From Bacteroidota bacterium (GTDB lineage Bacteria > Bacteroidota > Bacteroidia > Bacteroidales > FEN-979): 64,000 bases of DNA. This document shows, piece after piece, positions 1-64,000 of this stretch (positions are counted from its first letter, which is position 1; the number at the start of each line of letters is the position of its first letter). The translations under genes were made by a program, and so were the position numbers. A model generated the notes under the pieces. It saw nothing but the letters and a program-made list of their open reading frames with translations. It was not told the origin of the DNA and made no database searches. The stretch lies in the NCBI GenBank assembly GCA_026391835.1, contig JAPLDF010000068.1, positions 1 to 64,000 on the forward strand, given 5' to 3'.

Positions 1-120
1 GGCCAGTTCAAGACTATCTTCGCCGCCGAGAACTTTGCCGTCCTGAGATCCATTATTGAAACAGCCATCAAAAACAAACAAGATGTGCTGAAAGCCCTGA
101 ATGTAATCGCGCATTATTAG
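1..120 (+). CDS. C-terminal 39 residues of a truncated gene, possibly a transposase
   Basis: Frame 1 is open from the window edge to a TAG at 118-120. The visible tail (GQFKT..., AENFAVLRSIIETAIKN, ending IAHY) resembles by memory the end of some Bacteroidota IS66-like transposases, where an S/GQF..-GA..FA..RS.I.T pattern closes the protein. Only the tail is present, so the family is uncertain. Its stop codon falls where the distal half of the first regulon site would be expected. Confidence 0.45.
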   Translation, partial: GQFKTIFAAENFAVLRSIIETAIKNKQDVLKALNVIAHY

Positions 121-124
121 TAGG

Positions 125-181
125 ACTGATTAGTTACAAAAAGTTATATAACATTTTGTCTTTTCCTGAAGCCCATCTTTG
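125..181 (+). promoter_or_regulatory. Regulon site A (half-degenerate) and promoter of the first Mce operon
   Basis: The proximal half-site ATATAAC is at 146-152, preceded by AAAGTT, and the -7 box CATCTTTG is at 174-181. The gap between AAC and TTTG is exactly 25 nt, as at all other sites. The distal half-site expected at 125-131 reads ACTGATT and does not match. The first gene starts 72 nt downstream at 254. Confidence 0.7.
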
Positions 182-253
182 CAAAATAAATGTCAAACCT
201 GGAATCTCTTTTTTTTTGAGCCGGTAAATATGATCGCAATCCCAACATGATAC

Positions 254-1048
254 ATGTCCATTTTGTCTGCTAAAAAATACGTGTTCTCGAAAGAAACTGA
301 CCAATACCTGGTTGGCATTAACCAGGCATTCAGGTTTGTCGTGCGCTTTTTTAAAGAAGTATTTTCCAGGCCTTTCCATTTCCGGGAAGTAATAAACCAG
401 TGTTTTGAGGTTGGTTTAAAATCGCTCCCCTTGATCACGGTCACAGGCTTTATCATCGGCATTGTTTTTACAAAGCAATCACGGCCTTCACTGGAGAGTT
501 TCGGTGCAAGTTCGTGGCTGCCTTCATTAATGGGAGTAGCACTGGTAAAAGCACTGGGGCCGCTCGTAACAGCGCTTATCTGTGCTGGCAAAGTAGGTTC
601 CAGCATCGGGGCAGAACTTGGCTCGATGAAAGTGACCGAACAGATTGATGCCATGGAGGTATCGGCAATCAACCCGTTTAAATACCTTGTTGTAACCCGC
701 GTACTGGCAACGACCATCACCATTCCCCTGCTAGCATTGTACTGCAGCTTTGTAGCGTTGTATGGTTCCTACGTAAACGTTCATGCCGAAGAGGCTACCG
801 GGATCATTATCTTTTATAAAAACGCCTTTTCATCCATCTCCTTTATTGACATTTTTACCTCTTTGTCCAAAACGATTGTTTTCGGATTTACAATTGGCGT
901 CGTCGGCTGTTACAAAGGATACAATGCCATACAGGGCACACGCGGCGTTGGCAAGGCGGCAAACCAGGCAGTCGTGCTTGCCATGTTCCTTGTCTTTCTT
1001 GAAGAAATTGTAATTGTCCAGGTAGCCAACTGGATCAGATATTTTTAA
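254..1048 (+). CDS. MlaE-type ABC transporter permease (first Mce operon)
   Basis: A 264-residue integral membrane protein of the MlaE/YrbE permease family, the inner-membrane channel part of Mce/Mla lipid transporters that move phospholipids or other lipids between the two membranes. The central stretch GPLVTALICAGKVGSSIGAELGSMKVTEQIDAME (given here as GPLVTALICAGK and GAELGSMKVTEQIDAME) is the family hallmark, and several hydrophobic segments follow to the end. ATG at 254 lies 72 nt after the -7 box of site A. It is the first gene of a permease-ATPase-MCE operon with gaps of only a few bases, and is closely similar to the second permease at 2936-3775. Confidence 0.9.
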   Translation: MSILSAKKYVFSKETDQYLVGINQAFRFVVRFFKEVFSRPFHFREVINQCFEVGLKSLPLITVTGFIIGIVFTKQSRPSLESFGASSWLPSLMGVALVKALGPLVTALICAGKVGSSIGAELGSMKVTEQIDAMEVSAINPFKYLVVTRVLATTITIPLLALYCSFVALYGSYVNVHAEEATGIIIFYKNAFSSISFIDIFTSLSKTIVFGFTIGVVGCYKGYNAIQGTRGVGKAANQAVVLAMFLVFLEEIVIVQVANWIRYF

Positions 1049-1052
1049 CGTG

Positions 1053-1829
1053 ATGGAAAACCAGGAACAACATATCATCAATAAGGGTGAATCGGTTATT
1101 GCCATAAAAAGATTATATAAATCCTTCGAGGACCTTCACGTACTGAAAGGGATTGACTTTAATGTATTTAAAGGGGAGAATGTTGCTGTACTCGGTAAAT
1201 CGGGTTCAGGGAAATCTGTCCTGATAAAGATCATTGTAGGATTGCTGAAACCAGACAAAGGCGAAGTGGTTGTACTCGGAAAGGATATCGACAAACTGGA
1301 AGGCAAAGAATTGGATGCTTTGCGTTTGCGCATTGGTTTTTCATTTCAAAGCAGTGCGTTGTACGACAGCATGAGTGTTTATGAGAATCTTGCATTTCCG
1401 TTGACCATGAATTTTAAACATCTTGGTAAAAAGGAGGTGGATGCTGCTGTTATGGAGGCACTGGATGCCGTGGGTTTAACAGATAAAGTACGTCAAATGC
1501 CGTCGGACCTCTCAGGCGGCCAGCGAAAAAGAACAGGCATTGCACGTACACTCATCCTGAATCCCGAAATCATGCTTTATGACGAGCCGACCTCGGGACT
1601 GGACCCGGTTACGAGTTCAGAGATCAACGAACTTATCAACGAGGTCCAGAAACGATACAACACAAGTTCGGTCATTATTACCCACGACCTTACGTGTGCC
1701 AAGGCAACAGGCAACCGCATCGCGATGCTGATTGACGGAAAGTTCCTGAAAATCGGAACATTCAACGAGGTGTTCGACACCAAAGACGAACAGGTTACGA
1801 AATTCTACAATTACAATTTTATACAATGA
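1053..1829 (+). CDS. MlaF-type ABC transporter ATP-binding protein (first Mce operon)
   Basis: Cytoplasmic ATPase that energises the Mce lipid transporter by pairing with the MlaE-type permease. Visible motifs: Walker A GKSGSGKS, signature LSGGQRKR, Walker B LYDEPTSGLDP followed by the H-loop ITHD. The R-K-R after the signature is typical of MlaF/Ttg2A proteins. GTG at 1050 directly precedes ATG at 1053; I prefer the ATG. It begins 4 nt after the permease stop, so the two are translationally close. About 258 residues, a normal length. Confidence 0.92.
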   Translation: MENQEQHIINKGESVIAIKRLYKSFEDLHVLKGIDFNVFKGENVAVLGKSGSGKSVLIKIIVGLLKPDKGEVVVLGKDIDKLEGKELDALRLRIGFSFQSSALYDSMSVYENLAFPLTMNFKHLGKKEVDAAVMEALDAVGLTDKVRQMPSDLSGGQRKRTGIARTLILNPEIMLYDEPTSGLDPVTSSEINELINEVQKRYNTSSVIITHDLTCAKATGNRIAMLIDGKFLKIGTFNEVFDTKDEQVTKFYNYNFIQ

Positions 1830-1832
1830 ACC

Positions 1833-2810
1833 ATGAATAAAGCGCAACGCAACCGTCCTGTCCTCGTAGGCCTTTTTGTTTTAATAGGATTGATATTTCT
1901 GATCGGGGGAATCCTCATGGTTGGCAACCTTCACGAAACTTTTAAAAAGAAAATAACGGTAGTTTCTCTCTTTGACGATGTAAGCGGACTGCAAACAGGC
2001 AACAATGTCTGGTTCTCCGGTGTAAAGATCGGCGTGGTGAGCAACCTGCATTTTTATGGAAAATCACAGGTAGAAGTTAGCATGAAGGTCGAAACCAAAG
2101 CCCAGCAGTATATCCGCAAGGATGCCAAAGTAAAAATAAGCACCGATGGCCTCATCGGGAATAAGATACTCATCATATACGGCGGCACATCCAGGCACCA
2201 GGAAATCCAGGAAGGAGACACGCTGGAGGTTGAAAAAACCTTTTCATCGGATGACATGATCAATACCCTGCAGGAGAACAATAAAAACCTGCTGGCCATT
2301 ACCACCGATTTCAAGGCGATCAGCAAAAAACTGGCTGCCGGTGAAGGTACCGTCGGGAAATTGCTGAACGACAATTCCGTGTATGACAACATCAACGCTG
2401 CAACGGCATCGCTGCAGAATGCATCCGTTAAAGCGCAACAACTGGCAGGTTCCCTTGCCCTTTTCAGTTCAGGATTGAATAAAAAAGGCACACTGGCCAA
2501 TGCGTTGATAACAGATACAGTGGTTTTTAATTCAGTAAAAGCCTCTGTGCTGCAATTGCAGAAAATTGCCGATACCGCGGCTTTGTTTGTGACAAATCTT
2601 AAAGATGCAGGCTGCAACCCCAATTCCGCCATTGGCGTATTGTTGCATGACAAAGAAGCAGGGGCTCATTTAAAAGAAACGATTAAAAACCTGGAGAGCA
2701 GTTCCAAAAAATTAGATGAGGACCTGGAAGCGGCACAGCATAATTTTTTACTGCGCGGTTTTTTCAAGAAGAAGGCGCAAGCCGCCAAAGACAGCCTGCC
2801 TGAAAAATAA
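1833..2810 (+). CDS. MCE-domain (MlaD-like) lipid-binding protein, first operon
   Basis: 325 residues: a short cytoplasmic N-terminus, one transmembrane helix (about residues 12-30, VLVGLFVLIGLIFLIGG), then one MCE domain (about 38-115, with LFDDVSGLQTGNNVWFSGVKIGVV), then a long helical, coiled-coil-prone region. Known MCE proteins of this layout form periplasmic hexamers that carry lipid between the membranes. It starts 3 nt after the ATPase stop. The C-terminus, with KLDEDLEAAQHNFLLRGFF, is conserved in the second MCE protein (4647-5429), showing that the operons are duplicates. Confidence 0.9.
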   Translation: MNKAQRNRPVLVGLFVLIGLIFLIGGILMVGNLHETFKKKITVVSLFDDVSGLQTGNNVWFSGVKIGVVSNLHFYGKSQVEVSMKVETKAQQYIRKDAKVKISTDGLIGNKILIIYGGTSRHQEIQEGDTLEVEKTFSSDDMINTLQENNKNLLAITTDFKAISKKLAAGEGTVGKLLNDNSVYDNINAATASLQNASVKAQQLAGSLALFSSGLNKKGTLANALITDTVVFNSVKASVLQLQKIADTAALFVTNLKDAGCNPNSAIGVLLHDKEAGAHLKETIKNLESSSKKLDEDLEAAQHNFLLRGFFKKKAQAAKDSLPEK

Positions 2811-2843
2811 AAACCGTAAAATCCTACGCTGCAAAACTTCTTC

Positions 2844-2912
2844 AATGTGTGAATCATGTAACTTATACAAAAAGTTATATAACACTTTCCCAGGGAGATG
2901 CCAGTAATTTTG
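2844..2912 (+). promoter_or_regulatory. Regulon site B and promoter of the second Mce operon
   Basis: AATGTGTGAATC then ATGTAAC (2856-2862), 14 nt, ATATAAC (2877-2883), 25 nt, and -7 box TAATTTTG at 2905-2912. The permease ATG at 2936 is 23 nt after the box. All elements match the shared 69-bp layout. Confidence 0.9.
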
Positions 2913-2935
2913 CTCACTGACAAACCATAAGTGAA

Positions 2936-3775
2936 ATGAAACAATTCCATCCGGTAACCAAAGTTAAAGGGTTTGCAACAAAGCAATCGGTAAGGCTCAG
3001 TGAAAAAACCATGGCAAAAACCGCCATTGCAAATAATTTTTTAACTGACCTGGCTGATGTTCTTTTATTTATCACACAATTCGTGCGGGAAACATTTTCA
3101 CGCAATTCTGAAGTGAAAGAGTTTTTTCGCCAGTGTTTCCAGATCGGGTATAAATCATTGCCGCTGGTATCGATCACCGGCACCATCATGGGCCTGGTAC
3201 TCACAATTCAATCGCGGCCTGTGCTCATTAAATTCGGAGCGGTTACCATGCTCCCGGGTATGGTTGCGGTTTCCCTGATCAGGGAAATGGGCCCGGTGAT
3301 AACGGCGCTGATCTGTGCCGGGAAAATCGGCTCGGGCATGGGCGCAGAATTAGGTTCCATGAAAGTGACCGAACAAATTGACGCCATGGAAGTATCCTCC
3401 ACCAACCCGATGAAATTCCTGGTTGTTACCAGGGTTTGGGCGGCTATCATTATGGTACCCATCTTAATTCTCTATGCCGACGCATTTGGAATACTCGGCA
3501 GCTGGGCAGGCGCCAACATCAAAGGCGACGTTTCGTTCGTACTCTTTTTTTCACAGGCATTCGGCAGTGTTCGGTTTATGGATTTACTACCAGCCGTTAC
3601 AAAATCATTCTTTTTCGGCGCAGTCATCGGGTTCGTGGGATGTTATAAGGGATACAATGCCGGGCGTGGCACAGAAAGCGTTGGTATTGCTGCAAACTCG
3701 GCCGTCGTGCTCGCTTCCCTGCTGGTGATCATTGTCGACATGATTGCTGTGCAAATTACGGATATGCTTATTTGA
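2936..3775 (+). CDS. MlaE-type ABC transporter permease (second Mce operon)
   Basis: 279 residues, paralog of the permease at 254-1048 with an N-terminal extension of about 20 polar residues. It keeps the family core GPVITALICAGKIG and GAELGSMKVTEQIDAMEVSS, and ends in hydrophobic helices. Role: membrane channel of a second Mce lipid transporter. The ATG lies directly behind site B, so this operon has its own promoter and need not rely on readthrough from the first. Other in-frame ATGs occur downstream, but 2936 fits the promoter distance seen at other sites. Confidence 0.9.
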   Translation: MKQFHPVTKVKGFATKQSVRLSEKTMAKTAIANNFLTDLADVLLFITQFVRETFSRNSEVKEFFRQCFQIGYKSLPLVSITGTIMGLVLTIQSRPVLIKFGAVTMLPGMVAVSLIREMGPVITALICAGKIGSGMGAELGSMKVTEQIDAMEVSSTNPMKFLVVTRVWAAIIMVPILILYADAFGILGSWAGANIKGDVSFVLFFSQAFGSVRFMDLLPAVTKSFFFGAVIGFVGCYKGYNAGRGTESVGIAANSAVVLASLLVIIVDMIAVQITDMLI

Positions 3776-3816
3776 AATTTGAAGATTAATGGATTTGAAA
3801 ATTTGAAAATCAAAAG

Positions 3817-4599
3817 ATGAATACTGCCCATACAAGACCTTTGGATCATGCCATGCACCCGGCTGACGGGAGCGCCCCTGTGATTGAAATAACCAAGCTC
3901 AGGAAGTCATTTGGGAAACAGGAAGTATTGAAAAATGTCTCGCTGAAGCTGATGAATGGCGAAAACCTTGTCGTACTAGGCAAATCCGGCTCCGGAAAAT
4001 CCGTTTTGATAAAATGTATTGTTGGGTTGCTGCACTCAGATGAAGGTACCATAAACGTGTTTGAACAAAACGTGAATTCCCTTGACAGAAAAGAACTGGG
4101 CGAATTACGACAGAAAATAGGTTTTCTTTTTCAGAGTGGCGCCCTCTATGATTCCATGACTGTGAAACAAAACCTGGAGTTCCCTTTGCGAAGAATTAAG
4201 AAGGACCTTTCTGAAAAGGAAATTGAAGAAAAGATCAACGTGGTGCTGGAAAATGTAGGATTGGCGGATGCTTTGAACAAAATGCCATCCCAGCTTTCGG
4301 GCGGTATGCGAAAAAGAATCAGCCTGGCCCGCACCATTGTGGTCGATCCGATGATCATGCTTTATGATGAACCAACAACCGGGCTCGATCCCATTACTTC
4401 CGATGAAATAAGCATGCTCATCAATGAGGTTCAGAAAAAATACAAAACCTCTTCGGTCATCATTACCCACGACATCAAATGTGTCCGCAATACCGCCGAC
4501 CGGATCATCATGCTGGCGGATGGAGAAGTTTACCTGGAAGGGACGTTGAAGGATTTCGAAAACTCAACCGATCCATTTATAAAGTCATTCTTCCACTAA
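3817..4599 (+). CDS. MlaF-type ABC transporter ATP-binding protein (second Mce operon)
   Basis: 260 residues. Walker A GKSGSGKS, signature LSGGMRKR, Walker B LYDEPTTGLDP and H-loop ITHD are all present, so it should be an active ATPase partnering the preceding permease. Unlike in the first operon, 41 nt of A/T-rich sequence with a repeated 'ttgaaaat' pattern separates it from the permease. It carries an N-terminal extension of about 20 residues (NTAHTRPLDHAMHPADG) before the ABC fold. Confidence 0.92.
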   Translation: MNTAHTRPLDHAMHPADGSAPVIEITKLRKSFGKQEVLKNVSLKLMNGENLVVLGKSGSGKSVLIKCIVGLLHSDEGTINVFEQNVNSLDRKELGELRQKIGFLFQSGALYDSMTVKQNLEFPLRRIKKDLSEKEIEEKINVVLENVGLADALNKMPSQLSGGMRKRISLARTIVVDPMIMLYDEPTTGLDPITSDEISMLINEVQKKYKTSSVIITHDIKCVRNTADRIIMLADGEVYLEGTLKDFENSTDPFIKSFFH

Positions 4600-4605
4600 C
4601 CCAAA

Positions 4606-4639
4606 AAATCGTAAATCGTAAATCATAAATCGTAAATCC
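4606..4639. repeat. Heptamer tandem repeat (aatcgta)
   Basis: Four to five copies of a seven-base unit, AATCGTA with one variant AATCATA, sit between the ATPase and MCE genes of the second operon. The same unit, in either orientation, recurs at 58905-59006 and 60563-60594, so it is a dispersed intergenic repeat of this genome. Confidence 0.75.
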
Positions 4640-4646
4640 TAACCTT

Positions 4647-5429
4647 ATGGATACGCACACTCAAAAATTCAAAATCCGGCTCGGGCTTTTCATTGCCGGA
4701 GGCCTGGCTCTCTTTGTCCTTGCCATTTTTATCATCGGAAAACAAAAAAACCTGTTCAATCCTGTTTTTAAACTTACCACATCGTTTTCGAATGTGAGCG
4801 GGCTGCAGGTTGGAAATAACATACGGTTCTCCGGAATTACGGTGGGTACCGTCGACAATATCAAAATCATCAACGACTCGACCGTAAAAATAGACATGCT
4901 GATCAAAAAGGAGGTCAGGCAGTTCATAAAATCGGACTGCGAAGTGGCTATCGGATCCGAAGGCCTCATTGGCGACAAACTACTGGTCATTTCACAGGGC
5001 GGTGATGATTCGCCCATGGTTAAAATCGGACAACATCTTGTTTCAGCCGAACCGGTTGAACTCGATGCCATCATGGCAAGCCTGCAGGTTACCGCCGGCA
5101 ATGCCGAAATTATTTCGCAACAGCTCGCCGAGATCATGTACAAAGTGAACAGTGGCAATGGAACCCTGGGCAAACTGATCCAGGATACGACCATCGCCAA
5201 CAACTTAAGCCAGACCATGGTGAATATCAAGCGAAGCAGCAAAGGGCTGGATGAAAACATGGAAGCCGCCAAACATAATTTCCTGCTGAAAGGCTACTTT
5301 AACAAGAAAGCCGAAGCCGAGGCAGAAAAAAAACAGGATGCCCTGGATAAAATTGAAAAGGAAAAGAAGAAGAAGGAGGCTGATGAAAAAAAGGCGGCAA
5401 GACAAAAAGAAAAAGATGAAAAAAAATAG
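4647..5429 (+). CDS. MCE-domain (MlaD-like) lipid-binding protein, second operon
   Basis: 260 residues: N-terminal transmembrane helix (about residues 11-29), one MCE domain (TSFSNVSGLQVGNNIRFSGITVGTV), a helical segment, and a C-terminal tail of about 45 residues made almost only of K, E, D and A (KKQDALDKIEKEKKKKEADE). It would act as the periplasmic lipid-carrying ring of the second transporter. Compared with the first MCE protein it lacks about 65 residues of the helical region and adds the charged tail. Shared motif GLDENMEAAKHNFLLKGYF before the tail matches the first copy. Confidence 0.9.
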   Translation: MDTHTQKFKIRLGLFIAGGLALFVLAIFIIGKQKNLFNPVFKLTTSFSNVSGLQVGNNIRFSGITVGTVDNIKIINDSTVKIDMLIKKEVRQFIKSDCEVAIGSEGLIGDKLLVISQGGDDSPMVKIGQHLVSAEPVELDAIMASLQVTAGNAEIISQQLAEIMYKVNSGNGTLGKLIQDTTIANNLSQTMVNIKRSSKGLDENMEAAKHNFLLKGYFNKKAEAEAEKKQDALDKIEKEKKKKEADEKKAARQKEKDEKK

Positions 5430-5454
5430 GTCCGCTGCCAACCCTGCACTCCCG

Positions 5455-5523
5455 AATGTGTGAATCATGTAAGAATATCATAAAGTTGTGTAACAGTTAA
5501 TCCTTCATTGCGGAGGACCTTTG
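5455..5523 (+). promoter_or_regulatory. Regulon site C and promoter of the OmpA gene
   Basis: AATGTGTGAATC, ATGTAAG (5467-5473), 14 nt, GTGTAAC (5488-5494), 25 nt, -7 box GACCTTTG at 5516-5523. Because the -7 box covers a possible TTG start at 5521, the real start of the next gene must be downstream, at ATG 5554. Confidence 0.88.
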
Positions 5524-5553
5524 CCTCCAGATTATTCACTTAAAAAAACCAAA

Positions 5554-6351
5554 ATGAAAAAAGCATTCTATTCCTTTGCATTCATATCCTTGTTGATGGG
5601 TGTATTGTTTACCTCGTGCGTGTCGAATAAAAAATTCCTGGCTTCAGAAGCCAAAGCCGACAAATTGCAAAAAGACAACGCCATTTCACTTAACAAGCTG
5701 ATTGACTGCAACTCACAGGTTAAAAGCCTGACCGACGAAAAATCATCCCTGCAAAATGCAAATGCATCCGTCGAAAATGATTTGAAAATTCTCTCGACAG
5801 AATCAAAAATGACCATTGCCGACCAGGCAAAGCGTTTAAAAAGCCTGCAGAATATGATCCAGGCCCAGAAGAACGTCATGGCAAACCTGAAGAATTCAAT
5901 CGCAGATGCGCTGCTGAATTATAAAGCGGACGAACTTTCCGTTTATATCAAGGACGGGAACGTATATGTTTCACTTGAAGAAAAACTGCTGTTCAAATCG
6001 GGCAGCGACATGGTGAACCCACAGGGGAAAGAGGCACTCAAAACGCTTGCCAAAGTTCTTAACAGCACCAGGGACATCACCGTGAACATTGAAGGTCATA
6101 CCGACAATGTCCCCATCAGCACAAAGTTGTTTGAAGACAACTGGGATCTCAGCACTGCCCGGGCCACCTCCATTGTACGCATCCTGACCAAAGACAATAA
6201 CTTTGACCCGGCACGCATCACTGCCTCAGGCAGAGGCCAGTTTCACCCTGTAAAGACGAATGAAACAGCCGAAGGACGCGCAGGAAACCGCAGAACTGAA
6301 GTTATCCTGTCGCCCGACCTGAATGAACTTTACAAATTATTGTATCAATAA
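5554..6351 (+). CDS. OmpA-family peptidoglycan-binding lipoprotein
   Basis: 265 residues from ATG 5554 (MKKAFYSF). The signal peptide ends in a lipobox (VLFTSC), so it is a lipoprotein. A coiled-coil region (about 30-110) precedes a C-terminal OmpA domain (LLFKSGSDMVNPQGKEAL, then INIEGHTDNVP-like VNIEGHTDNVP and the NRRTEV end). The domain binds meso-diaminopimelate of peptidoglycan, so the protein ties the outer membrane to the wall. It has its own regulon promoter and is followed by a strong terminator, so it is a single-gene unit. Confidence 0.92.
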   Translation: MKKAFYSFAFISLLMGVLFTSCVSNKKFLASEAKADKLQKDNAISLNKLIDCNSQVKSLTDEKSSLQNANASVENDLKILSTESKMTIADQAKRLKSLQNMIQAQKNVMANLKNSIADALLNYKADELSVYIKDGNVYVSLEEKLLFKSGSDMVNPQGKEALKTLAKVLNSTRDITVNIEGHTDNVPISTKLFEDNWDLSTARATSIVRILTKDNNFDPARITASGRGQFHPVKTNETAEGRAGNRRTEVILSPDLNELYKLLYQ

Positions 6352-6380
6352 GAGCTCAGCGAACATTTATCTGTTGTTCC

Positions 6381-6414
6381 AACACCCTGCTTCCTTCAAG
6401 GAGCAGGGTGTTTT
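6381..6414 (+). terminator. Rho-independent terminator after the OmpA gene
   Basis: An 11-bp perfect stem, AACACCCTGCT (6381-6391) with AGCAGGGTGTT (6402-6412), has a 10-nt loop and a short T-run. It lies 30 nt after the OmpA stop and 7 nt before regulon site D, insulating the two units. Confidence 0.9.
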
Positions 6415-6420
6415 ACCTGG

Positions 6421-6489
6421 AATGTGTGAATTATATAACTTTTAGGTAAAATTATGTAAGGCTATTTATCGCGACTAAACTTATCTTGT
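6421..6489 (+). promoter_or_regulatory. Regulon site D and promoter of a small membrane protein
   Basis: AATGTGTGAATT, ATATAAC (6433-6439), 14 nt, ATGTAAG (6454-6460), 25 nt, -7 box TATCTTGT (6482-6489, weaker). ATG of the next gene is 25 nt downstream at 6515. Confidence 0.82.
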
Positions 6490-6514
6490 AACATTGAAAT
6501 TTTATTAAAAACAG

Positions 6515-6724
6515 ATGAAAAAAATTGCAATCGTAGTCATCCTGGCGGGATTGGTACTGACCATCTTTACAGCCTTTACTTTTTTCACCAGGGAGAAAAT
6601 CGTCGACCTCGGATCTGTTGAAATCACCAGGAGCAAACCGCACAACATCAACTGGTCACCGCTGATCGGTGTTGCAGTTATGGCGCTTGGCGGTGTCCTG
6701 TTGTGGGAGTCGGCACGAAAATGA
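6515..6724 (+). CDS. Small two-helix membrane protein (DUF3185-like)
   Basis: 69 residues with two hydrophobic segments (about 4-24, and 49-62) joined by a polar loop containing REKIVDLGSVEITR. The pattern of an N-terminal helix, a short 'lineage' loop with K/R-x-H and a final GVAVMALGGVLL helix resembles small stress-associated membrane proteins; I cannot fix the family from memory and give DUF3185-like only as a suggestion. It is first in its unit behind site D and is followed by the radical SAM gene after 3 nt. Confidence 0.75.
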   Translation: MKKIAIVVILAGLVLTIFTAFTFFTREKIVDLGSVEITRSKPHNINWSPLIGVAVMALGGVLLWESARK

Positions 6725-6727
6725 TGT

Positions 6728-8209
6728 ATGAACATACTGTTGATATCCCCCCAGTTCCCCGATTCATACTGGAGTTTCAAGTATGCATTGCGGTTTATTT
6801 CCAAGAAAGCTGCTGAACCGCCCCTTGGACTGATAACCGTATCTGCGATGATCCCTGAAGGCTGGCATAAAAAGCTGGTGGATATGAATGTCTCGTCGCT
6901 GCGTTTGAAAGACCTACAGTGGGCCGATTATGCTTTTATCAGCGCCATGCACATTCAGCAGGATTCCGTTACAAAGATTGTTGATGACTGCATAAAATAC
7001 GGAGTTAAAACCGTTGCCGGGGGCCCCCTCTTTACGCAGGATTACCAGAACTATCCACAGATCGACCACCTCGTTCTCAATGAAGCGGAAATTACCTTTC
7101 CATGGTTTCTCCGCGACCTGGCTGCAGGCAATCCAGGGAAAACATACAGAACGGATGAATTTTCAGACATCTCAAAAACCCCTATTCCCGATTACCACCT
7201 GCTATCGAGAAAGCACTACGCTTCCATGAGCCTTCAGATTTCGCGGGGATGCCCGTTTTCATGTGAATTTTGTGAAATAGCTTCCCTGAATGGGCATAAA
7301 GTCAGGACAAAACCGACATGGCAAATCATTGCCGAGCTTGAAAAATTATATGAATTATCCTGGCGCGGGGCAGTGTTTATTGTGGATGACAATTTCATCG
7401 GCAATGTCAAAGCGATAAAATATGATTTGCTGCCTGCGATGAAATCGTGGATGAAGCTTCACAACTTTCCGTTCACATTTACGACCGAAGCATCCATCAA
7501 TCTCGCGGATGATGCCGAACTGATGCAGCTGATGGCCGACAGCGGGTTTAACACCGTCTTTATCGGCATTGAAACCCCGGAGGAAACCTCCCTCAATGAA
7601 TGCAACAAGATCCAGAATAAAAACCGGGACCTGATCCGGAGCATAAAAAACATCCAGCAGGCAGGACTCCAGGTTTCGGGTGGTTTTATCGTGGGGTTCG
7701 ACAACGACACGCCTTCCGTTTTCCAGCGCCAGGTCGATTTCATTCAGCAAAGCGGAATTGTGTCAGCCATGGTCGGACTGCTCAATGCACCCAGGCACAC
7801 CCGCCTTTATACCCGGCTGCAGGCGGAGAACCGGATCACCAACGAGGCAAACGGCAACAATACCGATTTTTCGCTGAATTTCATTCCCAAAATGAACCCG
7901 GTTGAACTCATCCGGGGATACAAAAAGATATTACAGGATATTTATGCGACAAAACCTTATTATAAACGGGTCAGGGAGTTGTTCAAAAGTTACCGGCCCC
8001 GTCGCACGAAACATGCAAAAATCACTTTCACCCATGCCTGCGCTTTCATGAAATCCATATTGATCATTGGCCTGATAAACAAAGGAAGAAGGCATTACTG
8101 GAAACTGCTCCTGTGGACACTTTTCACCCGCCCCGCCCTGGTGGCAGATGCCGTTACTTTCTCCATATACGGCTATCACTTCAGGAAGGTATACGGAATC
8201 GGAATATGA
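6728..8209 (+). CDS. B12-binding radical SAM protein (DUF4070 type)
   Basis: 493 residues. An N-terminal cobalamin-binding fold (about 1-140, MNILLISPQFP, GGPLFT) precedes a radical SAM core with the cluster motif CPFSCEFC (CxxxCxxC), then a C-terminal helical region of the DUF4070 kind. Known relatives are cobalamin-dependent methylases, including the hopanoid C-2 methylase HpnP; the substrate here cannot be read from the sequence. Cotranscription with a small membrane protein behind site D, next to lipid transporters, makes a lipid substrate possible, but that is inference. Confidence 0.85.
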   Translation: MNILLISPQFPDSYWSFKYALRFISKKAAEPPLGLITVSAMIPEGWHKKLVDMNVSSLRLKDLQWADYAFISAMHIQQDSVTKIVDDCIKYGVKTVAGGPLFTQDYQNYPQIDHLVLNEAEITFPWFLRDLAAGNPGKTYRTDEFSDISKTPIPDYHLLSRKHYASMSLQISRGCPFSCEFCEIASLNGHKVRTKPTWQIIAELEKLYELSWRGAVFIVDDNFIGNVKAIKYDLLPAMKSWMKLHNFPFTFTTEASINLADDAELMQLMADSGFNTVFIGIETPEETSLNECNKIQNKNRDLIRSIKNIQQAGLQVSGGFIVGFDNDTPSVFQRQVDFIQQSGIVSAMVGLLNAPRHTRLYTRLQAENRITNEANGNNTDFSLNFIPKMNPVELIRGYKKILQDIYATKPYYKRVRELFKSYRPRRTKHAKITFTHACAFMKSILIIGLINKGRRHYWKLLLWTLFTRPALVADAVTFSIYGYHFRKVYGIGI

Positions 8210-8315
8210 TCTTCTCATTTTTCCCCGGGAACGGTTAACCATACATCTTTTCAGACAACAATCAAACGGACCGGTTCCGGTTCCATGCATCTTCGTACAC
8301 CCAATTGCTCCTGCA

Positions 8316-8384
8316 TAGGTGTGAATGATGTAACTAATTTCCAAAATTTTGTAATACCGACCCGGAGCAGCGGGTTTACCTTCG
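8316..8384 (+). promoter_or_regulatory. Regulon site E and promoter of an outer-membrane protein
   Basis: GGTGTGAATG, ATGTAAC (8328-8334), 14 nt, TTGTAAT (8349-8355), 25 nt, -7 box TACCTTCG (8377-8384). Weaker proximal half-site and box than most, but the spacing is exact. It excludes a start upstream of 8390; ATG 8426 is used. Confidence 0.82.
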
Positions 8385-8425
8385 CCAGACTATTGAATAA
8401 CACCAACAATATTAAAAAAACAAAA

Positions 8426-8998
8426 ATGAAAAATCTAAAAGCAATTGTTTTACTCCTTGTTCTTATCACAGGAATTCCTCTAATAGCCTTCAGTGGCAAT
8501 GGCCCGGCTGATCCTGCCGGAAAAGGCAACGGTATCCTCGGATTCGGATTTGGCCCTGCCATTCCCTTTTATGGCGGTGAAGGCTTCGGGCCTGCCTTCA
8601 TGGTGCATTACGATCACGGCATCTGGCAGGCCGGCCCCGGAACGATCAGCCTGGGCGGACAAATCGGAACATCTTTTTTCTGGCACAACTATTCACACAA
8701 AGAAGTTCAGTACAGGGACAACTGGACAAACCTGGCTTTTGTTTTCAGGGGGGCCTATCATTACGGCTGGAAAGTTCCGGGTCTCGATACCTATGCCGGT
8801 TTTGGCGGGGGAACCCTGGTAAGCATGTACAACGACGGCGGCTATTACCCCGACAAACAACCCACCCACGTGAGTTACCTGCCAACTGCCTTTATGGGCG
8901 CCTCCTATTTCTTCAACGATGTGGTTGGCGTGAATGCAGAGTGTGGCTATAACTTTGCATTTATTTCGATTGGCCTTAATTTCAGGCTGACAAGATAG
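8426..8998 (+). CDS. Outer-membrane beta-barrel protein
   Basis: 190 residues from ATG 8426 (MKNLKAIVLLLVLITG), with a signal peptide and then alternating glycine- and aromatic-rich strands (IGTSFFWHNYS, FVFRGAYHYGW) ending NFAFISIGLNFRLTR, which fits a small eight-stranded barrel with a terminal aromatic. Function unknown; similar small barrels are common in Bacteroidota. It is alone between sites E and F. A longer frame from 8285 is rejected because the promoter lies inside it. Confidence 0.8.
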   Translation: MKNLKAIVLLLVLITGIPLIAFSGNGPADPAGKGNGILGFGFGPAIPFYGGEGFGPAFMVHYDHGIWQAGPGTISLGGQIGTSFFWHNYSHKEVQYRDNWTNLAFVFRGAYHYGWKVPGLDTYAGFGGGTLVSMYNDGGYYPDKQPTHVSYLPTAFMGASYFFNDVVGVNAECGYNFAFISIGLNFRLTR

Positions 8999-9035
8999 TC
9001 CTTCAGACAAAAAATCGTTCCGCGGTTTTAACCGG

Positions 9036-9104
9036 AATGTGTGAAAGATGTAATATATATCCAAAATTATATAACGGTTGGCCGCATGCCTGAACATACC
9101 TTTG
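9036..9104 (+). promoter_or_regulatory. Regulon site F and promoter of the DUF5670/AI-2E/GH130/GT4 unit
   Basis: AATGTGTGAAAG, ATGTAAT (9048-9054), 14 nt, ATATAAC (9069-9075), 25 nt, and a perfect -7 box TACCTTTG at 9097-9104. First gene starts at 9167. Confidence 0.88.
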
Positions 9105-9166
9105 TTCATCTATTTAAAACAAACCTGACCCGCAGGAAACGGGTAACCTTAAAAAACAAACAAGTC

Positions 9167-9322
9167 ATGGGAAGTTTATTATACATCATCGCGGTCATCC
9201 TGATCATTGGCTGGGCAATTGGATTTTTTGCATACAGCGCCGGCGGGCTCATACACATTTTGCTTGTCATTGCACTTATTGCAATAATAGTACGGGTAAT
9301 CCAGGGCAGAAATATCGTTTAA
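9167..9322 (+). CDS. Small membrane protein of the lmo0937/DUF5670 family
   Basis: 51 residues from ATG 9167 (MGSLLYIIAVILIIGWAIGF). Two hydrophobic helices around a GGLIH turn, then a basic end (RVIQGRNIV), match the lmo0937-type family of about 50 residues, widespread near stress genes; function unknown. The longer frame from 9041 starts inside the promoter and is rejected. The stop is 4 nt before the AI-2E gene, so the two are cotranscribed. Confidence 0.88.
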   Translation: MGSLLYIIAVILIIGWAIGFFAYSAGGLIHILLVIALIAIIVRVIQGRNIV

Positions 9323-9326
9323 AGCC

Positions 9327-10436
9327 GTGGCAGATAAAGAAATTAACCTCCCGTTTTACGCAAGGATAACAATTTTCCTGGTCGGTTCCTTTGCCCTGAT
9401 AGCGATGTTATACATCGCCCAGGGCATTGTTGTCCCGATTGTCTTCGCAATAATTATTGCGATCCTGCTTCAACCGGTGGTTAATTTTTTTCTCAGGCTG
9501 CGTATAAACAGGCTTCTTTCCATTGCGATCACCCTGTTCCTTACTTTTTTGATCATCCTTGCATTTGGATTTCTCCTGTTTTCCCAGTTAAGCCGGTTCA
9601 GTGAATCATGGCCGATCCTGGTCGAAAAATTTACCGGGATCCTCAACCAGACCATTACGTGGTCGGCGGAATATTTCGATATCAAGCCACAGAAAATCCA
9701 TGAATGGATCATAAAAACCAAGAATGAACTCATCAACACCAGCAGCGCAGCCATCGGACAAACCCTTGTCTCGCTTGGAAGCGGTGTGGTGGTGATCCTG
9801 CTCGTTCCGACATACGTATTCATGATATTGTATTATCAGCCGCTCCTGCTCGATTTCATTCGCAAACTGTTTGCCAAAACCCATCAAAGCCAGGTTAGCG
9901 AGATCGTTACCCAAACGAAAACCGTTATTCAGCACTACCTGGTCGGATTGGTGATCGAGGCCATCATTGTTGCAACACTTGATACAGCTGCGTTGCTGAT
10001 CCTTGGCATTGATTATGCAATACTCCTCGGCATCATCGGGGCCTTGCTCAATGTCATTCCCTACATCGGGGGAATTGTGGCGGTTGCCCTCCCAATGATG
10101 ATTGCGGTGGCAACCAAATCGACTGCCTGGTATGCCTTGTATGTCCTTGCTGCCTATTATTTCATTCAACTCATTGACAATAACTACATCGTGCCCATCA
10201 TCGTTTCATCGAAAGTAAAGATCAACGCGTTGTTCTCGATCATCGTGGTCATTGCAGGCAATGCCTTGTGGGGAATACCGGGAATGTTTCTTTCAATACC
10301 GCTCCTGGCCATCATAAAACTTATATTCGATCACATCGAACCACTAAAGCCCTGGGGCTTTTTACTGGGCGACACCATGCCACAGATCTTAAAAATCAAA
10401 CCGATTTTCAAAAAAACAATCAAGACATCCATATGA
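9327..10436 (+). CDS. AI-2E transporter family (PerM/TqsA-like) membrane protein
   Basis: 369 residues, GTG start at 9327. Hydrophobic segments at about 13-75 (paired N-terminal helices), 150-170 and 205-345, with the conserved LGAL-like region ILLGIIGALLNVIPYIGG, identify the AI-2E transporter family. Members export signals or act as Na+/H+ antiporters; the substrate cannot be predicted here. Second gene of the site F unit; its TGA overlaps the ATG of the GH130 gene (ATGA). Confidence 0.9.
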   Translation: MADKEINLPFYARITIFLVGSFALIAMLYIAQGIVVPIVFAIIIAILLQPVVNFFLRLRINRLLSIAITLFLTFLIILAFGFLLFSQLSRFSESWPILVEKFTGILNQTITWSAEYFDIKPQKIHEWIIKTKNELINTSSAAIGQTLVSLGSGVVVILLVPTYVFMILYYQPLLLDFIRKLFAKTHQSQVSEIVTQTKTVIQHYLVGLVIEAIIVATLDTAALLILGIDYAILLGIIGALLNVIPYIGGIVAVALPMMIAVATKSTAWYALYVLAAYYFIQLIDNNYIVPIIVSSKVKINALFSIIVVIAGNALWGIPGMFLSIPLLAIIKLIFDHIEPLKPWGFLLGDTMPQILKIKPIFKKTIKTSI

Positions 10437-11479
10437 TAGAGGTTAAAAAAGAGGGGATCATTTTATCAAAAACCGACCTGGAATTTGAAAACGAAAGTGT
10501 ATTAAATCCCGCAGCTATCCGTGAAGGCGACAATGTCCATCTTTTCTACAGGGCTGTCAGCAACGGGAATCATTCGAGTATAGGATATTGCAGGCTGGAT
10601 GGTCCGCTCACTGTGGCCGAGCGCTGGACTAAACCGATCATGGTCCCTGAACTGGATTTTGAATCACATGGTGTTGAAGATCCTCGAATTGTGAAGATCG
10701 ACGACCTGTATTACATGTCATATACCGGCTATGATGGTATTAATGCCCTCGGGGCTGTGGCTACCTCAAAGGACCTGATCCATTTTAAAAAACAGGGTGT
10801 TGTTGTTCCGCCCATCACCTATGCTGAATTTGTATTCCTTGCCGAGTCGGCCGGAAAAGTAAATGAAAACTACTACCGGAACCAGAAATTCTATTACCAG
10901 GAGGCAGATCCTGAAAAGAAAATGCTGTTGTGGGACAAAAACGTGATTTTCTTTCCCCGCAGGATTAACGGCGACCTGGTATTTCTTCACAGGATCAGGC
11001 CAGGTATCCAGATTGCCGCTGTAAAAAACCTGAAAGATCTTACAAAAGATTATTGGAAAAACTATTTTCTCAACCTGCAGGACCACATTGTTATGGATCC
11101 TGTTCATGGACACGAGTCCAGCTACATTGGCGGAGGCTGCCCTCCCATTGAAACAGAACTCGGGTGGCTGCTGATCTATCATGGCGTGGAAGATACCGAC
11201 AAAGGACTAATTTATTCTGCCTGCGCGGCAGCACTGCTCAACATCAATGATCCCTCAAAGGAAATTGCCCGTTTGCCCTATGCCTTGTTCTCGCCAGAAT
11301 ACGACTGGGAATTGAAAGGTGAGGTAAACAATGTGGTTTTCCCAACCGGTACCGCCCTGTTTGGCGACACCCTGTTCATATATTACGGCGCCGCCGATTC
11401 ACACATTGCCTGTGCCTCATTGAGTTTATCCGCATTAATGAAAGAATTGTTAACATATACCAGAAATAATGAAAAATAG
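10433..11479 (+). CDS. Glycoside hydrolase family 130 protein (mannoside phosphorylase-like)
   Basis: 348 residues from ATG 10433, which overlaps the previous stop. The five-bladed propeller of GH130 is indicated by NPAAIREGDNVHLFYRA, GVEDPRIVKIDD and GGGCPPIETELGWLLIYHG. Known GH130 enzymes phosphorolyse or hydrolyse beta-mannosides. It overlaps the following glycosyltransferase by 11 nt, a pairing seen often in Bacteroidota and suggesting that both act on the same manno-oligosaccharide or glycan store; this is inference. The longer frame from 10268 lies within the AI-2E gene and is rejected. Confidence 0.9.
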   Translation: MIEVKKEGIILSKTDLEFENESVLNPAAIREGDNVHLFYRAVSNGNHSSIGYCRLDGPLTVAERWTKPIMVPELDFESHGVEDPRIVKIDDLYYMSYTGYDGINALGAVATSKDLIHFKKQGVVVPPITYAEFVFLAESAGKVNENYYRNQKFYYQEADPEKKMLLWDKNVIFFPRRINGDLVFLHRIRPGIQIAAVKNLKDLTKDYWKNYFLNLQDHIVMDPVHGHESSYIGGGCPPIETELGWLLIYHGVEDTDKGLIYSACAAALLNINDPSKEIARLPYALFSPEYDWELKGEVNNVVFPTGTALFGDTLFIYYGAADSHIACASLSLSALMKELLTYTRNNEK

Positions 11480-13862
11480 TACAGTTGCCAGTGAACTGGC
11501 TGGCATTTTATTTATAACATCCTATCCGCCAAGAGAATGTGGCATTGCAACTTATTCCCAGGACCTGATCAGGGCCCTGCACAATAAATTCAGCAACTCC
11601 CTTTCGATAAAAGTTTGCGCGCTCGAATCAAATGGAAACACCTATCCGTATCCGGAAGAAGTAAAATATATTTTAAAAACCTCATTGGCCGAAGATTATG
11701 AAAAACTTGCTGAAAGCATCAACCAGGATGACGACATAAAACTGGTGCTCATCCAGCATGAGTTCGGGTTCTTTCACAAGCAGGAACAAGCATTTCTGAC
11801 ACTTCTGTATTCACTTTCAAAGCCGATCGTCATTGTTTTTCACACGGTACTGCCGCATCCGGATGAACAGTTGAAATTAAAAATCCAGCGCATTACTGCT
11901 GTTTGCGAGTCGGTCATCGTGATGACCAACAACTCAGTTCAGATCCTGACAACCGATTATGGCGTACCTCAACAAAAAATAACCATGATTGCGCATGGCA
12001 CCCACCTGGTTCCCCATTTAAGCGAAAAATTTTTAAAGCTGAAGTATGGCCTGAAAGACCGGAAAGTTCTGACAACTTTCGGCTTGCTCAGTTCCGGGAA
12101 AAGCATCGAAACAACGCTTGAAGCATTGCCCGCCATCATTGCGCAAAGTCCCGACGTCATGTTCCTGGTAATCGGTAAAACCCATCCGGAAGTCGTTAAG
12201 GCTGAAGGAGAAAAATACCGGGAAATGCTCGAACAAAAAGTCAGGGAATATGCCATCCAGGACCATGTGCGGTTTATCAACAGTTACCTGCCGCTTGCCG
12301 AACTGCTGGAATACCTGCAGCTCACCGATATATACCTTTTTACATCCAACGATCCGAACCAGGCAGTAAGCGGAACATTTGTATATGCCATGAGCTGCGC
12401 GTGTCCCATCATTTCCACGCCTATTCCCCATGCCAAAGAATTGCTGACAGAAGACACTGGAATCATATTTGATTTCCGAAACCCGCAGCAGTTGGCTGAT
12501 GCCGTGAACCGTTTGCTGAATGATGAACCTTTACGCAGAAATTTCAGTACAAACACCCTGGAGAAAATTGTCTCTACGGCCTGGGAAAACTCAGCCGTTG
12601 CACACGCCACCGTATTCGAACTTGTTGCCGGAGATGACATTAACTTAACGTTCAATCTCCCGGCCATCAACCTGGACCACCTGAAAAAAATGACCACCGG
12701 TACCGGGATCATCCAATTCTCAAAGATCAATCAACCTGATATCAGCACAGGCTATACCCTCGACGACAACGCCAGGGCCCTGATCGCCTCCAGCATGAAT
12801 TATAAAATCACCGGCAACGGGGAGTGCCTTCCCGACATTCAAAAATATCTCGAATTTGTCAGACACTGCCAGCAGCCTGCCGGCGACTTTTTAAACTATA
12901 CCGACAGGAACAACAACTTTACCAGTCAGAATTACGATACCAACCTGGACGATGCCAATGGCAGGGCGGTATGGGCATTGGGCTACCTGATGTCGTTGAA
13001 CGGCATTCTGCCCGAAAAAATCACTGCGAAGGCTCAGGCAATCCTCGACAAATCCCTCCTGCGTATAGGCACAGTGCACTCTACCCGGGCCATGGCCTTT
13101 GCCATCAAGGGAATATACTTCTACCAGGGTGCCGTGAAGAAGAATGAGAACTTCATCCTGATCAGAACCTTCGCCGACCGCCTGGTTCAGATGTACAGGC
13201 ATGAGGCAAAAGATAATTGGCAATGGTTTGAGGGCTACCTTACCTATGCCAACAGCATTTTACCCGAGGCCATGTTGTATGCCTGGCTGCTTACGCGGGA
13301 ACCGGTTTACAAGGAGATTGCCATCTCTTCCCTTGATTTTTTACTGTCGCAAATCTTCAATGAAAACGGGATTGAGGTCATATCCAACAAAAACTGGCTG
13401 CAGAAGGGCGAGGTGGCAATGCATTCCGGCGAGCAACCCATCGATGTTGCCTATACCATCATGACCCTGGGCAAATTCTACGATGTATTTATGGAAGAGG
13501 ACTACCACCAAAAGATGAATACCGCATTCAACTGGTTCCTGGGAAAAAACCGCCTGCATCAGATCATTTACAATCCATGTACCGGCGGATGTTACGACGG
13601 GCTGGAGGAGACGCATGTAAACCTCAACCAGGGTGCGGAATCTACAGTAAGCTACCTGATGGCCAGGCTAACCATGGAAAAGTACACCAGTTCATACAAA
13701 CCATTCAGGTTTCATCTCCGAAATCATTTCTGTGTGCATTCGAAACAAACCGAGCACATCTATTCAACAAGCCATAAAATGCCATACCAGCCATCGGCCC
13801 TTATCCCTTTGCCATTGCTGATGGAAAAGCCCCGGTTAAACCCGGTGCAGGGAAATGTGTGA
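11469..13862 (+). CDS. GT4 glycosyltransferase fused to a C-terminal (alpha/alpha)-barrel-like domain
   Basis: 797 residues. The first about 390 form a GT-B glycosyltransferase of family 4 (FITSYPPRECGIATYSQDL, then VSGTFVYAMSCACPIISTPI, typical donor-binding loop). Residues about 400-770 are helical and glycan-enzyme-like (DDNARALIASSM, DANGRAVWALGYL, EGYLTYANSILPEAMLYAW), resembling (alpha/alpha)6 barrels. Substrate unknown; the linked GH130 suggests mannose. ATG 11469 lies inside the GH130 gene. The stop TGA (13860-13862) is part of the GTGTGA of regulon site G. Confidence 0.87.
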   Translation: MKNSTVASELAGILFITSYPPRECGIATYSQDLIRALHNKFSNSLSIKVCALESNGNTYPYPEEVKYILKTSLAEDYEKLAESINQDDDIKLVLIQHEFGFFHKQEQAFLTLLYSLSKPIVIVFHTVLPHPDEQLKLKIQRITAVCESVIVMTNNSVQILTTDYGVPQQKITMIAHGTHLVPHLSEKFLKLKYGLKDRKVLTTFGLLSSGKSIETTLEALPAIIAQSPDVMFLVIGKTHPEVVKAEGEKYREMLEQKVREYAIQDHVRFINSYLPLAELLEYLQLTDIYLFTSNDPNQAVSGTFVYAMSCACPIISTPIPHAKELLTEDTGIIFDFRNPQQLADAVNRLLNDEPLRRNFSTNTLEKIVSTAWENSAVAHATVFELVAGDDINLTFNLPAINLDHLKKMTTGTGIIQFSKINQPDISTGYTLDDNARALIASSMNYKITGNGECLPDIQKYLEFVRHCQQPAGDFLNYTDRNNNFTSQNYDTNLDDANGRAVWALGYLMSLNGILPEKITAKAQAILDKSLLRIGTVHSTRAMAFAIKGIYFYQGAVKKNENFILIRTFADRLVQMYRHEAKDNWQWFEGYLTYANSILPEAMLYAWLLTREPVYKEIAISSLDFLLSQIFNENGIEVISNKNWLQKGEVAMHSGEQPIDVAYTIMTLGKFYDVFMEEDYHQKMNTAFNWFLGKNRLHQIIYNPCTGGCYDGLEETHVNLNQGAESTVSYLMARLTMEKYTSSYKPFRFHLRNHFCVHSKQTEHIYSTSHKMPYQPSALIPLPLLMEKPRLNPVQGNV

Positions 13863-13922
13863 ATTATGTAAACTATTTTAATAATTATATAAACAATAAA
13901 GCATCTAATGTACCCAATTTTG
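13854..13922 (+). promoter_or_regulatory. Regulon site G and promoter of the AraC-kinase-receiver operon
   Basis: AATGTGTGAATT, ATGTAAA (13866-13872), 14 nt, ATATAAA (13887-13893), 25 nt, -7 box CCAATTTTG ending at 13922. The leader to the TTG start at 14046 is about 115 nt, the longest of all. Since the first gene is an AraC regulator, the site suggests autoregulation. Confidence 0.82.
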
Positions 13923-14045
13923 CAACGTGACAGGTATTGGAATTCAACACAGGTGAAACGTGAATTCTTTATATGACATACAACGTGCACGAATTAACCA
14001 GTTTATAAACCAGATTAGGACATTCCTACATCAAAAATCAACTGT

Positions 14046-14627
14046 TTGAAGATATACATCAAATACATGGTCAGCGCCCGCTGCAAATTAGCGGTGAAAG
14101 AAGCGCTGAAACAACTCGGGTTGCATTTTATCGTCGTTGACCTGGGCGAAGTTGAGATTATGGAAACGCTCACCTCTGAACAGCGGAACAAACTCACACA
14201 GGCACTGCTCGACTCCGGGCTGGAACTGATGGACGACAAGCGGGCTGTTTTGATTGAGCGCATCAAAAATGCAATCATCGAGATGGTCCATCATTCAGAG
14301 GAAACAATCAAAACAAACTTTTCTTCTTTTATCAGTAAAAAGCTGGAACATGATTATACCTACCTTGCCAACCTGTTTTCCGAAGTACAGGGAACCACCA
14401 TCGAGCAATTTATCATATCCCACAAAATTGAGCGGATCAAGGAACTGATCATCTATGATGAATTAAACATCTCGGAAATTGCCTGGAAGATGAATTACAG
14501 CAGCGTTGCCCATCTTTCCAACCAATTCAAAAAAGTGACAGGCCTCTCCCCTTCTCATTTTAAACAACTGAAAGTAAAACGGCGGAGCCTGATTGAAGAC
14601 ATAGGAAATCCGGAGGGTGAAAATTAA
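14046..14627 (+). CDS. Small AraC-family transcriptional regulator (copy 1)
   Basis: 193 residues. A compact N-terminal region (about 1-85) is followed by an AraC two-helix-turn-helix domain (about 95-180: YTYLANLFSEVQGTTIEQF, then LNISEIAWKMNYSSVAHLSNQFKKVTG). TTG at 14046 is the start because the encoded MKIYIKYMVSARCK aligns exactly with the ATG-started second copy (42900-43460, MKLYIKYMVSTRCK). There is no large sensor domain. It sits behind site G and 3 nt ahead of a hybrid histidine kinase. It is the best candidate for the protein that binds the 21-bp direct repeats; that link is inference. Confidence 0.92.
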   Translation: MKIYIKYMVSARCKLAVKEALKQLGLHFIVVDLGEVEIMETLTSEQRNKLTQALLDSGLELMDDKRAVLIERIKNAIIEMVHHSEETIKTNFSSFISKKLEHDYTYLANLFSEVQGTTIEQFIISHKIERIKELIIYDELNISEIAWKMNYSSVAHLSNQFKKVTGLSPSHFKQLKVKRRSLIEDIGNPEGEN

Positions 14628-14630
14628 TAT

Positions 14631-17351
14631 ATGGCAACCACTGGAAAGCACAATAGAAAAGAGAACATGGAAAGAACAAAATCGCACGAAGCCCAGTACG
14701 CCAGCAGCCTGATCGAAGCGAGCCTCGATCCGCTGGTTACCATAAGCCCCGAAGGCAGGATCACCGACGTGAACCAGGCCAAAGTTGAAATTACGGGCAT
14801 TGAGCGCAACAAACTCATCGGAACAAATTTCTACGACTACTTTACCGAGCCGGAAAAAGCGCTGGATGTATATAAGGAAGTTTTCTCAAAAGGTTCCATT
14901 ACGGATTCTCCCCTTACATTCCGGCACAGGGATGGTAAACTGACCAATGTACTATTCAACGGATCAGTATACCGGGATGATGCGGGGAATGTACTTGGCG
15001 CTGTTGTTGTTGCCAGGGACACTGCCGAACAAAAATGGGCGACAGAATTGCGAAATGCCAACAAAGAACTTGCTTTCCAGAACAATGAAAAGGAAAAACG
15101 TGCACAGGAGCTCATCATTGCAAACAAGGAACTTGCCTTTCAAAACGATGAAAAAGAAAAAAGGGCACAGGAGTTAATTATTGCGAACAAGGAACTTGCC
15201 TTCCAAAACGATGAGAAGGAAAAGAGGGCTGCAGAATTAATCATTGCCAACAAGGAACTTGTCTTTCAAAACGAGGAGAAAGGCAAGCGGGCTGCCGAAC
15301 TGGGCATAGCCAACATAGAACTTGCTTTTCAGAATGATGAAAAAGAGAAACGGGCTGCCGAGTTAAGAATTGCAAATTATGCCCGCAGCATCATTGAAGC
15401 AAGCCGCGACCCGTTATTTACGATCAATCCGGCGGGAAAAATTACCGACATGAACAATGCTTCGGTAAACATCACGGGGAGTTCACGTGAAAAACTTACC
15501 GGAACCGACTTCTTCGACTATTTCACCGAGCCTCAGAAAGCACGCAAAATATACCGGGAAGTGTTTGCGAAAGGGTTTGTTGCCGACTTTCCTTTAACCA
15601 TCAAGGATCACAAGCTTACAGATGTATTGCTGAACGGTTCGGTATACAACGATGAACAGGGGAATGTGCTTGGCGTGGTGGTGGTCGCAAGAGATATTAC
15701 CGATCAGAAAAGAATAGAAACCGAACTGACCGAGGCCATCGTGTTTGCAGAATTGGCTACAAGCATTGCGGAAGAAGCCAAAATAAAAGCTGAAAACGCC
15801 ACCAGGGTAGCCGAAAATGCAGTCAAAGCCAAACAGCAGTTTTTGTCGAACATGAGTCACGAAATACGTACCCCGATGAATGCCATTATCGGGTTTACAA
15901 AAGTTTTGTTAAAAACAGATTTGTCGGCAAAACAAAAGGAATATCTCACCGCCATCAAAATGAGCGGCGATGCATTGATCGTGCTCATAAACGACATCCT
16001 CGACCTGGCAAAGGTGGACGCAGGAAAAATGGTTTTTGAACAGACTCCTTTCACAATGGCGTTGTCGATATCGGCTATGCTGCACTTGTTTGAAGCAAAA
16101 ATCCAGGAAAAAAACCTGGCACTGGACATTGATTACGATAAGAAAATTCCTTCGGTGCTTGTTGGCGACCCGGTGCGGCTGCACCAGATTATTCTCAACC
16201 TGGTAAGCAACGCAGTAAAATTCACTTCAAAAGGCAAAATTACGGTAAGCGTCCGCTTGCTTTACGAAGACCAGGAAAAAGCGACCATTGAATTTTCCGT
16301 TTCGGATACCGGGATCGGGATACCCCAAAGCAAACTGGATAAGATCTTTGAAAATTTTCAGCAGGCATCCAGCGGAACATCAAGGCTATACGGGGGAACC
16401 GGGCTTGGGCTTGCCATTGTCAAGCAACTGGTGGAGCCGCAGGGAGGTACCATCCGTGTGGAAAGCAAAGTTGATGAAGGCTCTACCTTCAGTTTTATCC
16501 TTAGTTTTCTAAAAACAAGTGGTGAAGCAGAAGCGGATGACGAACTCGTGGAACTGGATACCGAGATTAAAAATATTAAAGTACTGGTGGTTGAAGACAT
16601 CCCGCTCAACCAGTTGCTGATGAAAACACTGCTGGATGACTTCGGTTTTGAACGCGACATCGCGGCCAATGGTAAAATTGCCATCGAAATACTGCAGAAA
16701 AAATCGTATGATATTGTGCTGATGGATTTGCAGATGCCCGAAATGAACGGGTTTGAAGCAACCGATTATATCCGCACCACCCTGAATTCGAAAATCCCCA
16801 TCATTGCTTTAACCGCCGATGTAACCACGGTCGACCTTGCAAAGTGCAAAGCGGTTGGCATGAATGATTACATCGCCAAACCTGTTGACGAAAGATTGTT
16901 GTACAGTAAAATAGTGGGGCTGGTAAAAAAACCCATGCCGGTAAAAAACAATGACCCGAGCGGGGATAAAAATATCAATCTCCAAAAGGCAAAATGCATC
17001 GACCTGGAATATTTGTTACGCCGTACAAAATCAAACCCGGCGCTGATGATGGAAATGATCTCCCTTTACCTGGAGCAAACCCCGCCACTGATCAAATCCA
17101 TGAAACTGAGCTTCCAGAACAAGGACTGGCATTCCCTTTACGCAGCAGTGCACAAAATGATACCCTCCTTTGCCATCATGGGGATCAGCCCGGATTTCGA
17201 AAACATGGCAAAAAAAATCCAGGAATATGCCAGCACCCAGAACCAGTCTGATGGAATAAATGACATGGTACTTCAGATTGGCAACATTTGTTCACAGGCT
17301 TGTCTTGAATTACAAGAAGAGTTTATCAAAATTAAAAACGCCAATACATGA
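14631..17351 (+). CDS. Hybrid histidine kinase: PAS-coil-PAS-HisKA-HATPase-REC-Hpt
   Basis: 906 residues without clear membrane segments, so probably cytoplasmic. Order: PAS (about 25-135), a 21-residue coiled-coil repeat array (140-244), PAS (about 246-365), helical linker, HisKA with His410 in NMSHEIRTPMN, HATPase (VSDTGIGIP, GGTGLGLAIV), receiver domain with Asp699 in LMDLQMPEM, and a C-terminal Hpt domain with His841 (AAVHKMIPS). This is a complete phosphorelay in one chain. It begins 3 nt after the AraC gene and overlaps the receiver gene by 4 nt, so sensor and regulator are coproduced. The signal is unknown. Confidence 0.93.
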   Translation: MATTGKHNRKENMERTKSHEAQYASSLIEASLDPLVTISPEGRITDVNQAKVEITGIERNKLIGTNFYDYFTEPEKALDVYKEVFSKGSITDSPLTFRHRDGKLTNVLFNGSVYRDDAGNVLGAVVVARDTAEQKWATELRNANKELAFQNNEKEKRAQELIIANKELAFQNDEKEKRAQELIIANKELAFQNDEKEKRAAELIIANKELVFQNEEKGKRAAELGIANIELAFQNDEKEKRAAELRIANYARSIIEASRDPLFTINPAGKITDMNNASVNITGSSREKLTGTDFFDYFTEPQKARKIYREVFAKGFVADFPLTIKDHKLTDVLLNGSVYNDEQGNVLGVVVVARDITDQKRIETELTEAIVFAELATSIAEEAKIKAENATRVAENAVKAKQQFLSNMSHEIRTPMNAIIGFTKVLLKTDLSAKQKEYLTAIKMSGDALIVLINDILDLAKVDAGKMVFEQTPFTMALSISAMLHLFEAKIQEKNLALDIDYDKKIPSVLVGDPVRLHQIILNLVSNAVKFTSKGKITVSVRLLYEDQEKATIEFSVSDTGIGIPQSKLDKIFENFQQASSGTSRLYGGTGLGLAIVKQLVEPQGGTIRVESKVDEGSTFSFILSFLKTSGEAEADDELVELDTEIKNIKVLVVEDIPLNQLLMKTLLDDFGFERDIAANGKIAIEILQKKSYDIVLMDLQMPEMNGFEATDYIRTTLNSKIPIIALTADVTTVDLAKCKAVGMNDYIAKPVDERLLYSKIVGLVKKPMPVKNNDPSGDKNINLQKAKCIDLEYLLRRTKSNPALMMEMISLYLEQTPPLIKSMKLSFQNKDWHSLYAAVHKMIPSFAIMGISPDFENMAKKIQEYASTQNQSDGINDMVLQIGNICSQACLELQEEFIKIKNANT
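15048..15362 (+). repeat. 63-bp tandem repeat encoding a 21-residue coiled-coil unit
   Basis: Five in-frame copies of 63 bp within the histidine kinase encode units of the form LIIANKELAFQNDEKEKRA-x-E, followed by a partial sixth. They lie between the two PAS domains. Copies differ slightly (NANKEL, LVFQNEEKGKRA, GIANIEL). Confidence 0.92.
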
Positions 17352-17782
17352 AACACGAAAATAAAATCAAACTATTCCTGGTAGATGACGATGCCTTGTT
17401 TTTAAAGTCGCTGGAAATCGAATTTCTGCAACATGCCGATTTTGCGATCGAGACATTTGCGACAGGTGAGTTATGTATGGCACATTTATCACACAACCCC
17501 GACGTGATCATCCTCGATTACATGCTCGACGGCGTTGATCAGCACGCAATGAACGGAATCGAAACCCTGGATAAAATAAAGGCCTACAACCCCGACATCC
17601 CGGTGGTGATGCTCTCTTCGCAGGATAAAATAGATGTGGCCATAAGCTGCATGCACCACAGGGCTTTTGATTATGTGGTGAAAAGCGAAACGGCCTTCCT
17701 CCGTTTGCAAAAGATCATCACAACCATTTTCCGCTATAAAAAGATGGAAAAGGAGTTGAGCTGGTACATGGAACGAATGTAG
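17348..17782 (+). CDS. Stand-alone response-regulator receiver protein
   Basis: 144 residues made of one receiver domain: acidic pair LVDDD near residue 14, phosphoacceptor Asp in VIILDYMLDG, Ser in VVMLSSQDK and Lys in YVVKSE. No output domain. Its ATG overlaps the kinase stop (ATGA), so it is the likely acceptor or phosphate sink of the kinase's Hpt domain, a CheY/Spo0F-like role; this is inferred from context. Confidence 0.9.
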   Translation: MKHENKIKLFLVDDDALFLKSLEIEFLQHADFAIETFATGELCMAHLSHNPDVIILDYMLDGVDQHAMNGIETLDKIKAYNPDIPVVMLSSQDKIDVAISCMHHRAFDYVVKSETAFLRLQKIITTIFRYKKMEKELSWYMERM

Positions 17783-17899
17783 ACTCTTCCTCGTCTCCCC
17801 ATTGAACAGGTGTATAACCTGATTTCCTTTTTTTTAACCGGTCTGAATGGCGCATTACAGGTGCATGGTGCCCGGGTATCATTCTGCCAAACCAACAAT

Positions 17900-20458
17900 A
17901 TGAATCCGAACGTAAATACAACCGCCTCAAAATTCAAGGGATTAACCGCACGGGAAGCTGCAGAAAAGCTGCGCACCGGGGGGCTTAACAATCTCCCGTC
18001 GTCAAAGCCGAAAAATTATTTCACAATTGCCCTGGGCGTTGTCAAAGAGCCCATGTTCATCCTTTTGGTTGCCTGCGGCACCTTGTACATGGTGATGGGC
18101 GACATCCGCGAAGGCCTGATGCTCCTGGGGTTTGTTTTCGTGATCATGGGGATTGAATTCTTCCAGGAAAAGAAGACCGAAAAAGCCCTCAGTGCGCTGA
18201 AGGATATGGCCAGTCCCAGGGCGTTGGTCATCCGGGATGGTGTTGAAACCAGGATCGCAGGCATTGAAGTGGTAACCGATGATATCATTGTGCTGCAGGA
18301 AGGCGACAGGGTTCCGGCAGATGCCACCATACTGGATTCTGTCAATTTACTCGCAGATGAATCGCTGCTCACAGGGGAACCTGTTCCGGTGAGAAAAAAC
18401 GACTGGACCGGCGTTGAAAAAATCACCCAGCCCGGGGGTGACGATCTGCCTTTTGTCTATTCCGGGTCGATGATCGTCCAGGGCAACGGCATCGCAAGGG
18501 TGACCAGCACCGGGATCAATACCGAAATCGGGAAAATAGGCAAAGCCCTCGAGGATGTGAAGGAAGAACCCACCAGGTTAAAAAAGGAGATGGGATCGCT
18601 GGTGAAAAAACTGACGATCCTGGCTGCAGTGCTTTGTGTGCTGGTGATCGCAGGTTATACGCTTACCCATGGCAGCCTGATCAATGGTTTCCTGGCGGGA
18701 ATCACGCTCGCCATGGCGATGCTGCCCGAAGAATTCCCGGTTATTCTCACCGTATTTATGGCCCTTGGAGCCTGGCGGATGTCAAAAACAAAGGTCCTCA
18801 CACGAAACCCTTCGGCTATTGAGACACTTGGCTCGGCAACCGTGCTGTGTACCGATAAAACCGGCACACTCACCCAGAATAAAATGACCGTCACCACCCT
18901 TTACAACGGGAAAGACTATCTGAAAATCGAAAAAATGAAGGGGCTTGACCCAGCATTTCATGAGATCATGGAGTATGGCATCCTGTCGAGCCAGGTCAAT
19001 CCGTTCGATCCGATGGAGCAGGCCATAACAAGCATGGGCGATTTACAGCTGAAAGGAACAGAGCATATTCACCACGACTGGAAAATGGTCAAGGAGTATT
19101 CACTTTCCAGGGAGTTGCTGGCCATGTCGCGGGTTTTTTCTTTTAAAGGCACGCAGGAAAAGGTGATTGCCGCAAAGGGAGCACCGGAAGCAATATTTGA
19201 CCTGTGCCACCTCGATAAGGCAACCCAGAAGCGCCTGTCGGCTGCTGTTGAAGAACTTGCCGCAGGCGGGTTACGGGTGTTGGGAGTTGCCAAGGCGAAA
19301 ATCAACGGGAGCGGGCTGCCCGAAATCCAGCATGATTTCACATTTGAGTTTATCGGGTTGATCGGGCTGTCGGACCCAATCCGAAAGAATGTTAAAAAAG
19401 CGGTGAGCGAATGCTTTAAGGCAGGCATCCGGGTAATCATGATCACGGGCGACTACCCGGTAACAGCCCTGCATATCGCACGGGAAATAGGGCTTGAAAA
19501 TCCCGACAACTGCATCACCGGCCAGGAACTGCAGGAAATGACCGAAAAGGAACTTTGTAAAAGGATCGAGGAGATCAATGTTTTTGCAAGGGTTGTACCG
19601 CAACAGAAACTGAAAATCGTAGATGCGCTGAAGAAAAACAAGGAGATTGTTGCCATGACCGGCGACGGGATCAACGACGCCCCCGCCCTGAAATCTGCAA
19701 ATATCGGCATAGCGATGGGAAAGAATGGCACTGATGTTGCCAGGGAAGCCTCTTCACTGGTGCTGATGGACGATAATTTTTCATCCATCGTAGGCGCTGT
19801 AAAAATGGGCAGGCGGATATTCGACAACCTGCAAAAAGCTTTTGGTTACACGTTTGCCATCCACGTACCAATTGCAGGATTGTCGCTGGTGCCCATATTA
19901 CTGGGCAACTTCCCCATCATCCTGTGGCCGGTGCATATCGTTTTTCTTGAATTGATCATCGACCCGGCATGTTCGATCATCTTTGAATCGGAAAAAGAGG
20001 AAAAAAACACCATGACCCGGCAACCCAGGAAAATAGACGTACCGTTCTTCGGGAAAAAGAAAATCTGGTTCAGTTGCATGCAGGGGGTCGGCATCCTGCT
20101 CATTACGCTGGCAGTCTACTTCCTGGGCCTGCGCCAGGGATACGACGAGAAGGTTGTAAGGGCAATGGCATTCATCACCCTGATTGTCGCGAATATTGCG
20201 GTAATCCTCACAAACCGGTCATGGACCGACAATATTTTCAGGATCATCATAACGCCCAATAAAGCGGTGATATGGGTTGTGGGCGGGGCAATATTTTTCC
20301 TGGCACTGATCCTGAATGTACCGTTTTTCCTCGACCTGTTCCAGTTCCGGACCCCTTCGTTGCTCAATGTACTTATCTGCATTTTTGCAGGCATATCCAC
20401 CATCGCATGGTTCGAAATATACAAGCTGGTCAAACTGAGGAAACATGTATCACTATAA
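17900..20458 (+). CDS. Cation-translocating P-type ATPase
   Basis: 852 residues from ATG 17900 (MNPNVNTT). It carries the actuator TGE (LLTGEPVPV), phosphorylation site CTDKTGTLT with Asp319, and hinge MTGDGINDAP. The ion-site helix reads AMLPEEFPV. N-terminal cation-ATPase domain and about ten hydrophobic segments are present, as in P2-type pumps. The ion is probably Ca2+ or another divalent or monovalent cation but cannot be fixed. No regulon site precedes it; it is 117 nt after the receiver gene, and a second pump follows after 27 nt, so both are likely one unit. Confidence 0.9.
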   Translation: MNPNVNTTASKFKGLTAREAAEKLRTGGLNNLPSSKPKNYFTIALGVVKEPMFILLVACGTLYMVMGDIREGLMLLGFVFVIMGIEFFQEKKTEKALSALKDMASPRALVIRDGVETRIAGIEVVTDDIIVLQEGDRVPADATILDSVNLLADESLLTGEPVPVRKNDWTGVEKITQPGGDDLPFVYSGSMIVQGNGIARVTSTGINTEIGKIGKALEDVKEEPTRLKKEMGSLVKKLTILAAVLCVLVIAGYTLTHGSLINGFLAGITLAMAMLPEEFPVILTVFMALGAWRMSKTKVLTRNPSAIETLGSATVLCTDKTGTLTQNKMTVTTLYNGKDYLKIEKMKGLDPAFHEIMEYGILSSQVNPFDPMEQAITSMGDLQLKGTEHIHHDWKMVKEYSLSRELLAMSRVFSFKGTQEKVIAAKGAPEAIFDLCHLDKATQKRLSAAVEELAAGGLRVLGVAKAKINGSGLPEIQHDFTFEFIGLIGLSDPIRKNVKKAVSECFKAGIRVIMITGDYPVTALHIAREIGLENPDNCITGQELQEMTEKELCKRIEEINVFARVVPQQKLKIVDALKKNKEIVAMTGDGINDAPALKSANIGIAMGKNGTDVAREASSLVLMDDNFSSIVGAVKMGRRIFDNLQKAFGYTFAIHVPIAGLSLVPILLGNFPIILWPVHIVFLELIIDPACSIIFESEKEEKNTMTRQPRKIDVPFFGKKKIWFSCMQGVGILLITLAVYFLGLRQGYDEKVVRAMAFITLIVANIAVILTNRSWTDNIFRIIITPNKAVIWVVGGAIFFLALILNVPFFLDLFQFRTPSLLNVLICIFAGISTIAWFEIYKLVKLRKHVSL

Positions 20459-20485
20459 AAGATGTTGAATACTAATCTTTAAGAA

Positions 20486-23143
20486 ATGTGGTTTTCCAAA
20501 TCCAAAGAAGAAGTTCTTAAAGAATTGAATGTCGATCCGTTGCTTGGTCTTTCGGAGGCAGATGCAAAAGCCAGGCTGAAAAAATACGGTTACAACAAAC
20601 TCCGCGGGCAGAAAAAGAAGAACGTCGTTCAATTGTTTTTTGCGCAACTGAATGACTGGCTGATATATATCCTGCTTGCAGCAGTGGTGATCACCCTGTT
20701 TATGGGGGAATATATGGATGCGGTGATCATTATCCTCGTGATCATGACCAATGCCGTTCTGGGCGTTGTGCAGGAAGTGAGGGCAGGCAAAGCGATTGAA
20801 GCACTCCAGAAAATGTCCGTTCCCAGGGCGCTTGTCCGCCGCGACGGGGTTGTCAAAGAGGTTGATTCCGAAAAAATCGTGCCCGGGGATATTCTTATCC
20901 TGGATGCCGGGCGGTTCATCGTGGCTGATGTCCGCCTAACGGAGTCGGCCAACCTGCAAACGGAAGAATCCCTCCTGACAGGTGAATCTGTTCCTTCCGA
21001 AAAAGACGAATCCTGCGTGTATGACAATCCCAAGACACCACTGGGCGACCGTGCCAACACGGCTTTTATGTCGACCCTGGTTACCAGCGGCAGGGGTGTG
21101 GGCGTTGTTGTTGAAACCGGCATGAAGACCGAAGTCGGCAAAATTGCAAATCTCATCATCAGGGCAAAGAAACCCAGAACCCCGTTGGAAATCCGGCTGG
21201 ATAAGTTGGGAAAAACGCTCGGTATGTTTGCCATCGGGATATGTGGGGTTATTTTCATCATTGCAGTAATCCAGGGCCGAGACATGGCAGAGATGTTCCT
21301 GATGTCGGTTTCGCTGGCGGTGGCAGCCATCCCCGAAGGTCTTGCAGCCATTGTCGCAGTTGTGCTGTCAATAGGCGTCACCAGCATGTCGAAGAAAAAC
21401 GCCATCATCAGGAAATTGTCTGCGGTTGAAACACTCGGGTCGGTGAACATCATCTGTTCCGATAAAACGGGTACCCTCACCCAGAACAGGATGACGGTAA
21501 CAACATATTTCAACCTGGAGGGTAAAAGGACCATTGACCGGGGCAGGGAAAATACCATCACCGGGGATGTCAGGTTATTTGTCAAAGCGATGATCCTATG
21601 CTCTGATGCCACCTGTGAGAACGGGCAGGGAACCGGAGATCCGACAGAGGTTGCGCTGCTGGTTGCGGGAGATGAGCTGGGCATGGACAGAAGGGCCATA
21701 AATGCTGAAAACAAACGTGCAGGCGAGTTTTCATTTGGTTCTGACCGGAAGTTGATGTCGACCCTGAATGAAGAAAACGGAAGGTTTACGGTTTATACGA
21801 AAGGGGCGATCGGCAACCTGCTTAAACTTTCGACCCATGTTTTGTTGCAGGGAAAGGTAATTCCCATTACCGAGGGGCACAAACAGCAATATCTTGCTGC
21901 TGCCGTAGAAATGTCGGACAAGGCACTTCGAACGCTTGGCGCCGCATATAAGCCTGTGGGCACAGTGATTCCTCCCGATGAGATGGAAAAAGACCTGGTT
22001 TTCCTGGGGATTTTGGGAATGATCGATCCGCCAAGGGCTGAAGTAAAATCATCTATTGAAAAGGCAAGGAATGCCGGTATAACCACCCTCATGATTACCG
22101 GGGACCACAGGAACACGGCATTTGCCATTGCGTACGAACTGGGTATCGCCGAACGCATGGACCAGGCAATAACAGGAGAGGATATAGATGGTTTATCGGA
22201 ACGGCAGTTTAACGACACGATTTCACGATACCGCGTGTTTGCCCGTGTGTCTCCCGAACATAAAGTTAAAATCGTTCGTGCCCTGAAATCACAAGGCAAC
22301 GTGGTTTCAATGACAGGCGACGGGGTGAACGATGCCCCTTCGTTAAATGCCGCTGATATCGGGATTTCGATGGGGATAACAGGAACCGATGTTGCCAAGG
22401 GGGCATCTGATATGATCCTGGCAGACGATAACTTTGCGACAATCGTCGTTGCAATTGAACAAGGCAGGAATATTTACAACAACATCAAAAAATCGGTAGT
22501 CTTTCTCCTTGCCAGCAATTTCGGGGAAGTCACCTCGGTATTCATCACGCTGGTAATTGGCTGGCAGGCCCCGTTGATTGCCACCCAGCTTTTGTGGATC
22601 AACCTCATCACCGATTCATTTCCCGCCGTTGCACTGGGGATGGAACCCGGGAACCCGGATGTAATGAAAGAACAGCCAAGGGATTCCAAGGAAAGTTTCT
22701 TTGCCGGCGGCGCAGCCCTGCACATCGTTTTCGGTGGCCTGCTGATCGGGGCGCTGGCAATTTGTGCTTACTGGTACGGGTATCATGAGCACGGGTTTAG
22801 CCCGCTGGACGATCACATTCCGGTGAGCGTTGTGGAATATGCCAGAACGATGGCCTTCATGGTGCTGGTGATCTGCCAGCTTTTCTATGCGCTTGCAGTG
22901 AGGAGCAGCTCCAGGTCTGTTTTTCAAATCGGGATCTTCTCCAATAAATATCTTGTCGGCGCCATTGTCCTTGGTATGCTTCTTCAACTGGCGGTGATCG
23001 GCATTCCCTTCATGCAGCGGGCCTTTCATTTGCAAATGCCTGACCTCCATGGATGGACCATCGTCGTTATTTTCGGACTCGTACCATTGGTGTTAAACGA
23101 ATTTAGTAAAATATTTGTGCGTGCACGCCTTAAAAAAGCATGA
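20486..23143 (+). CDS. Calcium-type P-type ATPase (P2A/PMR1-like)
   Basis: 885 residues. Actuator LLTGESVPSEKDE, phosphorylation site CSDKTGTLTQNRM with Asp326, hinge MTGDGVNDAPSL. The ion-site helix VAAIPEGLAA with a glutamate, and the C-terminal cation-ATPase domain with WINLITDSFPAVALGMEP, are typical of SERCA/PMR1-type Ca2+ pumps, which expel Ca2+ from the cytoplasm. It follows the other pump by 27 nt and looks cotranscribed. Confidence 0.92.
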   Translation: MWFSKSKEEVLKELNVDPLLGLSEADAKARLKKYGYNKLRGQKKKNVVQLFFAQLNDWLIYILLAAVVITLFMGEYMDAVIIILVIMTNAVLGVVQEVRAGKAIEALQKMSVPRALVRRDGVVKEVDSEKIVPGDILILDAGRFIVADVRLTESANLQTEESLLTGESVPSEKDESCVYDNPKTPLGDRANTAFMSTLVTSGRGVGVVVETGMKTEVGKIANLIIRAKKPRTPLEIRLDKLGKTLGMFAIGICGVIFIIAVIQGRDMAEMFLMSVSLAVAAIPEGLAAIVAVVLSIGVTSMSKKNAIIRKLSAVETLGSVNIICSDKTGTLTQNRMTVTTYFNLEGKRTIDRGRENTITGDVRLFVKAMILCSDATCENGQGTGDPTEVALLVAGDELGMDRRAINAENKRAGEFSFGSDRKLMSTLNEENGRFTVYTKGAIGNLLKLSTHVLLQGKVIPITEGHKQQYLAAAVEMSDKALRTLGAAYKPVGTVIPPDEMEKDLVFLGILGMIDPPRAEVKSSIEKARNAGITTLMITGDHRNTAFAIAYELGIAERMDQAITGEDIDGLSERQFNDTISRYRVFARVSPEHKVKIVRALKSQGNVVSMTGDGVNDAPSLNAADIGISMGITGTDVAKGASDMILADDNFATIVVAIEQGRNIYNNIKKSVVFLLASNFGEVTSVFITLVIGWQAPLIATQLLWINLITDSFPAVALGMEPGNPDVMKEQPRDSKESFFAGGAALHIVFGGLLIGALAICAYWYGYHEHGFSPLDDHIPVSVVEYARTMAFMVLVICQLFYALAVRSSSRSVFQIGIFSNKYLVGAIVLGMLLQLAVIGIPFMQRAFHLQMPDLHGWTIVVIFGLVPLVLNEFSKIFVRARLKKA

Positions 23144-23228
23144 TTTCAAATAGTTGCAATTATAAACAGGCTTATGTACATTGAAAAAAATTGACTTTAA
23201 ACTTTGTTATTGTAACCAGATATTATGT

Positions 23229-23236
23229 AATTTTGA
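23229..23236 (+). promoter_or_regulatory. Possible -7 box of the CheB-CheR gene
   Basis: TAATTTTG fits the Bacteroidota -7 element and lies about 50 nt before the TTG start at 23288. The nearby TGTAAC and TGTAAT strings are not in the regulon spacing, so this is an ordinary promoter candidate. Confidence 0.4.
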
Positions 23237-23287
23237 CATATACCTGCAAGTACACTACAAAAAGTACCACAGCAAACAAATATACCA

Positions 23288-26176
23288 TTGATAGTTACTG
23301 AAAAGGGGAAATTTATCATCGTTGCTATCGGCGCTTCCGCCGGAGGCCTTGAAGCTTTGGAGCAATTCCTGGGCCATGTGCCCGAAAACAGTGGAATGGC
23401 ATATGTTGTCATCCAGCATCTTGATCCTACCCAGAAAGGGATGTTGCCCGAATTGCTGCAACGAATTACAAAAATGAAAGTGTTCCAGGTTAAAGACCGT
23501 ATGGCGGTGAAGGCAAATTGCGTATATGTGATACCACCAAACGCCAGCATGTCGATATTTAAGGGAATGCTTCACCTGTTTGAACCCACCGAAGCAAGGG
23601 GCCTGCGGCTGCCGATCGATTTTTTCCTGCGCTCACTGGCCGATGACAGGCAGGAGCGAAGTGTCGGCATTATTCTTTCGGGCATGGGCTCCGATGGCAG
23701 TATCGGGCTCCGCGCCATCAAAGAAAGAAACGGGATCGTAATGGTTCAGGACCCTGCAACGGCCAAGTTTGACAGCATGCCCAGGAATGCCATTGATTCC
23801 GTTCTCGCTGATGTGGTGGCTCCGGCCAATGAGTTGCCTGCAAAACTCCTTAGCTTATTTAACCAGGCACCTGTCATTCAGCCAGTGCCCGACGGAAAGA
23901 TCAAAGATAAAAGTGCCCTGGATAAAGTCATCATTCTGCTGAGACACCAAACAGGGAATGACTTTTCCATGTATAAAAAAAACACCGTCTATCGTCGCAT
24001 CGAACGGCGGATGGGTATCCATAAAATTGACAAGATTTCGTCATACCTTAAGTTTTTACAGGAAAATCCAAAAGAAGTGGATATTCTCTTCAAAGAACTG
24101 ATGATTGGTGTTACCAACTTTTATCGCGATCCGCTGGTTTGGGAAAAGTTAAAAGAGCGTGTTATCCCGGGTATCATTGCAGACCACCAGGGCGGTTCGG
24201 TGCTGCGGGCCTGGGTACCTGGCTGTTCTACCGGCGAAGAGGCTTATTCCCTGGCAATCGTGTTTAAGGAGGCACTTGAAAAAACCGATCCGCACGGGGG
24301 ATTTTCCCTGCAGATTTTCGCCACCGACCTTGCCAACGAAGCAATTGAGATCGCCAGGAAAGGTGTTTTTCCTGAAAATATTGCTGCAAACATATCCCCG
24401 CAGCGCCTGAGCCGGTTTTTTATAAAAACAGATGAGGGTTATCGCATCAACACCGAAATAAGGGAGATGATTGTTTTTGCACAGCACAACATTATCATGC
24501 ACCCGCCTTTTACCAAGCTCGATATCCTTTCATGCCGGAACCTGCTGATATACCTGGATTCCGAATTACAAAAAAAACTGCTTGGCCTGTTTTACTATAG
24601 CCTTAATCCCAAAGGTATCATGTTGCTGGGCAGTGCCGAGACACCAGGGACGCAGAGTCATCTCTTTACCCCTGTTGATTCCAAATTAAAAATATATGAA
24701 CGGGCTGTCACTACGGCAATACCCGAATTGTTTGATTTCCCCTCATCATTTTCCAGAACCATGGCAACAACCGATGAAAAACCGTCTGCAAACAAATCAA
24801 TTCTGAACATTCAAACACTTGCCGATCAGTTGCTTCTGCAGCATTTTTCACCTGCAGGAGTCCTGGTGAATGAGAACGGTGACATCATATACATCAGCGG
24901 CCGCACCGGTAAATACCTGGAACCAGCTGTTGGCAAGGCGAATCTTAATATTTTCGCCATGCTGCGCGAAGGTTTGCGCACCGAATTTCCAAGTGCATTT
25001 CGCAAGGCCATTACAAAAAAGGAACCGGTGGTGATCAACAACATAAAAGTAGGCACCAACGGAGGCACGCAAATGTTGAATATCAACATCCAATGGATTG
25101 ACAAGCCAAATCCTTTGAACGGCACCGTTATGATCATTTTTACCGATGTGCCTGAAATTGCCAATACCAGTGACAAGTCAAAAAAAAACCAGAAGACATT
25201 AAGCAACCTCAGGCAAACTGAACTGGAGGAGGAACTGCAACGGACAAGGGAACAGGTGCAAACGACACTCGAAGAGATGCAGACTTCGCAGGAAGAGATG
25301 AAATCAACCAACGAAGAATTGCAGTCCACCAACGAAGAATTGCAATCCACAAACGAAGAACTGACAACATCGAAGGAAGAGATGCAAAGCCTGAATGAAG
25401 AACTTCAGACCCTGAATGCCGAGTTGCAGTCGAAGGTGGATGAATTTGCGCGGGTAAACAATGACATGAAAAACCTGCTGAACAGCACCGATATTGCCAC
25501 GCTGTTTCTCGACAAGGAATTAAATATCCGCCGCTATACCAACCAGGCAACCAAAATCTTTAAACTGATAAAAAGCGATGTGGGACGGCCGTTTACCGAT
25601 CTTGTTTCGGACCTTGTATATCCCGAACTGGCTGCCGATGCAATCGAAGTATTAAGGACACTGGTTTTTATTCAGAAACAAATACCAACCAAAGACAGGA
25701 GATGGTATTCAATCCGCATCATGCCATACCGCACCTTCGACGACAGAATAGATGGCCTGGTCATCACATTTTTCAACCACTCCGACCTGAAGCTGGTTGA
25801 AGTAAAATTGCATGAAACAGAACAGCTGAATCTTTTACTATTAAATTCATCGCCCGACATCATCCTAAAATTATCTGCCGAAGGTACCATCCTGGAGGTT
25901 AATCCCCGGGCTGAACTGTTTTTTGGTAAAAAACGGGAGGAAATGGTCAATCAAAATTATTTCCAGGTGTTTGTTCCGGAACCGATGCAAAAAAAGGCAG
26001 AAAAAATGATAACCAAACAGTTGAAAGAGACCCGGGATGGCACAATAACCCTGGAGACAAAGACAGCCGGAGGCAACATCGTGCCGGTTGAATGGTCGGT
26101 ATATATCCTGTTCAATAAGGTGAATATACCTGCAGAACTGATTTTAATATCTAAAAAACACCCAAGCCATGAATAA
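23288..26176 (+). CDS. CheB-CheR fusion with coiled coil and PAS domains
   Basis: 962 residues. Domains: CheB methylesterase (about 8-190, with GASAGG, QHLDP and GMGSDG carrying the Ser, His, Asp triad), CheR methyltransferase (about 215-480, with WVPGCSTGEEAYSLA for SAM binding and FTKLDILSCRNLLIYL), a PAS-like part, a long coiled coil (STNEELQSTNEEL repeats, about 660-730) and two further PAS domains. No kinase domain follows. TTG is the only plausible start near the CheB fold. There is no chemotaxis operon here, so it probably modifies something other than a local MCP. It overlaps the next PAS gene by 8 nt. Confidence 0.9.
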   Translation: MIVTEKGKFIIVAIGASAGGLEALEQFLGHVPENSGMAYVVIQHLDPTQKGMLPELLQRITKMKVFQVKDRMAVKANCVYVIPPNASMSIFKGMLHLFEPTEARGLRLPIDFFLRSLADDRQERSVGIILSGMGSDGSIGLRAIKERNGIVMVQDPATAKFDSMPRNAIDSVLADVVAPANELPAKLLSLFNQAPVIQPVPDGKIKDKSALDKVIILLRHQTGNDFSMYKKNTVYRRIERRMGIHKIDKISSYLKFLQENPKEVDILFKELMIGVTNFYRDPLVWEKLKERVIPGIIADHQGGSVLRAWVPGCSTGEEAYSLAIVFKEALEKTDPHGGFSLQIFATDLANEAIEIARKGVFPENIAANISPQRLSRFFIKTDEGYRINTEIREMIVFAQHNIIMHPPFTKLDILSCRNLLIYLDSELQKKLLGLFYYSLNPKGIMLLGSAETPGTQSHLFTPVDSKLKIYERAVTTAIPELFDFPSSFSRTMATTDEKPSANKSILNIQTLADQLLLQHFSPAGVLVNENGDIIYISGRTGKYLEPAVGKANLNIFAMLREGLRTEFPSAFRKAITKKEPVVINNIKVGTNGGTQMLNINIQWIDKPNPLNGTVMIIFTDVPEIANTSDKSKKNQKTLSNLRQTELEEELQRTREQVQTTLEEMQTSQEEMKSTNEELQSTNEELQSTNEELTTSKEEMQSLNEELQTLNAELQSKVDEFARVNNDMKNLLNSTDIATLFLDKELNIRRYTNQATKIFKLIKSDVGRPFTDLVSDLVYPELAADAIEVLRTLVFIQKQIPTKDRRWYSIRIMPYRTFDDRIDGLVITFFNHSDLKLVEVKLHETEQLNLLLLNSSPDIILKLSAEGTILEVNPRAELFFGKKREEMVNQNYFQVFVPEPMQKKAEKMITKQLKETRDGTITLETKTAGGNIVPVEWSVYILFNKVNIPAELILISKKHPSHE

Positions 26177-26732
26177 CCCGGACCAAGATTATACTGATCC
26201 CCGCAAATTACGCATGAAAGCAGAAGAACAACTGGAAAAGAAACAAAAAGCAACAGAAAAGCCGGTTGTTGAATCCGATGCCAAAAAGCTCCTGCACGAA
26301 CTGCAGGTCCACCAGATTGAGTTGGAAATGCAGAATGAAGAGCTGCGCCAGGCCTATGAAACGGCTGAAGCAGCCCTGAAAAAGTACACCATGTTGTACG
26401 ATTTTGCCCCGATGGGCTATTTTACCCTTGATGGCGATGGCAGTATTTGCGATCTGAACTTTACGGCAGCCGAAATGCTTGGCGACAAACGCTTTGCCCT
26501 GGTCAACAGCAACTTTAAGCTGTTTGTTGCCGAAGAATCAAAACCCCTGTTCAACAAGTTTTTCAGTAAAGTTTATGCCGGCAATGCCAAAGAATCGTGT
26601 GAAGTGATGCTTGGGTACGACAACAATCCCTTATGCCTGGTATATATGGAAGGAATTGTTACCGGTGATGACAGAAAATGCCTGTTGTCGGTGGTTGACA
26701 TTTCAGGTTTCAAAAAACTCAACACCCCCTGA
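26169..26732 (+). CDS. PAS-domain protein without output domain
   Basis: 187 residues: a helical N-terminus rich in E and K (AEEQLEKKQKATEKP), the LLHELQVHQIELEMQNEEL pattern common just before PAS domains in sensor kinases, then one PAS domain (about 72-185, APMGYFTLDGDGSICDLNFTAAEMLG). No kinase or DNA-binding part follows. ATG overlaps the end of the CheB-CheR gene, so the two probably work together. It looks like a detached sensor module. Confidence 0.85.
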   Translation: MNNPDQDYTDPRKLRMKAEEQLEKKQKATEKPVVESDAKKLLHELQVHQIELEMQNEELRQAYETAEAALKKYTMLYDFAPMGYFTLDGDGSICDLNFTAAEMLGDKRFALVNSNFKLFVAEESKPLFNKFFSKVYAGNAKESCEVMLGYDNNPLCLVYMEGIVTGDDRKCLLSVVDISGFKKLNTP

Positions 26733-26768
26733 ACCGATCAGACAGGACAGGACAAGATAAAGTTTCCT

Positions 26769-26807
26769 TTTCAGATTTCAGATTTCAGATTTAAGATTTC
26801 AGATTTT
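26769..26807. repeat. TTTCAGA heptamer array (left arm)
   Basis: About five copies of TTTCAGA, with one TTTAAGA variant, ending in a T-run. It is the reverse complement of the array at 26942-26993 (AATCTGAAA units), so the pair could fold as a long hairpin with a loop of about 135 nt. Confidence 0.8.
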
Positions 26808-26941
26808 TTAACGCAGATGGTCGTTAAATTTTGATTTGTCCTGATTTTCCATTGTGGCCATCCTTTTTTATGTTGAATAAGGGTTGTGGCATTAAAAGTG
26901 AAGGGTGTGTTGATAAGTTGTTTGAATGTGAGATGGCAGAT

Positions 26942-26993
26942 GTGAAATCTGAAATCCGAAATCCGAAATCTGAAATCCGAAATCCGAAATTCC
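26942..26993. repeat. GAAATCY heptamer array (right arm)
   Basis: About seven copies of GAAATCT or GAAATCC in tandem, opposite in orientation to the left arm at 26769-26807. Confidence 0.8.
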
Positions 26994-27068
26994 CCTCCCC
27001 CGGAAATTCCTCCTGATCCTGTATTATTTTAATATACCTGCCCCATGCCGGAAATATGCACAAAGTAA

Positions 27069-27137
27069 AATGTGTGAATTATGTAAATATTTTCGAAAAT
27101 GATGTAACACATTTTTGATTTCCGGTTCGTATTTTTA
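27069..27137 (+). promoter_or_regulatory. Regulon site H and promoter of a 56-residue acidic protein
   Basis: AATGTGTGAATT, ATGTAAA (27081-27087), 14 nt, ATGTAAC (27102-27108), 25 nt, -7 box TATTTTTA (27130-27137). ATG 27162 follows after 24 nt. Confidence 0.85.
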
Positions 27138-27161
27138 GTTTTTTAAAATTCATTCAGGCAT

Positions 27162-27332
27162 ATGAAAACAAAAGAAGGAGTCAAGCACCTGTCTGGGTGG
27201 CAGCTATTTATCAGTTCAGGCTCAGAATTTGACTACAACCTGGAAAATGATGGAAGTGAAGATGAAGAGTATAACTTTTACAGTTTCACCGGCAATGACT
27301 ACAAGGATACCGAGATGGAAAAAAGGGAATGA
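27162..27332 (+). CDS. Small acidic protein (56 residues) with an EDEExNFYS motif
   Basis: ATG 27162 to TGA 27332; begins MKTKEGVKHLSGW and ends KDTEMEKRE. The second half, GSEFDYNLENDGSEDEEYNFYS, aligns by eye with the end of the acidic protein at 28707-29063 (GSELDDDEENIGNEDEENNFYS; both given in parts: GSE-hydrophobic-D, EN.G.EDEE.NFYS). No signal peptide or membrane helix. Support for being real: its own complete regulon promoter at the standard distance, and the shared motif. Function unknown. Confidence 0.75.
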   Translation: MKTKEGVKHLSGWQLFISSGSEFDYNLENDGSEDEEYNFYSFTGNDYKDTEMEKRE

Positions 27333-27357
27333 GATGCCACCTCAGTTCATCCATAAA

Positions 27358-27426
27358 AATGTGGGAATGATGCAACTTTAAAAAAAAGTTATGTAACACT
27401 TGACCTTTCGCGGGCGGTTAATTTTG
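27358..27426 (+). promoter_or_regulatory. Regulon site I and promoter of the YihY unit
   Basis: AATGTGGGAATG, ATGCAAC (27370-27376), 14 nt, ATGTAAC (27391-27397), 25 nt, perfect -7 box TAATTTTG (27419-27426), with a TTG (27400-27402) in the -33 position. ATG 27451 is 24 nt downstream. It starts 25 nt after the 56-residue gene. Confidence 0.88.
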
Positions 27427-27450
27427 CCAGTACTAAATACATGACGCTAT

Positions 27451-27645
27451 ATGAAAACCAACAGAGAATATACCAACCTGCCCCCGGTAAACGATTACGA
27501 CCTTAAAGCTCCGGCATTGGGTGCTGATCATGAAAATGATGCTGATAAAACTGAAAAGAACTGCTATTACATGCCGGGGCGAAGTGAATATCCCGACATG
27601 GGTGAAGTTATCAGGAGATGGGAGTCGTCAAGGTACATGATTTAA
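27451..27645 (+). CDS. Small hypothetical protein (64 residues)
   Basis: Hydrophilic, 64 residues, beginning MKTNREYTNLPPVNDYDL and ending VIRRWESSRYMI, with no signal peptide or membrane helix. I do not recognise it. Its ATG is at the standard distance from site I, and its stop is 14 nt ahead of the YihY gene, so it is the first gene of that unit. The shared MKT start and acidic, Tyr-rich character recall the neighbouring small acidic proteins, but no clear alignment was seen. Confidence 0.7.
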   Translation: MKTNREYTNLPPVNDYDLKAPALGADHENDADKTEKNCYYMPGRSEYPDMGEVIRRWESSRYMI

Positions 27646-27659
27646 CCCATTGCAACCCT

Positions 27660-28562
27660 ATGAGAATCCATTTAAAAAGTGTTTTCCCGGTTTTAAAAAT
27701 CACGTTCAGAGAATGGTGGCAGAAAGATCCTTTTCGTGAAAGTGCCATCATCGCCTACTATTCGGTTTTCTCCCTGCCGGGTTTGCTGGTTGTGGTAGTG
27801 ACATTTGCAGGATATTTTTTTGGGAATGATGTGGTGAACGCTCACGTGGCAGATCAGATCACAGCCACTGTTGGTGCCGAAACTGCCAAGCAGATTCAGA
27901 ACATGATTGTACAGGCCAGTGAAACAAAAAATTCATTCTGGGCAACCGTCATCGGGGTAGGTTCTATCGTGGTGGGGGCCACCGGCGTATTCGCCCAATT
28001 TCAGCAGTCGTTGAACCTTATCTGGAAAGTAAAGGTCGAGGACTCAAAATCGGGCATCTGGGCTGTTATCAGGGTGCGGATTTTCTCCTTCGGGCTGATT
28101 ATTTCCATTGCATTTTTACTGATTGTTTCACTGATTGTTTCCGCGGTCCTGTCAGCGTTGGGCAATTGGATTTCGGAACATTTTTCCGACTCATTTCTTG
28201 TCGCACTTCAGGTGGCCAACTTCATGATATCCTTCATCATCATTGCCATCCTGTTTGCACTGATGTTCAAGTTTTTTCCGGATGCGCAGATCAAATGGGC
28301 AGATGTATGGGTGGGTTCACTTGTAACCGCGTTTCTCTTTGAGATAGGTAAATTCGGGCTGGGGTTGTATTTCGGGACAGCGAACCCAGGGGTCGGTTAT
28401 GGAGCAGCCGGTTCGATCATCCTGATTTTGCTCTGGGTTTCCTATTCTTCAATGCTGGTGTTGTTCGGGGCGGAGTTTACACATACCTATGCCCTGAAAA
28501 ACTCGGGCAGGGTGCTTCCTTCAGAAATTGCAAAAACTGCGGTTTTGATCACACCGGGTTAA
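27660..28562 (+). CDS. YihY/virulence factor BrkB family membrane protein
   Basis: 300 residues from ATG 27660 (MRIHLKSVFPVLKITFREWWQKDP). The N-terminal AFREW-like segment, DPFRESAIIAYYSVFSLPGLL, and six hydrophobic segments, with GATGVFAQFQQSLNLIWKV and GAAGSIILILLWVSYSSMLVLFGAEFT, are the YihY (formerly 'RNase BN') family pattern. Inner-membrane protein of unknown activity. The longer frame from 27618 would overlap the preceding gene and is less likely. Promoted by site I. Confidence 0.92.
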   Translation: MRIHLKSVFPVLKITFREWWQKDPFRESAIIAYYSVFSLPGLLVVVVTFAGYFFGNDVVNAHVADQITATVGAETAKQIQNMIVQASETKNSFWATVIGVGSIVVGATGVFAQFQQSLNLIWKVKVEDSKSGIWAVIRVRIFSFGLIISIAFLLIVSLIVSAVLSALGNWISEHFSDSFLVALQVANFMISFIIIAILFALMFKFFPDAQIKWADVWVGSLVTAFLFEIGKFGLGLYFGTANPGVGYGAAGSIILILLWVSYSSMLVLFGAEFTHTYALKNSGRVLPSEIAKTAVLITPG

Positions 28563-28615
28563 ATGCGATGTTTGATGATCAGCTTATATTGACAAACCTT
28601 GAAGGCATTGGCGCT

Positions 28616-28684
28616 AATGTGTGAAAGATGTAACTATTCAACAAAGTTGTGTAACATTAATGGGGTGGGCAGGAATTAATTTAG
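28616..28684 (+). promoter_or_regulatory. Regulon site J and promoter of the acidic protein-UspA unit
   Basis: AATGTGTGAAAG, ATGTAAC (28628-28634), 14 nt, GTGTAAC (28649-28655), 25 nt, -7 box TAATTTAG (28677-28684). ATG 28707 is 22 nt downstream. Confidence 0.88.
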
Positions 28685-28706
28685 TGCTTTCAAATACAAC
28701 ACACAA

Positions 28707-29063
28707 ATGACAGGAAAAGACGATAAGACCAACCAGCCCGGCCGAAAACCGAATAAGGAAAATAGCAGCAGCCTGCAGGGATACCCGCCATACCCGCCCG
28801 GCGAAGACATTTACCGGAAATATGACGAGGAGCACGATGTCAACCCGGAGGATATTTCAAAAGTGAAATTTCCCAATGAAGTTGAATCTGACGGAAAAAA
28901 TAATGAAAAAGATTTCAGGCACGATGTCTCAGGAAATGACCTCGATGTTCCCGGCTCAGAACTGGACGACGATGAGGAAAACATAGGCAATGAAGACGAA
29001 GAGAATAACTTCTACAGCCTGGGAGGTGACGGACACAGCGATATCGACGAAGAAAAGGAATAA
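28707..29063 (+). CDS. Acidic hydrophilic protein with EDEExNFYS motif
   Basis: 118 residues, no signal peptide or membrane helix, very rich in D, E, N and K and probably disordered. Landmarks: YPPYPPGEDIYRKYDEE, NEKDFRHDVSGNDLDVPGSELDDD (shown in parts) and EDEENNFYSLGGDGH. I recall similar Bacteroidota hypothetical proteins with the YPPGEDIY and SGNDLDVPGSELDD patterns, usually near stress genes; no function is known. It is cotranscribed with UspA (18 nt gap) behind site J. The 56-residue protein at 27162 shares its C-terminal motif. Confidence 0.85.
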   Translation: MTGKDDKTNQPGRKPNKENSSSLQGYPPYPPGEDIYRKYDEEHDVNPEDISKVKFPNEVESDGKNNEKDFRHDVSGNDLDVPGSELDDDEENIGNEDEENNFYSLGGDGHSDIDEEKE

Positions 29064-29081
29064 ACAAATAAAAAAACGACC

Positions 29082-29567
29082 ATGAAAACCAACAAGGTTA
29101 AAAAAGTTCTGATTGCGCTCGACTACAATCCGACCGCACAAAAAGTTGCAGAAGTAGGTTTTGCAATGGCAAAATCCATAAACGCCGAAATCACCTTGCT
29201 CCATGTCATATCAGATCCGGTATATTATTCTTCAACGGAATTTTCTCCGATCATGGGGTATACCGGGAACCTGGATGCCGTACAACAGCAGATCGACACG
29301 GTAGAGGGCATGAAAACAGCTTCCCAGCACTTCCTGGATAAATCGAAACTCCACCTGGGCGATAAAACCATTCAAACACAGGTCAAAGAGGGTGATTTTG
29401 CTGAAACGATCCTGAAGACTGCAAAACAACTGCATGCCGATATCATTGTGATGGGCTCCCACAGCCGGAAATGGCTAGAAAATATCGTCATGGGAAGTGT
29501 AACAGAAAATGTGCTGCATCACACCTCTGTGCCGCTTTTTATCGTTCCCACAAAAAACCACAATTAA
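29082..29567 (+). CDS. Universal stress protein (UspA family)
   Basis: 161 residues, single Usp domain: N-terminal VKKVLIALDYNPTAQKVAEVGFAMA, and C-terminal HADIIVMGSHSRKW ... IVMGSVTENVLHHTSVPLFIVP. The ATP-binding pattern G-2x-G-9x-G-S/T is seen as G-SH-S-9x-G-S, so the second glycine is serine; nucleotide binding is therefore not certain. Cytoplasmic. In the site J unit. Confidence 0.93.
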   Translation: MKTNKVKKVLIALDYNPTAQKVAEVGFAMAKSINAEITLLHVISDPVYYSSTEFSPIMGYTGNLDAVQQQIDTVEGMKTASQHFLDKSKLHLGDKTIQTQVKEGDFAETILKTAKQLHADIIVMGSHSRKWLENIVMGSVTENVLHHTSVPLFIVPTKNHN

Positions 29568-29587
29568 ACATCCTTCAACTCGTTTTG

Positions 29588-29722
29588 AAGAGGCTGTCTC
29601 AAAAGCATGAAACCTTATGTTCACCGCGAAGACGCCAGGACGCAAAGAATTGATTAGCAATAATTTTATTTTTCGCGTCTTTGCGTCCTAGCAGTGAAAT
29701 CTGACATTTGAGACAACTTCTT
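29588..29722. mobile_element. MITE-like 135-bp inverted-repeat element
   Basis: The ends AAGAGGCTGTCTCAAA (29588-29603) and, in reverse, TTTGAGACAACTTCTT (29707-29722) match in 14 of 16 positions. The interior holds a second imperfect palindrome built from the 'cgcgaagacgcc...gacgcaaag' pattern common in Bacteroidota intergenic DNA. It encodes no protein and lies 20 nt after the UspA stop and 60 nt before DnaJ. A non-autonomous element related to an insertion sequence is likely. Confidence 0.65.
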
Positions 29723-29782
29723 CTTTCCAGGTTCAGAATGCTTCTGCTTCATTAAATGCTGATCAGCAAAATTCAACAACGC

Positions 29783-30670
29783 ATGGATTTCGTAGACTAT
29801 TATAAGATATTGGGGATCAATAAAACGGCAACCCCCAGGGAGATTAAAAGCGCCTACCGGAAACTGGCCAGGAAACTTCATCCTGACCTCAACCCGAATG
29901 ACAAGGATGCCAAAAGGAATTTCCAGCAGATCAATGAAGCCAATGAAGTACTCAGCGATCCCGAAAAACGCAGAAAATATGATGAGCACGGCCAGGACTG
30001 GCAGCATGCCGGGGAATATGAACAGGCTCAGCAACAACAGCGGCAATCCTCAAATTCACGCGGGCCGCGGTATTCCGGGGCACCGCCCGAAGGCGATTTT
30101 TCCGATTTCTTCGAGTCCATGTTTGGCGGGGCCAGGGGTTCCGGACAGGGCAGGCAGGTGAAATACAGGGGAGATGACTACAGCACCGAGCTGCATCTCG
30201 AACTTATTGATGCATATAAGACGCACAAGCAAACATTAACGGTAAACAACAGGAACATAAGGATTACGGTCCCCGCCGGCATCGAAAACGGGCAAACCAT
30301 CAAAATTCCAGGGCACGGGGGCCCCGGGATAAACGGCGGGCCAAACGGCGACCTGTACATTGCATTCTCCATCGCCAATCATGCCACCATTAAACGGCTG
30401 GGAGATAATTTATATACGACGGCCGACCTGGATCTATACACCGCCGTGCTCGGAGGGGAAATCACGCTTGAAACCTTAAACGGGAAAGTCAAACTGAAGG
30501 TAAAGCCTGAAACACAGAATGGCAGTAAGGTAAAGTTAAAAGGCAAGGGGTTCCCTGTCTATAAGTCGGAAGGCCGGTTTGGAGACCTATATGTAACCTA
30601 CTCCATAAAAACGCCGACAAATTTAACGGACAGGCAAAAAGCGTTATTTACAGAATTGTCTCAATTGTAA
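29783..30670 (+). CDS. cbpA: DnaJ-like cochaperone of the CbpA type
   Basis: 295 residues from ATG 29783 (MDFVDYYKILGI). J domain with HPD in RKLHPDLNP (about residues 1-70), a Gln/Gly-rich linker, then the C-terminal DnaJ substrate-binding domain (ITVPAGIENGQTIKIPGHGGPG, LYTAVLGGEITLETLNGKVKLKV). The zinc-finger CxxCxGxG repeats are absent, as in CbpA rather than DnaJ. It stimulates Hsp70 and in E. coli is a stationary-phase protein. The CbpM-like gene follows after 8 nt, supporting the assignment. The upstream in-frame TTG and leader from 29756 are not needed. Confidence 0.92.
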   Translation: MDFVDYYKILGINKTATPREIKSAYRKLARKLHPDLNPNDKDAKRNFQQINEANEVLSDPEKRRKYDEHGQDWQHAGEYEQAQQQQRQSSNSRGPRYSGAPPEGDFSDFFESMFGGARGSGQGRQVKYRGDDYSTELHLELIDAYKTHKQTLTVNNRNIRITVPAGIENGQTIKIPGHGGPGINGGPNGDLYIAFSIANHATIKRLGDNLYTTADLDLYTAVLGGEITLETLNGKVKLKVKPETQNGSKVKLKGKGFPVYKSEGRFGDLYVTYSIKTPTNLTDRQKALFTELSQL

Positions 30671-30678
30671 TTTTTAAC

Positions 30679-30990
30679 ATGTCGACGATGCATACAGAAA
30701 ATTTAATCGCATTGGATGAGTTCTGTGCCACCCATAATATAGAAATATCATTTATCAGTTCATTGCAGCAAACCGGGCTGATAGAAATTGCAACCATTGA
30801 AGAAACAGGCTTCATCGCTGCAAGCCAGCTCCAGCAACTGGAGAAATTCCTCCGCTTTTACTATGACCTGGATATCAACCTGGAGGGAATAGAAACCATC
30901 ACCCACCTGCTAAAGAAGATAAATGCCCTGCAGGATGAAATTATTTCGCTCAGGAACAGGTTGCGCCTGTATGAACCCAATGAGCAGTAA
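30679..30990 (+). CDS. cbpM: CbpM-like chaperone modulator
   Basis: 103 residues; the N-terminal half has the MerR_2/CbpM pattern (LDEFCATHNIEISFISSLQQTGLIEIATIEETGFI, given here in parts: LDEFCATHNIEISFI and GLIEIATIEETGFI), followed by a helical region (LEKFLRFYYDLDINLEGIET). CbpM binds the J domain of CbpA and blocks it. It follows the CbpA gene by 8 nt. ATG 30688 is an alternative start. Confidence 0.85.
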   Translation: MSTMHTENLIALDEFCATHNIEISFISSLQQTGLIEIATIEETGFIAASQLQQLEKFLRFYYDLDINLEGIETITHLLKKINALQDEIISLRNRLRLYEPNEQ

Positions 30991-31144
30991 TTGTTCAGCC
31001 TGTTTTTATCACCCACCGGTGCCGGCAATGCATGACGGCAACGGCAGGCATGACAACAACAATGGACACAACAATAAGGAGCACCACGACAATGGAAAGC
31101 AAGGCCGTTAACGCCGGGGTGCAACACTTTCCAAAGAACCACTG

Positions 31145-31213
31145 AAAGTGTGAATGATGTAAATTCTTATCATAGTTGTGTAACACTTTTTTCTTCCAAA
31201 GAACGCACCTTTG
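31145..31213 (+). promoter_or_regulatory. Regulon site K and promoter of the 31252 gene
   Basis: AAAGTGTGAATG, ATGTAAA (31157-31163), 14 nt, GTGTAAC (31178-31184), 25 nt, -7 box CACCTTTG (31206-31213). ATG 31252 is 38 nt downstream. Confidence 0.87.
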
Positions 31214-31251
31214 ATCTATCATAGTTCAGTTACAAATTAATTTGACTTATA

Positions 31252-31638
31252 ATGACAATCGAAAAAAAAGCCGGCATCTGGATGGATCATTCAAGTGCCC
31301 ACATGACCGAATTTTCCACCGGCCCGATGGAGACAAAAATCATTGTATCGGAGTTTACCCACCAGGAGAAAGAGGTTGGACTTGACAGAGGTGAAAACCA
31401 TATGCACATCAAGGAGCAGCATAAACAGTCGGAATATTACCGGAAAATAGGCGAGGCAATCAGAAATTATGACGAAGTGCTCCTGTTCGGCCCTACCGAT
31501 GCAAAAGAGGAACTGTTCAACATATTGAAGGAAGATCACCTTTTCTCAGCAATTAATTTCGGGATTAAACAAACTGATAAAATGTCAGAATTCAACCAGC
31601 ATGCATTTATCAGGCAATATTTTACCAAACCTGCGTAA
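31252..31638 (+). CDS. Conserved small protein, possibly eRF1/pelota-like fold
   Basis: 128 residues, cytoplasmic. Starts EKKAGIWMDHSSAHM and has a helix-strand pattern IGEAIRNYDEVLLFGPTDAKEELFNIL. This 'KAGIWMDHS...EVLLFGPG.AK.EL' layout is similar to proteins annotated as translational-machinery or eRF1-domain-3-like in Bacteroidota, from memory. Function not established. Behind site K; a 90-nt gap separates it from the DUF3943 gene. Confidence 0.7.
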   Translation: MTIEKKAGIWMDHSSAHMTEFSTGPMETKIIVSEFTHQEKEVGLDRGENHMHIKEQHKQSEYYRKIGEAIRNYDEVLLFGPTDAKEELFNILKEDHLFSAINFGIKQTDKMSEFNQHAFIRQYFTKPA

Positions 31639-31727
31639 AAGCTGCCGGCAAGTCGAATGATCATTCCTTAATCCCTGCCTGATGGTTCCTGATACTTTAA
31701 AATCAATTAATTACAATTCCGGATAAA

Positions 31728-33299
31728 ATGAAAACAGCCTGTGCATTCATATTTTTACTGATATTTTCTCAACTTCTGTATGCACAGGACGTGCCCCGTC
31801 AGAATCCTAAAAAAGTAGCACCCAACGATACGATCGTGCCCGGAAAAGGTACCCCCGAAAAGCAGATCGAAAAGATCAATGCTGTAAAGGTAAAGTTGCT
31901 TTCCGACTCAGTGGGGAATGAACCGAAAACGAGTGTCCTGGTCGATACGACCATGCAAAATAAATATGGCGACCTGCTTGATGATGACACTGCTTACAAT
32001 AAAAGATACCCGCTCTGGATCCCTGCGGCAGAGGTTCTTGGAGCGCTCACATTCACATGGGCGCTTGACAGGTATCTTTTAAATGTTGATTATGCGCGCG
32101 TTGGATTCCAGTCATGGAAATACAACATCAATACAGGATGGGAATGGGATACAGACCGGTTTGGCATCAATTTCATCGGCCACCCCTATTCAGGAACACT
32201 TTCGTACAATGCCGGACGTTCGAATGGTTACAACTTCCTGCAGTCCTTTTCTTTTGCTGTTGCCGGCAGCCTGATGTGGGAATATTTCGGCGAAAATTCC
32301 CGCCCGTCTTATAACGACATTATCAATACCCCGGTAAACGGAGCTTTTTTAGGTGAAATCCTGTACCGTTTAAGTTCGAACATCCTGGATGACCGGACAA
32401 GGGGAACACAAAGGATCTTTCGTGAAATTGCGGCCGGGATCATTGATCCGATGCGGGGTTTTAACAGGCTGATACAAGGAAAAACCTTCCGCACTACGAA
32501 TAAGGAAGTTTATGAAAAAGAGCCGGTCAACATATCGCTGTATGCAGGGGTGCGTAAAGTGAATGACCAGGGCAACAAACTATTCGGGAAAGGGGTATAC
32601 AATGCCATGCTCAACGCCCAGTTTGATTACGGAAATCCCTTCGAACTCCGTAAACGCAAGCCATTTGACTTTTTCAAACTGCGTGCGGATATCAACATCG
32701 GGGTGGGCCGGAAATTTGTCGACAACATCCTTGGTACCGCCATTTTGTTTGGGAAGAATGAGCAGTTGGGCAAACTTGCCCTGCTGGCCGGGGGATTTCA
32801 ATATTACGATTACTGGGACAATAAAAAATTCGAACTAGGCACAATCGGCTTCGGAGGAGGTGTGGTTTCGAAATTACCCATCGGCAGGACTAGCAACCTG
32901 TATACCAGGATTGACCTGGCTTTGGTTCCTTTTGCAGGCAACAGCACCCATTTCGGCCCTGACACTTCACAGGTGAGGGATTACAACTATGGCGGAGGTA
33001 TGGAGACGAAATTAGAGACCACGTTTAATCTTGGCAAATATGCCACTGCTTCGGTGGTCTATTACTTTTACTGGATCCGCACCTATATCGGCATCAACGG
33101 AAATAACTTCATCCACATATTAAAGCCAAGAATTACCGTCAGGCTATACAAATACCTGAGCATCGGGGTTGAAAATTACATGTATTACAATGACCGGTAC
33201 CTGAGGGGTTATCCGGCCATACATGCCGTGCAGACTGAACAAAAGATCTTCCTGATATTTTACCTGGAAGATAAACAGCGACGGGGAAATTACAATTAA
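31728..33299 (+). CDS. DUF3943 outer-membrane-associated protein
   Basis: 523 residues with signal peptide (MKTACAFIFLLIFSQLLYA). The middle region (RYPLWIPAAEVLGALTFTWALDR, NFIGHPYSGTLSYNAGRSNGYN, EILYRLSSNILDD) is the DUF3943 pattern, with conserved HP and N-R positions; the second half is beta-rich and ends in a barrel-like tail (FLIFYLEDKQ). Probably in the outer membrane; function unknown. It may be read from site K through the previous gene or from its own promoter. It converges on the DUF4421 gene. Confidence 0.85.
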   Translation: MKTACAFIFLLIFSQLLYAQDVPRQNPKKVAPNDTIVPGKGTPEKQIEKINAVKVKLLSDSVGNEPKTSVLVDTTMQNKYGDLLDDDTAYNKRYPLWIPAAEVLGALTFTWALDRYLLNVDYARVGFQSWKYNINTGWEWDTDRFGINFIGHPYSGTLSYNAGRSNGYNFLQSFSFAVAGSLMWEYFGENSRPSYNDIINTPVNGAFLGEILYRLSSNILDDRTRGTQRIFREIAAGIIDPMRGFNRLIQGKTFRTTNKEVYEKEPVNISLYAGVRKVNDQGNKLFGKGVYNAMLNAQFDYGNPFELRKRKPFDFFKLRADINIGVGRKFVDNILGTAILFGKNEQLGKLALLAGGFQYYDYWDNKKFELGTIGFGGGVVSKLPIGRTSNLYTRIDLALVPFAGNSTHFGPDTSQVRDYNYGGGMETKLETTFNLGKYATASVVYYFYWIRTYIGINGNNFIHILKPRITVRLYKYLSIGVENYMYYNDRYLRGYPAIHAVQTEQKIFLIFYLEDKQRRGNYN

Positions 33300-33322
33300 A
33301 GTCCGCCGACATTCACGCAGTT

Positions 33323-34387
33323 TTAATAACGCTTTGCATTTGCAGGACTGTTTTTCTTTTTCCTGAAGGTGTCAAACCGTGTCCCTCCCCAAAGGCGGAA
33401 TTGCGCTACATCATAGCTGAAAAGTGCATTGTTAAGCTTATCCGGAATTTCATTGAACCCTGTTTGAACAGAGCCTCCTAGAAACCATTTATCCGAATTG
33501 TAACCAAGTGCAAACCGGCCGCTGAGCTGAAAAGCAAATTCAAAGTCGGAATGTATCTTATTTGCATTGCTGTATGATGAAAATTGGGCAGCAACGCCGG
33601 GAAAAGCTGCCGCTGTCAGGTAAAAATTCTTCAGGAAGACAAAGGTATAAACATAACCGGGGGAGATTTCAATGGCATAAAACTTACCCCTTGTGACATT
33701 ATTTACGGCTGGGATATTATAGGTGTTCATGATTTCCTGCGGAATAATGCCGTTGCCTGAAGTGATCTGGTAATAGAGAAATGCCGGCCGTACCACCAGG
33801 CTGCCGGCGCTTCGTTTTTGTCTTTCATTCTGGATAAAGGCGGCCCGGATCGAAAACCTCGTGGAGTTGTAAATCCAGTAACCTGCCAGGCCCAGTGAAA
33901 AGGTTCGCATATCCGGGATAATGTAATGGCCTCCACCGGGTTGCTCAGGTGAACTGATATAAAACCCTTTGTATTGCTGAACAAAAAATTCGGCTGCAAG
34001 GGCCCGCCCGAAGGCATTTATCCGAAGATCAAGGGTTGATGTTTTCCCATAGGCCTCACGGTCGGTTTTGTAGAATGGATTGTCAATGGAAAGCCCCAGG
34101 CCAAACCACTTCCAGAACCCGGCGATGCCGATGCGGACATTTACGTTCGGACGATATACGATATTGGGAATTTTATCTATGTCGGGGTTGATGACCAGCG
34201 AGGCATTCTGAAAAAGCAGGAACAGGCGGGTCGTCAATAAACCGGTATAATCTGCGAGATAGGTGCTGTCGAATGCTGCGGGAACTACTTCCGGTCCCTG
34301 CAGGTCAGATTGCGCATCAGCCGGTTTTAGGGTGAACAAAAGGAAGATACAGGCTATTCCGGTAATAAAGGTTCTTACTGACATCAT
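33323..34387 (-). CDS. DUF4421 outer-membrane protein
   Basis: 354 residues with signal peptide ending near ADAQS. The start of the mature part, DSTYLADYTGLLTTRLFLLFQNASL, and RPNVNVRIGIAGFWKWFGLGLSI, then QQYKGFYI and FSIRAAFIQNERQKRSAGSL, match the DUF4421 barrel family of Bacteroidota. Function unknown. It is separated from the upstream Thivi_2564 gene by 114 nt holding a long hairpin (34421-34485). Two adjacent ATGs (34387, 34384) could start it. Confidence 0.85.
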   Translation of the reverse strand: MMSVRTFITGIACIFLLFTLKPADAQSDLQGPEVVPAAFDSTYLADYTGLLTTRLFLLFQNASLVINPDIDKIPNIVYRPNVNVRIGIAGFWKWFGLGLSIDNPFYKTDREAYGKTSTLDLRINAFGRALAAEFFVQQYKGFYISSPEQPGGGHYIIPDMRTFSLGLAGYWIYNSTRFSIRAAFIQNERQKRSAGSLVVRPAFLYYQITSGNGIIPQEIMNTYNIPAVNNVTRGKFYAIEISPGYVYTFVFLKNFYLTAAAFPGVAAQFSSYSNANKIHSDFEFAFQLSGRFALGYNSDKWFLGGSVQTGFNEIPDKLNNALFSYDVAQFRLWGGTRFDTFRKKKNSPANAKRY

Positions 34388-34420
34388 TCATTCAGAAATA
34401 TCATTTTGCAATATTACCCA

Positions 34421-34485
34421 AAAGGCACCAGGACACCAATAATTCAAACTCAATTGAATGAATTACCCGGAGTCCCGGTGCCTTT
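34421..34485 (-). terminator. Long hairpin, possible terminator after the Thivi_2564 gene
   Basis: AAAGGCACCAGGACACC (34421-34437) pairs with the reverse complement GGAGTCCCGGTGCCTTT (34469-34485), 15 of 17 positions. The loop contains a smaller hairpin (ATTCAA...TTGAAT). On the minus strand the stem ends in TTTT, a short tract, so it may terminate or attenuate transcription into the DUF4421 gene. Confidence 0.55.
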
Positions 34486-34501
34486 AAGGAATTATTTGAG
34501 G

Positions 34502-34687
34502 TTATACGTGTATCCCCATCAGGTAGCTGAATAAGCCAAATACCTTGAGAAGCCAGACAACAACAACAACCACAACGACAACGTTGAAGATACTTTTAAT
34601 TTTCCGATCCATCGGGATGTAGGTGTTCACCAGCCAGAGCAGGACGCCTGCAACAATCAGTACGATTAAAATAGTGAAAAGTGGCAT
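34502..34687 (-). CDS. Thivi_2564-family small membrane protein
   Basis: 61 residues from ATG 34687 (MPLFTILIVLIVAGVLLWLVNTYIPMD). Two hydrophobic helices separated by a YIPMDRKIK turn, the second with a Val run and ending WLLKVFGLF, match the Thivi_2564 membrane protein family of unknown function. A TTG-started frame from 34714 overlaps the -7 box of site L and is rejected. First gene behind site L. Confidence 0.9.
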   Translation of the reverse strand: MPLFTILIVLIVAGVLLWLVNTYIPMDRKIKSIFNVVVVVVVVVWLLKVFGLFSYLMGIHV

Positions 34688-34711
34688 AAAATCAGTTTTA
34701 GAATTATTGGT

Positions 34712-34780
34712 CAAAGGTAATCCGGCCGGCTCCCTGAAGTGTTACATAACTTCTTTAATAAATTACATCATTCACACATT
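34712..34780 (-). promoter_or_regulatory. Regulon site L and promoter of the Thivi_2564 gene (minus strand)
   Basis: Read on the minus strand: AATGTGTGAATG, ATGTAAT, 14 nt, ATGTAAC (34747-34741), 25 nt, perfect -7 box TACCTTTG (34719-34712). ATG 34687 is 24 nt downstream. The GTGTGA also supplies the stop codon of the YceI gene. Confidence 0.9.
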
Positions 34781-35386
34781 TTTCAATATTTTCACCAGGG
34801 TTACCGGCTCCAGTTCCATGGTGAGGTCACTCTGCCCTATATTGGTCAGTTCCATTTCGCATAAAATCGACACCTCCTCTCCTACCATCAGGCCACCGGC
34901 TTCAATGGGAGTATTCCAAACCAATCCCCAGTCACTCCTGGTCAGTTTCCCTGTAACCGTAAATCCGGCCTTCTCATTTCCCCATGGATCATGGGCAATT
35001 CCTCCGAATTGCAAATTCAGTTTTATATTTTTCGAAACACCCCTCATGGTGAGTTCACCCCATAATTCATGGTTGCCTTCATGGTCGGGATTCCCGATGG
35101 TACTTGAAGTGAAGGTGATTTGCTTGTGATGCTGCACATCAAAAAAATCAGCGCTCTTCAAATGTTCATCACGCTTTTCATTGCCGGTATCGATCGAAGA
35201 GACATCGATCCACAGGTCTACTTCAACTGTGGTGAAATCCTTTTCAAAAGTATAGATACTTGCATCAAATTTTTTAAACGCCCCTTTGACATGGGCAATC
35301 ATCAGGTGTTTTACGTTAAAGCCAATTTCACTGTGCGCCAGGTCAATTGACCATTTTGTTTTCCCTGCAACTTCTTTGGTTTTCAT
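34772..35386 (-). CDS. YceI-family protein
   Basis: 204 residues of one YceI domain: WSIDLAHSEIGFNVKHLMIAHVKGAFKKFDA, then DEHLKSADFFDVQHHKQITF, GELTMRGVSKNIKLNLQFGG and SDWGLVWN (segments). YceI proteins form a lipocalin-like barrel binding isoprenoid-type lipids. Unlike the E. coli protein, no signal peptide is seen, so it may be cytoplasmic. It lies 20 nt after the SnoaL-like lipoprotein gene. Its stop TGA (34774-34772) lies within regulon site L. Confidence 0.92.
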   Translation of the reverse strand: MKTKEVAGKTKWSIDLAHSEIGFNVKHLMIAHVKGAFKKFDASIYTFEKDFTTVEVDLWIDVSSIDTGNEKRDEHLKSADFFDVQHHKQITFTSSTIGNPDHEGNHELWGELTMRGVSKNIKLNLQFGGIAHDPWGNEKAGFTVTGKLTRSDWGLVWNTPIEAGGLMVGEEVSILCEMELTNIGQSDLTMELEPVTLVKILKNV

Positions 35387-35406
35387 TTTGCTTTTTATTA
35401 TTGTTA

Positions 35407-36009
35407 TTATTTCCCTAATCCAATCTGGTTCATATATGTTTGATTATCCCAAAACAGATACTCCTCAATCATCACACCATCCTTCCAGATCCCGACTGTA
35501 CACATTGGCAGTGTAAATGATTTACCGGTTGGCTGGATAAATTTCCCGTTGCCAGCAGGCATTGGCATGGTGAATGTCCCTGTCATGACACCTGTCACAC
35601 AAGTCATGTTTGCTGATCCAAAACGAACAGGGTGCTGCTTTATGCTGGTGTTCGGGGCGTAAACGAACATGGCTTTCAGATCTGCAACATGCCGTTCAAT
35701 CCCAATGGTGTAATGTCCGTCGGGCCAGTTGACCTTGATGTCCTTTGAGTGGCTTTCATGCATGCGTGACCACTCCTGGTTGCTGAACACCTTGAAGTCA
35801 AGGGTGTCGAAGGTTACCAGGTTTTTCGAAATCATTTCATTCCCGGCAGTGAGTTCTGTAATCTGGTTTCGCAGTGAGTCAATTGTTGACTGGGCTATAG
35901 AATTGTTGCTGCCATCCGGCGTGCAGCCCATGAAAGCTGACAAGCCTCCTATGATCATCACTGCTGCAAATGCTTTAATTGTCATCGATACTTTTTTCAT
36001 TTTATTCAT
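35407..36009 (-). CDS. SnoaL/NTF2-like lipoprotein
   Basis: 200 residues from ATG 36009 (MNKMKKVSMTIK; ATG 36000 is an alternative). The signal peptide ends in a lipobox, LSAFMGC. A short coiled coil (TIDSLRNQITELTAG) precedes an NTF2-like/ester-cyclase-type domain (WSRMHESHSKDIKVNWPDG, VPMCTVGIW-like TLPMCTVGIWKDGVMIEEYLFWDNQTYMNQIG in parts), as in polyketide-cyclase relatives that bind small hydrophobic molecules. Function unknown. Member of the BON-SnoaL-YceI operon behind site M. Confidence 0.8.
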   Translation of the reverse strand: MNKMKKVSMTIKAFAAVMIIGGLSAFMGCTPDGSNNSIAQSTIDSLRNQITELTAGNEMISKNLVTFDTLDFKVFSNQEWSRMHESHSKDIKVNWPDGHYTIGIERHVADLKAMFVYAPNTSIKQHPVRFGSANMTCVTGVMTGTFTMPMPAGNGKFIQPTGKSFTLPMCTVGIWKDGVMIEEYLFWDNQTYMNQIGLGK

Positions 36010-36105
36010 TTTAGTTATTGGGTTAAACAAGTGATTCTCTATAATGTTATTTATTGAGCGACTGTGCTGCTTTGATGAGAAAATCAGAGGCTGTGAGCCA
36101 GCCAA

Positions 36106-36762
36106 TCAATTATAATCTATCACCAATTCATTATCAACCGCCCAAACACCCGGGGCACTCCAGGCGATCCGTCCGGCCTCCTCCTTCTGGTACAATGAAT
36201 CAACGGTACCGGTCAGCATCACCCTGTTGCCGGCAACTTTCACGTCGATATCCTGATCACACATGGACCAGTTGCGTACAAAAGCGCGTTCAATACCACG
36301 TTTTTCAATGGCATCGTGTATTTCAGATTTTATGGTGATGTTGTTTGTGACACCTTTTACACCAATGATGTTTTTTACTGATTTGGCAGCGGCTTCCCTC
36401 TGGTAATTCCAGGTTAACTCTCCTTCAAGTTTTACCCAACCTTCTTCAACGGTAACTTTTACTTTATCATTGGGAATTTCCCAGTTCCACTTGAACGCAC
36501 TCAATACTTCATTTGCAATTTCGCTGTCATTTTTTTTCCAGGAGCTGGCAAACCTGACTTCTATGTTTTCGACGACCGCTTTAACGCCTGCCACACTTTT
36601 AGCAGCCTCTTCAGCCTCCGATTTCTTGGCGTAACTGTCAACAACCCCTGTTAAGGTGACGACACCGTCTTTCACTGTAACGCCGATTTCGGCTGCGTTC
36701 AGCAATGGTTCCCATTTGATGGCAGCCTGAACGTCTTTCTGCAAATCTTCATTTTTTTTCAT
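36106..36762 (-). CDS. Three-BON-domain protein (OsmY-like, without signal peptide)
   Basis: 218 residues built of three BON domains, about 6-72, 80-147 and 150-216, each with the VTVxxGxVxLxGxV strand pattern ([45 protein letters not shown]). BON domains bind phospholipid; E. coli OsmY is a stress-induced periplasmic example. No signal peptide is seen here, so the location is unclear, possibly cytoplasmic. ATG 36762 is 39 nt after the -7 box of site M, first gene of its operon. Confidence 0.92.
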
Positions 36763-36801
36763 CTTGCTTTGTTTATTTGTGAATTATTTAACACAAGGAT
36801 G

Positions 36802-36870
36802 CAAAGGTGACCAGGTATTTGCCGGAACCTGTTATATAATCCTTGAAATAAGTTACATGATTCACACTTA
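36802..36870 (-). promoter_or_regulatory. Regulon site M and promoter of the BON-SnoaL-YceI operon (minus strand)
   Basis: On the minus strand: AAGTGTGAATC, ATGTAAC, 14 nt, ATATAAC (36837-36831), 25 nt, -7 box CACCTTTG (36809-36802). Confidence 0.88.
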
Positions 36871-37030
36871 TTGCCTCCCGGGGACTAAAGGCATTTGCCC
36901 TGCCGCAATTTATCGACCTGACATAAATAATTATCATACAAGTAGTAAGTGTATTTATCCAATCGGAATCAATATTTGTTATATTAATCACAACACTGCC
37001 GTGGGAATAAGAAACCGGATTTCCAGCATG

Positions 37031-37342
37031 TTAGCCCAGGTTGACAAACACACTGCCTGCTTCCGATTTTGTGGGATAGATCTCAAGACATAGTCCAGGG
37101 GCATTGAGAAATTTGCCGGTGCGAACATCGAACTGCCACCCATGACAGGGACAGGTGATCGTATAGCCTACCAGTGTTCCCTTGAACATCGGGCAACTTC
37201 TTTGCGAGCATTTGCCTGAAACCGCGTAGATCACGCGGCCGATGCGTGCCAGCACGACATTGACGCCCTGCCGGCTCACCGGGATCAGTTGCCCTTCGGC
37301 CATTTCTGTTTCATCGATTGCATAAGTCCAGTCCATCATCAC
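37031..37342 (-). CDS. Rieske-type [2Fe-2S] protein lacking the first histidine ligand
   Basis: 103 residues with a Rieske ferredoxin fold: GQLIPVSRQGVNVVLARIGRVIYAVSG, then the cluster loops. The usual C-x-H...C-x-x-H pattern is C45-S-Q47 and C64-P-C-H67, followed by GWQFDVRTG. So His47 is replaced by Gln, while an extra Cys50 is near. It may bind a three-Cys/one-His cluster or none. It starts 9 nt after the flavin oxidoreductase and probably serves it as electron carrier; this is inferred. Confidence 0.85.
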   Translation of the reverse strand: MMMDWTYAIDETEMAEGQLIPVSRQGVNVVLARIGRVIYAVSGKCSQRSCPMFKGTLVGYTITCPCHGWQFDVRTGKFLNAPGLCLEIYPTKSEAGSVFVNLG

Positions 37343-37351
37343 CAGCTTCTT

Positions 37352-39337
37352 TTACAATTCCCGGGCCACCTGGTTCGCATCCCATATGGTATTCATGATA
37401 TTGCGTACGGCATGGGAATCACCTACATTGTATATCACCTTGCCGGACCCACTCATTGTGTCATAAAGCTGGTTTTGGGAATGATAACCCACTGCAACCA
37501 TGATGGTATCCGCCTTGATCTCTTTCACGCCATCCTGTGTTTCAACAGTCACGGAAGAATCTGTAACCGCTTTGACAGCAGCGCTGCACATGACATCAAT
37601 CTTGTTGAAAACCAGCAGATCCCTTAGCATATCGTAATTTGCAAAACACATGAATTTTCCGCCATCAAGGATTTCGGGCATCGACTCGACGATGGATACC
37701 TTTTTGCCTTGTCCGCGCAGCCACAAGGCTGTTTCGCACCCTATCAGGCCTCCGCCCACAACGACAATATCCTCTCCGCTGATCCTGGTGCCCAGGAGAA
37801 GTTCATCCGCTGTACAAACGTTGTTCTTATCCCCGAAATCCAGCATCACAGGCGTGGAGCCCATGGCAATGATCACGGCATCCGCACCGGATTTTTCGAT
37901 CATTTCCTTATCCGCGGTCACATTGAACAGCACTTTTACGGGCAGTTTGCCGAGTTGAACCGTGTACCATTTCAGCAATGCACGGTCGTCCTTCTTGAAA
38001 TCCGGAACGCTCCCCGGGAGGATGTTGCCTCCGAGTTTGCCGGTTTTTTCAATGAGCGTGACTTTATGCCCGCGGATCGCACATACCCGTGCCGCCTCCA
38101 TACCGGCGAGGCCCCCGCCAATTACCAGGACATTTTTCCTGTTTGTTACGGGTGTCAGCTCAAACGATTTTTCCCTGCCGCATGCAGGATTGACGGCGCA
38201 TGAAATTGGCAAACCATGAGCGAGCCTGTCCAGGCAGCCCTGGTGACAGGAGAGGCATGGCCGGATATCTTCCAGGTTGCCTGTTTTAATTTTTTCCGGC
38301 AGGTAGGGATCCGCCAGGAGGGGCCTGCCATAGCCGATGATATCACAGCAGGTTCCGAGCGCTTCGCACGCCATTTCCGGGTTATCCATTCTCCCGGCCA
38401 GGATGATTGGAACAGCGACATGTTGTTTGAGAATTTTACCGAATTCGCGGTACATGCCCTTTTCAAAATACATGGGCGGATGGTTCCAGTACCAGGCATC
38501 ATAGGTGCCTGCATCCACATTCAGCATGTCATAGCCAGCCTCCACGAGGATTTTGGCTGCCTCAACTCCTTCGGCAATATCCTTGCCCAGTTCCACAAAC
38601 TTCTCACCCGGCAATGCACCGTGCCGTATTCCCTTGACAAAGCTTTTTAAACTGTAACGCAGCGACACCGGGTAATCCTCACCACAGGCCGCCTTGATTC
38701 CTTTTACAATGTCTGTGGCGATTTTGAGGCGTCCATGAAGATCGCCGCCATACGCATCGGTTCTTTTGTTATAAAGGGCTATGGCGAACTGATCGAGGAG
38801 GTAACCTTCGTGTACAGCATGTACCTCGACACCGTCAAATCCCGAATCCCTGGCGATAACCGCACAGGTTACAAAAGAGGCGATCAGCACTTTGATCTCA
38901 TCGACCGTCATCGCCTGGTGATGAATTGAAGGGTCCCACCTGTTTTCCTGTTCCGACGGGGCGATTGCCCTTGTCATCAGGTGCGGGATCGCGGCCCTCC
39001 CGAAACCTCCTGTAAGCTGGAGGAAAATTTTCGCATCATACGCATGAATTCTTTCGTTCATCGGAGCACATGATTTTGCAAACATCAGAGGCTGGTATGC
39101 AGCGCAAGGCATGAGCAGCAATGGCAGTTCATTGTAGTTGACATTTGTAATGCCCGTGATGATCAGGCCAGTGCCACCTTTGGCACGCTCAACATAATAG
39201 TCCTGTGCATTTTCGGAGAAGCCGCCGCACGGATCAGCCATTGCCACCATTCCCAGGGGTGCCATGGAGATGCGGTTTTTCAGCGTTAGTTTTCCCACTG
39301 TAAGGGGCTCAAATAGTTTCTGGAAGTTACCTGACAT
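37352..39337 (-). CDS. NADH:flavin oxidoreductase (old-yellow-enzyme/dienoyl-CoA reductase type)
   Basis: 661 residues. An N-terminal OYE-like TIM barrel binds FMN (about 1-345, LTLKNRISMAPLGMVA, GFDGVEVHAVHEGYLLDQF); a [4Fe-4S] motif follows (CLSCHQGC...CAVNPACG), and then an FAD/NAD(P) domain (VLVIGGGLAGMEAARVC, VVVGGGLIGCETALWL). This is the layout of 2,4-dienoyl-CoA reductase FadH and trimethylamine dehydrogenase relatives, which reduce activated double bonds; the substrate is unknown. It sits behind site N, with the Rieske gene next. Confidence 0.92.
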   Translation of the reverse strand: MSGNFQKLFEPLTVGKLTLKNRISMAPLGMVAMADPCGGFSENAQDYYVERAKGGTGLIITGITNVNYNELPLLLMPCAAYQPLMFAKSCAPMNERIHAYDAKIFLQLTGGFGRAAIPHLMTRAIAPSEQENRWDPSIHHQAMTVDEIKVLIASFVTCAVIARDSGFDGVEVHAVHEGYLLDQFAIALYNKRTDAYGGDLHGRLKIATDIVKGIKAACGEDYPVSLRYSLKSFVKGIRHGALPGEKFVELGKDIAEGVEAAKILVEAGYDMLNVDAGTYDAWYWNHPPMYFEKGMYREFGKILKQHVAVPIILAGRMDNPEMACEALGTCCDIIGYGRPLLADPYLPEKIKTGNLEDIRPCLSCHQGCLDRLAHGLPISCAVNPACGREKSFELTPVTNRKNVLVIGGGLAGMEAARVCAIRGHKVTLIEKTGKLGGNILPGSVPDFKKDDRALLKWYTVQLGKLPVKVLFNVTADKEMIEKSGADAVIIAMGSTPVMLDFGDKNNVCTADELLLGTRISGEDIVVVGGGLIGCETALWLRGQGKKVSIVESMPEILDGGKFMCFANYDMLRDLLVFNKIDVMCSAAVKAVTDSSVTVETQDGVKEIKADTIMVAVGYHSQNQLYDTMSGSGKVIYNVGDSHAVRNIMNTIWDANQVAREL

Positions 39338-39449
39338 TTTGGTTGTTTATTTTTTACACATTATTCTTCTGATTGCGGTCCTGATGCTGAGCCACCCCAT
39401 GCCGGATGCATTTCCCGGTCAACATCAATGATGGAGCTTTACAATACAA

Positions 39450-39518
39450 CAAAGGTGGAATATGGAACCGGGGTAGGAGTTACACAATACCGGAAATAAG
39501 TTACATCATTCACATGTT
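39450..39518 (-). promoter_or_regulatory. Regulon site N and promoter of the flavin oxidoreductase-Rieske unit (minus strand)
   Basis: On the minus strand: AACATGTGAATG, ATGTAAC, 14 nt, GTGTAAC (39485-39479), 25 nt, -7 box CACCTTTG (39457-39450). The leader is about 105 nt. The ATGTGA also supplies the stop codon of the DUF748 gene. Confidence 0.87.
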
Positions 39519-41894
39519 TTGCAGGATGACCCTGTTATTACTGTTTTTCTTACGTTCTTTCCTGTATTTTTCCCTTGGTGCTTCATTGTTTAAGTCATTC
39601 ATCCTGCGGTGCGCCCTGATCAATGCAGCTGGAAGATCACCCTTGTAATCAATTTTATAAAATGAGAACCCATTGTACGGGATGTCGTTCCCGCCCGTAT
39701 GAACGTTCACGCGGGTTTGCACGGATTTTTTCTTAAACGGCGACAAAAAGGCAGCCTTTCTTTCCTCACCCAGTCTTTTAAAACTGTCATCAATTAATGC
39801 TTTACCTACGAAACTGCTGCATTTCTCCTGGATGGTATACAGCGTGGTGTCGCGCACAAACCTGGCCAGGTAACGCATAAACAAAGAATCTTTCACCGAC
39901 ATTTTATCAACACTTTCGGAATCACCTTCGCTAAAAGACCTGGCATTTTTATGATTGATCAGCAGAAAATACTTTTTCTTTGCTTCAAAAAACAGGATAT
40001 ATTCCTTCTCCTTTTCAGCATATTGTACCGGGAAAACACCGATGGAGGCTTCCAGGTTGTCTGCCAGGTAATCCGCCATCTTATTTACAAAGCGCTCCTG
40101 GTCCCGCATCAGGGTGCTTGTTCGCAAGCCCCATGTCAGGGTGAGCGATTGCTCAATTTCGGATTCAATGTTTTTAACCTCGACTCTATAGGCGGTCGTC
40201 GCCGGTTTCACAAAAATATTCTCGATCAAATCGACGAGCACGTCGTGTAAATGAAACTTCGGGTCCTTCAGGTTCCCGGTTATCGGAATCTGGTAATCAA
40301 TCACATTGCCACGTTCGCGGACCAGGGACATGATGAGCGGCAGGGGAAGCCATTTTTTATCTTTGTTTCTCACCCTTTTTGTCCGGCGCGGATCCAAAAT
40401 AAGTATATGGTTGTTGCTCTGTATTATCCCGTTCCGCACCCTCCAGCAACCATTCAATTCAATGGTTCCCCGGTTTAACGGGTAAGAAGTATAGGTGATT
40501 ATGTATGGGTTGAACATGGCCACCGGCAATTTTTGCAGGGCATATTGAATATCAAAATCCATGCTGTCTCTTGGGTTCATTCTCAGGACCACGGAGATAT
40601 TGCCATAGGGTTTTATCCCGGTTTTCAGATATGCATCAACCTGTTTATGGTCCTTGTCAATGGAATCGGCAGTTATATACAGGGGGAATAAATCAACCGA
40701 AAATTTCTCGCTGATGGCATAGTCATTGAATTTCAGATCGCCGTTGTAAATTGCAAGCCGGTTGATCTTGTATTCACTTTGAAAAAAGTTTTTCGCCAGC
40801 ACTTTAACGTACCGGGCTATTTCAACAACAAGGTTGAATTTAGCCGGATCTGATGTGGCTGCAGTGATGTTAACTCCGTTTTTACCAAACATCATTTGCA
40901 CATTATCCAGGTAATCGTAGCGCTCAAATTTCAGAAACGGGTGGCTGAGAGATACCGAATCAAACAGGTAGATATGATTCTCAGGGCTTATTTCCGTAAT
41001 AGCCAGTACCAATTTGGTAAAGGAGGCCATGTCATCTTTCGTATTCTTCCCAAAATGAAAATCATTTATTGCCAGCTGCCCCGACATGGTCAGGTTTTCC
41101 TGGTCCCTGAAGTTTCCTTTCGCTTTCACTTCTGCATCAAGGTTGGCGGAAAAGATTCCGTTGTTCGTTAAATCCTTCAGGTACTGCTGAATAATATTCA
41201 AATCGAATTTATGAGCGGTAACTGCATATCGATAATCCTGGTTTTTAAAATTGATGGTAAAATCGCCTTTCGCATCACCGCCGCCGGTACCGGGCAATAA
41301 TGAGAACCGGGCAGCAATTGTGTCAGAATTCCAGCGTTTTCCGGAACTCTCAATGTTTACATTTTTGATATAGTAGTTTATGGGGATCCGCTTTTCACGG
41401 TAATGGAATTCACCATTGATGATATGAATTCCCAGAATCGAAAAATGAATGGATGCCGGAGCGGTACTCGGCTTTTTGGGGGTGTAAAATTTTATCACGT
41501 CGGTAAAATTCAACAGCTTTTCATTCTGAATAACAATCCCTTTGGGCTGATCCAGGGTGATTTCGGTAATTTCTATCGTTTTTGACAACAATTTTAGCAG
41601 GGCGAAATTGGCACTTACACCTTTCGATGAAAAGAAGATGCTGTCGCCGGAACTCACGGCAGGCAGTGTTTTTGATTCGTAAATTACCAGGTTGCTGAGG
41701 TGTATATAACCTGTGAACGGGTTTACATACGCCCAACCAAGTTCAATTTGCCGTCCGGTGTATTTCTCATCGTACTTTTCGATGATATATTTTGTGATGG
41801 GGGAGATCAGTATGATAATGACAATCACTGCTAGGAGAACGGACCCGATGACAAGGATTGTTATTTTTTTAAACCTGGTGTTGGCAATTTTCAT
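39510..41894 (-). CDS. DUF748/AsmA-like envelope protein
   Basis: 794 residues: one N-terminal transmembrane helix (about 11-33), then a very long periplasmic part of repeated beta-rich segments (ELGWAYVNPFTGYIHLSNLVIYE, GEFHYREKRIPINYYIKNVNIE in parts). This fits DUF748, part of the AsmA-like group of bridge-forming lipid transfer proteins between inner and outer membranes. The C-terminus contains VRDTTLYTIQEKCSSF. It is 14 nt behind the PAP2 gene and shares site O. Its stop codon lies within site N. The lipid role is known for relatives only. Confidence 0.85.
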   Translation of the reverse strand: MKIANTRFKKITILVIGSVLLAVIVIIILISPITKYIIEKYDEKYTGRQIELGWAYVNPFTGYIHLSNLVIYESKTLPAVSSGDSIFFSSKGVSANFALLKLLSKTIEITEITLDQPKGIVIQNEKLLNFTDVIKFYTPKKPSTAPASIHFSILGIHIINGEFHYREKRIPINYYIKNVNIESSGKRWNSDTIAARFSLLPGTGGGDAKGDFTINFKNQDYRYAVTAHKFDLNIIQQYLKDLTNNGIFSANLDAEVKAKGNFRDQENLTMSGQLAINDFHFGKNTKDDMASFTKLVLAITEISPENHIYLFDSVSLSHPFLKFERYDYLDNVQMMFGKNGVNITAATSDPAKFNLVVEIARYVKVLAKNFFQSEYKINRLAIYNGDLKFNDYAISEKFSVDLFPLYITADSIDKDHKQVDAYLKTGIKPYGNISVVLRMNPRDSMDFDIQYALQKLPVAMFNPYIITYTSYPLNRGTIELNGCWRVRNGIIQSNNHILILDPRRTKRVRNKDKKWLPLPLIMSLVRERGNVIDYQIPITGNLKDPKFHLHDVLVDLIENIFVKPATTAYRVEVKNIESEIEQSLTLTWGLRTSTLMRDQERFVNKMADYLADNLEASIGVFPVQYAEKEKEYILFFEAKKKYFLLINHKNARSFSEGDSESVDKMSVKDSLFMRYLARFVRDTTLYTIQEKCSSFVGKALIDDSFKRLGEERKAAFLSPFKKKSVQTRVNVHTGGNDIPYNGFSFYKIDYKGDLPAALIRAHRRMNDLNNEAPREKYRKERKKNSNNRVILQNM

Positions 41895-41908
41895 GTTGGT
41901 ACGCCACC

Positions 41909-42811
41909 TTAACGGGCAAGACGTTTCCGGTCAAGTTTCCAGCGAACACTCAATCCCACTTCCTCGGGTGAGGTAGACAAGCCCACGGAGAGGTATTTGC
42001 TGCATGACAACTTATGCAAAGCGGGAACAACTATGCCAATTACGGCACCAAGGCCAAAGCCTACGGCCACATCCGAAGGGAAATGATCCAGCGACTTTAT
42101 CCTCGCATATCCTATTGCCAGCGGGGGGATCGATGCAGCGAGATACAACAGGTATTTTGCCGCCCCCAGATCAGGGTGATAATCACAGTACACCTTGGCC
42201 ATGAAGAATGTACTGTAGGCGCAGGAACCGACATGTCCGCTAAAAAATGCGTTGCGGGTATTGTTGTTGTTCATCCTGTAATCATCCGTAAATCCTTCAG
42301 TTCCGTTCTGCGGATAATACACGAAAGGCCTGAACCGGTTCACGAAGGTCGGCCCGAGCGGACTATAATTGTAAAAACTGAACGTCACCGTGTGGCCTTC
42401 CACATACATCAAAAGCAGGTCAAGCCAATCCTTGCGGATCTCCTTATCGATGATGAGCAGACCGGGCAGAATGAAGATGCCGATTTCACCGTAATCTGAG
42501 ATCTTTTTATACAGGGTACGATCGGAGGATTTTTGATGCAAAGCCCAGCGGTCTATTGAATTGATCAGGTTTTTCTGCTGATCGGTGTTTGCAAAGGCCA
42601 ACTCTTCACTGGTAAGTTTTGGCTTGCTTTTCAACCGGCCGATGGCAAAATAATCCGAAGCCATCCCCACGGCGATGATGCTACCGGTAACATAATAGTT
42701 AACGTGGTAGCGTTTTGTTTTCACTTTTGGCTTGACAACGGAGTCGGCCGGCTGGCTGAATGTATTGCCGGAAAAAGCCAGTAGAATCAGCAGACAGAAT
42801 ATTTTTCGCAT
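41909..42811 (-). CDS. PAP2-superfamily phosphatase, envelope
   Basis: 300 residues with signal peptide (MRKIFCLLILLAFSGNTFS). PAP2 acid phosphatase motifs: VNRFRPFVYY (first, K/R-x6-RP type), FFSGHVGSCAYSTFF (SGH), and ARIKSLDHFPSDVAVG (R-x5-H-x3-D). Such enzymes dephosphorylate phosphatidate, phosphatidylglycerol phosphate or polyprenyl pyrophosphate in the envelope. First gene behind site O, 28 nt after the -7 box, with DUF748 next, so the pair suggests lipid handling. Confidence 0.92.
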   Translation of the reverse strand: MRKIFCLLILLAFSGNTFSQPADSVVKPKVKTKRYHVNYYVTGSIIAVGMASDYFAIGRLKSKPKLTSEELAFANTDQQKNLINSIDRWALHQKSSDRTLYKKISDYGEIGIFILPGLLIIDKEIRKDWLDLLLMYVEGHTVTFSFYNYSPLGPTFVNRFRPFVYYPQNGTEGFTDDYRMNNNNTRNAFFSGHVGSCAYSTFFMAKVYCDYHPDLGAAKYLLYLAASIPPLAIGYARIKSLDHFPSDVAVGFGLGAVIGIVVPALHKLSCSKYLSVGLSTSPEEVGLSVRWKLDRKRLAR

Positions 42812-42839
42812 GGTAAAAAATGTAACTTAAATTCGAAAG

Positions 42840-42908
42840 TAAAGGTGAACACTTTTGCTGCTGAAAGTGTTACACAACTTTTGAAATAAGTTATATCATT
42901 CACACATT
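42840..42908 (-). promoter_or_regulatory. Regulon site O and promoter of the PAP2-DUF748 operon (minus strand)
   Basis: On the minus strand: AATGTGTGAATG, ATATAAC, 14 nt, GTGTAAC (42875-42869), 25 nt, -7 box CACCTTTA (42847-42840). The GTGTGA is also the end of the second AraC gene. Confidence 0.88.
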
Positions 42909-43460
42909 TTCAATTGTGTTGCGTTTTTTTTGTTTGAGTGATCTGAAAAAGGAAGGGGTTAATCCTGTAATCTTCTTAAACTGGAAGGAGAGATGTGCCA
43001 CGCTGCTGTAATGAAGTTTCCAGGCAATTTCGGATAAATTGAGTTCGTCGTAAATGATCAACTCCTTGACACGCTCAATTTTATGCAGAATGATGAAATG
43101 TTCAATGGTCATTCCCTTCGTTTCTGAAAAAACATTTGCCAGGTAAGTATAGTCGTGGTGCAGTTTTTCACTCAGGTAGTCGGAAAAATTCACTTTAGGA
43201 ACCTCATCTGCATAATGAACCATTTCGATGATTACGTTTTGTATCTTTTCGATCAGGATGGCTTTCTTGTCGTCCATGAGTTCAAGCCCTGATACAAGCA
43301 ACGCGGCTTTTAATTGTTCGCGTTGCTGCAGTGTTATATCTTCCATGATCTCAACTGTGCCCAGATCAACATTCACAAAATGAAGCCCGAGCCTGTTTAA
43401 TTCCTCTTTCACCAACATCTTGCAGCGGGTACTGACCATATATTTGATGTAGAGTTTCAT
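42900..43460 (-). CDS. Small AraC-family transcriptional regulator (copy 2)
   Basis: 186 residues, ATG start MKLYIKYMVSTRCKM, a close paralog of the protein at 14046-14627 over the whole length, including LGLHF..VDLG.VEIME, SGLELMDDK.A.LIE.I, and the AraC helix-turn-helix part LNLSEIAWKLHYSSVAHLSFQFKKITG. No large sensor domain. No regulon site lies upstream; a weak TATATTTA box is at 43530-43523 (minus strand). Its stop TGA (42902-42900) is inside site O. Candidate second regulator of the regulon, by inference. Confidence 0.92.
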   Translation of the reverse strand: MKLYIKYMVSTRCKMLVKEELNRLGLHFVNVDLGTVEIMEDITLQQREQLKAALLVSGLELMDDKKAILIEKIQNVIIEMVHYADEVPKVNFSDYLSEKLHHDYTYLANVFSETKGMTIEHFIILHKIERVKELIIYDELNLSEIAWKLHYSSVAHLSFQFKKITGLTPSFFRSLKQKKRNTIENV

Positions 43461-43609
43461 CCTTGCTGTAAAAAATTTCAGGCTAAGAGCAACTTGAGCG
43501 GAATAACCGGGCGTTCATTGTGTAAATATAAGAAGAAATCAGCATTTAGTGTGAAAATCCGGGAAAGGGAAAATAAAAATGGCAAGATGATTAAATGGTA
43601 AAAATGTGG

Positions 43610-46060
43610 TTATCTTATTGTTTTCCCGAAATAGCGACGTATCTCCCAAAGCACCATGCCGATGAGAAGAACCAGCAATACCATTGAACTTACCAGGGAT
43701 ACCTTCTCACCAACCGCATAAACCACGGGCTCAAACCTGAACTCGAGTTTGTGTGCACCGGCAGGCAATACCATTGCCCTTAATACGTAATTGGCCCTGA
43801 AATGCGGGGTAAGCCTGCCGTCGACATAGGCATTCCAGCCTTTGGGGTACCATATCTCGGAAAATACAGCCAAGCCGTTGTTGCTTGTATTGTATTGGTA
43901 TACCAGCCTGTTGGGGGCATATGTTTCAAGCCGGATCCTGTCGCTGGTATCACGTCCACCGGTGAATCCTTTGAGCTGGTCACTGAATTGCCTGTCGACA
44001 ATGGCAATTGAATCGGGACGGAAACCTGTCAGCGACGCCAGCTCCTCATCGGCACCTGCCGCCAGTTTTACATTTTGTACAAACCACGCGCTGCCAAGGG
44101 CTCCGGGGTTCAACTGAACCTGGGGTTGCCTGTCCTTATCAGGAACAATGAAATACTTCGTGTTGAGCATGTTGAGCACCGCCATGTTGTTGTTGCTGAT
44201 GTGCCGGTCCCATAGCTCCTGGTACCGCCGCATTTTAACCCCGCTGTATCCGCCAAGCGATTTGTGAAAGTAGGAGGTCGCCGGATCGATGAAAGGATTT
44301 TGGGAAGAGAGGTTGAATACCCGGTAGTCGGGGTCTGTGTCGCGCAGGATCTGCTGATCAGCCTGGGTAGGTTCATACGGCACTTCAAGTGTTGAAGCCG
44401 GGGCGAAGCTGTCGCTGTTCAGATACCTTTTATTCACGGTGAACATGTCGGCAAGAATGAGCAGGGCAAGAACCGGAAACAAATATTTCTTCTGTACTTT
44501 CCCAAAATTCACACCGATCAGGAGAAGGGCGGCAAAGGTGATAAAGGCGAAGCTTCGTATGGCATCTCCGCGAAGCAGGCTCAAACGGTCGCCCCTGACT
44601 GCCGACATGAACCAGTCGGGATACTGACGGGAGAGTTCGGCGTCGTTTGGCCCCGTAAAGTTGAAAAACAAACCAGGAAAAAACGCGAACAGGAGGCCTA
44701 CTCCTGCAGTCAGCAAAAAGGCTGCCTGCAGCCCGCGAAGATTTCTTTTTTTTTCGCCGGGTGTTTCGAGAAACTCTTTTACAGCAAGAATTCCCAGCAG
44801 GGGCATGCAGAATTCGGCAATGACAAGGATCATGGTTACCGCCCTGAACTTATTATACCCGGGAAAATAGTCGAGAAAAAGGTTGGTTGCGGCCATGAAG
44901 TTATGCCCCCATGCGAGGATGACGGAAAGCAGGGTGGCCGAAAGCAGCCACCACTTCAGGGGGCCCCTGACAATGAAAAGCCCCATGAAAAAGAGGAAAC
45001 AGACTATCGCGCCGACATATACCGGGCCGGAAGTACTCGGCTGTTTTCCCCAATAATAGAGGAAAGAAACCGGCTGGCTGGTAAATTGCCGGATAGTTCC
45101 AGGATCGACACCGTTTTCCTGCATTGCCTTCACCACCTCCGAATTTTCCTTTACCCTTGCCCCTGAAGCGCCTCCATAAATATCGGGAATCAACAGTGTC
45201 ATGGTTTCTGGGATGCCATAACTCCAGTGTGTTGCGTAATCACGGTCAATGCCGGCTGTCCGGTTCTGCTTGTCAGTTGCCAGTTCCGATTTCCCCCTCA
45301 CGGTATATTTGGTGTATTCAAGGGTCGCCCATAATGTCGTGATGTTGGTGAGTACAGCGAATACCAGTGCCACCGACATCACCCCGCATGCGGCGGCAAA
45401 TGATCCGAACTCCTTCCTGCGGATTGCCCCGGCTAATTTAAAAATAAGGAGCAACAGGGCAATTATGGCGAGGTAATAGGTGATCTGGGGATGGTTTGCT
45501 TTTATTTCGAGCGACAGGAAAACTGCCGTAAGAATACCTCCCTGCCAGTATTTCTTCCGCAAAGTCAGGATCATTCCTGCGATGAGCGGGGCCATCCAGG
45601 CAATGGCATGCGCTTCGGAGTTGTGCCCCACATCAATGATGATAAAGAAGAAGGAGGAGAAGCCAAAAGCAAGCGCTCCTGCAATCGCAAGCCATGGGTC
45701 AACCTTCATGACCACCAGGAGAATGAAAAATCCGATGAAATAAAGGAAAATGGTGTTCGCGGGATGCGGCAGCCCGAGCGTGAGCATGGTATCAAGGTAA
45801 CCTGTCAGGTTGCCCGGGTAACGCGTTGATACCTGGTAGGCGGGCATCCCCCCGTACATCGAGTTGGTCCAGAGCGGCTCCTGGCCGGTTTTATCCCTGA
45901 AATCGGAGATCTCCTTAGATACTCCCTTGAAATTGATGATGTCATACTGGTATATCTTTTTGCCTTCGAGCAACGGATAGAGGTATGCCAGGGTGATGAC
46001 AAGAAAAATGAGCACTGCTGCGCCATATGGCAATATATTCCTGAATTGTATTTTATTCAT
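43610..46060 (-). CDS. YfhO-type polytopic membrane protein
   Basis: 816 residues with about a dozen hydrophobic segments in the first 540 (ILPYGAAVLIFLVITLAYLYPLL...), then a periplasmic part (SLGGYSGVKMRRYQELWD, YPKGWNAYVDG) and a final helix. This is the YfhO family (bacterial membrane protein, GT-C glycosyltransferase-like), linked in other phyla to lipoteichoic-acid glycosylation; its role in Bacteroidota is unknown. Begins the non-regulon part of the window. Confidence 0.88.
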   Translation of the reverse strand: MNKIQFRNILPYGAAVLIFLVITLAYLYPLLEGKKIYQYDIINFKGVSKEISDFRDKTGQEPLWTNSMYGGMPAYQVSTRYPGNLTGYLDTMLTLGLPHPANTIFLYFIGFFILLVVMKVDPWLAIAGALAFGFSSFFFIIIDVGHNSEAHAIAWMAPLIAGMILTLRKKYWQGGILTAVFLSLEIKANHPQITYYLAIIALLLLIFKLAGAIRRKEFGSFAAACGVMSVALVFAVLTNITTLWATLEYTKYTVRGKSELATDKQNRTAGIDRDYATHWSYGIPETMTLLIPDIYGGASGARVKENSEVVKAMQENGVDPGTIRQFTSQPVSFLYYWGKQPSTSGPVYVGAIVCFLFFMGLFIVRGPLKWWLLSATLLSVILAWGHNFMAATNLFLDYFPGYNKFRAVTMILVIAEFCMPLLGILAVKEFLETPGEKKRNLRGLQAAFLLTAGVGLLFAFFPGLFFNFTGPNDAELSRQYPDWFMSAVRGDRLSLLRGDAIRSFAFITFAALLLIGVNFGKVQKKYLFPVLALLILADMFTVNKRYLNSDSFAPASTLEVPYEPTQADQQILRDTDPDYRVFNLSSQNPFIDPATSYFHKSLGGYSGVKMRRYQELWDRHISNNNMAVLNMLNTKYFIVPDKDRQPQVQLNPGALGSAWFVQNVKLAAGADEELASLTGFRPDSIAIVDRQFSDQLKGFTGGRDTSDRIRLETYAPNRLVYQYNTSNNGLAVFSEIWYPKGWNAYVDGRLTPHFRANYVLRAMVLPAGAHKLEFRFEPVVYAVGEKVSLVSSMVLLVLLIGMVLWEIRRYFGKTIR

Positions 46061-46119
46061 TTGAAATCGGATGAAGATTTGGAAAATGGTTGTTTCAGGT
46101 GGTTCGGATCAGGCCATGG

Positions 46120-47097
46120 CTAAGATGCAGGATCGCCCCAGTGCGTGCTTCGCCATGTTCCCTGCTGTTCCTGGGTGAGAAATGTCCAGGCGAGGATCCG
46201 GCTCGATTTATTTCCCTGCCCCATCGGAATGGTTTTAACTTCAACTGCTTTCTCCTTCTCGAGTGCCAGGTAAAAACCTTTCAGATGGGACTGTTTTGAA
46301 ACCAGGGTTGAAAACCAAAAACATGATTCAGCAAAAAACTTACTCTGGCGGATCATGTCGCGGATAAATTTCTCCTCGCCTCCCTTGCACCACAGTTCGT
46401 TGTTCCGGCCTCCAAAGTTCAGGACGGCCCCGGCAGCTTTCTCATCGTTTAAATTACTCAATTTCAACATGGTGCCCGAGGTAGCTTCTGCCAGCGATGC
46501 ATGAAAGGGAGGATTGCATATTGTCAGGTCAAAATACTCCTCTTTTTGTATGACGCCAAAAAAAATATCATTGGGTTGCGGTTGCAGCCGGAATTCAATA
46601 TTTCCTGCTAAGACCGGATTCAGTTCCACAATTTGCTTTGCAGCTTCGATGGCAATGGGATCGATGTCGGACCCGGTAAACGACCAGCCATATTCCCTGT
46701 TCCCAATGACCGGGTAAACGCAATTTGCACCGGTTCCGATATCAAGGCATTTGATTTTTTGACCGGCCGGGATTTTCCCATAGTTTTTGCTGCACAGCAA
46801 GTCGGCCATGTGATGGATATAATCTGCCCTGCCCGGGATGGGGGGGCACAAATACCCGGCCGGGATATCCCAGAAGCCCAGGCCGTAAAAGTGCAGGAGC
46901 AGTGCCTTGTTAAGGACCTTTACCGCCTCAGGATCAGAAAAATCAATTGATTCGTCATCATACATGTTCAACTTCACATACGGGGCCATTTCCGGGCAAC
47001 TTACAATCAATTGTTTGAAATCGTAGCGCTCACGATGTTTGTTTCGCGGGTGCAACCTCGTTTTTTCTTTTGGGTGTTCTCTCTTTGGTTTTGGCAT
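46120..47097 (-). CDS. rlmF: 23S rRNA (adenine1618-N6)-methyltransferase RlmF
   Basis: 325 residues. Basic N-terminus (KREHPKEKTRLHPRNKHRERYDF, in parts), then SAM-dependent methyltransferase core with LDIGTGANCVYPVIG, SDIDPIAIEAA and the catalytic DLTICNPPFHAS (NPPF). The 'LHPRNxHxxRYDF' start is characteristic of RlmF, which methylates A1618 of 23S rRNA. Normal length. Confidence 0.93.
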   Translation of the reverse strand: MPKPKREHPKEKTRLHPRNKHRERYDFKQLIVSCPEMAPYVKLNMYDDESIDFSDPEAVKVLNKALLLHFYGLGFWDIPAGYLCPPIPGRADYIHHMADLLCSKNYGKIPAGQKIKCLDIGTGANCVYPVIGNREYGWSFTGSDIDPIAIEAAKQIVELNPVLAGNIEFRLQPQPNDIFFGVIQKEEYFDLTICNPPFHASLAEATSGTMLKLSNLNDEKAAGAVLNFGGRNNELWCKGGEEKFIRDMIRQSKFFAESCFWFSTLVSKQSHLKGFYLALEKEKAVEVKTIPMGQGNKSSRILAWTFLTQEQQGTWRSTHWGDPAS

Positions 47098-47147
47098 GAA
47101 AATTCAGTCAATAATTTTATGAGTGTTGGATAGAGTCTGTTAAAAAT

Positions 47148-48410
47148 TTATTCAGTTATCACCAACTTTTGTACCTCAACGATGCTGTTGCCCCGGATGA
47201 GTTTAACAAAATAGACCCCTCTTTTTATCCCGGATAAATCGAGGGTGTTGGAGTGCCCGGGTTCCCTGGCTGTATATAATATTCTTCCCCTGATATCCGA
47301 GATTTCAATGGTTAATGCAGCCACGTCAATATTTGTCAGTTCAATTTTCAGGATACCCGGGGACGCCGGATTCGGGAACATTTTGAAAAAGTGGTCATTG
47401 TTCAGTTCGCCCACACCCACAAAAGTTCCCCCGTCAGTAGTTTTTAAAATGTTATTTCCGCTCAGGGCATAGCCAATGCTGTCGGTGACAAAAACGATGT
47501 CCGAATATGCGATCCCGACCAGCGATGGTGGATTCCAGTTATCAAAACTTGTCGACCAGTTCTGGCCGTAGTCGGTTGTTTTGGATATTTCTATCATGCA
47601 ATCCCCGTTTGTTGTGCAATCGGAGAATATGGTAAAACCGAGGCTGTCGTTCTGAAAATACAATCTTGAAAACCCCTGGCTGCCCAATCCCGGGTAGAAA
47701 TTTGTCCAATTGACATTATCTGTTGTTTTATAGATCTGGTCAGCCCCGAACATATAATCATACACCGAGCCTGCCAAAAAATAGACGCAGTTGCCGGTAA
47801 TCGTAACTGAATACAGGTCTTTTGTCGTGGCAATGCTTACCGGGTTCCAATTACCCCCGCCATCTGTGGTTTTGAATAAAGTACCCGCGTTTCCGGCGAT
47901 AAAGCCTGTATTTGCATCCCGGAAAGCAATACTGTTCAACTGCTTCTGCGTTAAACCGCCATTGTTCAACCAGGTACTTCCACCATCCTGCGAATTAAGG
48001 ATCACCCCGCTGTCCCCGACAACCCATACATTCCCTGCAGCCTTGATAAACAAAGAAAACAAATCTTTCGTCGTGCCTGAAGCCATCAGGGTCCAGGTTG
48101 TTCCCCCGTCGGTGGTTTTAATAATGGTGCCATGGTGTCCGACTGCATAGCCGGTATTCGTGTTGACGAATGCAACGTCAAAGAATGATTCTGCAACCCC
48201 AGTGTTTTGCACCACCCAGGAGCTCCCGCCATCCATGGTTTTTACAAACTTTCCCTGGTCGGAAATTACATAAACAATATCCCCTGATATTGCATAAATG
48301 GCTCCAAACTGGTTGTTCGCCAGGTTTGAATTCTGGTATTGCCAGCCTTGCTGCGCAGATAATTGACCAAAGATGGCAATCAGGATACAGAAAAGAATGG
48401 TCGGTTTCAT
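47148..48410 (-). CDS. Secreted Ycf48-like repeat protein with T9SS sorting domain
   Basis: 420 residues. Signal peptide (MKPTILFCILIAIFGQLSA), then about six beta-propeller repeats with TTDGGTTW or SQDGGSTW Asp-box-like motifs as in Ycf48/sialidase-like propellers, then a type A T9SS C-terminal domain (FKMFPNPASPGILKIEL ... GVYFVKLIRG). It is exported by the type IX system and either released or surface bound. Ligand unknown. Confidence 0.9.
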   Translation of the reverse strand: MKPTILFCILIAIFGQLSAQQGWQYQNSNLANNQFGAIYAISGDIVYVISDQGKFVKTMDGGSSWVVQNTGVAESFFDVAFVNTNTGYAVGHHGTIIKTTDGGTTWTLMASGTTKDLFSLFIKAAGNVWVVGDSGVILNSQDGGSTWLNNGGLTQKQLNSIAFRDANTGFIAGNAGTLFKTTDGGGNWNPVSIATTKDLYSVTITGNCVYFLAGSVYDYMFGADQIYKTTDNVNWTNFYPGLGSQGFSRLYFQNDSLGFTIFSDCTTNGDCMIEISKTTDYGQNWSTSFDNWNPPSLVGIAYSDIVFVTDSIGYALSGNNILKTTDGGTFVGVGELNNDHFFKMFPNPASPGILKIELTNIDVAALTIEISDIRGRILYTAREPGHSNTLDLSGIKRGVYFVKLIRGNSIVEVQKLVITE

Positions 48411-48655
48411 ACGGATGGTTTAAAGGTGGTTAATAAATTAAAAATCAGCAGAACATTGTTTTACAACAACATATACTAAATACTTTTTTTTATTTTCCAG
48501 CTTTTGCTTTCAAGAAGTTCATTTATGCTTGATGGCAACATGGCTTCTACGTATAAGGCAACAATCCTCAATGAGTGCCATAACAATCAGTCGAAGTAAA
48601 CAATCCAAAAATAGGTAAAAAAATGATGCTGCCGGTTGAAAAGATTCAGAGGCTG

Positions 48656-49981
48656 TTAATTTTCGATTATGATTTTTCGTTTGGCCAGGGTTGTTCCGCT
48701 AAAAACGCAAATCACGTATATACCTGTTGAACAGGATGATAAATCCATCTGAACTGATGCTTTTCCGTTTGATGGATGATCCTGCCTGATGGTGTTATCA
48801 CCGGTGGAAACCCTCACTCCCTGTGCATTGAACACTTCAGCACCCTCTATTGCCCTGTTGCCTGAAATTGTAAATTTTCCATTATTTGGATTGGGATAAA
48901 CAGCTATACCGTCATCAGGAGCAGCCAGGTCATCAATGCCAACTATGGTATGAAAATAATAGAAGGTACTGTCGCCGCTGATTACGACGGTGCCGGTATT
49001 ATCCCACTGAATGAATGATCCGGTTAGGGTGAAATTGTTGGAATCGTAAGTATAGCTGTTTTCAGATGAGTTGATCCAGGCACTGTCGTTCCAGGATTGG
49101 TTCAATTCGTTTACCAGGTTGTTGCTGCCGTCGTAAGTATCGGTGAATTGCCAGCTGTTTACCCAGGCGCTGCCGTTCCAGCTCACAAAAATGCCGCTTG
49201 TCCGGTTATTATTCACATCATAGGTGTAGGTACATTGCAAGGAGTTTTCCCAGGAGGTGCCGGTCCAGTTTTGTGCCAGGTAACCTGTCTGATTATTGCC
49301 CGGATCATAGGTATACAGATACTGCCATGAATTTTCCCAGGAGGTGCCGTTCCAGTTCATGGATAAGCCATTGGTAAGATTGTTGCCGGCATCATAGGTA
49401 TAAACACCAAGCGCGGAATTCTCCCATGCGGATCCGCTCCATATCTGCCCTGTATCAGAGGCAAGGTTATTTCCGGGATCGTAGGTATAGGCATACCGCC
49501 AGGAATTCTCCCAGGCATTGTTGCTCCATACCTGGCCGACATCATTTATGCGGTTATTGCTTAAGTCGTAGGTAGCTGTGTATTTTGATGAATTCTCCCA
49601 GGTACTGCCGTTCCAGCTTTGTTCAGTCTGGCTTGTCTGGTTGTCATTGCCATCATATGTGGCGCTGCATTGTGAAAAATTAACCCAGACATTGCCGGTA
49701 TGGGTTTGGACTATTTCATGTATAAGGTTATGCCGGGAATCATACACCATGTCAATGGTCCTGTAATTATTCTGCCAATCCTGCGTGAGCGTATCCCATT
49801 GCCACTGGTAAATACTGTCATATATCGGGATGAGGGAGCGATCCGTTGCAGGGTTCGTTTGTCCATGAACCTTTTTCAACTGCACCGGTGAGGAATGACG
49901 CAGACCGGATGGAGGTGGATTTATTTGGGTAAAAGCATTGGCAGAGAATGCAAGAATCGTAAGGAGTAATGCTATTTTCAT
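48656..49981 (-). CDS. Secreted tandem-repeat protein with T9SS sorting domain
   Basis: 441 residues from ATG 49981 (MKIALLLTILAFSANAFTQ); ATG 50008 adds MRKKISSNK. After the signal peptide come about nine repeats of about 27 residues of the form WNGS-x-WENS-x2-Y-x-YTYD-x2-NN, starting near residue 70, then a T9SS type A domain (VYPNPNNGKFTISGN ... GIYVICVFSG). Repeats are probably beta structure. Function unknown, surface or secreted protein. Confidence 0.85.
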   Translation of the reverse strand: MKIALLLTILAFSANAFTQINPPPSGLRHSSPVQLKKVHGQTNPATDRSLIPIYDSIYQWQWDTLTQDWQNNYRTIDMVYDSRHNLIHEIVQTHTGNVWVNFSQCSATYDGNDNQTSQTEQSWNGSTWENSSKYTATYDLSNNRINDVGQVWSNNAWENSWRYAYTYDPGNNLASDTGQIWSGSAWENSALGVYTYDAGNNLTNGLSMNWNGTSWENSWQYLYTYDPGNNQTGYLAQNWTGTSWENSLQCTYTYDVNNNRTSGIFVSWNGSAWVNSWQFTDTYDGSNNLVNELNQSWNDSAWINSSENSYTYDSNNFTLTGSFIQWDNTGTVVISGDSTFYYFHTIVGIDDLAAPDDGIAVYPNPNNGKFTISGNRAIEGAEVFNAQGVRVSTGDNTIRQDHPSNGKASVQMDLSSCSTGIYVICVFSGTTLAKRKIIIEN

Positions 49982-50008
49982 TTTATTTGAGCTGATTTTT
50001 TTTCGCAT

Positions 50009-50378
50009 TTGTCACACCGGCATTTAACACCGCAAGGTACCTGTTTCCTGCACAACCTGTTGTTCAGGACAATGTTGCATTGCAGACCACTTCATGACAA
50101 CAAGGAAACTGTTAAAATTATTGTTATAGCAAAGATAGACATTATTCATTCCCGTAAGCATGTTCGTGAAATATTTCACAGATACTTATTATGGCAAACA
50201 CGCAGCCATAAAAAAACCATGGCCCTTCCAGGAAATTTGTGCATTTACCGTCCGCTTGTCCGCCCGTCCGCCCGTCCGCCTGTCCGCTTGTTCCCCCGTC
50301 CGCCTGTCCGCCTGTCCGCCTGTCCGCCCATATATTATTTTTTGTACCTTTACAACCTAATCTAAAACCATCTCTGTT
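50009..50378. other. 370-bp gene-free stretch with an octamer array and a promoter
   Basis: It separates two divergent T9SS genes. It holds the GTCCGCCY octamer array (50250-50329) and, for the + gene, a likely -7 box TACCTTTA (50345-50352). No other gene is supported; the 118-residue frame at 50009 runs through the array. Confidence 0.65.
50250..50329. repeat. GTCCGCCY octamer tandem array
   Basis: About ten tandem units of GTCCGCCT, GTCCGCCC or GTCCGCTT. The reverse complement AGGCGGAC recurs at 54057-54075 behind the same gene, so the arrays flank it in inverted orientation. Confidence 0.88.
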
Positions 50379-53300
50379 ATGAGAAGAACCTTACTCTTCT
50401 TTGCCGGACTTTTACTCATTGTTATGGCTGCAAGAACACAGACCATCCTTCAGCCACAGGCAAATGACACGGCCAATTACCCGTATTGGATCCAGATGAT
50501 GCAGGATCCTGATGCCAATTTTTTCCAGACACAACGCGCATTCAGTACCTACTGGAAAGACCGTGAAATTGTCAGGAGCCATGGCTGGAAGGTTTTCAAA
50601 CGCTGGGAGTACATGATGCAGAGCAGGGTACTGCCCGATGGCAGCCGCCGCGCACCTGATGAGACCTTCAAGGCATATGCTAGTTTTGCAAAAAACGTCC
50701 GTTCAACAAGTGGTTCATGGGTAAACCTCGGCCCATCACAAATTCCTGCACCGGGACCGGCCGGGTATGAAGGACTGGGCCGGGTCAATGTCGTCGGGTT
50801 CCACCCGACCGACCCGAATAAAATATATGTCGGGGCACCTGCCGGTGGTTTATGGCAGTCGGCCGACGGTGGCAATACATGGGTGACACACACCGATACG
50901 ATGCCCACCCTGGGTGTTTCGGCAATTGCAGTTGATTATTCAAACCCTGATAACATCTTGATCGGCACCGGTGACCGCGATGCGGGGGATGCTCCCGGGC
51001 TTGGTGTATTTAAAAGCGCCAATGGGGGCCTTTCATGGTCGCCTTCGTCAACAGGCATGGGCAATAAAACAGTCGGCCGCATGATCCAGGATCCGACCAA
51101 TGCGCTGATTTTTCTCGCTGCCACCAGTGGCGGGGTTTTCCGTTCAACCGACGGGGGAACGACCTGGGTAATCACCCAATCGGGCAATTTCAAAGATATT
51201 CATTTTAAAACCGATGATCCGAATACTGTTTATGCAGCTGCGGGAGCCGATTTTTACCGCTCTGCCAACAATGGGGTATCCTTTGTGAAAATTACCGCGG
51301 GGCTCACAGGCGGGCAGCGCGGCACAATCGCAGTAACTGCCGCCAATCCTGCTTATGTCTATTTTTTGCAGTCTGATGGCACCAGCGGATTCAAGGGGCT
51401 ATACCGTTCGTCGGATGCAGGACTTACCTTTACCACACGGTCAACCTCCCCGAATATCATGGACTGGTCGTGCGATGGCAGCGGAACCGGCGGCCAGGGC
51501 TGGTATGACCTGTCACTTGCGGCAGATCCGCTGAATGCCGAAACCATCTATACCGGCGGTGTGGATGTATGGAAATCAACAAACGGAGGCATGACCTGGG
51601 ACATTAATTCCCATTGGTATGGAGGATGTAGCGTTCCTTCTGTTCATGCCGACTGCCACTTCCTTGGTTACTCCCCTGTAAGCGGAAAACTCTATGCCGG
51701 TAACGACGGCGGATGCTGGGTAACCGCAAACGGCGGTACCAGCTGGACCGACCGGACTGTAGGAATGACCATAGGCCAGATTTACAAACTTGGGCAGTCG
51801 ATGACCATCAGGAACAAGGTGATCAACGGATTCCAGGATAACGGCTCATACACGTACACCCCCACCGGGTGGATTGCCACAGGAGGCGGTGATGGCATGG
51901 AATGCGCCATAGACTATGAGAATGCTGCCTATACCTACCACACAGTTTATTATGGCGACATCTATCGTAAGGTCAACAATGCCGCCGAAACACACATCGC
52001 CGGAAACGGCGTGAACGGCATCACCGAAGGCGGGGCATGGGTTACACCATTCTGCCTGAACAAGGCCGACCACAAGGGCATGTTCGCCGGCTATAAAAAC
52101 ATCTGGAGATGCACCAATGTGATCTCCTATCCCGTTTTATGGACCAAAATTTCAGATAACCTGGCCGGTTCCAATGGTTCCGATATGTCTGATATGGAGC
52201 AATCGACCGCCAATCCCAACATTCTCTATGCCGCCCGCTCCGACAACAAACTGTTCCGCAGCGATAACTGCCTGGCAGGTTCGCCTTCATGGGCGGATCT
52301 TTCAACCTACCTTCCTGCTTCCGGCACCCCGACCGATATTCACAGCCATCCGACGGACGAAAATATTGTCTACATCACCATGGGCACAGGTGTTTATAAA
52401 TCAGTCACCAGGGGACTTTCATGGACGAACATTACCGGTAACCTGCCTGCAATCCAGAAGAATGCCATTGTGTATTACAAAAATGCGCCTGAGGGGTTGT
52501 ATGTTGGAACCGATGCCGGCGTCTATTACAAAGACCAGACGACCACCGGCTGGATCCCGTTCAGCATCGGGTTGCCCGCAAACGCCCGCGTTACCGAACT
52601 TGAAATTTATTATGACAACGACTCAGTTTCGCAGGATGTCATCCACGGAAGCACCTACGGAAGAGGCTTGTGGGGTTCCGACATGTACCGAACAGCCCCG
52701 GCTGCCGACTTCACCACCAGCCACACACTTGTCCCCGTTGGCTGCGCCGTGGATTTTACCGATATCTCAACCGGGATACCTACCTTTTTCCAGTGGTCGT
52801 TCCAGGGAGGAACACCCGCTGTATCAAGCCTGAAAAATCCCGGAGATATCGTTTACAGCATCCCGGGAACATACCAGGTAAAACTCAAAGTGTGGAATGA
52901 ATTCGGATCAGATTCGATCACGAAAACAAACTACATCACCGTGAGCAATACGCTCCTGCCGGTAGTCGACTTTTCGGCTGATGAGCATGTGCTCTGCGGT
53001 ACGGATGTGGTTCATTTCACCGACAAATCCACGAACTGTCCGTCCGGCTGGGTATGGAACTTTACCCCAGGCACGGTCACCTTCCTTGATGGCACCTCAA
53101 ATATGAGCCAGAACCCGGTAGTACAGTTTACCGAAACAGGGTCCTACGAAGTTCAGCTCATCAGTTCAAATGGGGTAGGCTCTGAAATGCTTACACGGCC
53201 TGGTTACATCATAAAAGACGGGTATTCCCTGCCATTCCTGGAATCATTCGGTGCAGGCCTGGACGCCAAACACTGGCAGATTCAGAACCCCGACCTGGGA

Positions 53301-54044
53301 ATCACCTGGGATACCATTAGCGTTGGAGGCATCGCACCCGGTTCAAAAGCCATCTACATGGATTTTTTCAGCTATTCAACACTCAACAGGCGCGATCAGC
53401 TGATCAGTCCTGCCATCAACCTCACCGGTTACAGTTCGGTTACCCTCAGTTTCAGGCATGCCTACGAACAACGCGTTCGTAAAGATTCACTGATCGTGCG
53501 GATTTCAGATAATTGCGGCAGCACCTGGCAGCGTGTCTGGGGCATGGGCCCTGACGGGACCCCCCAGGTATTTGTAACCCATCCAAGCACCAACAATGCG
53601 TTTTATCCGCAATCTGCCGACGACTGGTGCGGTGGCACTTATGGTACCGGATGCTATGCGATCGATCTGACGCCATGGGCCGGCAACCAGAATGTCAAAC
53701 TTATGTTTGAGTCTTACAATCGCTTTGGAAACAACCTGTTTATCAATGACATCCAGGTCAACGGTCCTGTTGGCACACCCGACAGAATTAAGTTGAACCA
53801 GGTTGTCAGCATCTATCCAAATCCATCAAACGGGCAGTTCAGGCTGACCATCACCAACAGCCAGCCAATCGTGAATATGACGTTACTTAATCCCCAGGGA
53901 CAGGTGCTGTATGCCGACATTTTAGTTTCACAATCGGGGAACATCTCCAAACAACTTGATTTTTCAGGATTTGCGAAGGGGATTTACTTTATACGGCTGA
54001 CCGGGGCACAAACGACGAGTGTGGAGAAGGTTGTTATCAGGTAA
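50379..54044 (+). CDS. Large secreted propeller/PKD protein with T9SS sorting domain
   Basis: 1221 residues. Signal peptide (MRRTLLFFAGLLLIVMAART), a long region of VPS10/BNR sialidase-like repeats (SADGGNTW, STDGGTTW, SSDAGLTF, about 120-750), two PKD domains (about 765-935, with FQWSFQGGTP and PSGWVWNFTPG), a choice-of-anchor or MAM-like beta sandwich (LPFLESFGAGLDAKHWQI ...), and a type A T9SS domain (VSIYPNPSNGQFRLTI ... GIYFIRLTG). Exported by the type IX system; target glycan or protein unknown. Confidence 0.9.
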   Translation: MRRTLLFFAGLLLIVMAARTQTILQPQANDTANYPYWIQMMQDPDANFFQTQRAFSTYWKDREIVRSHGWKVFKRWEYMMQSRVLPDGSRRAPDETFKAYASFAKNVRSTSGSWVNLGPSQIPAPGPAGYEGLGRVNVVGFHPTDPNKIYVGAPAGGLWQSADGGNTWVTHTDTMPTLGVSAIAVDYSNPDNILIGTGDRDAGDAPGLGVFKSANGGLSWSPSSTGMGNKTVGRMIQDPTNALIFLAATSGGVFRSTDGGTTWVITQSGNFKDIHFKTDDPNTVYAAAGADFYRSANNGVSFVKITAGLTGGQRGTIAVTAANPAYVYFLQSDGTSGFKGLYRSSDAGLTFTTRSTSPNIMDWSCDGSGTGGQGWYDLSLAADPLNAETIYTGGVDVWKSTNGGMTWDINSHWYGGCSVPSVHADCHFLGYSPVSGKLYAGNDGGCWVTANGGTSWTDRTVGMTIGQIYKLGQSMTIRNKVINGFQDNGSYTYTPTGWIATGGGDGMECAIDYENAAYTYHTVYYGDIYRKVNNAAETHIAGNGVNGITEGGAWVTPFCLNKADHKGMFAGYKNIWRCTNVISYPVLWTKISDNLAGSNGSDMSDMEQSTANPNILYAARSDNKLFRSDNCLAGSPSWADLSTYLPASGTPTDIHSHPTDENIVYITMGTGVYKSVTRGLSWTNITGNLPAIQKNAIVYYKNAPEGLYVGTDAGVYYKDQTTTGWIPFSIGLPANARVTELEIYYDNDSVSQDVIHGSTYGRGLWGSDMYRTAPAADFTTSHTLVPVGCAVDFTDISTGIPTFFQWSFQGGTPAVSSLKNPGDIVYSIPGTYQVKLKVWNEFGSDSITKTNYITVSNTLLPVVDFSADEHVLCGTDVVHFTDKSTNCPSGWVWNFTPGTVTFLDGTSNMSQNPVVQFTETGSYEVQLISSNGVGSEMLTRPGYIIKDGYSLPFLESFGAGLDAKHWQIQNPDLGITWDTISVGGIAPGSKAIYMDFFSYSTLNRRDQLISPAINLTGYSSVTLSFRHAYEQRVRKDSLIVRISDNCGSTWQRVWGMGPDGTPQVFVTHPSTNNAFYPQSADDWCGGTYGTGCYAIDLTPWAGNQNVKLMFESYNRFGNNLFINDIQVNGPVGTPDRIKLNQVVSIYPNPSNGQFRLTITNSQPIVNMTLLNPQGQVLYADILVSQSGNISKQLDFSGFAKGIYFIRLTGAQTTSVEKVVIR

Positions 54045-54126
54045 ACGGGTAAACAGGCGGACAGGCGGACAGGCGAACTGGTAAACAGGTAAACAGGTAA
54101 ACAGGTAAACTGGTAAACTGGTGAAC
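54040..54126. repeat. AGGTAAAC/AGGCGGAC octamer tandem array
   Basis: About ten octamers: GGTAAACG, two to three GGCGGACA and then several GGTAAACA or GGTAAACT. The gene's stop codon TAA lies inside the first unit. The GGCGGACA part is the reverse complement of the array at 50250-50329. Confidence 0.88.
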
Positions 54127-54152
54127 GTCCCGGGAAAATTAATTTTAATAAA

Positions 54153-56666
54153 ATGACAAGAAGGATATCTTTTATGCTTTTCCTTGTGTTGATTGTATGC
54201 ACTGCTTGGGCAGATGGCTGGCGCAAGGGAGAAATGGAAGTCAGGGTGCTGATTGGCCATCCTGCCGATGTTCAGAAGCTCCGGGGCCTGGGACTCGACT
54301 ATGAGCCTGCTGCCGCAGACGGGAGCATTGTGCGGATGTACCTGGTTCCCGGGGAGCTTAAGTTGCTCCAAAGAACAAGCATGCGATACGAGGTGACCAT
54401 CCCCGACATGAACGCCCATTTTGATCACTTCTGGAGCAACCCGCTGGTTCCGCCCGGTTATTACACCTACGACCAGATCATCGCCATTGCCGACAGCCTC
54501 GCAACCAGTTTCCCTTCCATTTGCAAAAAGGTAAGCTGGGGTACTTCCCTGGGCGGCCGTCAGCTTGCTGCCCTGAAGATCAGCGACAATGTGGGGACAG
54601 ATGAGCCTGAACCTGAAATCATGTTCGACGGCGGCATCCACGGCGACGAGATCGGGGGCCCGCAGAATGTCATCATGTTTGCCCGCGACCTGTGCCTGGG
54701 GTATGGCCCGGACCCCACAATTACAAGCCTTGTCAACAGCAGGGAGATCTGGCTTTACCCGATGGTCAACCCCGACGGGCGCGTATCGATGTCGCGTTAC
54801 AACAACAACGGCGTCGACTGCAACCGCGACAACGGCTATATGTGGAACGGGGAAGGGAACAGCTGGAGCGCATTTTCACAGGTTGAAACAAAAGCCCTGC
54901 GCAATGGCATCCTCGATAACCAGTTTGTCGTTTACACCAACTATCACAGCGGAACCGAGATCCTTGCCTACCCGTGGAGTTACCGTTCCAATGCCACCAG
55001 GGACAATGAACACATCAACCAGCTGGCCGGCGTATATTCAAATGCATCGGGGTATGCGAACCTGCTGTATGGACAAGGGTACAACATCATGTACGCCATC
55101 AACGGAAGCACCAAGGATTTCCAGTACGGCAGCCTCGGCAATATCGGCTGGTCCATCGAAATCTCGGTGGATAAACAGCCGCCTTCGTCACAGGTCAGCT
55201 ACTACTACAATGCAAATAAGCCAGCCATGCTCGCCATCATCAACCAGTGCGGCTGGGGAGTTTCAGGGATGGTGACCGATTCGGTCACCGGTGAGCCGGT
55301 AAGGGCTTTCATCCAGGTGAACAACTTATTTCCTGTTTACACCGACCCGGTGGTTGGCGATTACCACAAGTATGTTGTACCCGGAACGTATACCCTGAAG
55401 GTGGTTGCAAACGGATACAAAACCAAAACGATCATGAATGTCGCGGTTCCCGGCCAGGGTGCTGCCGTTGCCGACATACAGCTGGTACCTGCCTCAAGCC
55501 ACTATGCCTGCAAGGTCACAAGCTGTGCCATCCCCGGGAACAATTTCGGCGATGAGGGCTATACACCCGGAGCACTGGGAAAACCGGATTCCATCCCCTA
55601 TTCCCTGGGTAAAAGCGGGTGGCTCGTACTTGACATGGGTGATACCATCTTTAATGGTCCCGGTGCCGATTTCAAGGTCATCCAGGCAGGAACCACAGCA
55701 AAGGCGTATACAGTTTCAGGCAGCAACAACATTGATGGTCCATACACGACCATCGGCATCGGCAATGGCACTGCCAGTTTCGATCTCAACACGGTACCGC
55801 TTGGAAAGGTCCGCTATATCCATATCAAAGACAATGGCGCCGGCCCCGCTTATGGTGTCGGGGCAGGTTTCAATCTCGATGCCGTGGAAATGCTCACGCT
55901 TCCGCTTTTTGCCGACTTCACCGCCAGCACCAATACCCCCTGCAGCGGTACGGGCGTAAATTTCACGGATCTGTCAACCGGGAATCCAACATCATGGTCA
56001 TGGTCATTCCCCGGGGGAACACCTGCTGCATCAACTGTGCAGCACCCGATGAATATCAGTTACAACATTCCGGGTATCTACAATGTATCGCTGACCATAT
56101 CAAACGGGATCAGCACCGACTCCCGGACAAAGACGGGGTTTATCCAAGTAGCAGCACGGCCGCAGGTCAATCTTGGCAACGACACAACCATTTGTGCATG
56201 GAGTGCCATCCTGCTGGATGCCGGCAATCCCGGCAGTACCTATGTCTGGTCGACCGGCGCCACAACACAGACCATCCTGGCCGATTCGGCGGGAACCGGT
56301 TATGGGTCAAAAGATTACGATGTACTTGTTTCCAGTGCACCCGGTTGTACGGCAAAAGACACCGTCAGGATAACCTTCGACGATTGCACCGGGGTGCCGG
56401 AAACGGTCAACCAGGGCGGTGTAGCCATCTTTCCCAATCCATCCGACGGTTATTTTGTACTCGATATCATTGGATTTGATTGCGGGTACTGGGAACTGCT
56501 CACCCCGGGGGAAATTGTCATGGAACGTTCGGAAATTCACGGGACACATTATAAATCCACCATGGATGTCCGGGATTTAGCTCCCGGGGTTTATTTCCTG
56601 AAAACTGTGAAAGGCAGTACTTTTGTTGTAAAAAAGATCATCATCTCCCGGTTCACCGGAAGATAA
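54153..56666 (+). CDS. Secreted M14 zinc carboxypeptidase with PKD and T9SS domains
   Basis: 837 residues. Signal peptide (MTRRISFMLFLVLIVCTAWA), a short prodomain-like part, the M14 metallopeptidase domain (about 105-365) with zinc site GGIHGDEIGG (HxxE), NPDGR region, second His in YTNYHSG and catalytic Glu in WSIEIS, then a carboxypeptidase regulatory-like domain (about 370-455), a discoidin-like region, PKD (about 590-670) and a T9SS domain (VAIFPNPSDGYFVLDI ... GVYFLKTVKG). All zinc and catalytic residues are visible, so it is probably active outside the cell. Confidence 0.92.
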   Translation: MTRRISFMLFLVLIVCTAWADGWRKGEMEVRVLIGHPADVQKLRGLGLDYEPAAADGSIVRMYLVPGELKLLQRTSMRYEVTIPDMNAHFDHFWSNPLVPPGYYTYDQIIAIADSLATSFPSICKKVSWGTSLGGRQLAALKISDNVGTDEPEPEIMFDGGIHGDEIGGPQNVIMFARDLCLGYGPDPTITSLVNSREIWLYPMVNPDGRVSMSRYNNNGVDCNRDNGYMWNGEGNSWSAFSQVETKALRNGILDNQFVVYTNYHSGTEILAYPWSYRSNATRDNEHINQLAGVYSNASGYANLLYGQGYNIMYAINGSTKDFQYGSLGNIGWSIEISVDKQPPSSQVSYYYNANKPAMLAIINQCGWGVSGMVTDSVTGEPVRAFIQVNNLFPVYTDPVVGDYHKYVVPGTYTLKVVANGYKTKTIMNVAVPGQGAAVADIQLVPASSHYACKVTSCAIPGNNFGDEGYTPGALGKPDSIPYSLGKSGWLVLDMGDTIFNGPGADFKVIQAGTTAKAYTVSGSNNIDGPYTTIGIGNGTASFDLNTVPLGKVRYIHIKDNGAGPAYGVGAGFNLDAVEMLTLPLFADFTASTNTPCSGTGVNFTDLSTGNPTSWSWSFPGGTPAASTVQHPMNISYNIPGIYNVSLTISNGISTDSRTKTGFIQVAARPQVNLGNDTTICAWSAILLDAGNPGSTYVWSTGATTQTILADSAGTGYGSKDYDVLVSSAPGCTAKDTVRITFDDCTGVPETVNQGGVAIFPNPSDGYFVLDIIGFDCGYWELLTPGEIVMERSEIHGTHYKSTMDVRDLAPGVYFLKTVKGSTFVVKKIIISRFTGR

Positions 56667-56688
56667 ATTTATACAGTTGCCAATTACA

Positions 56689-56696
56689 TACTTTTG
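56689..56696 (+). promoter_or_regulatory. -7 box of the rsmE promoter
   Basis: TACTTTTG, 18 nt before the ATG at 56714, matches the Bacteroidota -7 element. Confidence 0.6.
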
Positions 56697-56713
56697 CGAT
56701 TCAAAACCTGTTT

Positions 56714-57424
56714 ATGCAGTTGTTCTATATTTCCCGGGCAGAAGGCGATTTCTGCACATTAAGTGAAGAAGAATCCTGGCATTGCGTAAAGGTGCTGCGC
56801 CTTGGCGAAGGAGATGAGATTGACCTTACCGACGGTGCCGGGAATTTTTACCACGGACGGCTCACAGGTGTGCACCACAAAAGGTGCCTGGCAGAAATTA
56901 CAGCCACCCGGCCTGTTCCGCCCCGGCCATGGCACCTCCAGATCGCCATTGCCCCTACCAAGAACAACGACCGTTTTGAATGGTTCCTTGAGAAAGCCAC
57001 GGAAATAGGTATTGATGAGATTACGCCGCTTTGGTGCGAACACTCCGAACGGGAGGTGGTGAAATTGCCGCGACTTGAAAAAGTACTCGTTTCCGCCATG
57101 AAACAGTCGCTGAAAGCCTGGTTGCCAGCCTTGAACGAACCGGCAAAATTCAGGGAATTTATCACCAGGGATTTTAAAGGGCAAAAGTTCATCGCCTATT
57201 GCGAAACCGGCCAGGAGTCAGAACTCCATAACATTTACATAAAATATTCGGATGTGGTGATCCTGGTGGGCCCCGAAGGTGACTTTTCAAAAAGCGAAGT
57301 AGAGCAGGCAATAAAATCAGGTTTCACGCCAATCAGCCTGGGAACAAGCCGGTTACGCACCGAAACTGCAGGAATTGTTGCGTGTGATACCATCGGGCTG
57401 ATGAACCGGATGGGTGAGATCTGA
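56714..57424 (+). CDS. rsmE: 16S rRNA (uracil1498-N3)-methyltransferase RsmE
   Basis: 236 residues. N-terminal PUA-like part (EEESWHCVKVLRLGEGDEIDLTDG, in parts) and C-terminal SPOUT knot (VILVGPEGDFSKSEVEQAI, ISLGTSRLRTETAGIVA). These are the RsmE signatures; the enzyme methylates U1498 of 16S rRNA. Length and termini are normal. It converges on HU with a shared terminator. Confidence 0.95.
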   Translation: MQLFYISRAEGDFCTLSEEESWHCVKVLRLGEGDEIDLTDGAGNFYHGRLTGVHHKRCLAEITATRPVPPRPWHLQIAIAPTKNNDRFEWFLEKATEIGIDEITPLWCEHSEREVVKLPRLEKVLVSAMKQSLKAWLPALNEPAKFREFITRDFKGQKFIAYCETGQESELHNIYIKYSDVVILVGPEGDFSKSEVEQAIKSGFTPISLGTSRLRTETAGIVACDTIGLMNRMGEI

Positions 57425-57437
57425 TTGTATAATGGGG

Positions 57438-57475
57438 AAAAAAAATAGCCGCCTTTGTGAGACAGCTATTTTTTT
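57438..57475. terminator. Bidirectional terminator between rsmE and HU
   Basis: Stem AAAAAATAGC (about 57440-57449) with GCTATTTTTT (about 57465-57474), with A-run on one side and T-run on the other, between convergent genes. It can serve both strands. Confidence 0.9.
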
Positions 57476-57489
57476 GAAGCAGTAAAGTC

Positions 57490-57762
57490 TTACTTTACTT
57501 TTTTGCTAAGAGCGGCACCTGCCTTGAATTTTACAACTTTTTTAGCGGCGATCTTGATCTCTTTTCCGTTTTGTGGGTTGCGTCCCTTGCGGGCAGCTCT
57601 CTTGGAAACGGAGAATGATCCGAAATCAACTAACGCAACTCTTTCACCCTTGCTGAGCGACTTTTTTGTATTTTCAATAAAAGCCTCCAGAGCGCGTTTT
57701 GCGTCAACCTTAGACAGTTTTGCATCAATGGCAATTGCTTCGATTAATTGAGCCTTGTTCAT
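57490..57762 (-). CDS. HU family DNA-binding protein
   Basis: 90 residues, the classical HU length: [30 protein letters not shown] (in parts), [26 protein letters not shown] with the beta-arm RxxRKGRNPQ, and [14 protein letters not shown]. Binds and bends DNA as a dimer. The -7 box TATATTTG is at 57810-57803 on the minus strand. Confidence 0.96.
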
Positions 57763-57802
57763 TTTTCGTAAGTTTTAATGAATATATGATTAATAATCCT
57801 TG

Positions 57803-57810
57803 CAAATATA
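57803..57810 (-). promoter_or_regulatory. -7 box of the HU promoter
   Basis: TATATTTG on the minus strand, 41 nt before the HU start codon. Confidence 0.65.
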
Positions 57811-57905
57811 ATGCATCTGAAAAAAAAGTCAAGTGTTTTCGCCCGAAAACAACCGGAAATGTTGATAAAATCGAATTTTTGTTAATATCTCTGCCCTCAA
57901 AAGGG

Positions 57906-58877
57906 TTAAATACCACGGGTTTCAGGGAATATTCTTCCGAAGCCCCGCAGGAAATCCCCGGTATTCATGACTTTTCGTCCCTGCAGTTGAAGTTCATGCA
58001 GGTGCATAAACCCGTTTTTTGCACCAACTTTGAGGTAGGATTTCCCATCCGTGAAAAATTCGCCCGGCGAACCATGCTGATCCGTTTGTTCCGGAACAGC
58101 CCGGAATATTTTCAGCTGCAGGGGTCCCCCATCGGCCAGGTCCAAAATGGCATAGGCTCCCGGATGGGGACTGAGCCCGCGGATAAAGTTATGAATCGTA
58201 CATACATCCTGGTTCCAGTCGATCCGGCAATCCTCCCTGAATATCTTGGGGGCCTGTTTCAGGATGGAATCAGCACTGATCAGCGAATCCTGATGGATTT
58301 CATCGATTTCTCCTGAAACGATCTTCTCAACGGTTTTCAACACAAGGGCTGCACCGGTTTTCATCAGCCGGTCATGCAGTTCTCCCGCGGTTTCGTCCGG
58401 CCCGATTTCCACTTTTTCAGCCAGCAGGATTTTCCCGGTGTCGATCTGTTCATTCAGAAAAAAGGTGGTGACACCGCTCTCAACCTCACCGTTCATGATT
58501 GCCCTGTTGATGGGAGCGGCTCCCCGGTACTGCGGCAGCAGGGAAGCATGGAGGTTGAAGGTTCCCATTGGCGGCAGCGCCCATACCTGGCGGGGCATCA
58601 TCCTGAAGGCAATGACAATCTGCAGGTCAGGCCGGCAGGCGCTGAGTTGTTCCAGGAAAACCGGATCCTTCATGTTCACCGGCTGCAAAACCTGTATACC
58701 GTGCTGCAATGCGAATTCCTTGACCGGGGAGGCTTTTTCCTTCAAGCCCCTTCCGGCCTGTTTATCAGGAGCGGTAACCACCGCAACAACTGAGAACCCT
58801 GCGCGCAAAAGTTGCCCGAGGGAGGCCACCGCGAAATCAGGTGTACCGAAAAAAACAATGCGGGGAGTTGTTGCCAT
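57906..58877 (-). CDS. fmt: Methionyl-tRNA formyltransferase
   Basis: 323 residues. N-terminal formyltransferase core: RIVFFGTPDFAVASLGQLL, folate loop ending in NLHASLLPQYRGAAPINRAIMNGE (in parts: NLHASLLPQYRGAAPI), and a C-terminal OB domain (SPHPGAYAIL). Formylates Met-tRNAi for initiation. Normal length. A terminator-like hairpin with T-run abuts its start codon (58878-58901). Confidence 0.95.
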   Translation of the reverse strand: MATTPRIVFFGTPDFAVASLGQLLRAGFSVVAVVTAPDKQAGRGLKEKASPVKEFALQHGIQVLQPVNMKDPVFLEQLSACRPDLQIVIAFRMMPRQVWALPPMGTFNLHASLLPQYRGAAPINRAIMNGEVESGVTTFFLNEQIDTGKILLAEKVEIGPDETAGELHDRLMKTGAALVLKTVEKIVSGEIDEIHQDSLISADSILKQAPKIFREDCRIDWNQDVCTIHNFIRGLSPHPGAYAILDLADGGPLQLKIFRAVPEQTDQHGSPGEFFTDGKSYLKVGAKNGFMHLHELQLQGRKVMNTGDFLRGFGRIFPETRGI

Positions 58878-58901
58878 AAAAAAAGCCTGAAGAATCAGGC
58901 T
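58878..58901 (-). terminator. Terminator hairpin directly ahead of the fmt start codon
   Basis: On the minus strand: AGCCTGA, 4-nt loop, TCAGGCT, then a T-run of about six that is immediately followed by ATG of fmt (58877-58875). It can end the upstream TPR transcript, and it lies in the fmt leader. Confidence 0.8.
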
Positions 58902-58904
58902 ATA

Positions 58905-59006
58905 AATTTACGAATTACGATTTACGATTTACGATTTAAATCCAGCCGGCCGAATTTAATTATAATGTCAACAAACAGAAAATCTAAAATCGTAAATCAA
59001 AAATCG
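58905..59006. repeat. Inverted pair of ATTTACG heptamer arrays
   Basis: GATTTAC units at 58905-58939 and the reverse AATCGTA units at about 58978-59006 are separated by about 40 nt, so a hairpin is possible. It lies between the TPR gene and fmt. The unit matches the arrays at 4606-4639 and 60563-60594. Confidence 0.75.
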
Positions 59007-59010
59007 CCAA

Positions 59011-59712
59011 TTACTTTTTTACCATTCCTTCAGCATACGCAATATACTTGTCAATTTCCCTGCTTTCGTAAGAGCGTGGGAACTCTTCCTTGATTCGTTT
59101 GTAGATGGTGATTGCTTTTTCAAAATTCCCAAGTTCTTCATAGGCCATCGCCGATTTCATCAGGAACAACGGGGAGGTAAATTCATTTTTCCTCATCTCT
59201 GCTGCATCCATATACAGGTCAGCTGCTTTCTGCACCTGCTTCAGCTCCATGTTGGCATCGCCCATGGCGCCTTTGGCCATCGGGCCAACCAGCTGATCCT
59301 TTCCGCTGAATTTGTTCAGCTGCTCCAACGCCAGGTCGAACTGGCCAAGTTTCAGGTAACAGATACCGGCATAATAGTGGGCAAGGTTGGATGATTTGGT
59401 CATGCCAAACTCATCGATAATTGCCAGGAATCCAAGATACTGTCCGTCGCCGTTCAGTGCTTTTTTCAATGAATCCTGTTCAAAATATTTTTCCGCCATG
59501 AACATCTGGCTCTGGGCATCCTTCTCCTTCGGGGCCAGGTAGAACCGTTTGAACCCGAAAAATCCGAGTACAATCACGATAATTACGCCAACCACGATCA
59601 GGATGATCTGCTGATACTTTTCTATGAACTGTTCGGTTTTGCTGAATGCTTCTTCAACGGCAACGATACGTTCTTCCGTTTTGTCAATTTTTTTGTCCTG
59701 CTTACTTGCCAT
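59011..59712 (-). CDS. Membrane-anchored tetratricopeptide protein
   Basis: 233 residues from ATG 59712 (MASKQDKKIDKTEERIVA). A short cytoplasmic part, one helix (about 36-54, IILIVVGVIIVIVLGFFGF), then TPR-like helices (LAHYYAGICYLKLGQFDLALEQL, ALFLMKSAMAYEELGNFEKAITIYKRI in parts). Resembles YfgM-like ancillary proteins of the envelope. The longer frame from 59775 runs through the promoter (CAAAATTA, 59734-59741) and is rejected. Confidence 0.88.
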   Translation of the reverse strand: MASKQDKKIDKTEERIVAVEEAFSKTEQFIEKYQQIILIVVGVIIVIVLGFFGFKRFYLAPKEKDAQSQMFMAEKYFEQDSLKKALNGDGQYLGFLAIIDEFGMTKSSNLAHYYAGICYLKLGQFDLALEQLNKFSGKDQLVGPMAKGAMGDANMELKQVQKAADLYMDAAEMRKNEFTSPLFLMKSAMAYEELGNFEKAITIYKRIKEEFPRSYESREIDKYIAYAEGMVKK

Positions 59713-59733
59713 GTTAACTAAAATTTGGAGGTG

Positions 59734-59790
59734 CAAAATTACATTTTTTCCTGAACTACAGGTATGATGCACCATTTTTTTTTACTTTTG
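59734..59790. promoter_or_regulatory. Divergent promoters of the TPR and trmH genes
   Basis: TAATTTTG on the minus strand (59741-59734) serves the TPR gene, and TACTTTTG on + (59783-59790) serves trmH. The two boxes are 41 nt apart, so the upstream elements overlap. Confidence 0.7.
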
Positions 59791-59812
59791 CACAATTCCA
59801 ACGCGCAGGAGC

Positions 59813-60511
59813 ATGCACCGGGCCGATGAACTCATACCTTCTGTAACAAAAGAACTGATCGAATATCTCCGGTGTTTTGCCACGGAGGAACGCTTTTCCA
59901 AATTCCGGGAAGCAGTTCATTTCCGTACCCGGCACCTCACCATCGCACTCGAAGACATCTTCCAGTCGCACAATGCCAGTGCGGTATTGCGGACATGCGA
60001 TTGTTTTGGCATCCAGGATGTCCATATCATCGAAAACCGGAACAAGTACGAGGTGAACCCCGATGTGGCACTCGGTGCCTCAAAATGGCTCGACCTGATC
60101 AGGTACAATGAACCGGGCAACAATACCGTTGCATGCATCACCCGCCTGAAAAAAGAGGGATACCGGGTTGTGGCCACCACACCGCACAAGGATGGTTTCA
60201 TCCCTGGAACATTGCCCCTCCATCAAAAAACAGCCCTGATCTTCGGAACTGAAATGGCGGGATTGACCCCCGAAGCCCTCGAACTGGCCGATGATTTCAT
60301 CAGGATCCCGATGGTTGGATTTACCGAAAGCCTTAACATCAGCGTATCTGCCGCCATTTTCATGCAGAACCTGACCACCAGGCTGCGAAATTCAGACATC
60401 CGGTGGCAGCTCTCCGACACCGAAAAAGATGAGATCCTGGTTAACTGGCTCAGGCAATCCATTAAAAAGTCAGATATGATCATTGATGAATTCCTTGAAA
60501 AAAAGATATAA
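59813..60511 (+). CDS. trmH: tRNA (guanosine18-2'-O)-methyltransferase TrmH-like
   Basis: 232 residues. SPOUT methyltransferase: LRTCDCFGIQDVHIIE, VVATTPHKDG, TALIFGTEMAGLT, RIPMVGFTESLNISVSAAI and a C-terminal extension (IRWQLSDTEKDEILVNWL). The N-terminal RTRHLTIALEDIFQSHNASAVLRT pattern (in parts) and C-terminal helix are TrmH. It methylates G18 of tRNA. ATG 59813 is 22 nt after its -7 box. Confidence 0.92.
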   Translation: MHRADELIPSVTKELIEYLRCFATEERFSKFREAVHFRTRHLTIALEDIFQSHNASAVLRTCDCFGIQDVHIIENRNKYEVNPDVALGASKWLDLIRYNEPGNNTVACITRLKKEGYRVVATTPHKDGFIPGTLPLHQKTALIFGTEMAGLTPEALELADDFIRIPMVGFTESLNISVSAAIFMQNLTTRLRNSDIRWQLSDTEKDEILVNWLRQSIKKSDMIIDEFLEKKI

Positions 60512-60562
60512 TATCCTGATATTACAGTTAAAGTTGACAACGTAAAACTGCATTTCTTCTGG

Positions 60563-60594
60563 AATCGTAATTCGTAATTCGTAATTCGTAATTC
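60563..60594. repeat. Heptamer tandem repeat (attcgta)
   Basis: Four to five copies of ATTCGTA, one ATCGTA variant, ending in a T-run and followed by the -7 box TACCTTTG (60603-60610) of the bTHX gene. Confidence 0.8.
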
Positions 60595-60602
60595 TTTTTT
60601 CA

Positions 60603-60610
60603 TACCTTTG
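60603..60610 (+). promoter_or_regulatory. -7 box of the bTHX promoter
   Basis: TACCTTTG, a perfect Bacteroidota -7 element, 32 nt before ATG 60643. Confidence 0.7.
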
Positions 60611-60642
60611 CCGATTGTCAGAAATTATTAATACAATATATT

Positions 60643-60945
60643 ATGGGAAAAGGAGATAAAAAAACAAAACGTGGCAAAATTATCATTGGATCATCCGGTG
60701 TGAGCAGATCGCGTAAAAAGAAAACACACGCAGCACCTGTCGCTGCAACAGCTGAACCGAAAGCAAAAAAGGAAGTTGAAGAACAGGAAGCCCCGGTTCA
60801 GGCTGCCCCTAAAAAAACGGCTAAAAAAGCTGAAGAGCATGTTGAAGGTGCTGAAGAGAAAAATAAAGCCGCCAAGACCAAGAAAAAAACCGCCGATGGT
60901 GAAGCTGAAGAAGAAGCTTCACATGAAGAGCCGGAACAGGCATAA
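60643..60945 (+). CDS. 30S ribosomal protein THX with a long charged extension
   Basis: 100 residues. The first about 27, MGKGDKKTKRGKIIIGSSGV followed by SRSRKKK, match bTHX (ribosomal protein S31), a tiny 30S subunit protein. It continues into about 70 residues of Lys-Glu-Ala-rich, likely disordered sequence (KAKKEVEEQEAPVQ, KAEEHVEGAEEKNK) and an acidic end. Typical bTHX is about a quarter as long. Followed by a terminator. Confidence 0.85.
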   Translation: MGKGDKKTKRGKIIIGSSGVSRSRKKKTHAAPVAATAEPKAKKEVEEQEAPVQAAPKKTAKKAEEHVEGAEEKNKAAKTKKKTADGEAEEEASHEEPEQA

Positions 60946-60974
60946 CTTTCTTTATCAAAAAATTATTCTGATTA

Positions 60975-61013
60975 CGTCCGGACCGGCTTTTGCTTGTCCG
61001 GACGATTTTATTT
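60975..61013 (+). terminator. Terminator hairpin directly ahead of rsmG
   Basis: Perfect stem CGTCCGGAC (60975-60983) with GTCCGGACG (60996-61004), 12-nt loop, tail ATTTTATTTTA. The rsmG ATG is at 61018, only 13 nt after the stem. Confidence 0.88.
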
Positions 61014-61017
61014 TACC

Positions 61018-61644
61018 ATGAGCCTCCTTACAAAATATTTCCCGGATTTATCTCCCCTGCAGCACGACCGGCTTGTCCTGATGGAAAAGCTCTACCGTGA
61101 CTGGAATGCCATGATCAACGTCGTTTCCCGGAAGGATATCGATCAACTTGCAACACATCACATTCTGCATTCCCTGGCCATTGCCAAAGTCATCGCCTTT
61201 AAGCCGGGAACCCGGATCATGGATGCGGGAACGGGCGGCGGCTTTCCCGGAATTCCGCTGGCCGCCATGTTTCCCGAAGTACACTTCACGCTGGTTGACT
61301 CCATTGGAAAAAAGATCAAGGTGATCGACGCCATTGCCGCTGAGCTGGAACTCGACAACGTAACCACCATGAACGCTCGGTTTGAGAGCATCAGGGGCAA
61401 CTTCGACTTCGTCACCGGCCGGGCAGTTTCCAAACTGCCCGTATTCTGCATGATGGTGAAGCCTCGCGTTAAAACACAAGGGTTCAACGACATTCCCAAC
61501 GGGATCCTGTACCTTACCGGGGGCGAAGTTGAACAGGACATTACACAAATCAGGGCTGAATCAGCCACATGGCCGTTGGCCGGCATCTTTAACGAAGACT
61601 ATTTCACCACCAAGAAGCTGGTTCATCTTCATAACTTTTTATAA
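61018..61644 (+). CDS. rsmG: 16S rRNA (guanine527-N7)-methyltransferase RsmG
   Basis: 208 residues from ATG 61018 (MSLLTKYFPDLS). Rossmann methyltransferase with INVVSRKDIDQLATHHILHSL, MDAGTGGGFPGIPLAAMFPEVHFTLVDS (in parts: MDAGTGGGFPGIPLA) and TGRAVSKLP. These are RsmG (GidB) hallmarks. A start at 60994 would lie inside the terminator stem and is rejected. Confidence 0.94.
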   Translation: MSLLTKYFPDLSPLQHDRLVLMEKLYRDWNAMINVVSRKDIDQLATHHILHSLAIAKVIAFKPGTRIMDAGTGGGFPGIPLAAMFPEVHFTLVDSIGKKIKVIDAIAAELELDNVTTMNARFESIRGNFDFVTGRAVSKLPVFCMMVKPRVKTQGFNDIPNGILYLTGGEVEQDITQIRAESATWPLAGIFNEDYFTTKKLVHLHNFL

Positions 61645-61777
61645 GAATTCCGCCTTAATATCAACAAGTTAAATAAAATTCTCAGGTTAGGTACAAAATG
61701 TACTTGCTCATGTCGCCGGATTTTCTTTATTTAGCCTGCTCATTTTCAAATAATTTAACCCTTTAAAATCAGGATTT

Positions 61778-63853
61778 ATGGCTGAACAAAAGAAGTTCAT
61801 TCCTTTCGTCTCTGCTGAGACAAACATGAAAGAATTTACCGTTCGGGCGTTGATCATTGGCCTTTTCTTTGCCGTCATACTGGGCGCTGCCAATGCTTAC
61901 CTCGGACTCAAAGCTGGCATGACCATTGCCGCGACCTACCCCGCTGCTGTTCTTGGAATGGCCATACTGCGGATGATGAAAGGTACCATCCTCGAAGAAA
62001 ACTTTACCCGTACCGTTGGTTCCATTGGGGAATCAGTTGCCGCAGGTGCCATTTTCACGCTGCCGGCTTTTTTCGTTTCCGGCATCTGGTCCGAGTTTTT
62101 CACGATGGGACATTACATTACCTCCTCGCTCATCCTCATTGCAGGTGGTGTGCTCGGCATCATGTTTGTCGCACTTCTTCGCCGGGTAATGGTTGAAGAT
62201 GCTGAACTTCCCTTTCCCGAATCAGTTGCTGCCGCCGAAATCCACAAGGCAGGCCAGGGCGGTTCAGGCGGATCAAAATTCCTCTTCTGGTCAATGGGAC
62301 TTGGCGGATTGATTAAAATACTTGGTGAACTCCAGCTGTTTCAATATCTCTGGGAAAAATTCGTGGTCTTTGGAAGGCAAACCATCACCGGTACGGTATT
62401 CACCGGCCAGGGTGGCATGTTGCTCAGTTCACCGGGCGTAAGTCCCGCCTACATGGGCGTTGGATACATTATCGGCCCGAAACTGGGTGCGCTCAACTTC
62501 AGCGGCGGAATCCTTGCCTGGGGTTTGATGGCTCCCATGATCATGTATTTCCTCATTCCCAGCATCAACTTCCAGGATTGGGCGGCCTTTCTCATGGCCA
62601 AGGATCCTACCATGACGCTCGACGCAGCCATGGCCAAGGTTACAAACCCTGCCTACGAGATCACCCAGATATGGAAATTCATCATCCGCCCCATCGCCAT
62701 CGGCGGCATGCTTGTGAGTGCGGCCTTCACCCTCTTTAAAATGAGGAAAAGCCTTACAACCGGTATCGCACGGTCCGTGAAAGATGTAAAAAAAGCCGCC
62801 ACCGGGATCGAACACAATGTTCCAAGAAATGAAAAAGATATCAGTTTCGGCTGGATCATGGTCGGCATCGCTGCAGTAGCAGTACTTACCTTCTGCATCA
62901 CCTTCTTCATCTTCGAGACAAACGTGCTTATCGCCGCTGTTGCTTCAACCGTGATGATCATTCTTGCATTCTTCTTTGCCTCTGTTTCAGGGTACCTCGT
63001 CGGTATCATGGGATCTTCCAACAACCCCATCAGCGGACTGACGCTCACAGCTTTGGTTGTGACCGCCCTTATCCTCGTCGCACTTGGCGTGAAGGGAGAT
63101 GCCGGTGTGGCAACCGTTCTGGGTGTTGCAGCCATCGTTTGCGTGTCGGCGGCAGTTGCCGGGGAAATGCTCCAGGACTTAAAAGCCGGGCATATCCTTG
63201 GTGGTACCCCTTGGCGCATGCAGATCGGTGACATCCTCGGTGTGATCCTCGCAGGTGCGGTGATGTTTGTCGTACTGGCCTTCCTGAACGACGGCGACAT
63301 CGCCAGCGGAAAAAACCTGGGCTACCAGGGTGGTTTTGGCAGTAAAAACCTCTCCGCCCCCCAGGCAAGCCTGATGGCCATTCTCTCCCGCGGCATCGTC
63401 CAGGGACAAATGGCCTGGCCGCTTATCATTGCAGGGATGCTCATGGGCGTTGCCTTTATCCTCATGCAGGTTAAAAGCCCCATGCTCGTCAGCGTCGGGA
63501 TGTATCTTCCCATCGAAACAACCTTTGCTATTTTCGTAGGCGGCCTGATCAAGGGAGCTGTTGAAATGTATTCTGAAAAACGCAAACACAACGATGCGCA
63601 GAAGGTGCGGGTCGAAAACACCGGCGTGCTGCTGGCATCGGGAATGATTGCGGGAGAAGCGCTCATGGGGCTGCTCATAGCGATCTTCGCGGTGTTCAAC
63701 ATCTTCCTGTACAACTATTTCAGTTTCTTCAAAACCCCTACCTTCTATATCAGTTTCGTGGTCCTGGCGATTATTGCCTATGTGCTGATCCAGATACCAT
63801 TGAAAAACGCAGGAAAACCTGACGATCCGGCACCGCCCGCTTCAGGGATGTAA
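61778..63853 (+). CDS. OPT-family oligopeptide transporter
   Basis: 691 residues with about 14-16 hydrophobic segments. The start FTVRALIIGLFFAVILGAANAYLGLKAGMTIAATYPAAV (in parts: GAANAYLGLKAGMTIAATYP), and ELPFPESVAAAEIHKAGQ, are OPT signatures. Imports oligopeptides or related substrates with protons; the substrate is unknown. Single gene followed by a strong terminator. Confidence 0.93.
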   Translation: MAEQKKFIPFVSAETNMKEFTVRALIIGLFFAVILGAANAYLGLKAGMTIAATYPAAVLGMAILRMMKGTILEENFTRTVGSIGESVAAGAIFTLPAFFVSGIWSEFFTMGHYITSSLILIAGGVLGIMFVALLRRVMVEDAELPFPESVAAAEIHKAGQGGSGGSKFLFWSMGLGGLIKILGELQLFQYLWEKFVVFGRQTITGTVFTGQGGMLLSSPGVSPAYMGVGYIIGPKLGALNFSGGILAWGLMAPMIMYFLIPSINFQDWAAFLMAKDPTMTLDAAMAKVTNPAYEITQIWKFIIRPIAIGGMLVSAAFTLFKMRKSLTTGIARSVKDVKKAATGIEHNVPRNEKDISFGWIMVGIAAVAVLTFCITFFIFETNVLIAAVASTVMIILAFFFASVSGYLVGIMGSSNNPISGLTLTALVVTALILVALGVKGDAGVATVLGVAAIVCVSAAVAGEMLQDLKAGHILGGTPWRMQIGDILGVILAGAVMFVVLAFLNDGDIASGKNLGYQGGFGSKNLSAPQASLMAILSRGIVQGQMAWPLIIAGMLMGVAFILMQVKSPMLVSVGMYLPIETTFAIFVGGLIKGAVEMYSEKRKHNDAQKVRVENTGVLLASGMIAGEALMGLLIAIFAVFNIFLYNYFSFFKTPTFYISFVVLAIIAYVLIQIPLKNAGKPDDPAPPASGM

Positions 63854-63874
63854 ACTTTACCTGTCATACAAAAG

Positions 63875-63911
63875 AGAGCTGTTTCAACTTTTCGGGACAG
63901 CTCTTTTTTTA
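63875..63911 (+). terminator. Rho-independent terminator after the OPT transporter
   Basis: Stem AGAGCTGT (63875-63882) with ACAGCTCT (63897-63904), 14-nt loop, then a T-run. Confidence 0.9.
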
Positions 63912-63939
63912 CACAAATAATGAAATAAGGAACCAACCC

Positions 63940-64000
63940 ATGAACTTTTTCCAACGCCGGCGAATATTCAAAAAGGCCAACTTTCTCGACCTCAGGCCCA
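63940..64000 (+). CDS. Start of a gene cut by the window edge
   Basis: ATG 63940 opens MNFFQRRRIFKKANFLDLRP and continues off the window. A basic N-terminus and the KKANFLDLRP pattern faintly recall PqqD-family proteins of Bacteroidota, but 20 residues cannot decide this. No function assigned. Confidence 0.5.
   Translation, partial: MNFFQRRRIFKKANFLDLRP

Follow-up and report, generated by a model that had tools for sequence, protein, structure and literature searches.

The 64,000-nt stretch of Bacteroidota DNA analyzed here (the window) carries within its first 43 kb 14 intact copies (sites B to O) and one split copy (site A) of a 69-bp promoter-like element, and the question raised by this locus is which protein reads these copies and what they control. 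The answer we favor, with a probability of roughly 75%, is that the element is the operator-promoter of an envelope and general stress regulon whose activator is a short protein of the AraC family.

A 69-bp element with rigid spacing

Each intact site consists of AATGTGTGAATNATGTAAC, a second half ending TTNTRTAAC 21 bp downstream, and then a -7 box. A scan of the window with the 19-mer AATGTGTGAATNATGTAAC, allowing up to 3 mismatches, returned 15 matches compared with 0.03 expected in shuffled sequence; one of them (36774, + strand) is a lone half, and the remaining 14 of the 15 are sites B to O. The two halves repeat with a period of 21 bp, since at this shift a mean of 8.1 of 13 positions match, as opposed to 2.6–5.1 at the nine other shifts tried (15–20 and 22–24). 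With the first base counted as 0, the -7 box has its A at 62 and TT at 65–66 in 14/14 sites. Conservation is confined to the half-sites and the box, the linkers, the flanks and the stretch ahead of the box being little conserved.

The original prediction had proposed one promoter architecture shared by a clustered regulon, and the fixed spacing of the 14 intact sites and the split fifteenth bears this out. It had also claimed constant linkers of 14 and 25 nt. The constancy stood but the lengths did not: 15 nt separate the 19-mer from TRTAA and 22 nt separate TRTAA from the 8-nt box, values that depend on how the halves are cut. When both gaps were left free (3–30 and 8–38 nt) in nine genomes, this one and eight relatives, 103 matches were obtained, of which 102 span 65 nt in all and 1 spans 66 nt. 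Spacing hardly varies within the family, and the sites precede genes rather than falling at random: start codons lie within about 400 nt of the sites retrieved, the split site apart. The box had been described as TAnnTTTG-type; its degenerate form (A and TT) is present in 14/14 sites, TTTG in 9/14 and the strict TAnnTTTG in only 4/14. At G, L, N and O, four of the window's 14 sites, the preceding gene terminates at a TGA inside the motif, and in the database loci described below 17 of 95 TGA-bearing sites end an open frame of at least 120 aa, compared with 27 of 3448 background TGA triplets.

A 63-nt pattern made up of the two halves and the box (up to 3 mismatches) matched 33 times in the 5.35-Mb genome, whereas the reversed pattern matched 0 times. 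These matches are distributed over the window's contig (14), the end of contig C4 (5), C84 (4), C41 (2), C43 (2) and single occurrences (6). The claim that no site lies beyond 43 kb therefore holds for the window, where the best later score is 8.2 and all 14 sites score at least 18, but not for the genome, which has 19 more matches on other contigs. We count about 32 of the 33 as real sites. The match on C15 is probably a coding coincidence, as it falls within an open frame of 140 aa that reads CETCKEFPEMCNTF; near-identical matches occur in genomes G005, G013, G015 and G017. A matrix trained on both halves of the window's 14 sites, with the box left out, found 35 sites in the 216 kb of sequence retrieved versus 1 in reversed sequence, and A..TT(T/G) was present at offset 23 in 31 of these 35. 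The other four are two window sites with a box ending TTC or TTTA, the split site, and C41:102126, which has both halves and no box at the fixed offset. The half-site had 36 matches in the genome. Four are without a second half (C61, C26, C41:110893 and C12:36776), the one at C4 70984+ is the split site, and C41:102126 recurs here with its second half and no box.

An insertion within site A

The right end of an IS66-like insertion occupies positions 1–137 of the window (+ strand), with an open frame at 1–117 that is the presumed tail of a transposase and a terminal inverted repeat at 125–137. It is followed by the proximal half and -7 box of site A at 138–181 (full annotated span 125–181), ahead of MlaE/ABC/MlaD genes that begin at 254. 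The distal half lies beyond the insertion on contig C4, the end of which reads through the full distal half into AAAAAGTT and GTAACTAATCAGT; the window start reads from the presumed transposase tail into ACTGATTAGTTAC, AAAAAGTT and the proximal half. Because the insertion has an 8-bp target duplication (AAAAAGTT) on both sides together with 13-bp terminal inverted repeats (GTAACTAATCAGT), site A is a complete site cut in two by an IS66-like element. Its joined flanks read AATGTGTGAATCATGTAAC-ATATTTAAAAAGTTATATAAC-21 nt-CATCTTTG, with spacing equal to that of the intact sites. The original prediction had missed the insertion and named no regulator, and the phylum-wide extent described below was beyond its reach. 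The IS66 label rests on GTAA ends and an 8-bp duplication, which we take to be hallmarks of this family; both are present here. The 39-aa presumed transposase fragment, which is all that lies in the window, had no Pfam family above cut-off and no plasmid match. Given the duplication and inverted repeats common to the C4 end and the window start, the two contigs are very probably neighbors, and the joined cluster would therefore span about 55 kb plus the insertion and hold 20 sites (14 in the window, 5 on C4 and site A).

A short AraC-type protein as candidate reader

The genome encodes two short AraC-type proteins of about 190 aa, both within the cluster, together with one 37% paralogue on contig C2. 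Copy 1 (P0001; 14046..14624, + strand) has an HMA-like N-domain and an AraC DNA-binding domain, and copy 2 (P0002; 42903..43460, - strand), for which a structure was predicted with a mean pLDDT of 89.1, is 69% identical to it. The C-terminal part of the candidate regulator is a double HTH AraC domain (PF12833). Residues 1–63 are predicted to form a beta-alpha-beta-beta-alpha-beta, ferredoxin-like fold like that of copper chaperones, as judged by VIA-align comparison with only the chains ranked highest by Foldseek. At the sequence level, HMA (PF00403) was not matched by P0002 at E 0.1 but was matched by 4 of the 33 members aligned (best E 0.0015), the C2 paralogue scored 16.8, below the curated cut-off of 24.8, and the first 66 residues retrieved nothing credible from the PDB (best E 1.1). 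The MxCxxC motif reads MVSTRC and MVSARC in the two window copies, with one cysteine lost and one kept. Among the 79 database loci read (one of the 80 was not read and one was misread), 75 have serine in place of the first cysteine, the second cysteine being required in these loci by the retrieval pattern itself. Copy 1 adjoins genes for a PAS hybrid histidine kinase and a single-domain receiver (14631..17779, + strand), a possible signal input, and two cation-transporting P-type ATPases (17810..23143, + strand) belong to the same gene run.

The most likely reader of the 69-bp sites is the short AraC-type protein, whose binding is predicted from the distribution of gene and sites. Among genomes of the window's genus, 11/11 with the short AraC gene have at least 7 sites and 7/7 without it have 0–3; at a threshold of at least 5 sites the split is 11/11 versus 0/7 (3e-5, relatedness uncorrected). 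For the family (43 genomes, with G011 set aside owing to its partial gene), at least 5 sites were found in 19/24 genomes with the gene versus 1/18 without it (Fisher 1.6e-6, relatedness uncorrected). The same threshold was reached, among 295 further genomes of the class, by 18/44 that carry a close homologue (E no higher than 1e-65; at least 1 site in 42/44), 6/87 with a mid-range homologue and 4/164 of the rest. The C2 paralogue was rejected as the reader: seven genomes of the same genus keep a paralogue at 34–38% and yet have 0–3 sites.

A scan of named genomes yielded at least 544 relatives of the regulator, of which the best 80 loci were kept. These include loci from Flavobacterium, Chryseobacterium, Aquimarina, Algoriphagus, Echinicola, Dyadobacter, Cellulophaga and Sunxiuqinia, and others in entries labelled Melioribacteraceae and Balneolaceae. 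With the window matrix, 115 sites were detected in 67/80 of them at a score of 18, versus 0 in reversed sequence, and 152 sites in 74/80 at a score of 14, versus 4. In 24/80 loci a site is found at the gene's 3' end, and in 18/80 one directly precedes the gene. The -7 box, which was outside the matrix training, is across the phylum mostly at one of two adjacent offsets, 23 or 22. When 296 genomes of the phylum were searched with a profile, 138 had a match at E up to 1e-40, a threshold that also admits the paralogue type, so this count is not of the short AraC gene alone.

It is possible, though unlikely, that the same activator-promoter design is served by a different reader, such as a response regulator or an AraC protein of the hybrid two-component kind, with the short AraC gene being only a frequent target. 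A profile search found no homologue in the site-rich genomes G237 (24 sites), G281 (17; a weak partial hit only), G195 (7), G166 (11) and G029 (9), and the site clusters retrieved from the near-complete G237 and G281 contain no short AraC gene. These last two genomes speak for such a reader, and kinases and receivers are common neighbors (the 103 control ORFs included 11 receivers and 7 kinases). However, the sites track the short AraC gene within one genus, and a model of this family's HTH half detected, apart from the C2 paralogue, no further AraC-type domain in the clusters retrieved, although remote AraC domains could escape this model. The 11 sites of G166 were accompanied by 4 control hits.

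Target genes and a proposed mechanism

The genes behind the window sites are as follows. On the + strand, site B (2844..2912) lies ahead of genes for MlaE (2936), an ABC ATPase (3817) and MlaD (4647), which with those behind site A make two Mla-type operons. It is followed by site C (5455..5523), ahead of an OmpA-family gene ending at 6351; site D (6421..6489), ahead of a small ORF (6515–6724) and a radical-SAM gene (6728–8209); site E (8316..8384), ahead of a gene with no Pfam family (8393–8998); and site F (9036..9104), ahead of a DUF5670 small protein gene (ending at 9322) and an AI-2E-type permease gene (9327). Site G (13854..13922) precedes regulator copy 1 and is a candidate for autoregulation. 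Further along are site H (27069..27137), ahead of a small ORF (27162–27332); site I (27358..27426), ahead of a small ORF (27451–27645) and a BrkB-family gene (27618–28562); site J (28616..28684), ahead of 28707–29063 and a universal stress protein gene (29082–29567); and site K (31145..31213), ahead of 31252–31638 and a DUF3943 gene (31728–33299). The remaining four are on the - strand. Site L (34712..34780) lies ahead of a small ORF (34502–34714, with its true start probably nearer 34685) and a DUF4421 gene (33323–34387), site M (36802..36870) ahead of BON (36106–36762), SnoaL (35407–36105) and YceI (34772–35386) genes, and site N (39450..39518) ahead of an NADH:flavin-oxidoreductase-type gene (37352–39337). 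Site O (42840..42908) overlaps the last codons of regulator copy 2 and precedes PAP2 (41909–42811) and DUF748/AsmA (39510–41894) genes. A DnaJ gene with a MerR-type partner is found within the same run of window genes. Targets elsewhere in the genome encode CsbD, two ice-binding proteins, DUF6600, BON, TerB-like (weak), cation ATPase, haem-binding domain, patatin, PAP2, OmpA, ABC ATPase and alcohol-dehydrogenase-type proteins, and some without a family.

At the 115 database sites, a first downstream ORF was found at all but 14, giving 101 ORFs. Their Pfam families (25 of 36 listed) include AraC (20), ice-binding (9), cupin (8), YtxH (4), CsbD (4) and DUF1003 (3). The controls were 103 ORFs from the same loci. 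They remained from a sample of 120 once 17 had been excluded manually, most of which were stretches of the query AraC gene and some the last entries listed; the commonest families among the 103 were receivers and kinases. Ice-binding, cupin, YtxH, CsbD and DUF1003 were not among the 25 commonest of the 131 control families. Ferritin-like proteins numbered 2 in the controls versus 1 in the targets, and NADH:flavin oxidoreductase occurred once in the controls. The AraC counts (20/101 versus 4/103) are not comparable owing to the omission by hand, while other families are comparable within the 25 listed for each set. Overall, the targets resemble genes of general and envelope stress responses (Usp, BON, CsbD, YtxH, DUF1003, YceI, PAP2, Mla and ice-binding), on our assumption that these families signify stress. 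In the main text of PMC9847131, csbD, ytxH and dps are not named.

In the mechanism we propose, the 21-bp direct repeat would be bound by two AraC DNA-binding domains that share one helical face. On the expected numbering, the box would lie at about -11 to -4 and the proximal half at about -45 to -33, where it would replace the -33 TTTG and recruit RNA polymerase carrying the primary sigma factor. That factor would read the -7 box, and activation would be class II in style. The regulator may also control its own synthesis, the regulon products would be envelope-protecting and general stress proteins, and the HMA-like domain and the neighboring PAS kinase with its receiver are candidate inputs for a stress signal. 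A TTTG starting at positions 33–47, as expected for a -33 motif, is absent in 13/14 window sites, the exception being site 27069, where it starts at 45. By itself the missing TTTG is weak evidence for an activator mechanism because F. johnsoniae promoters are reported with a -7 motif and no identifiable -33 motif (PMC7366714). The fixed helical phase is the stronger argument for polymerase contact.

That fixed distance to the -7 box also bears on whether the AraC-type protein instead blocks these promoters, with stress relieving the block. A repressor could sit where the proximal half is placed, in the -33 region contacted by polymerase on the expected numbering, but blocking has no need of a fixed distance, as activation does, and the absent -33 TTTG speaks against it too, though weakly given the F. 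johnsoniae promoters (PMC7366714). We consider repression improbable. A mobile or structural repeat that has dispersed with a promoter on board, as the many similar copies in one cluster might suggest, is a barely credible reading of the element, being already contradicted by linkers and flanks that differ between copies and by recurrence with one gene over a phylum.

Extending the activator reading, we tentatively propose, at slightly less than even odds, that the general stress response of Bacteroidota may operate with no sigma factor dedicated to it. Its master activator would be an HMA–AraC fusion that is derived from a metal-sensing ancestor, now keeps one cysteine and acts phylum-wide through the rigid 21-bp repeat on primary-sigma promoters without a -33 box. 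In an open-access library, subscription papers and preprints being mostly outside its scope, no description was found of the 69-bp element, its regulator or a master stress regulator of Bacteroidota. Since it comes down to a single gene and a single motif with a target list ready, the question can be tested in culturable species, and the motif allows candidate stress genes of unknown function to be listed from Bacteroidota genomes. If the proposal is true, the phylum would also gain a compact type of promoter that depends on an activator.

Special sigma factors underlie the general stress responses that are best known, and CsbD, BON, Usp, YtxH and small membrane proteins are among the kinds of targets of the Sigma-B, RpoS and EcfG regulons. 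The regulon proposed here would overlap with these in its kinds of targets, but it implies no alternative sigma factor, having a primary-sigma-type -7 box and an activator site instead. As in the class II promoters known for AraC at araBAD and for MarA/SoxS-type activators, there is a PF12833 domain, a direct repeat with a 21-bp period and a proximal half against -35/-33. Unlike AraC, the candidate regulator is about 190 aa long, has an HMA-like N-domain in place of the sugar-binding domain, and would serve many operons, not one. This N-domain, residues 1–63, resembles the HMA copper chaperones GolB, Atx1 and CopZ in its predicted fold and differs from them in that MxCxxC has become MVSxRC in most members, with the loss of one cysteine. 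Finally, the -7 box of the 69-bp sites, in its degenerate form, resembles the TAnnTTTG that defines the -7 box of the Sigma-ABfr promoters of Bacteroidetes (PMC7366714), whereas the -33 TTTG is mostly absent from the 69-bp sites and a putative activator half-site stands in its place.

Split site A and stop codons within the motif

Site A, the fifteenth site of the window, is divided between its two half-sites by an IS66-like insertion (window 1-137 together with the end of contig C4 of the same genome, L045 19016-19154). The insertion also suggests that contig C4 is the neighbor of the window. The Mla operon downstream may have lost site-A control through the insertion. At window sites 13854, 34780, 39518 and 42908, and at some of the sites in the database loci L146-L225, the gene in front terminates at a TGA that belongs to the motif. 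The gene ended by this TGA in several loci is the AraC gene, such that its last residues are encoded by the candidate operator sequence.

Deviating motif matches

The match at C15:69526 falls within a small cysteine-containing reading frame (L054 6188-6610, minus strand), and near-identical counterparts are present in other genomes of the family. It is probably a coding coincidence, of a kind that can mislead scans based on pattern alone. C41:102126 (L046 8125) has both half-sites, yet its customary -7 box position is empty; what looks like a comparable box apparently follows some 2 nt farther downstream.

Candidate regulator distribution and cluster genes

The candidate regulator gene was not detectable in two site-rich genomes, G237 (L231-L234) and G281 (L235-L239). 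Its paralogue lies in a 374-aa frame (L057 4086-5207, minus strand), the second half of which comprises the HMA-like and AraC parts; the ~180 residues preceding these gave no Pfam match. Two adjacent ice-binding proteins with secretion tails are each preceded by their own site (L045 10573-15298), and nine further ice-binding proteins were found behind sites in the database loci. Within the putative stress cluster, window 23288-26732 encodes a PAS protein together with a CheB-CheR-PAS fusion, and these possibly provide an additional signal input.
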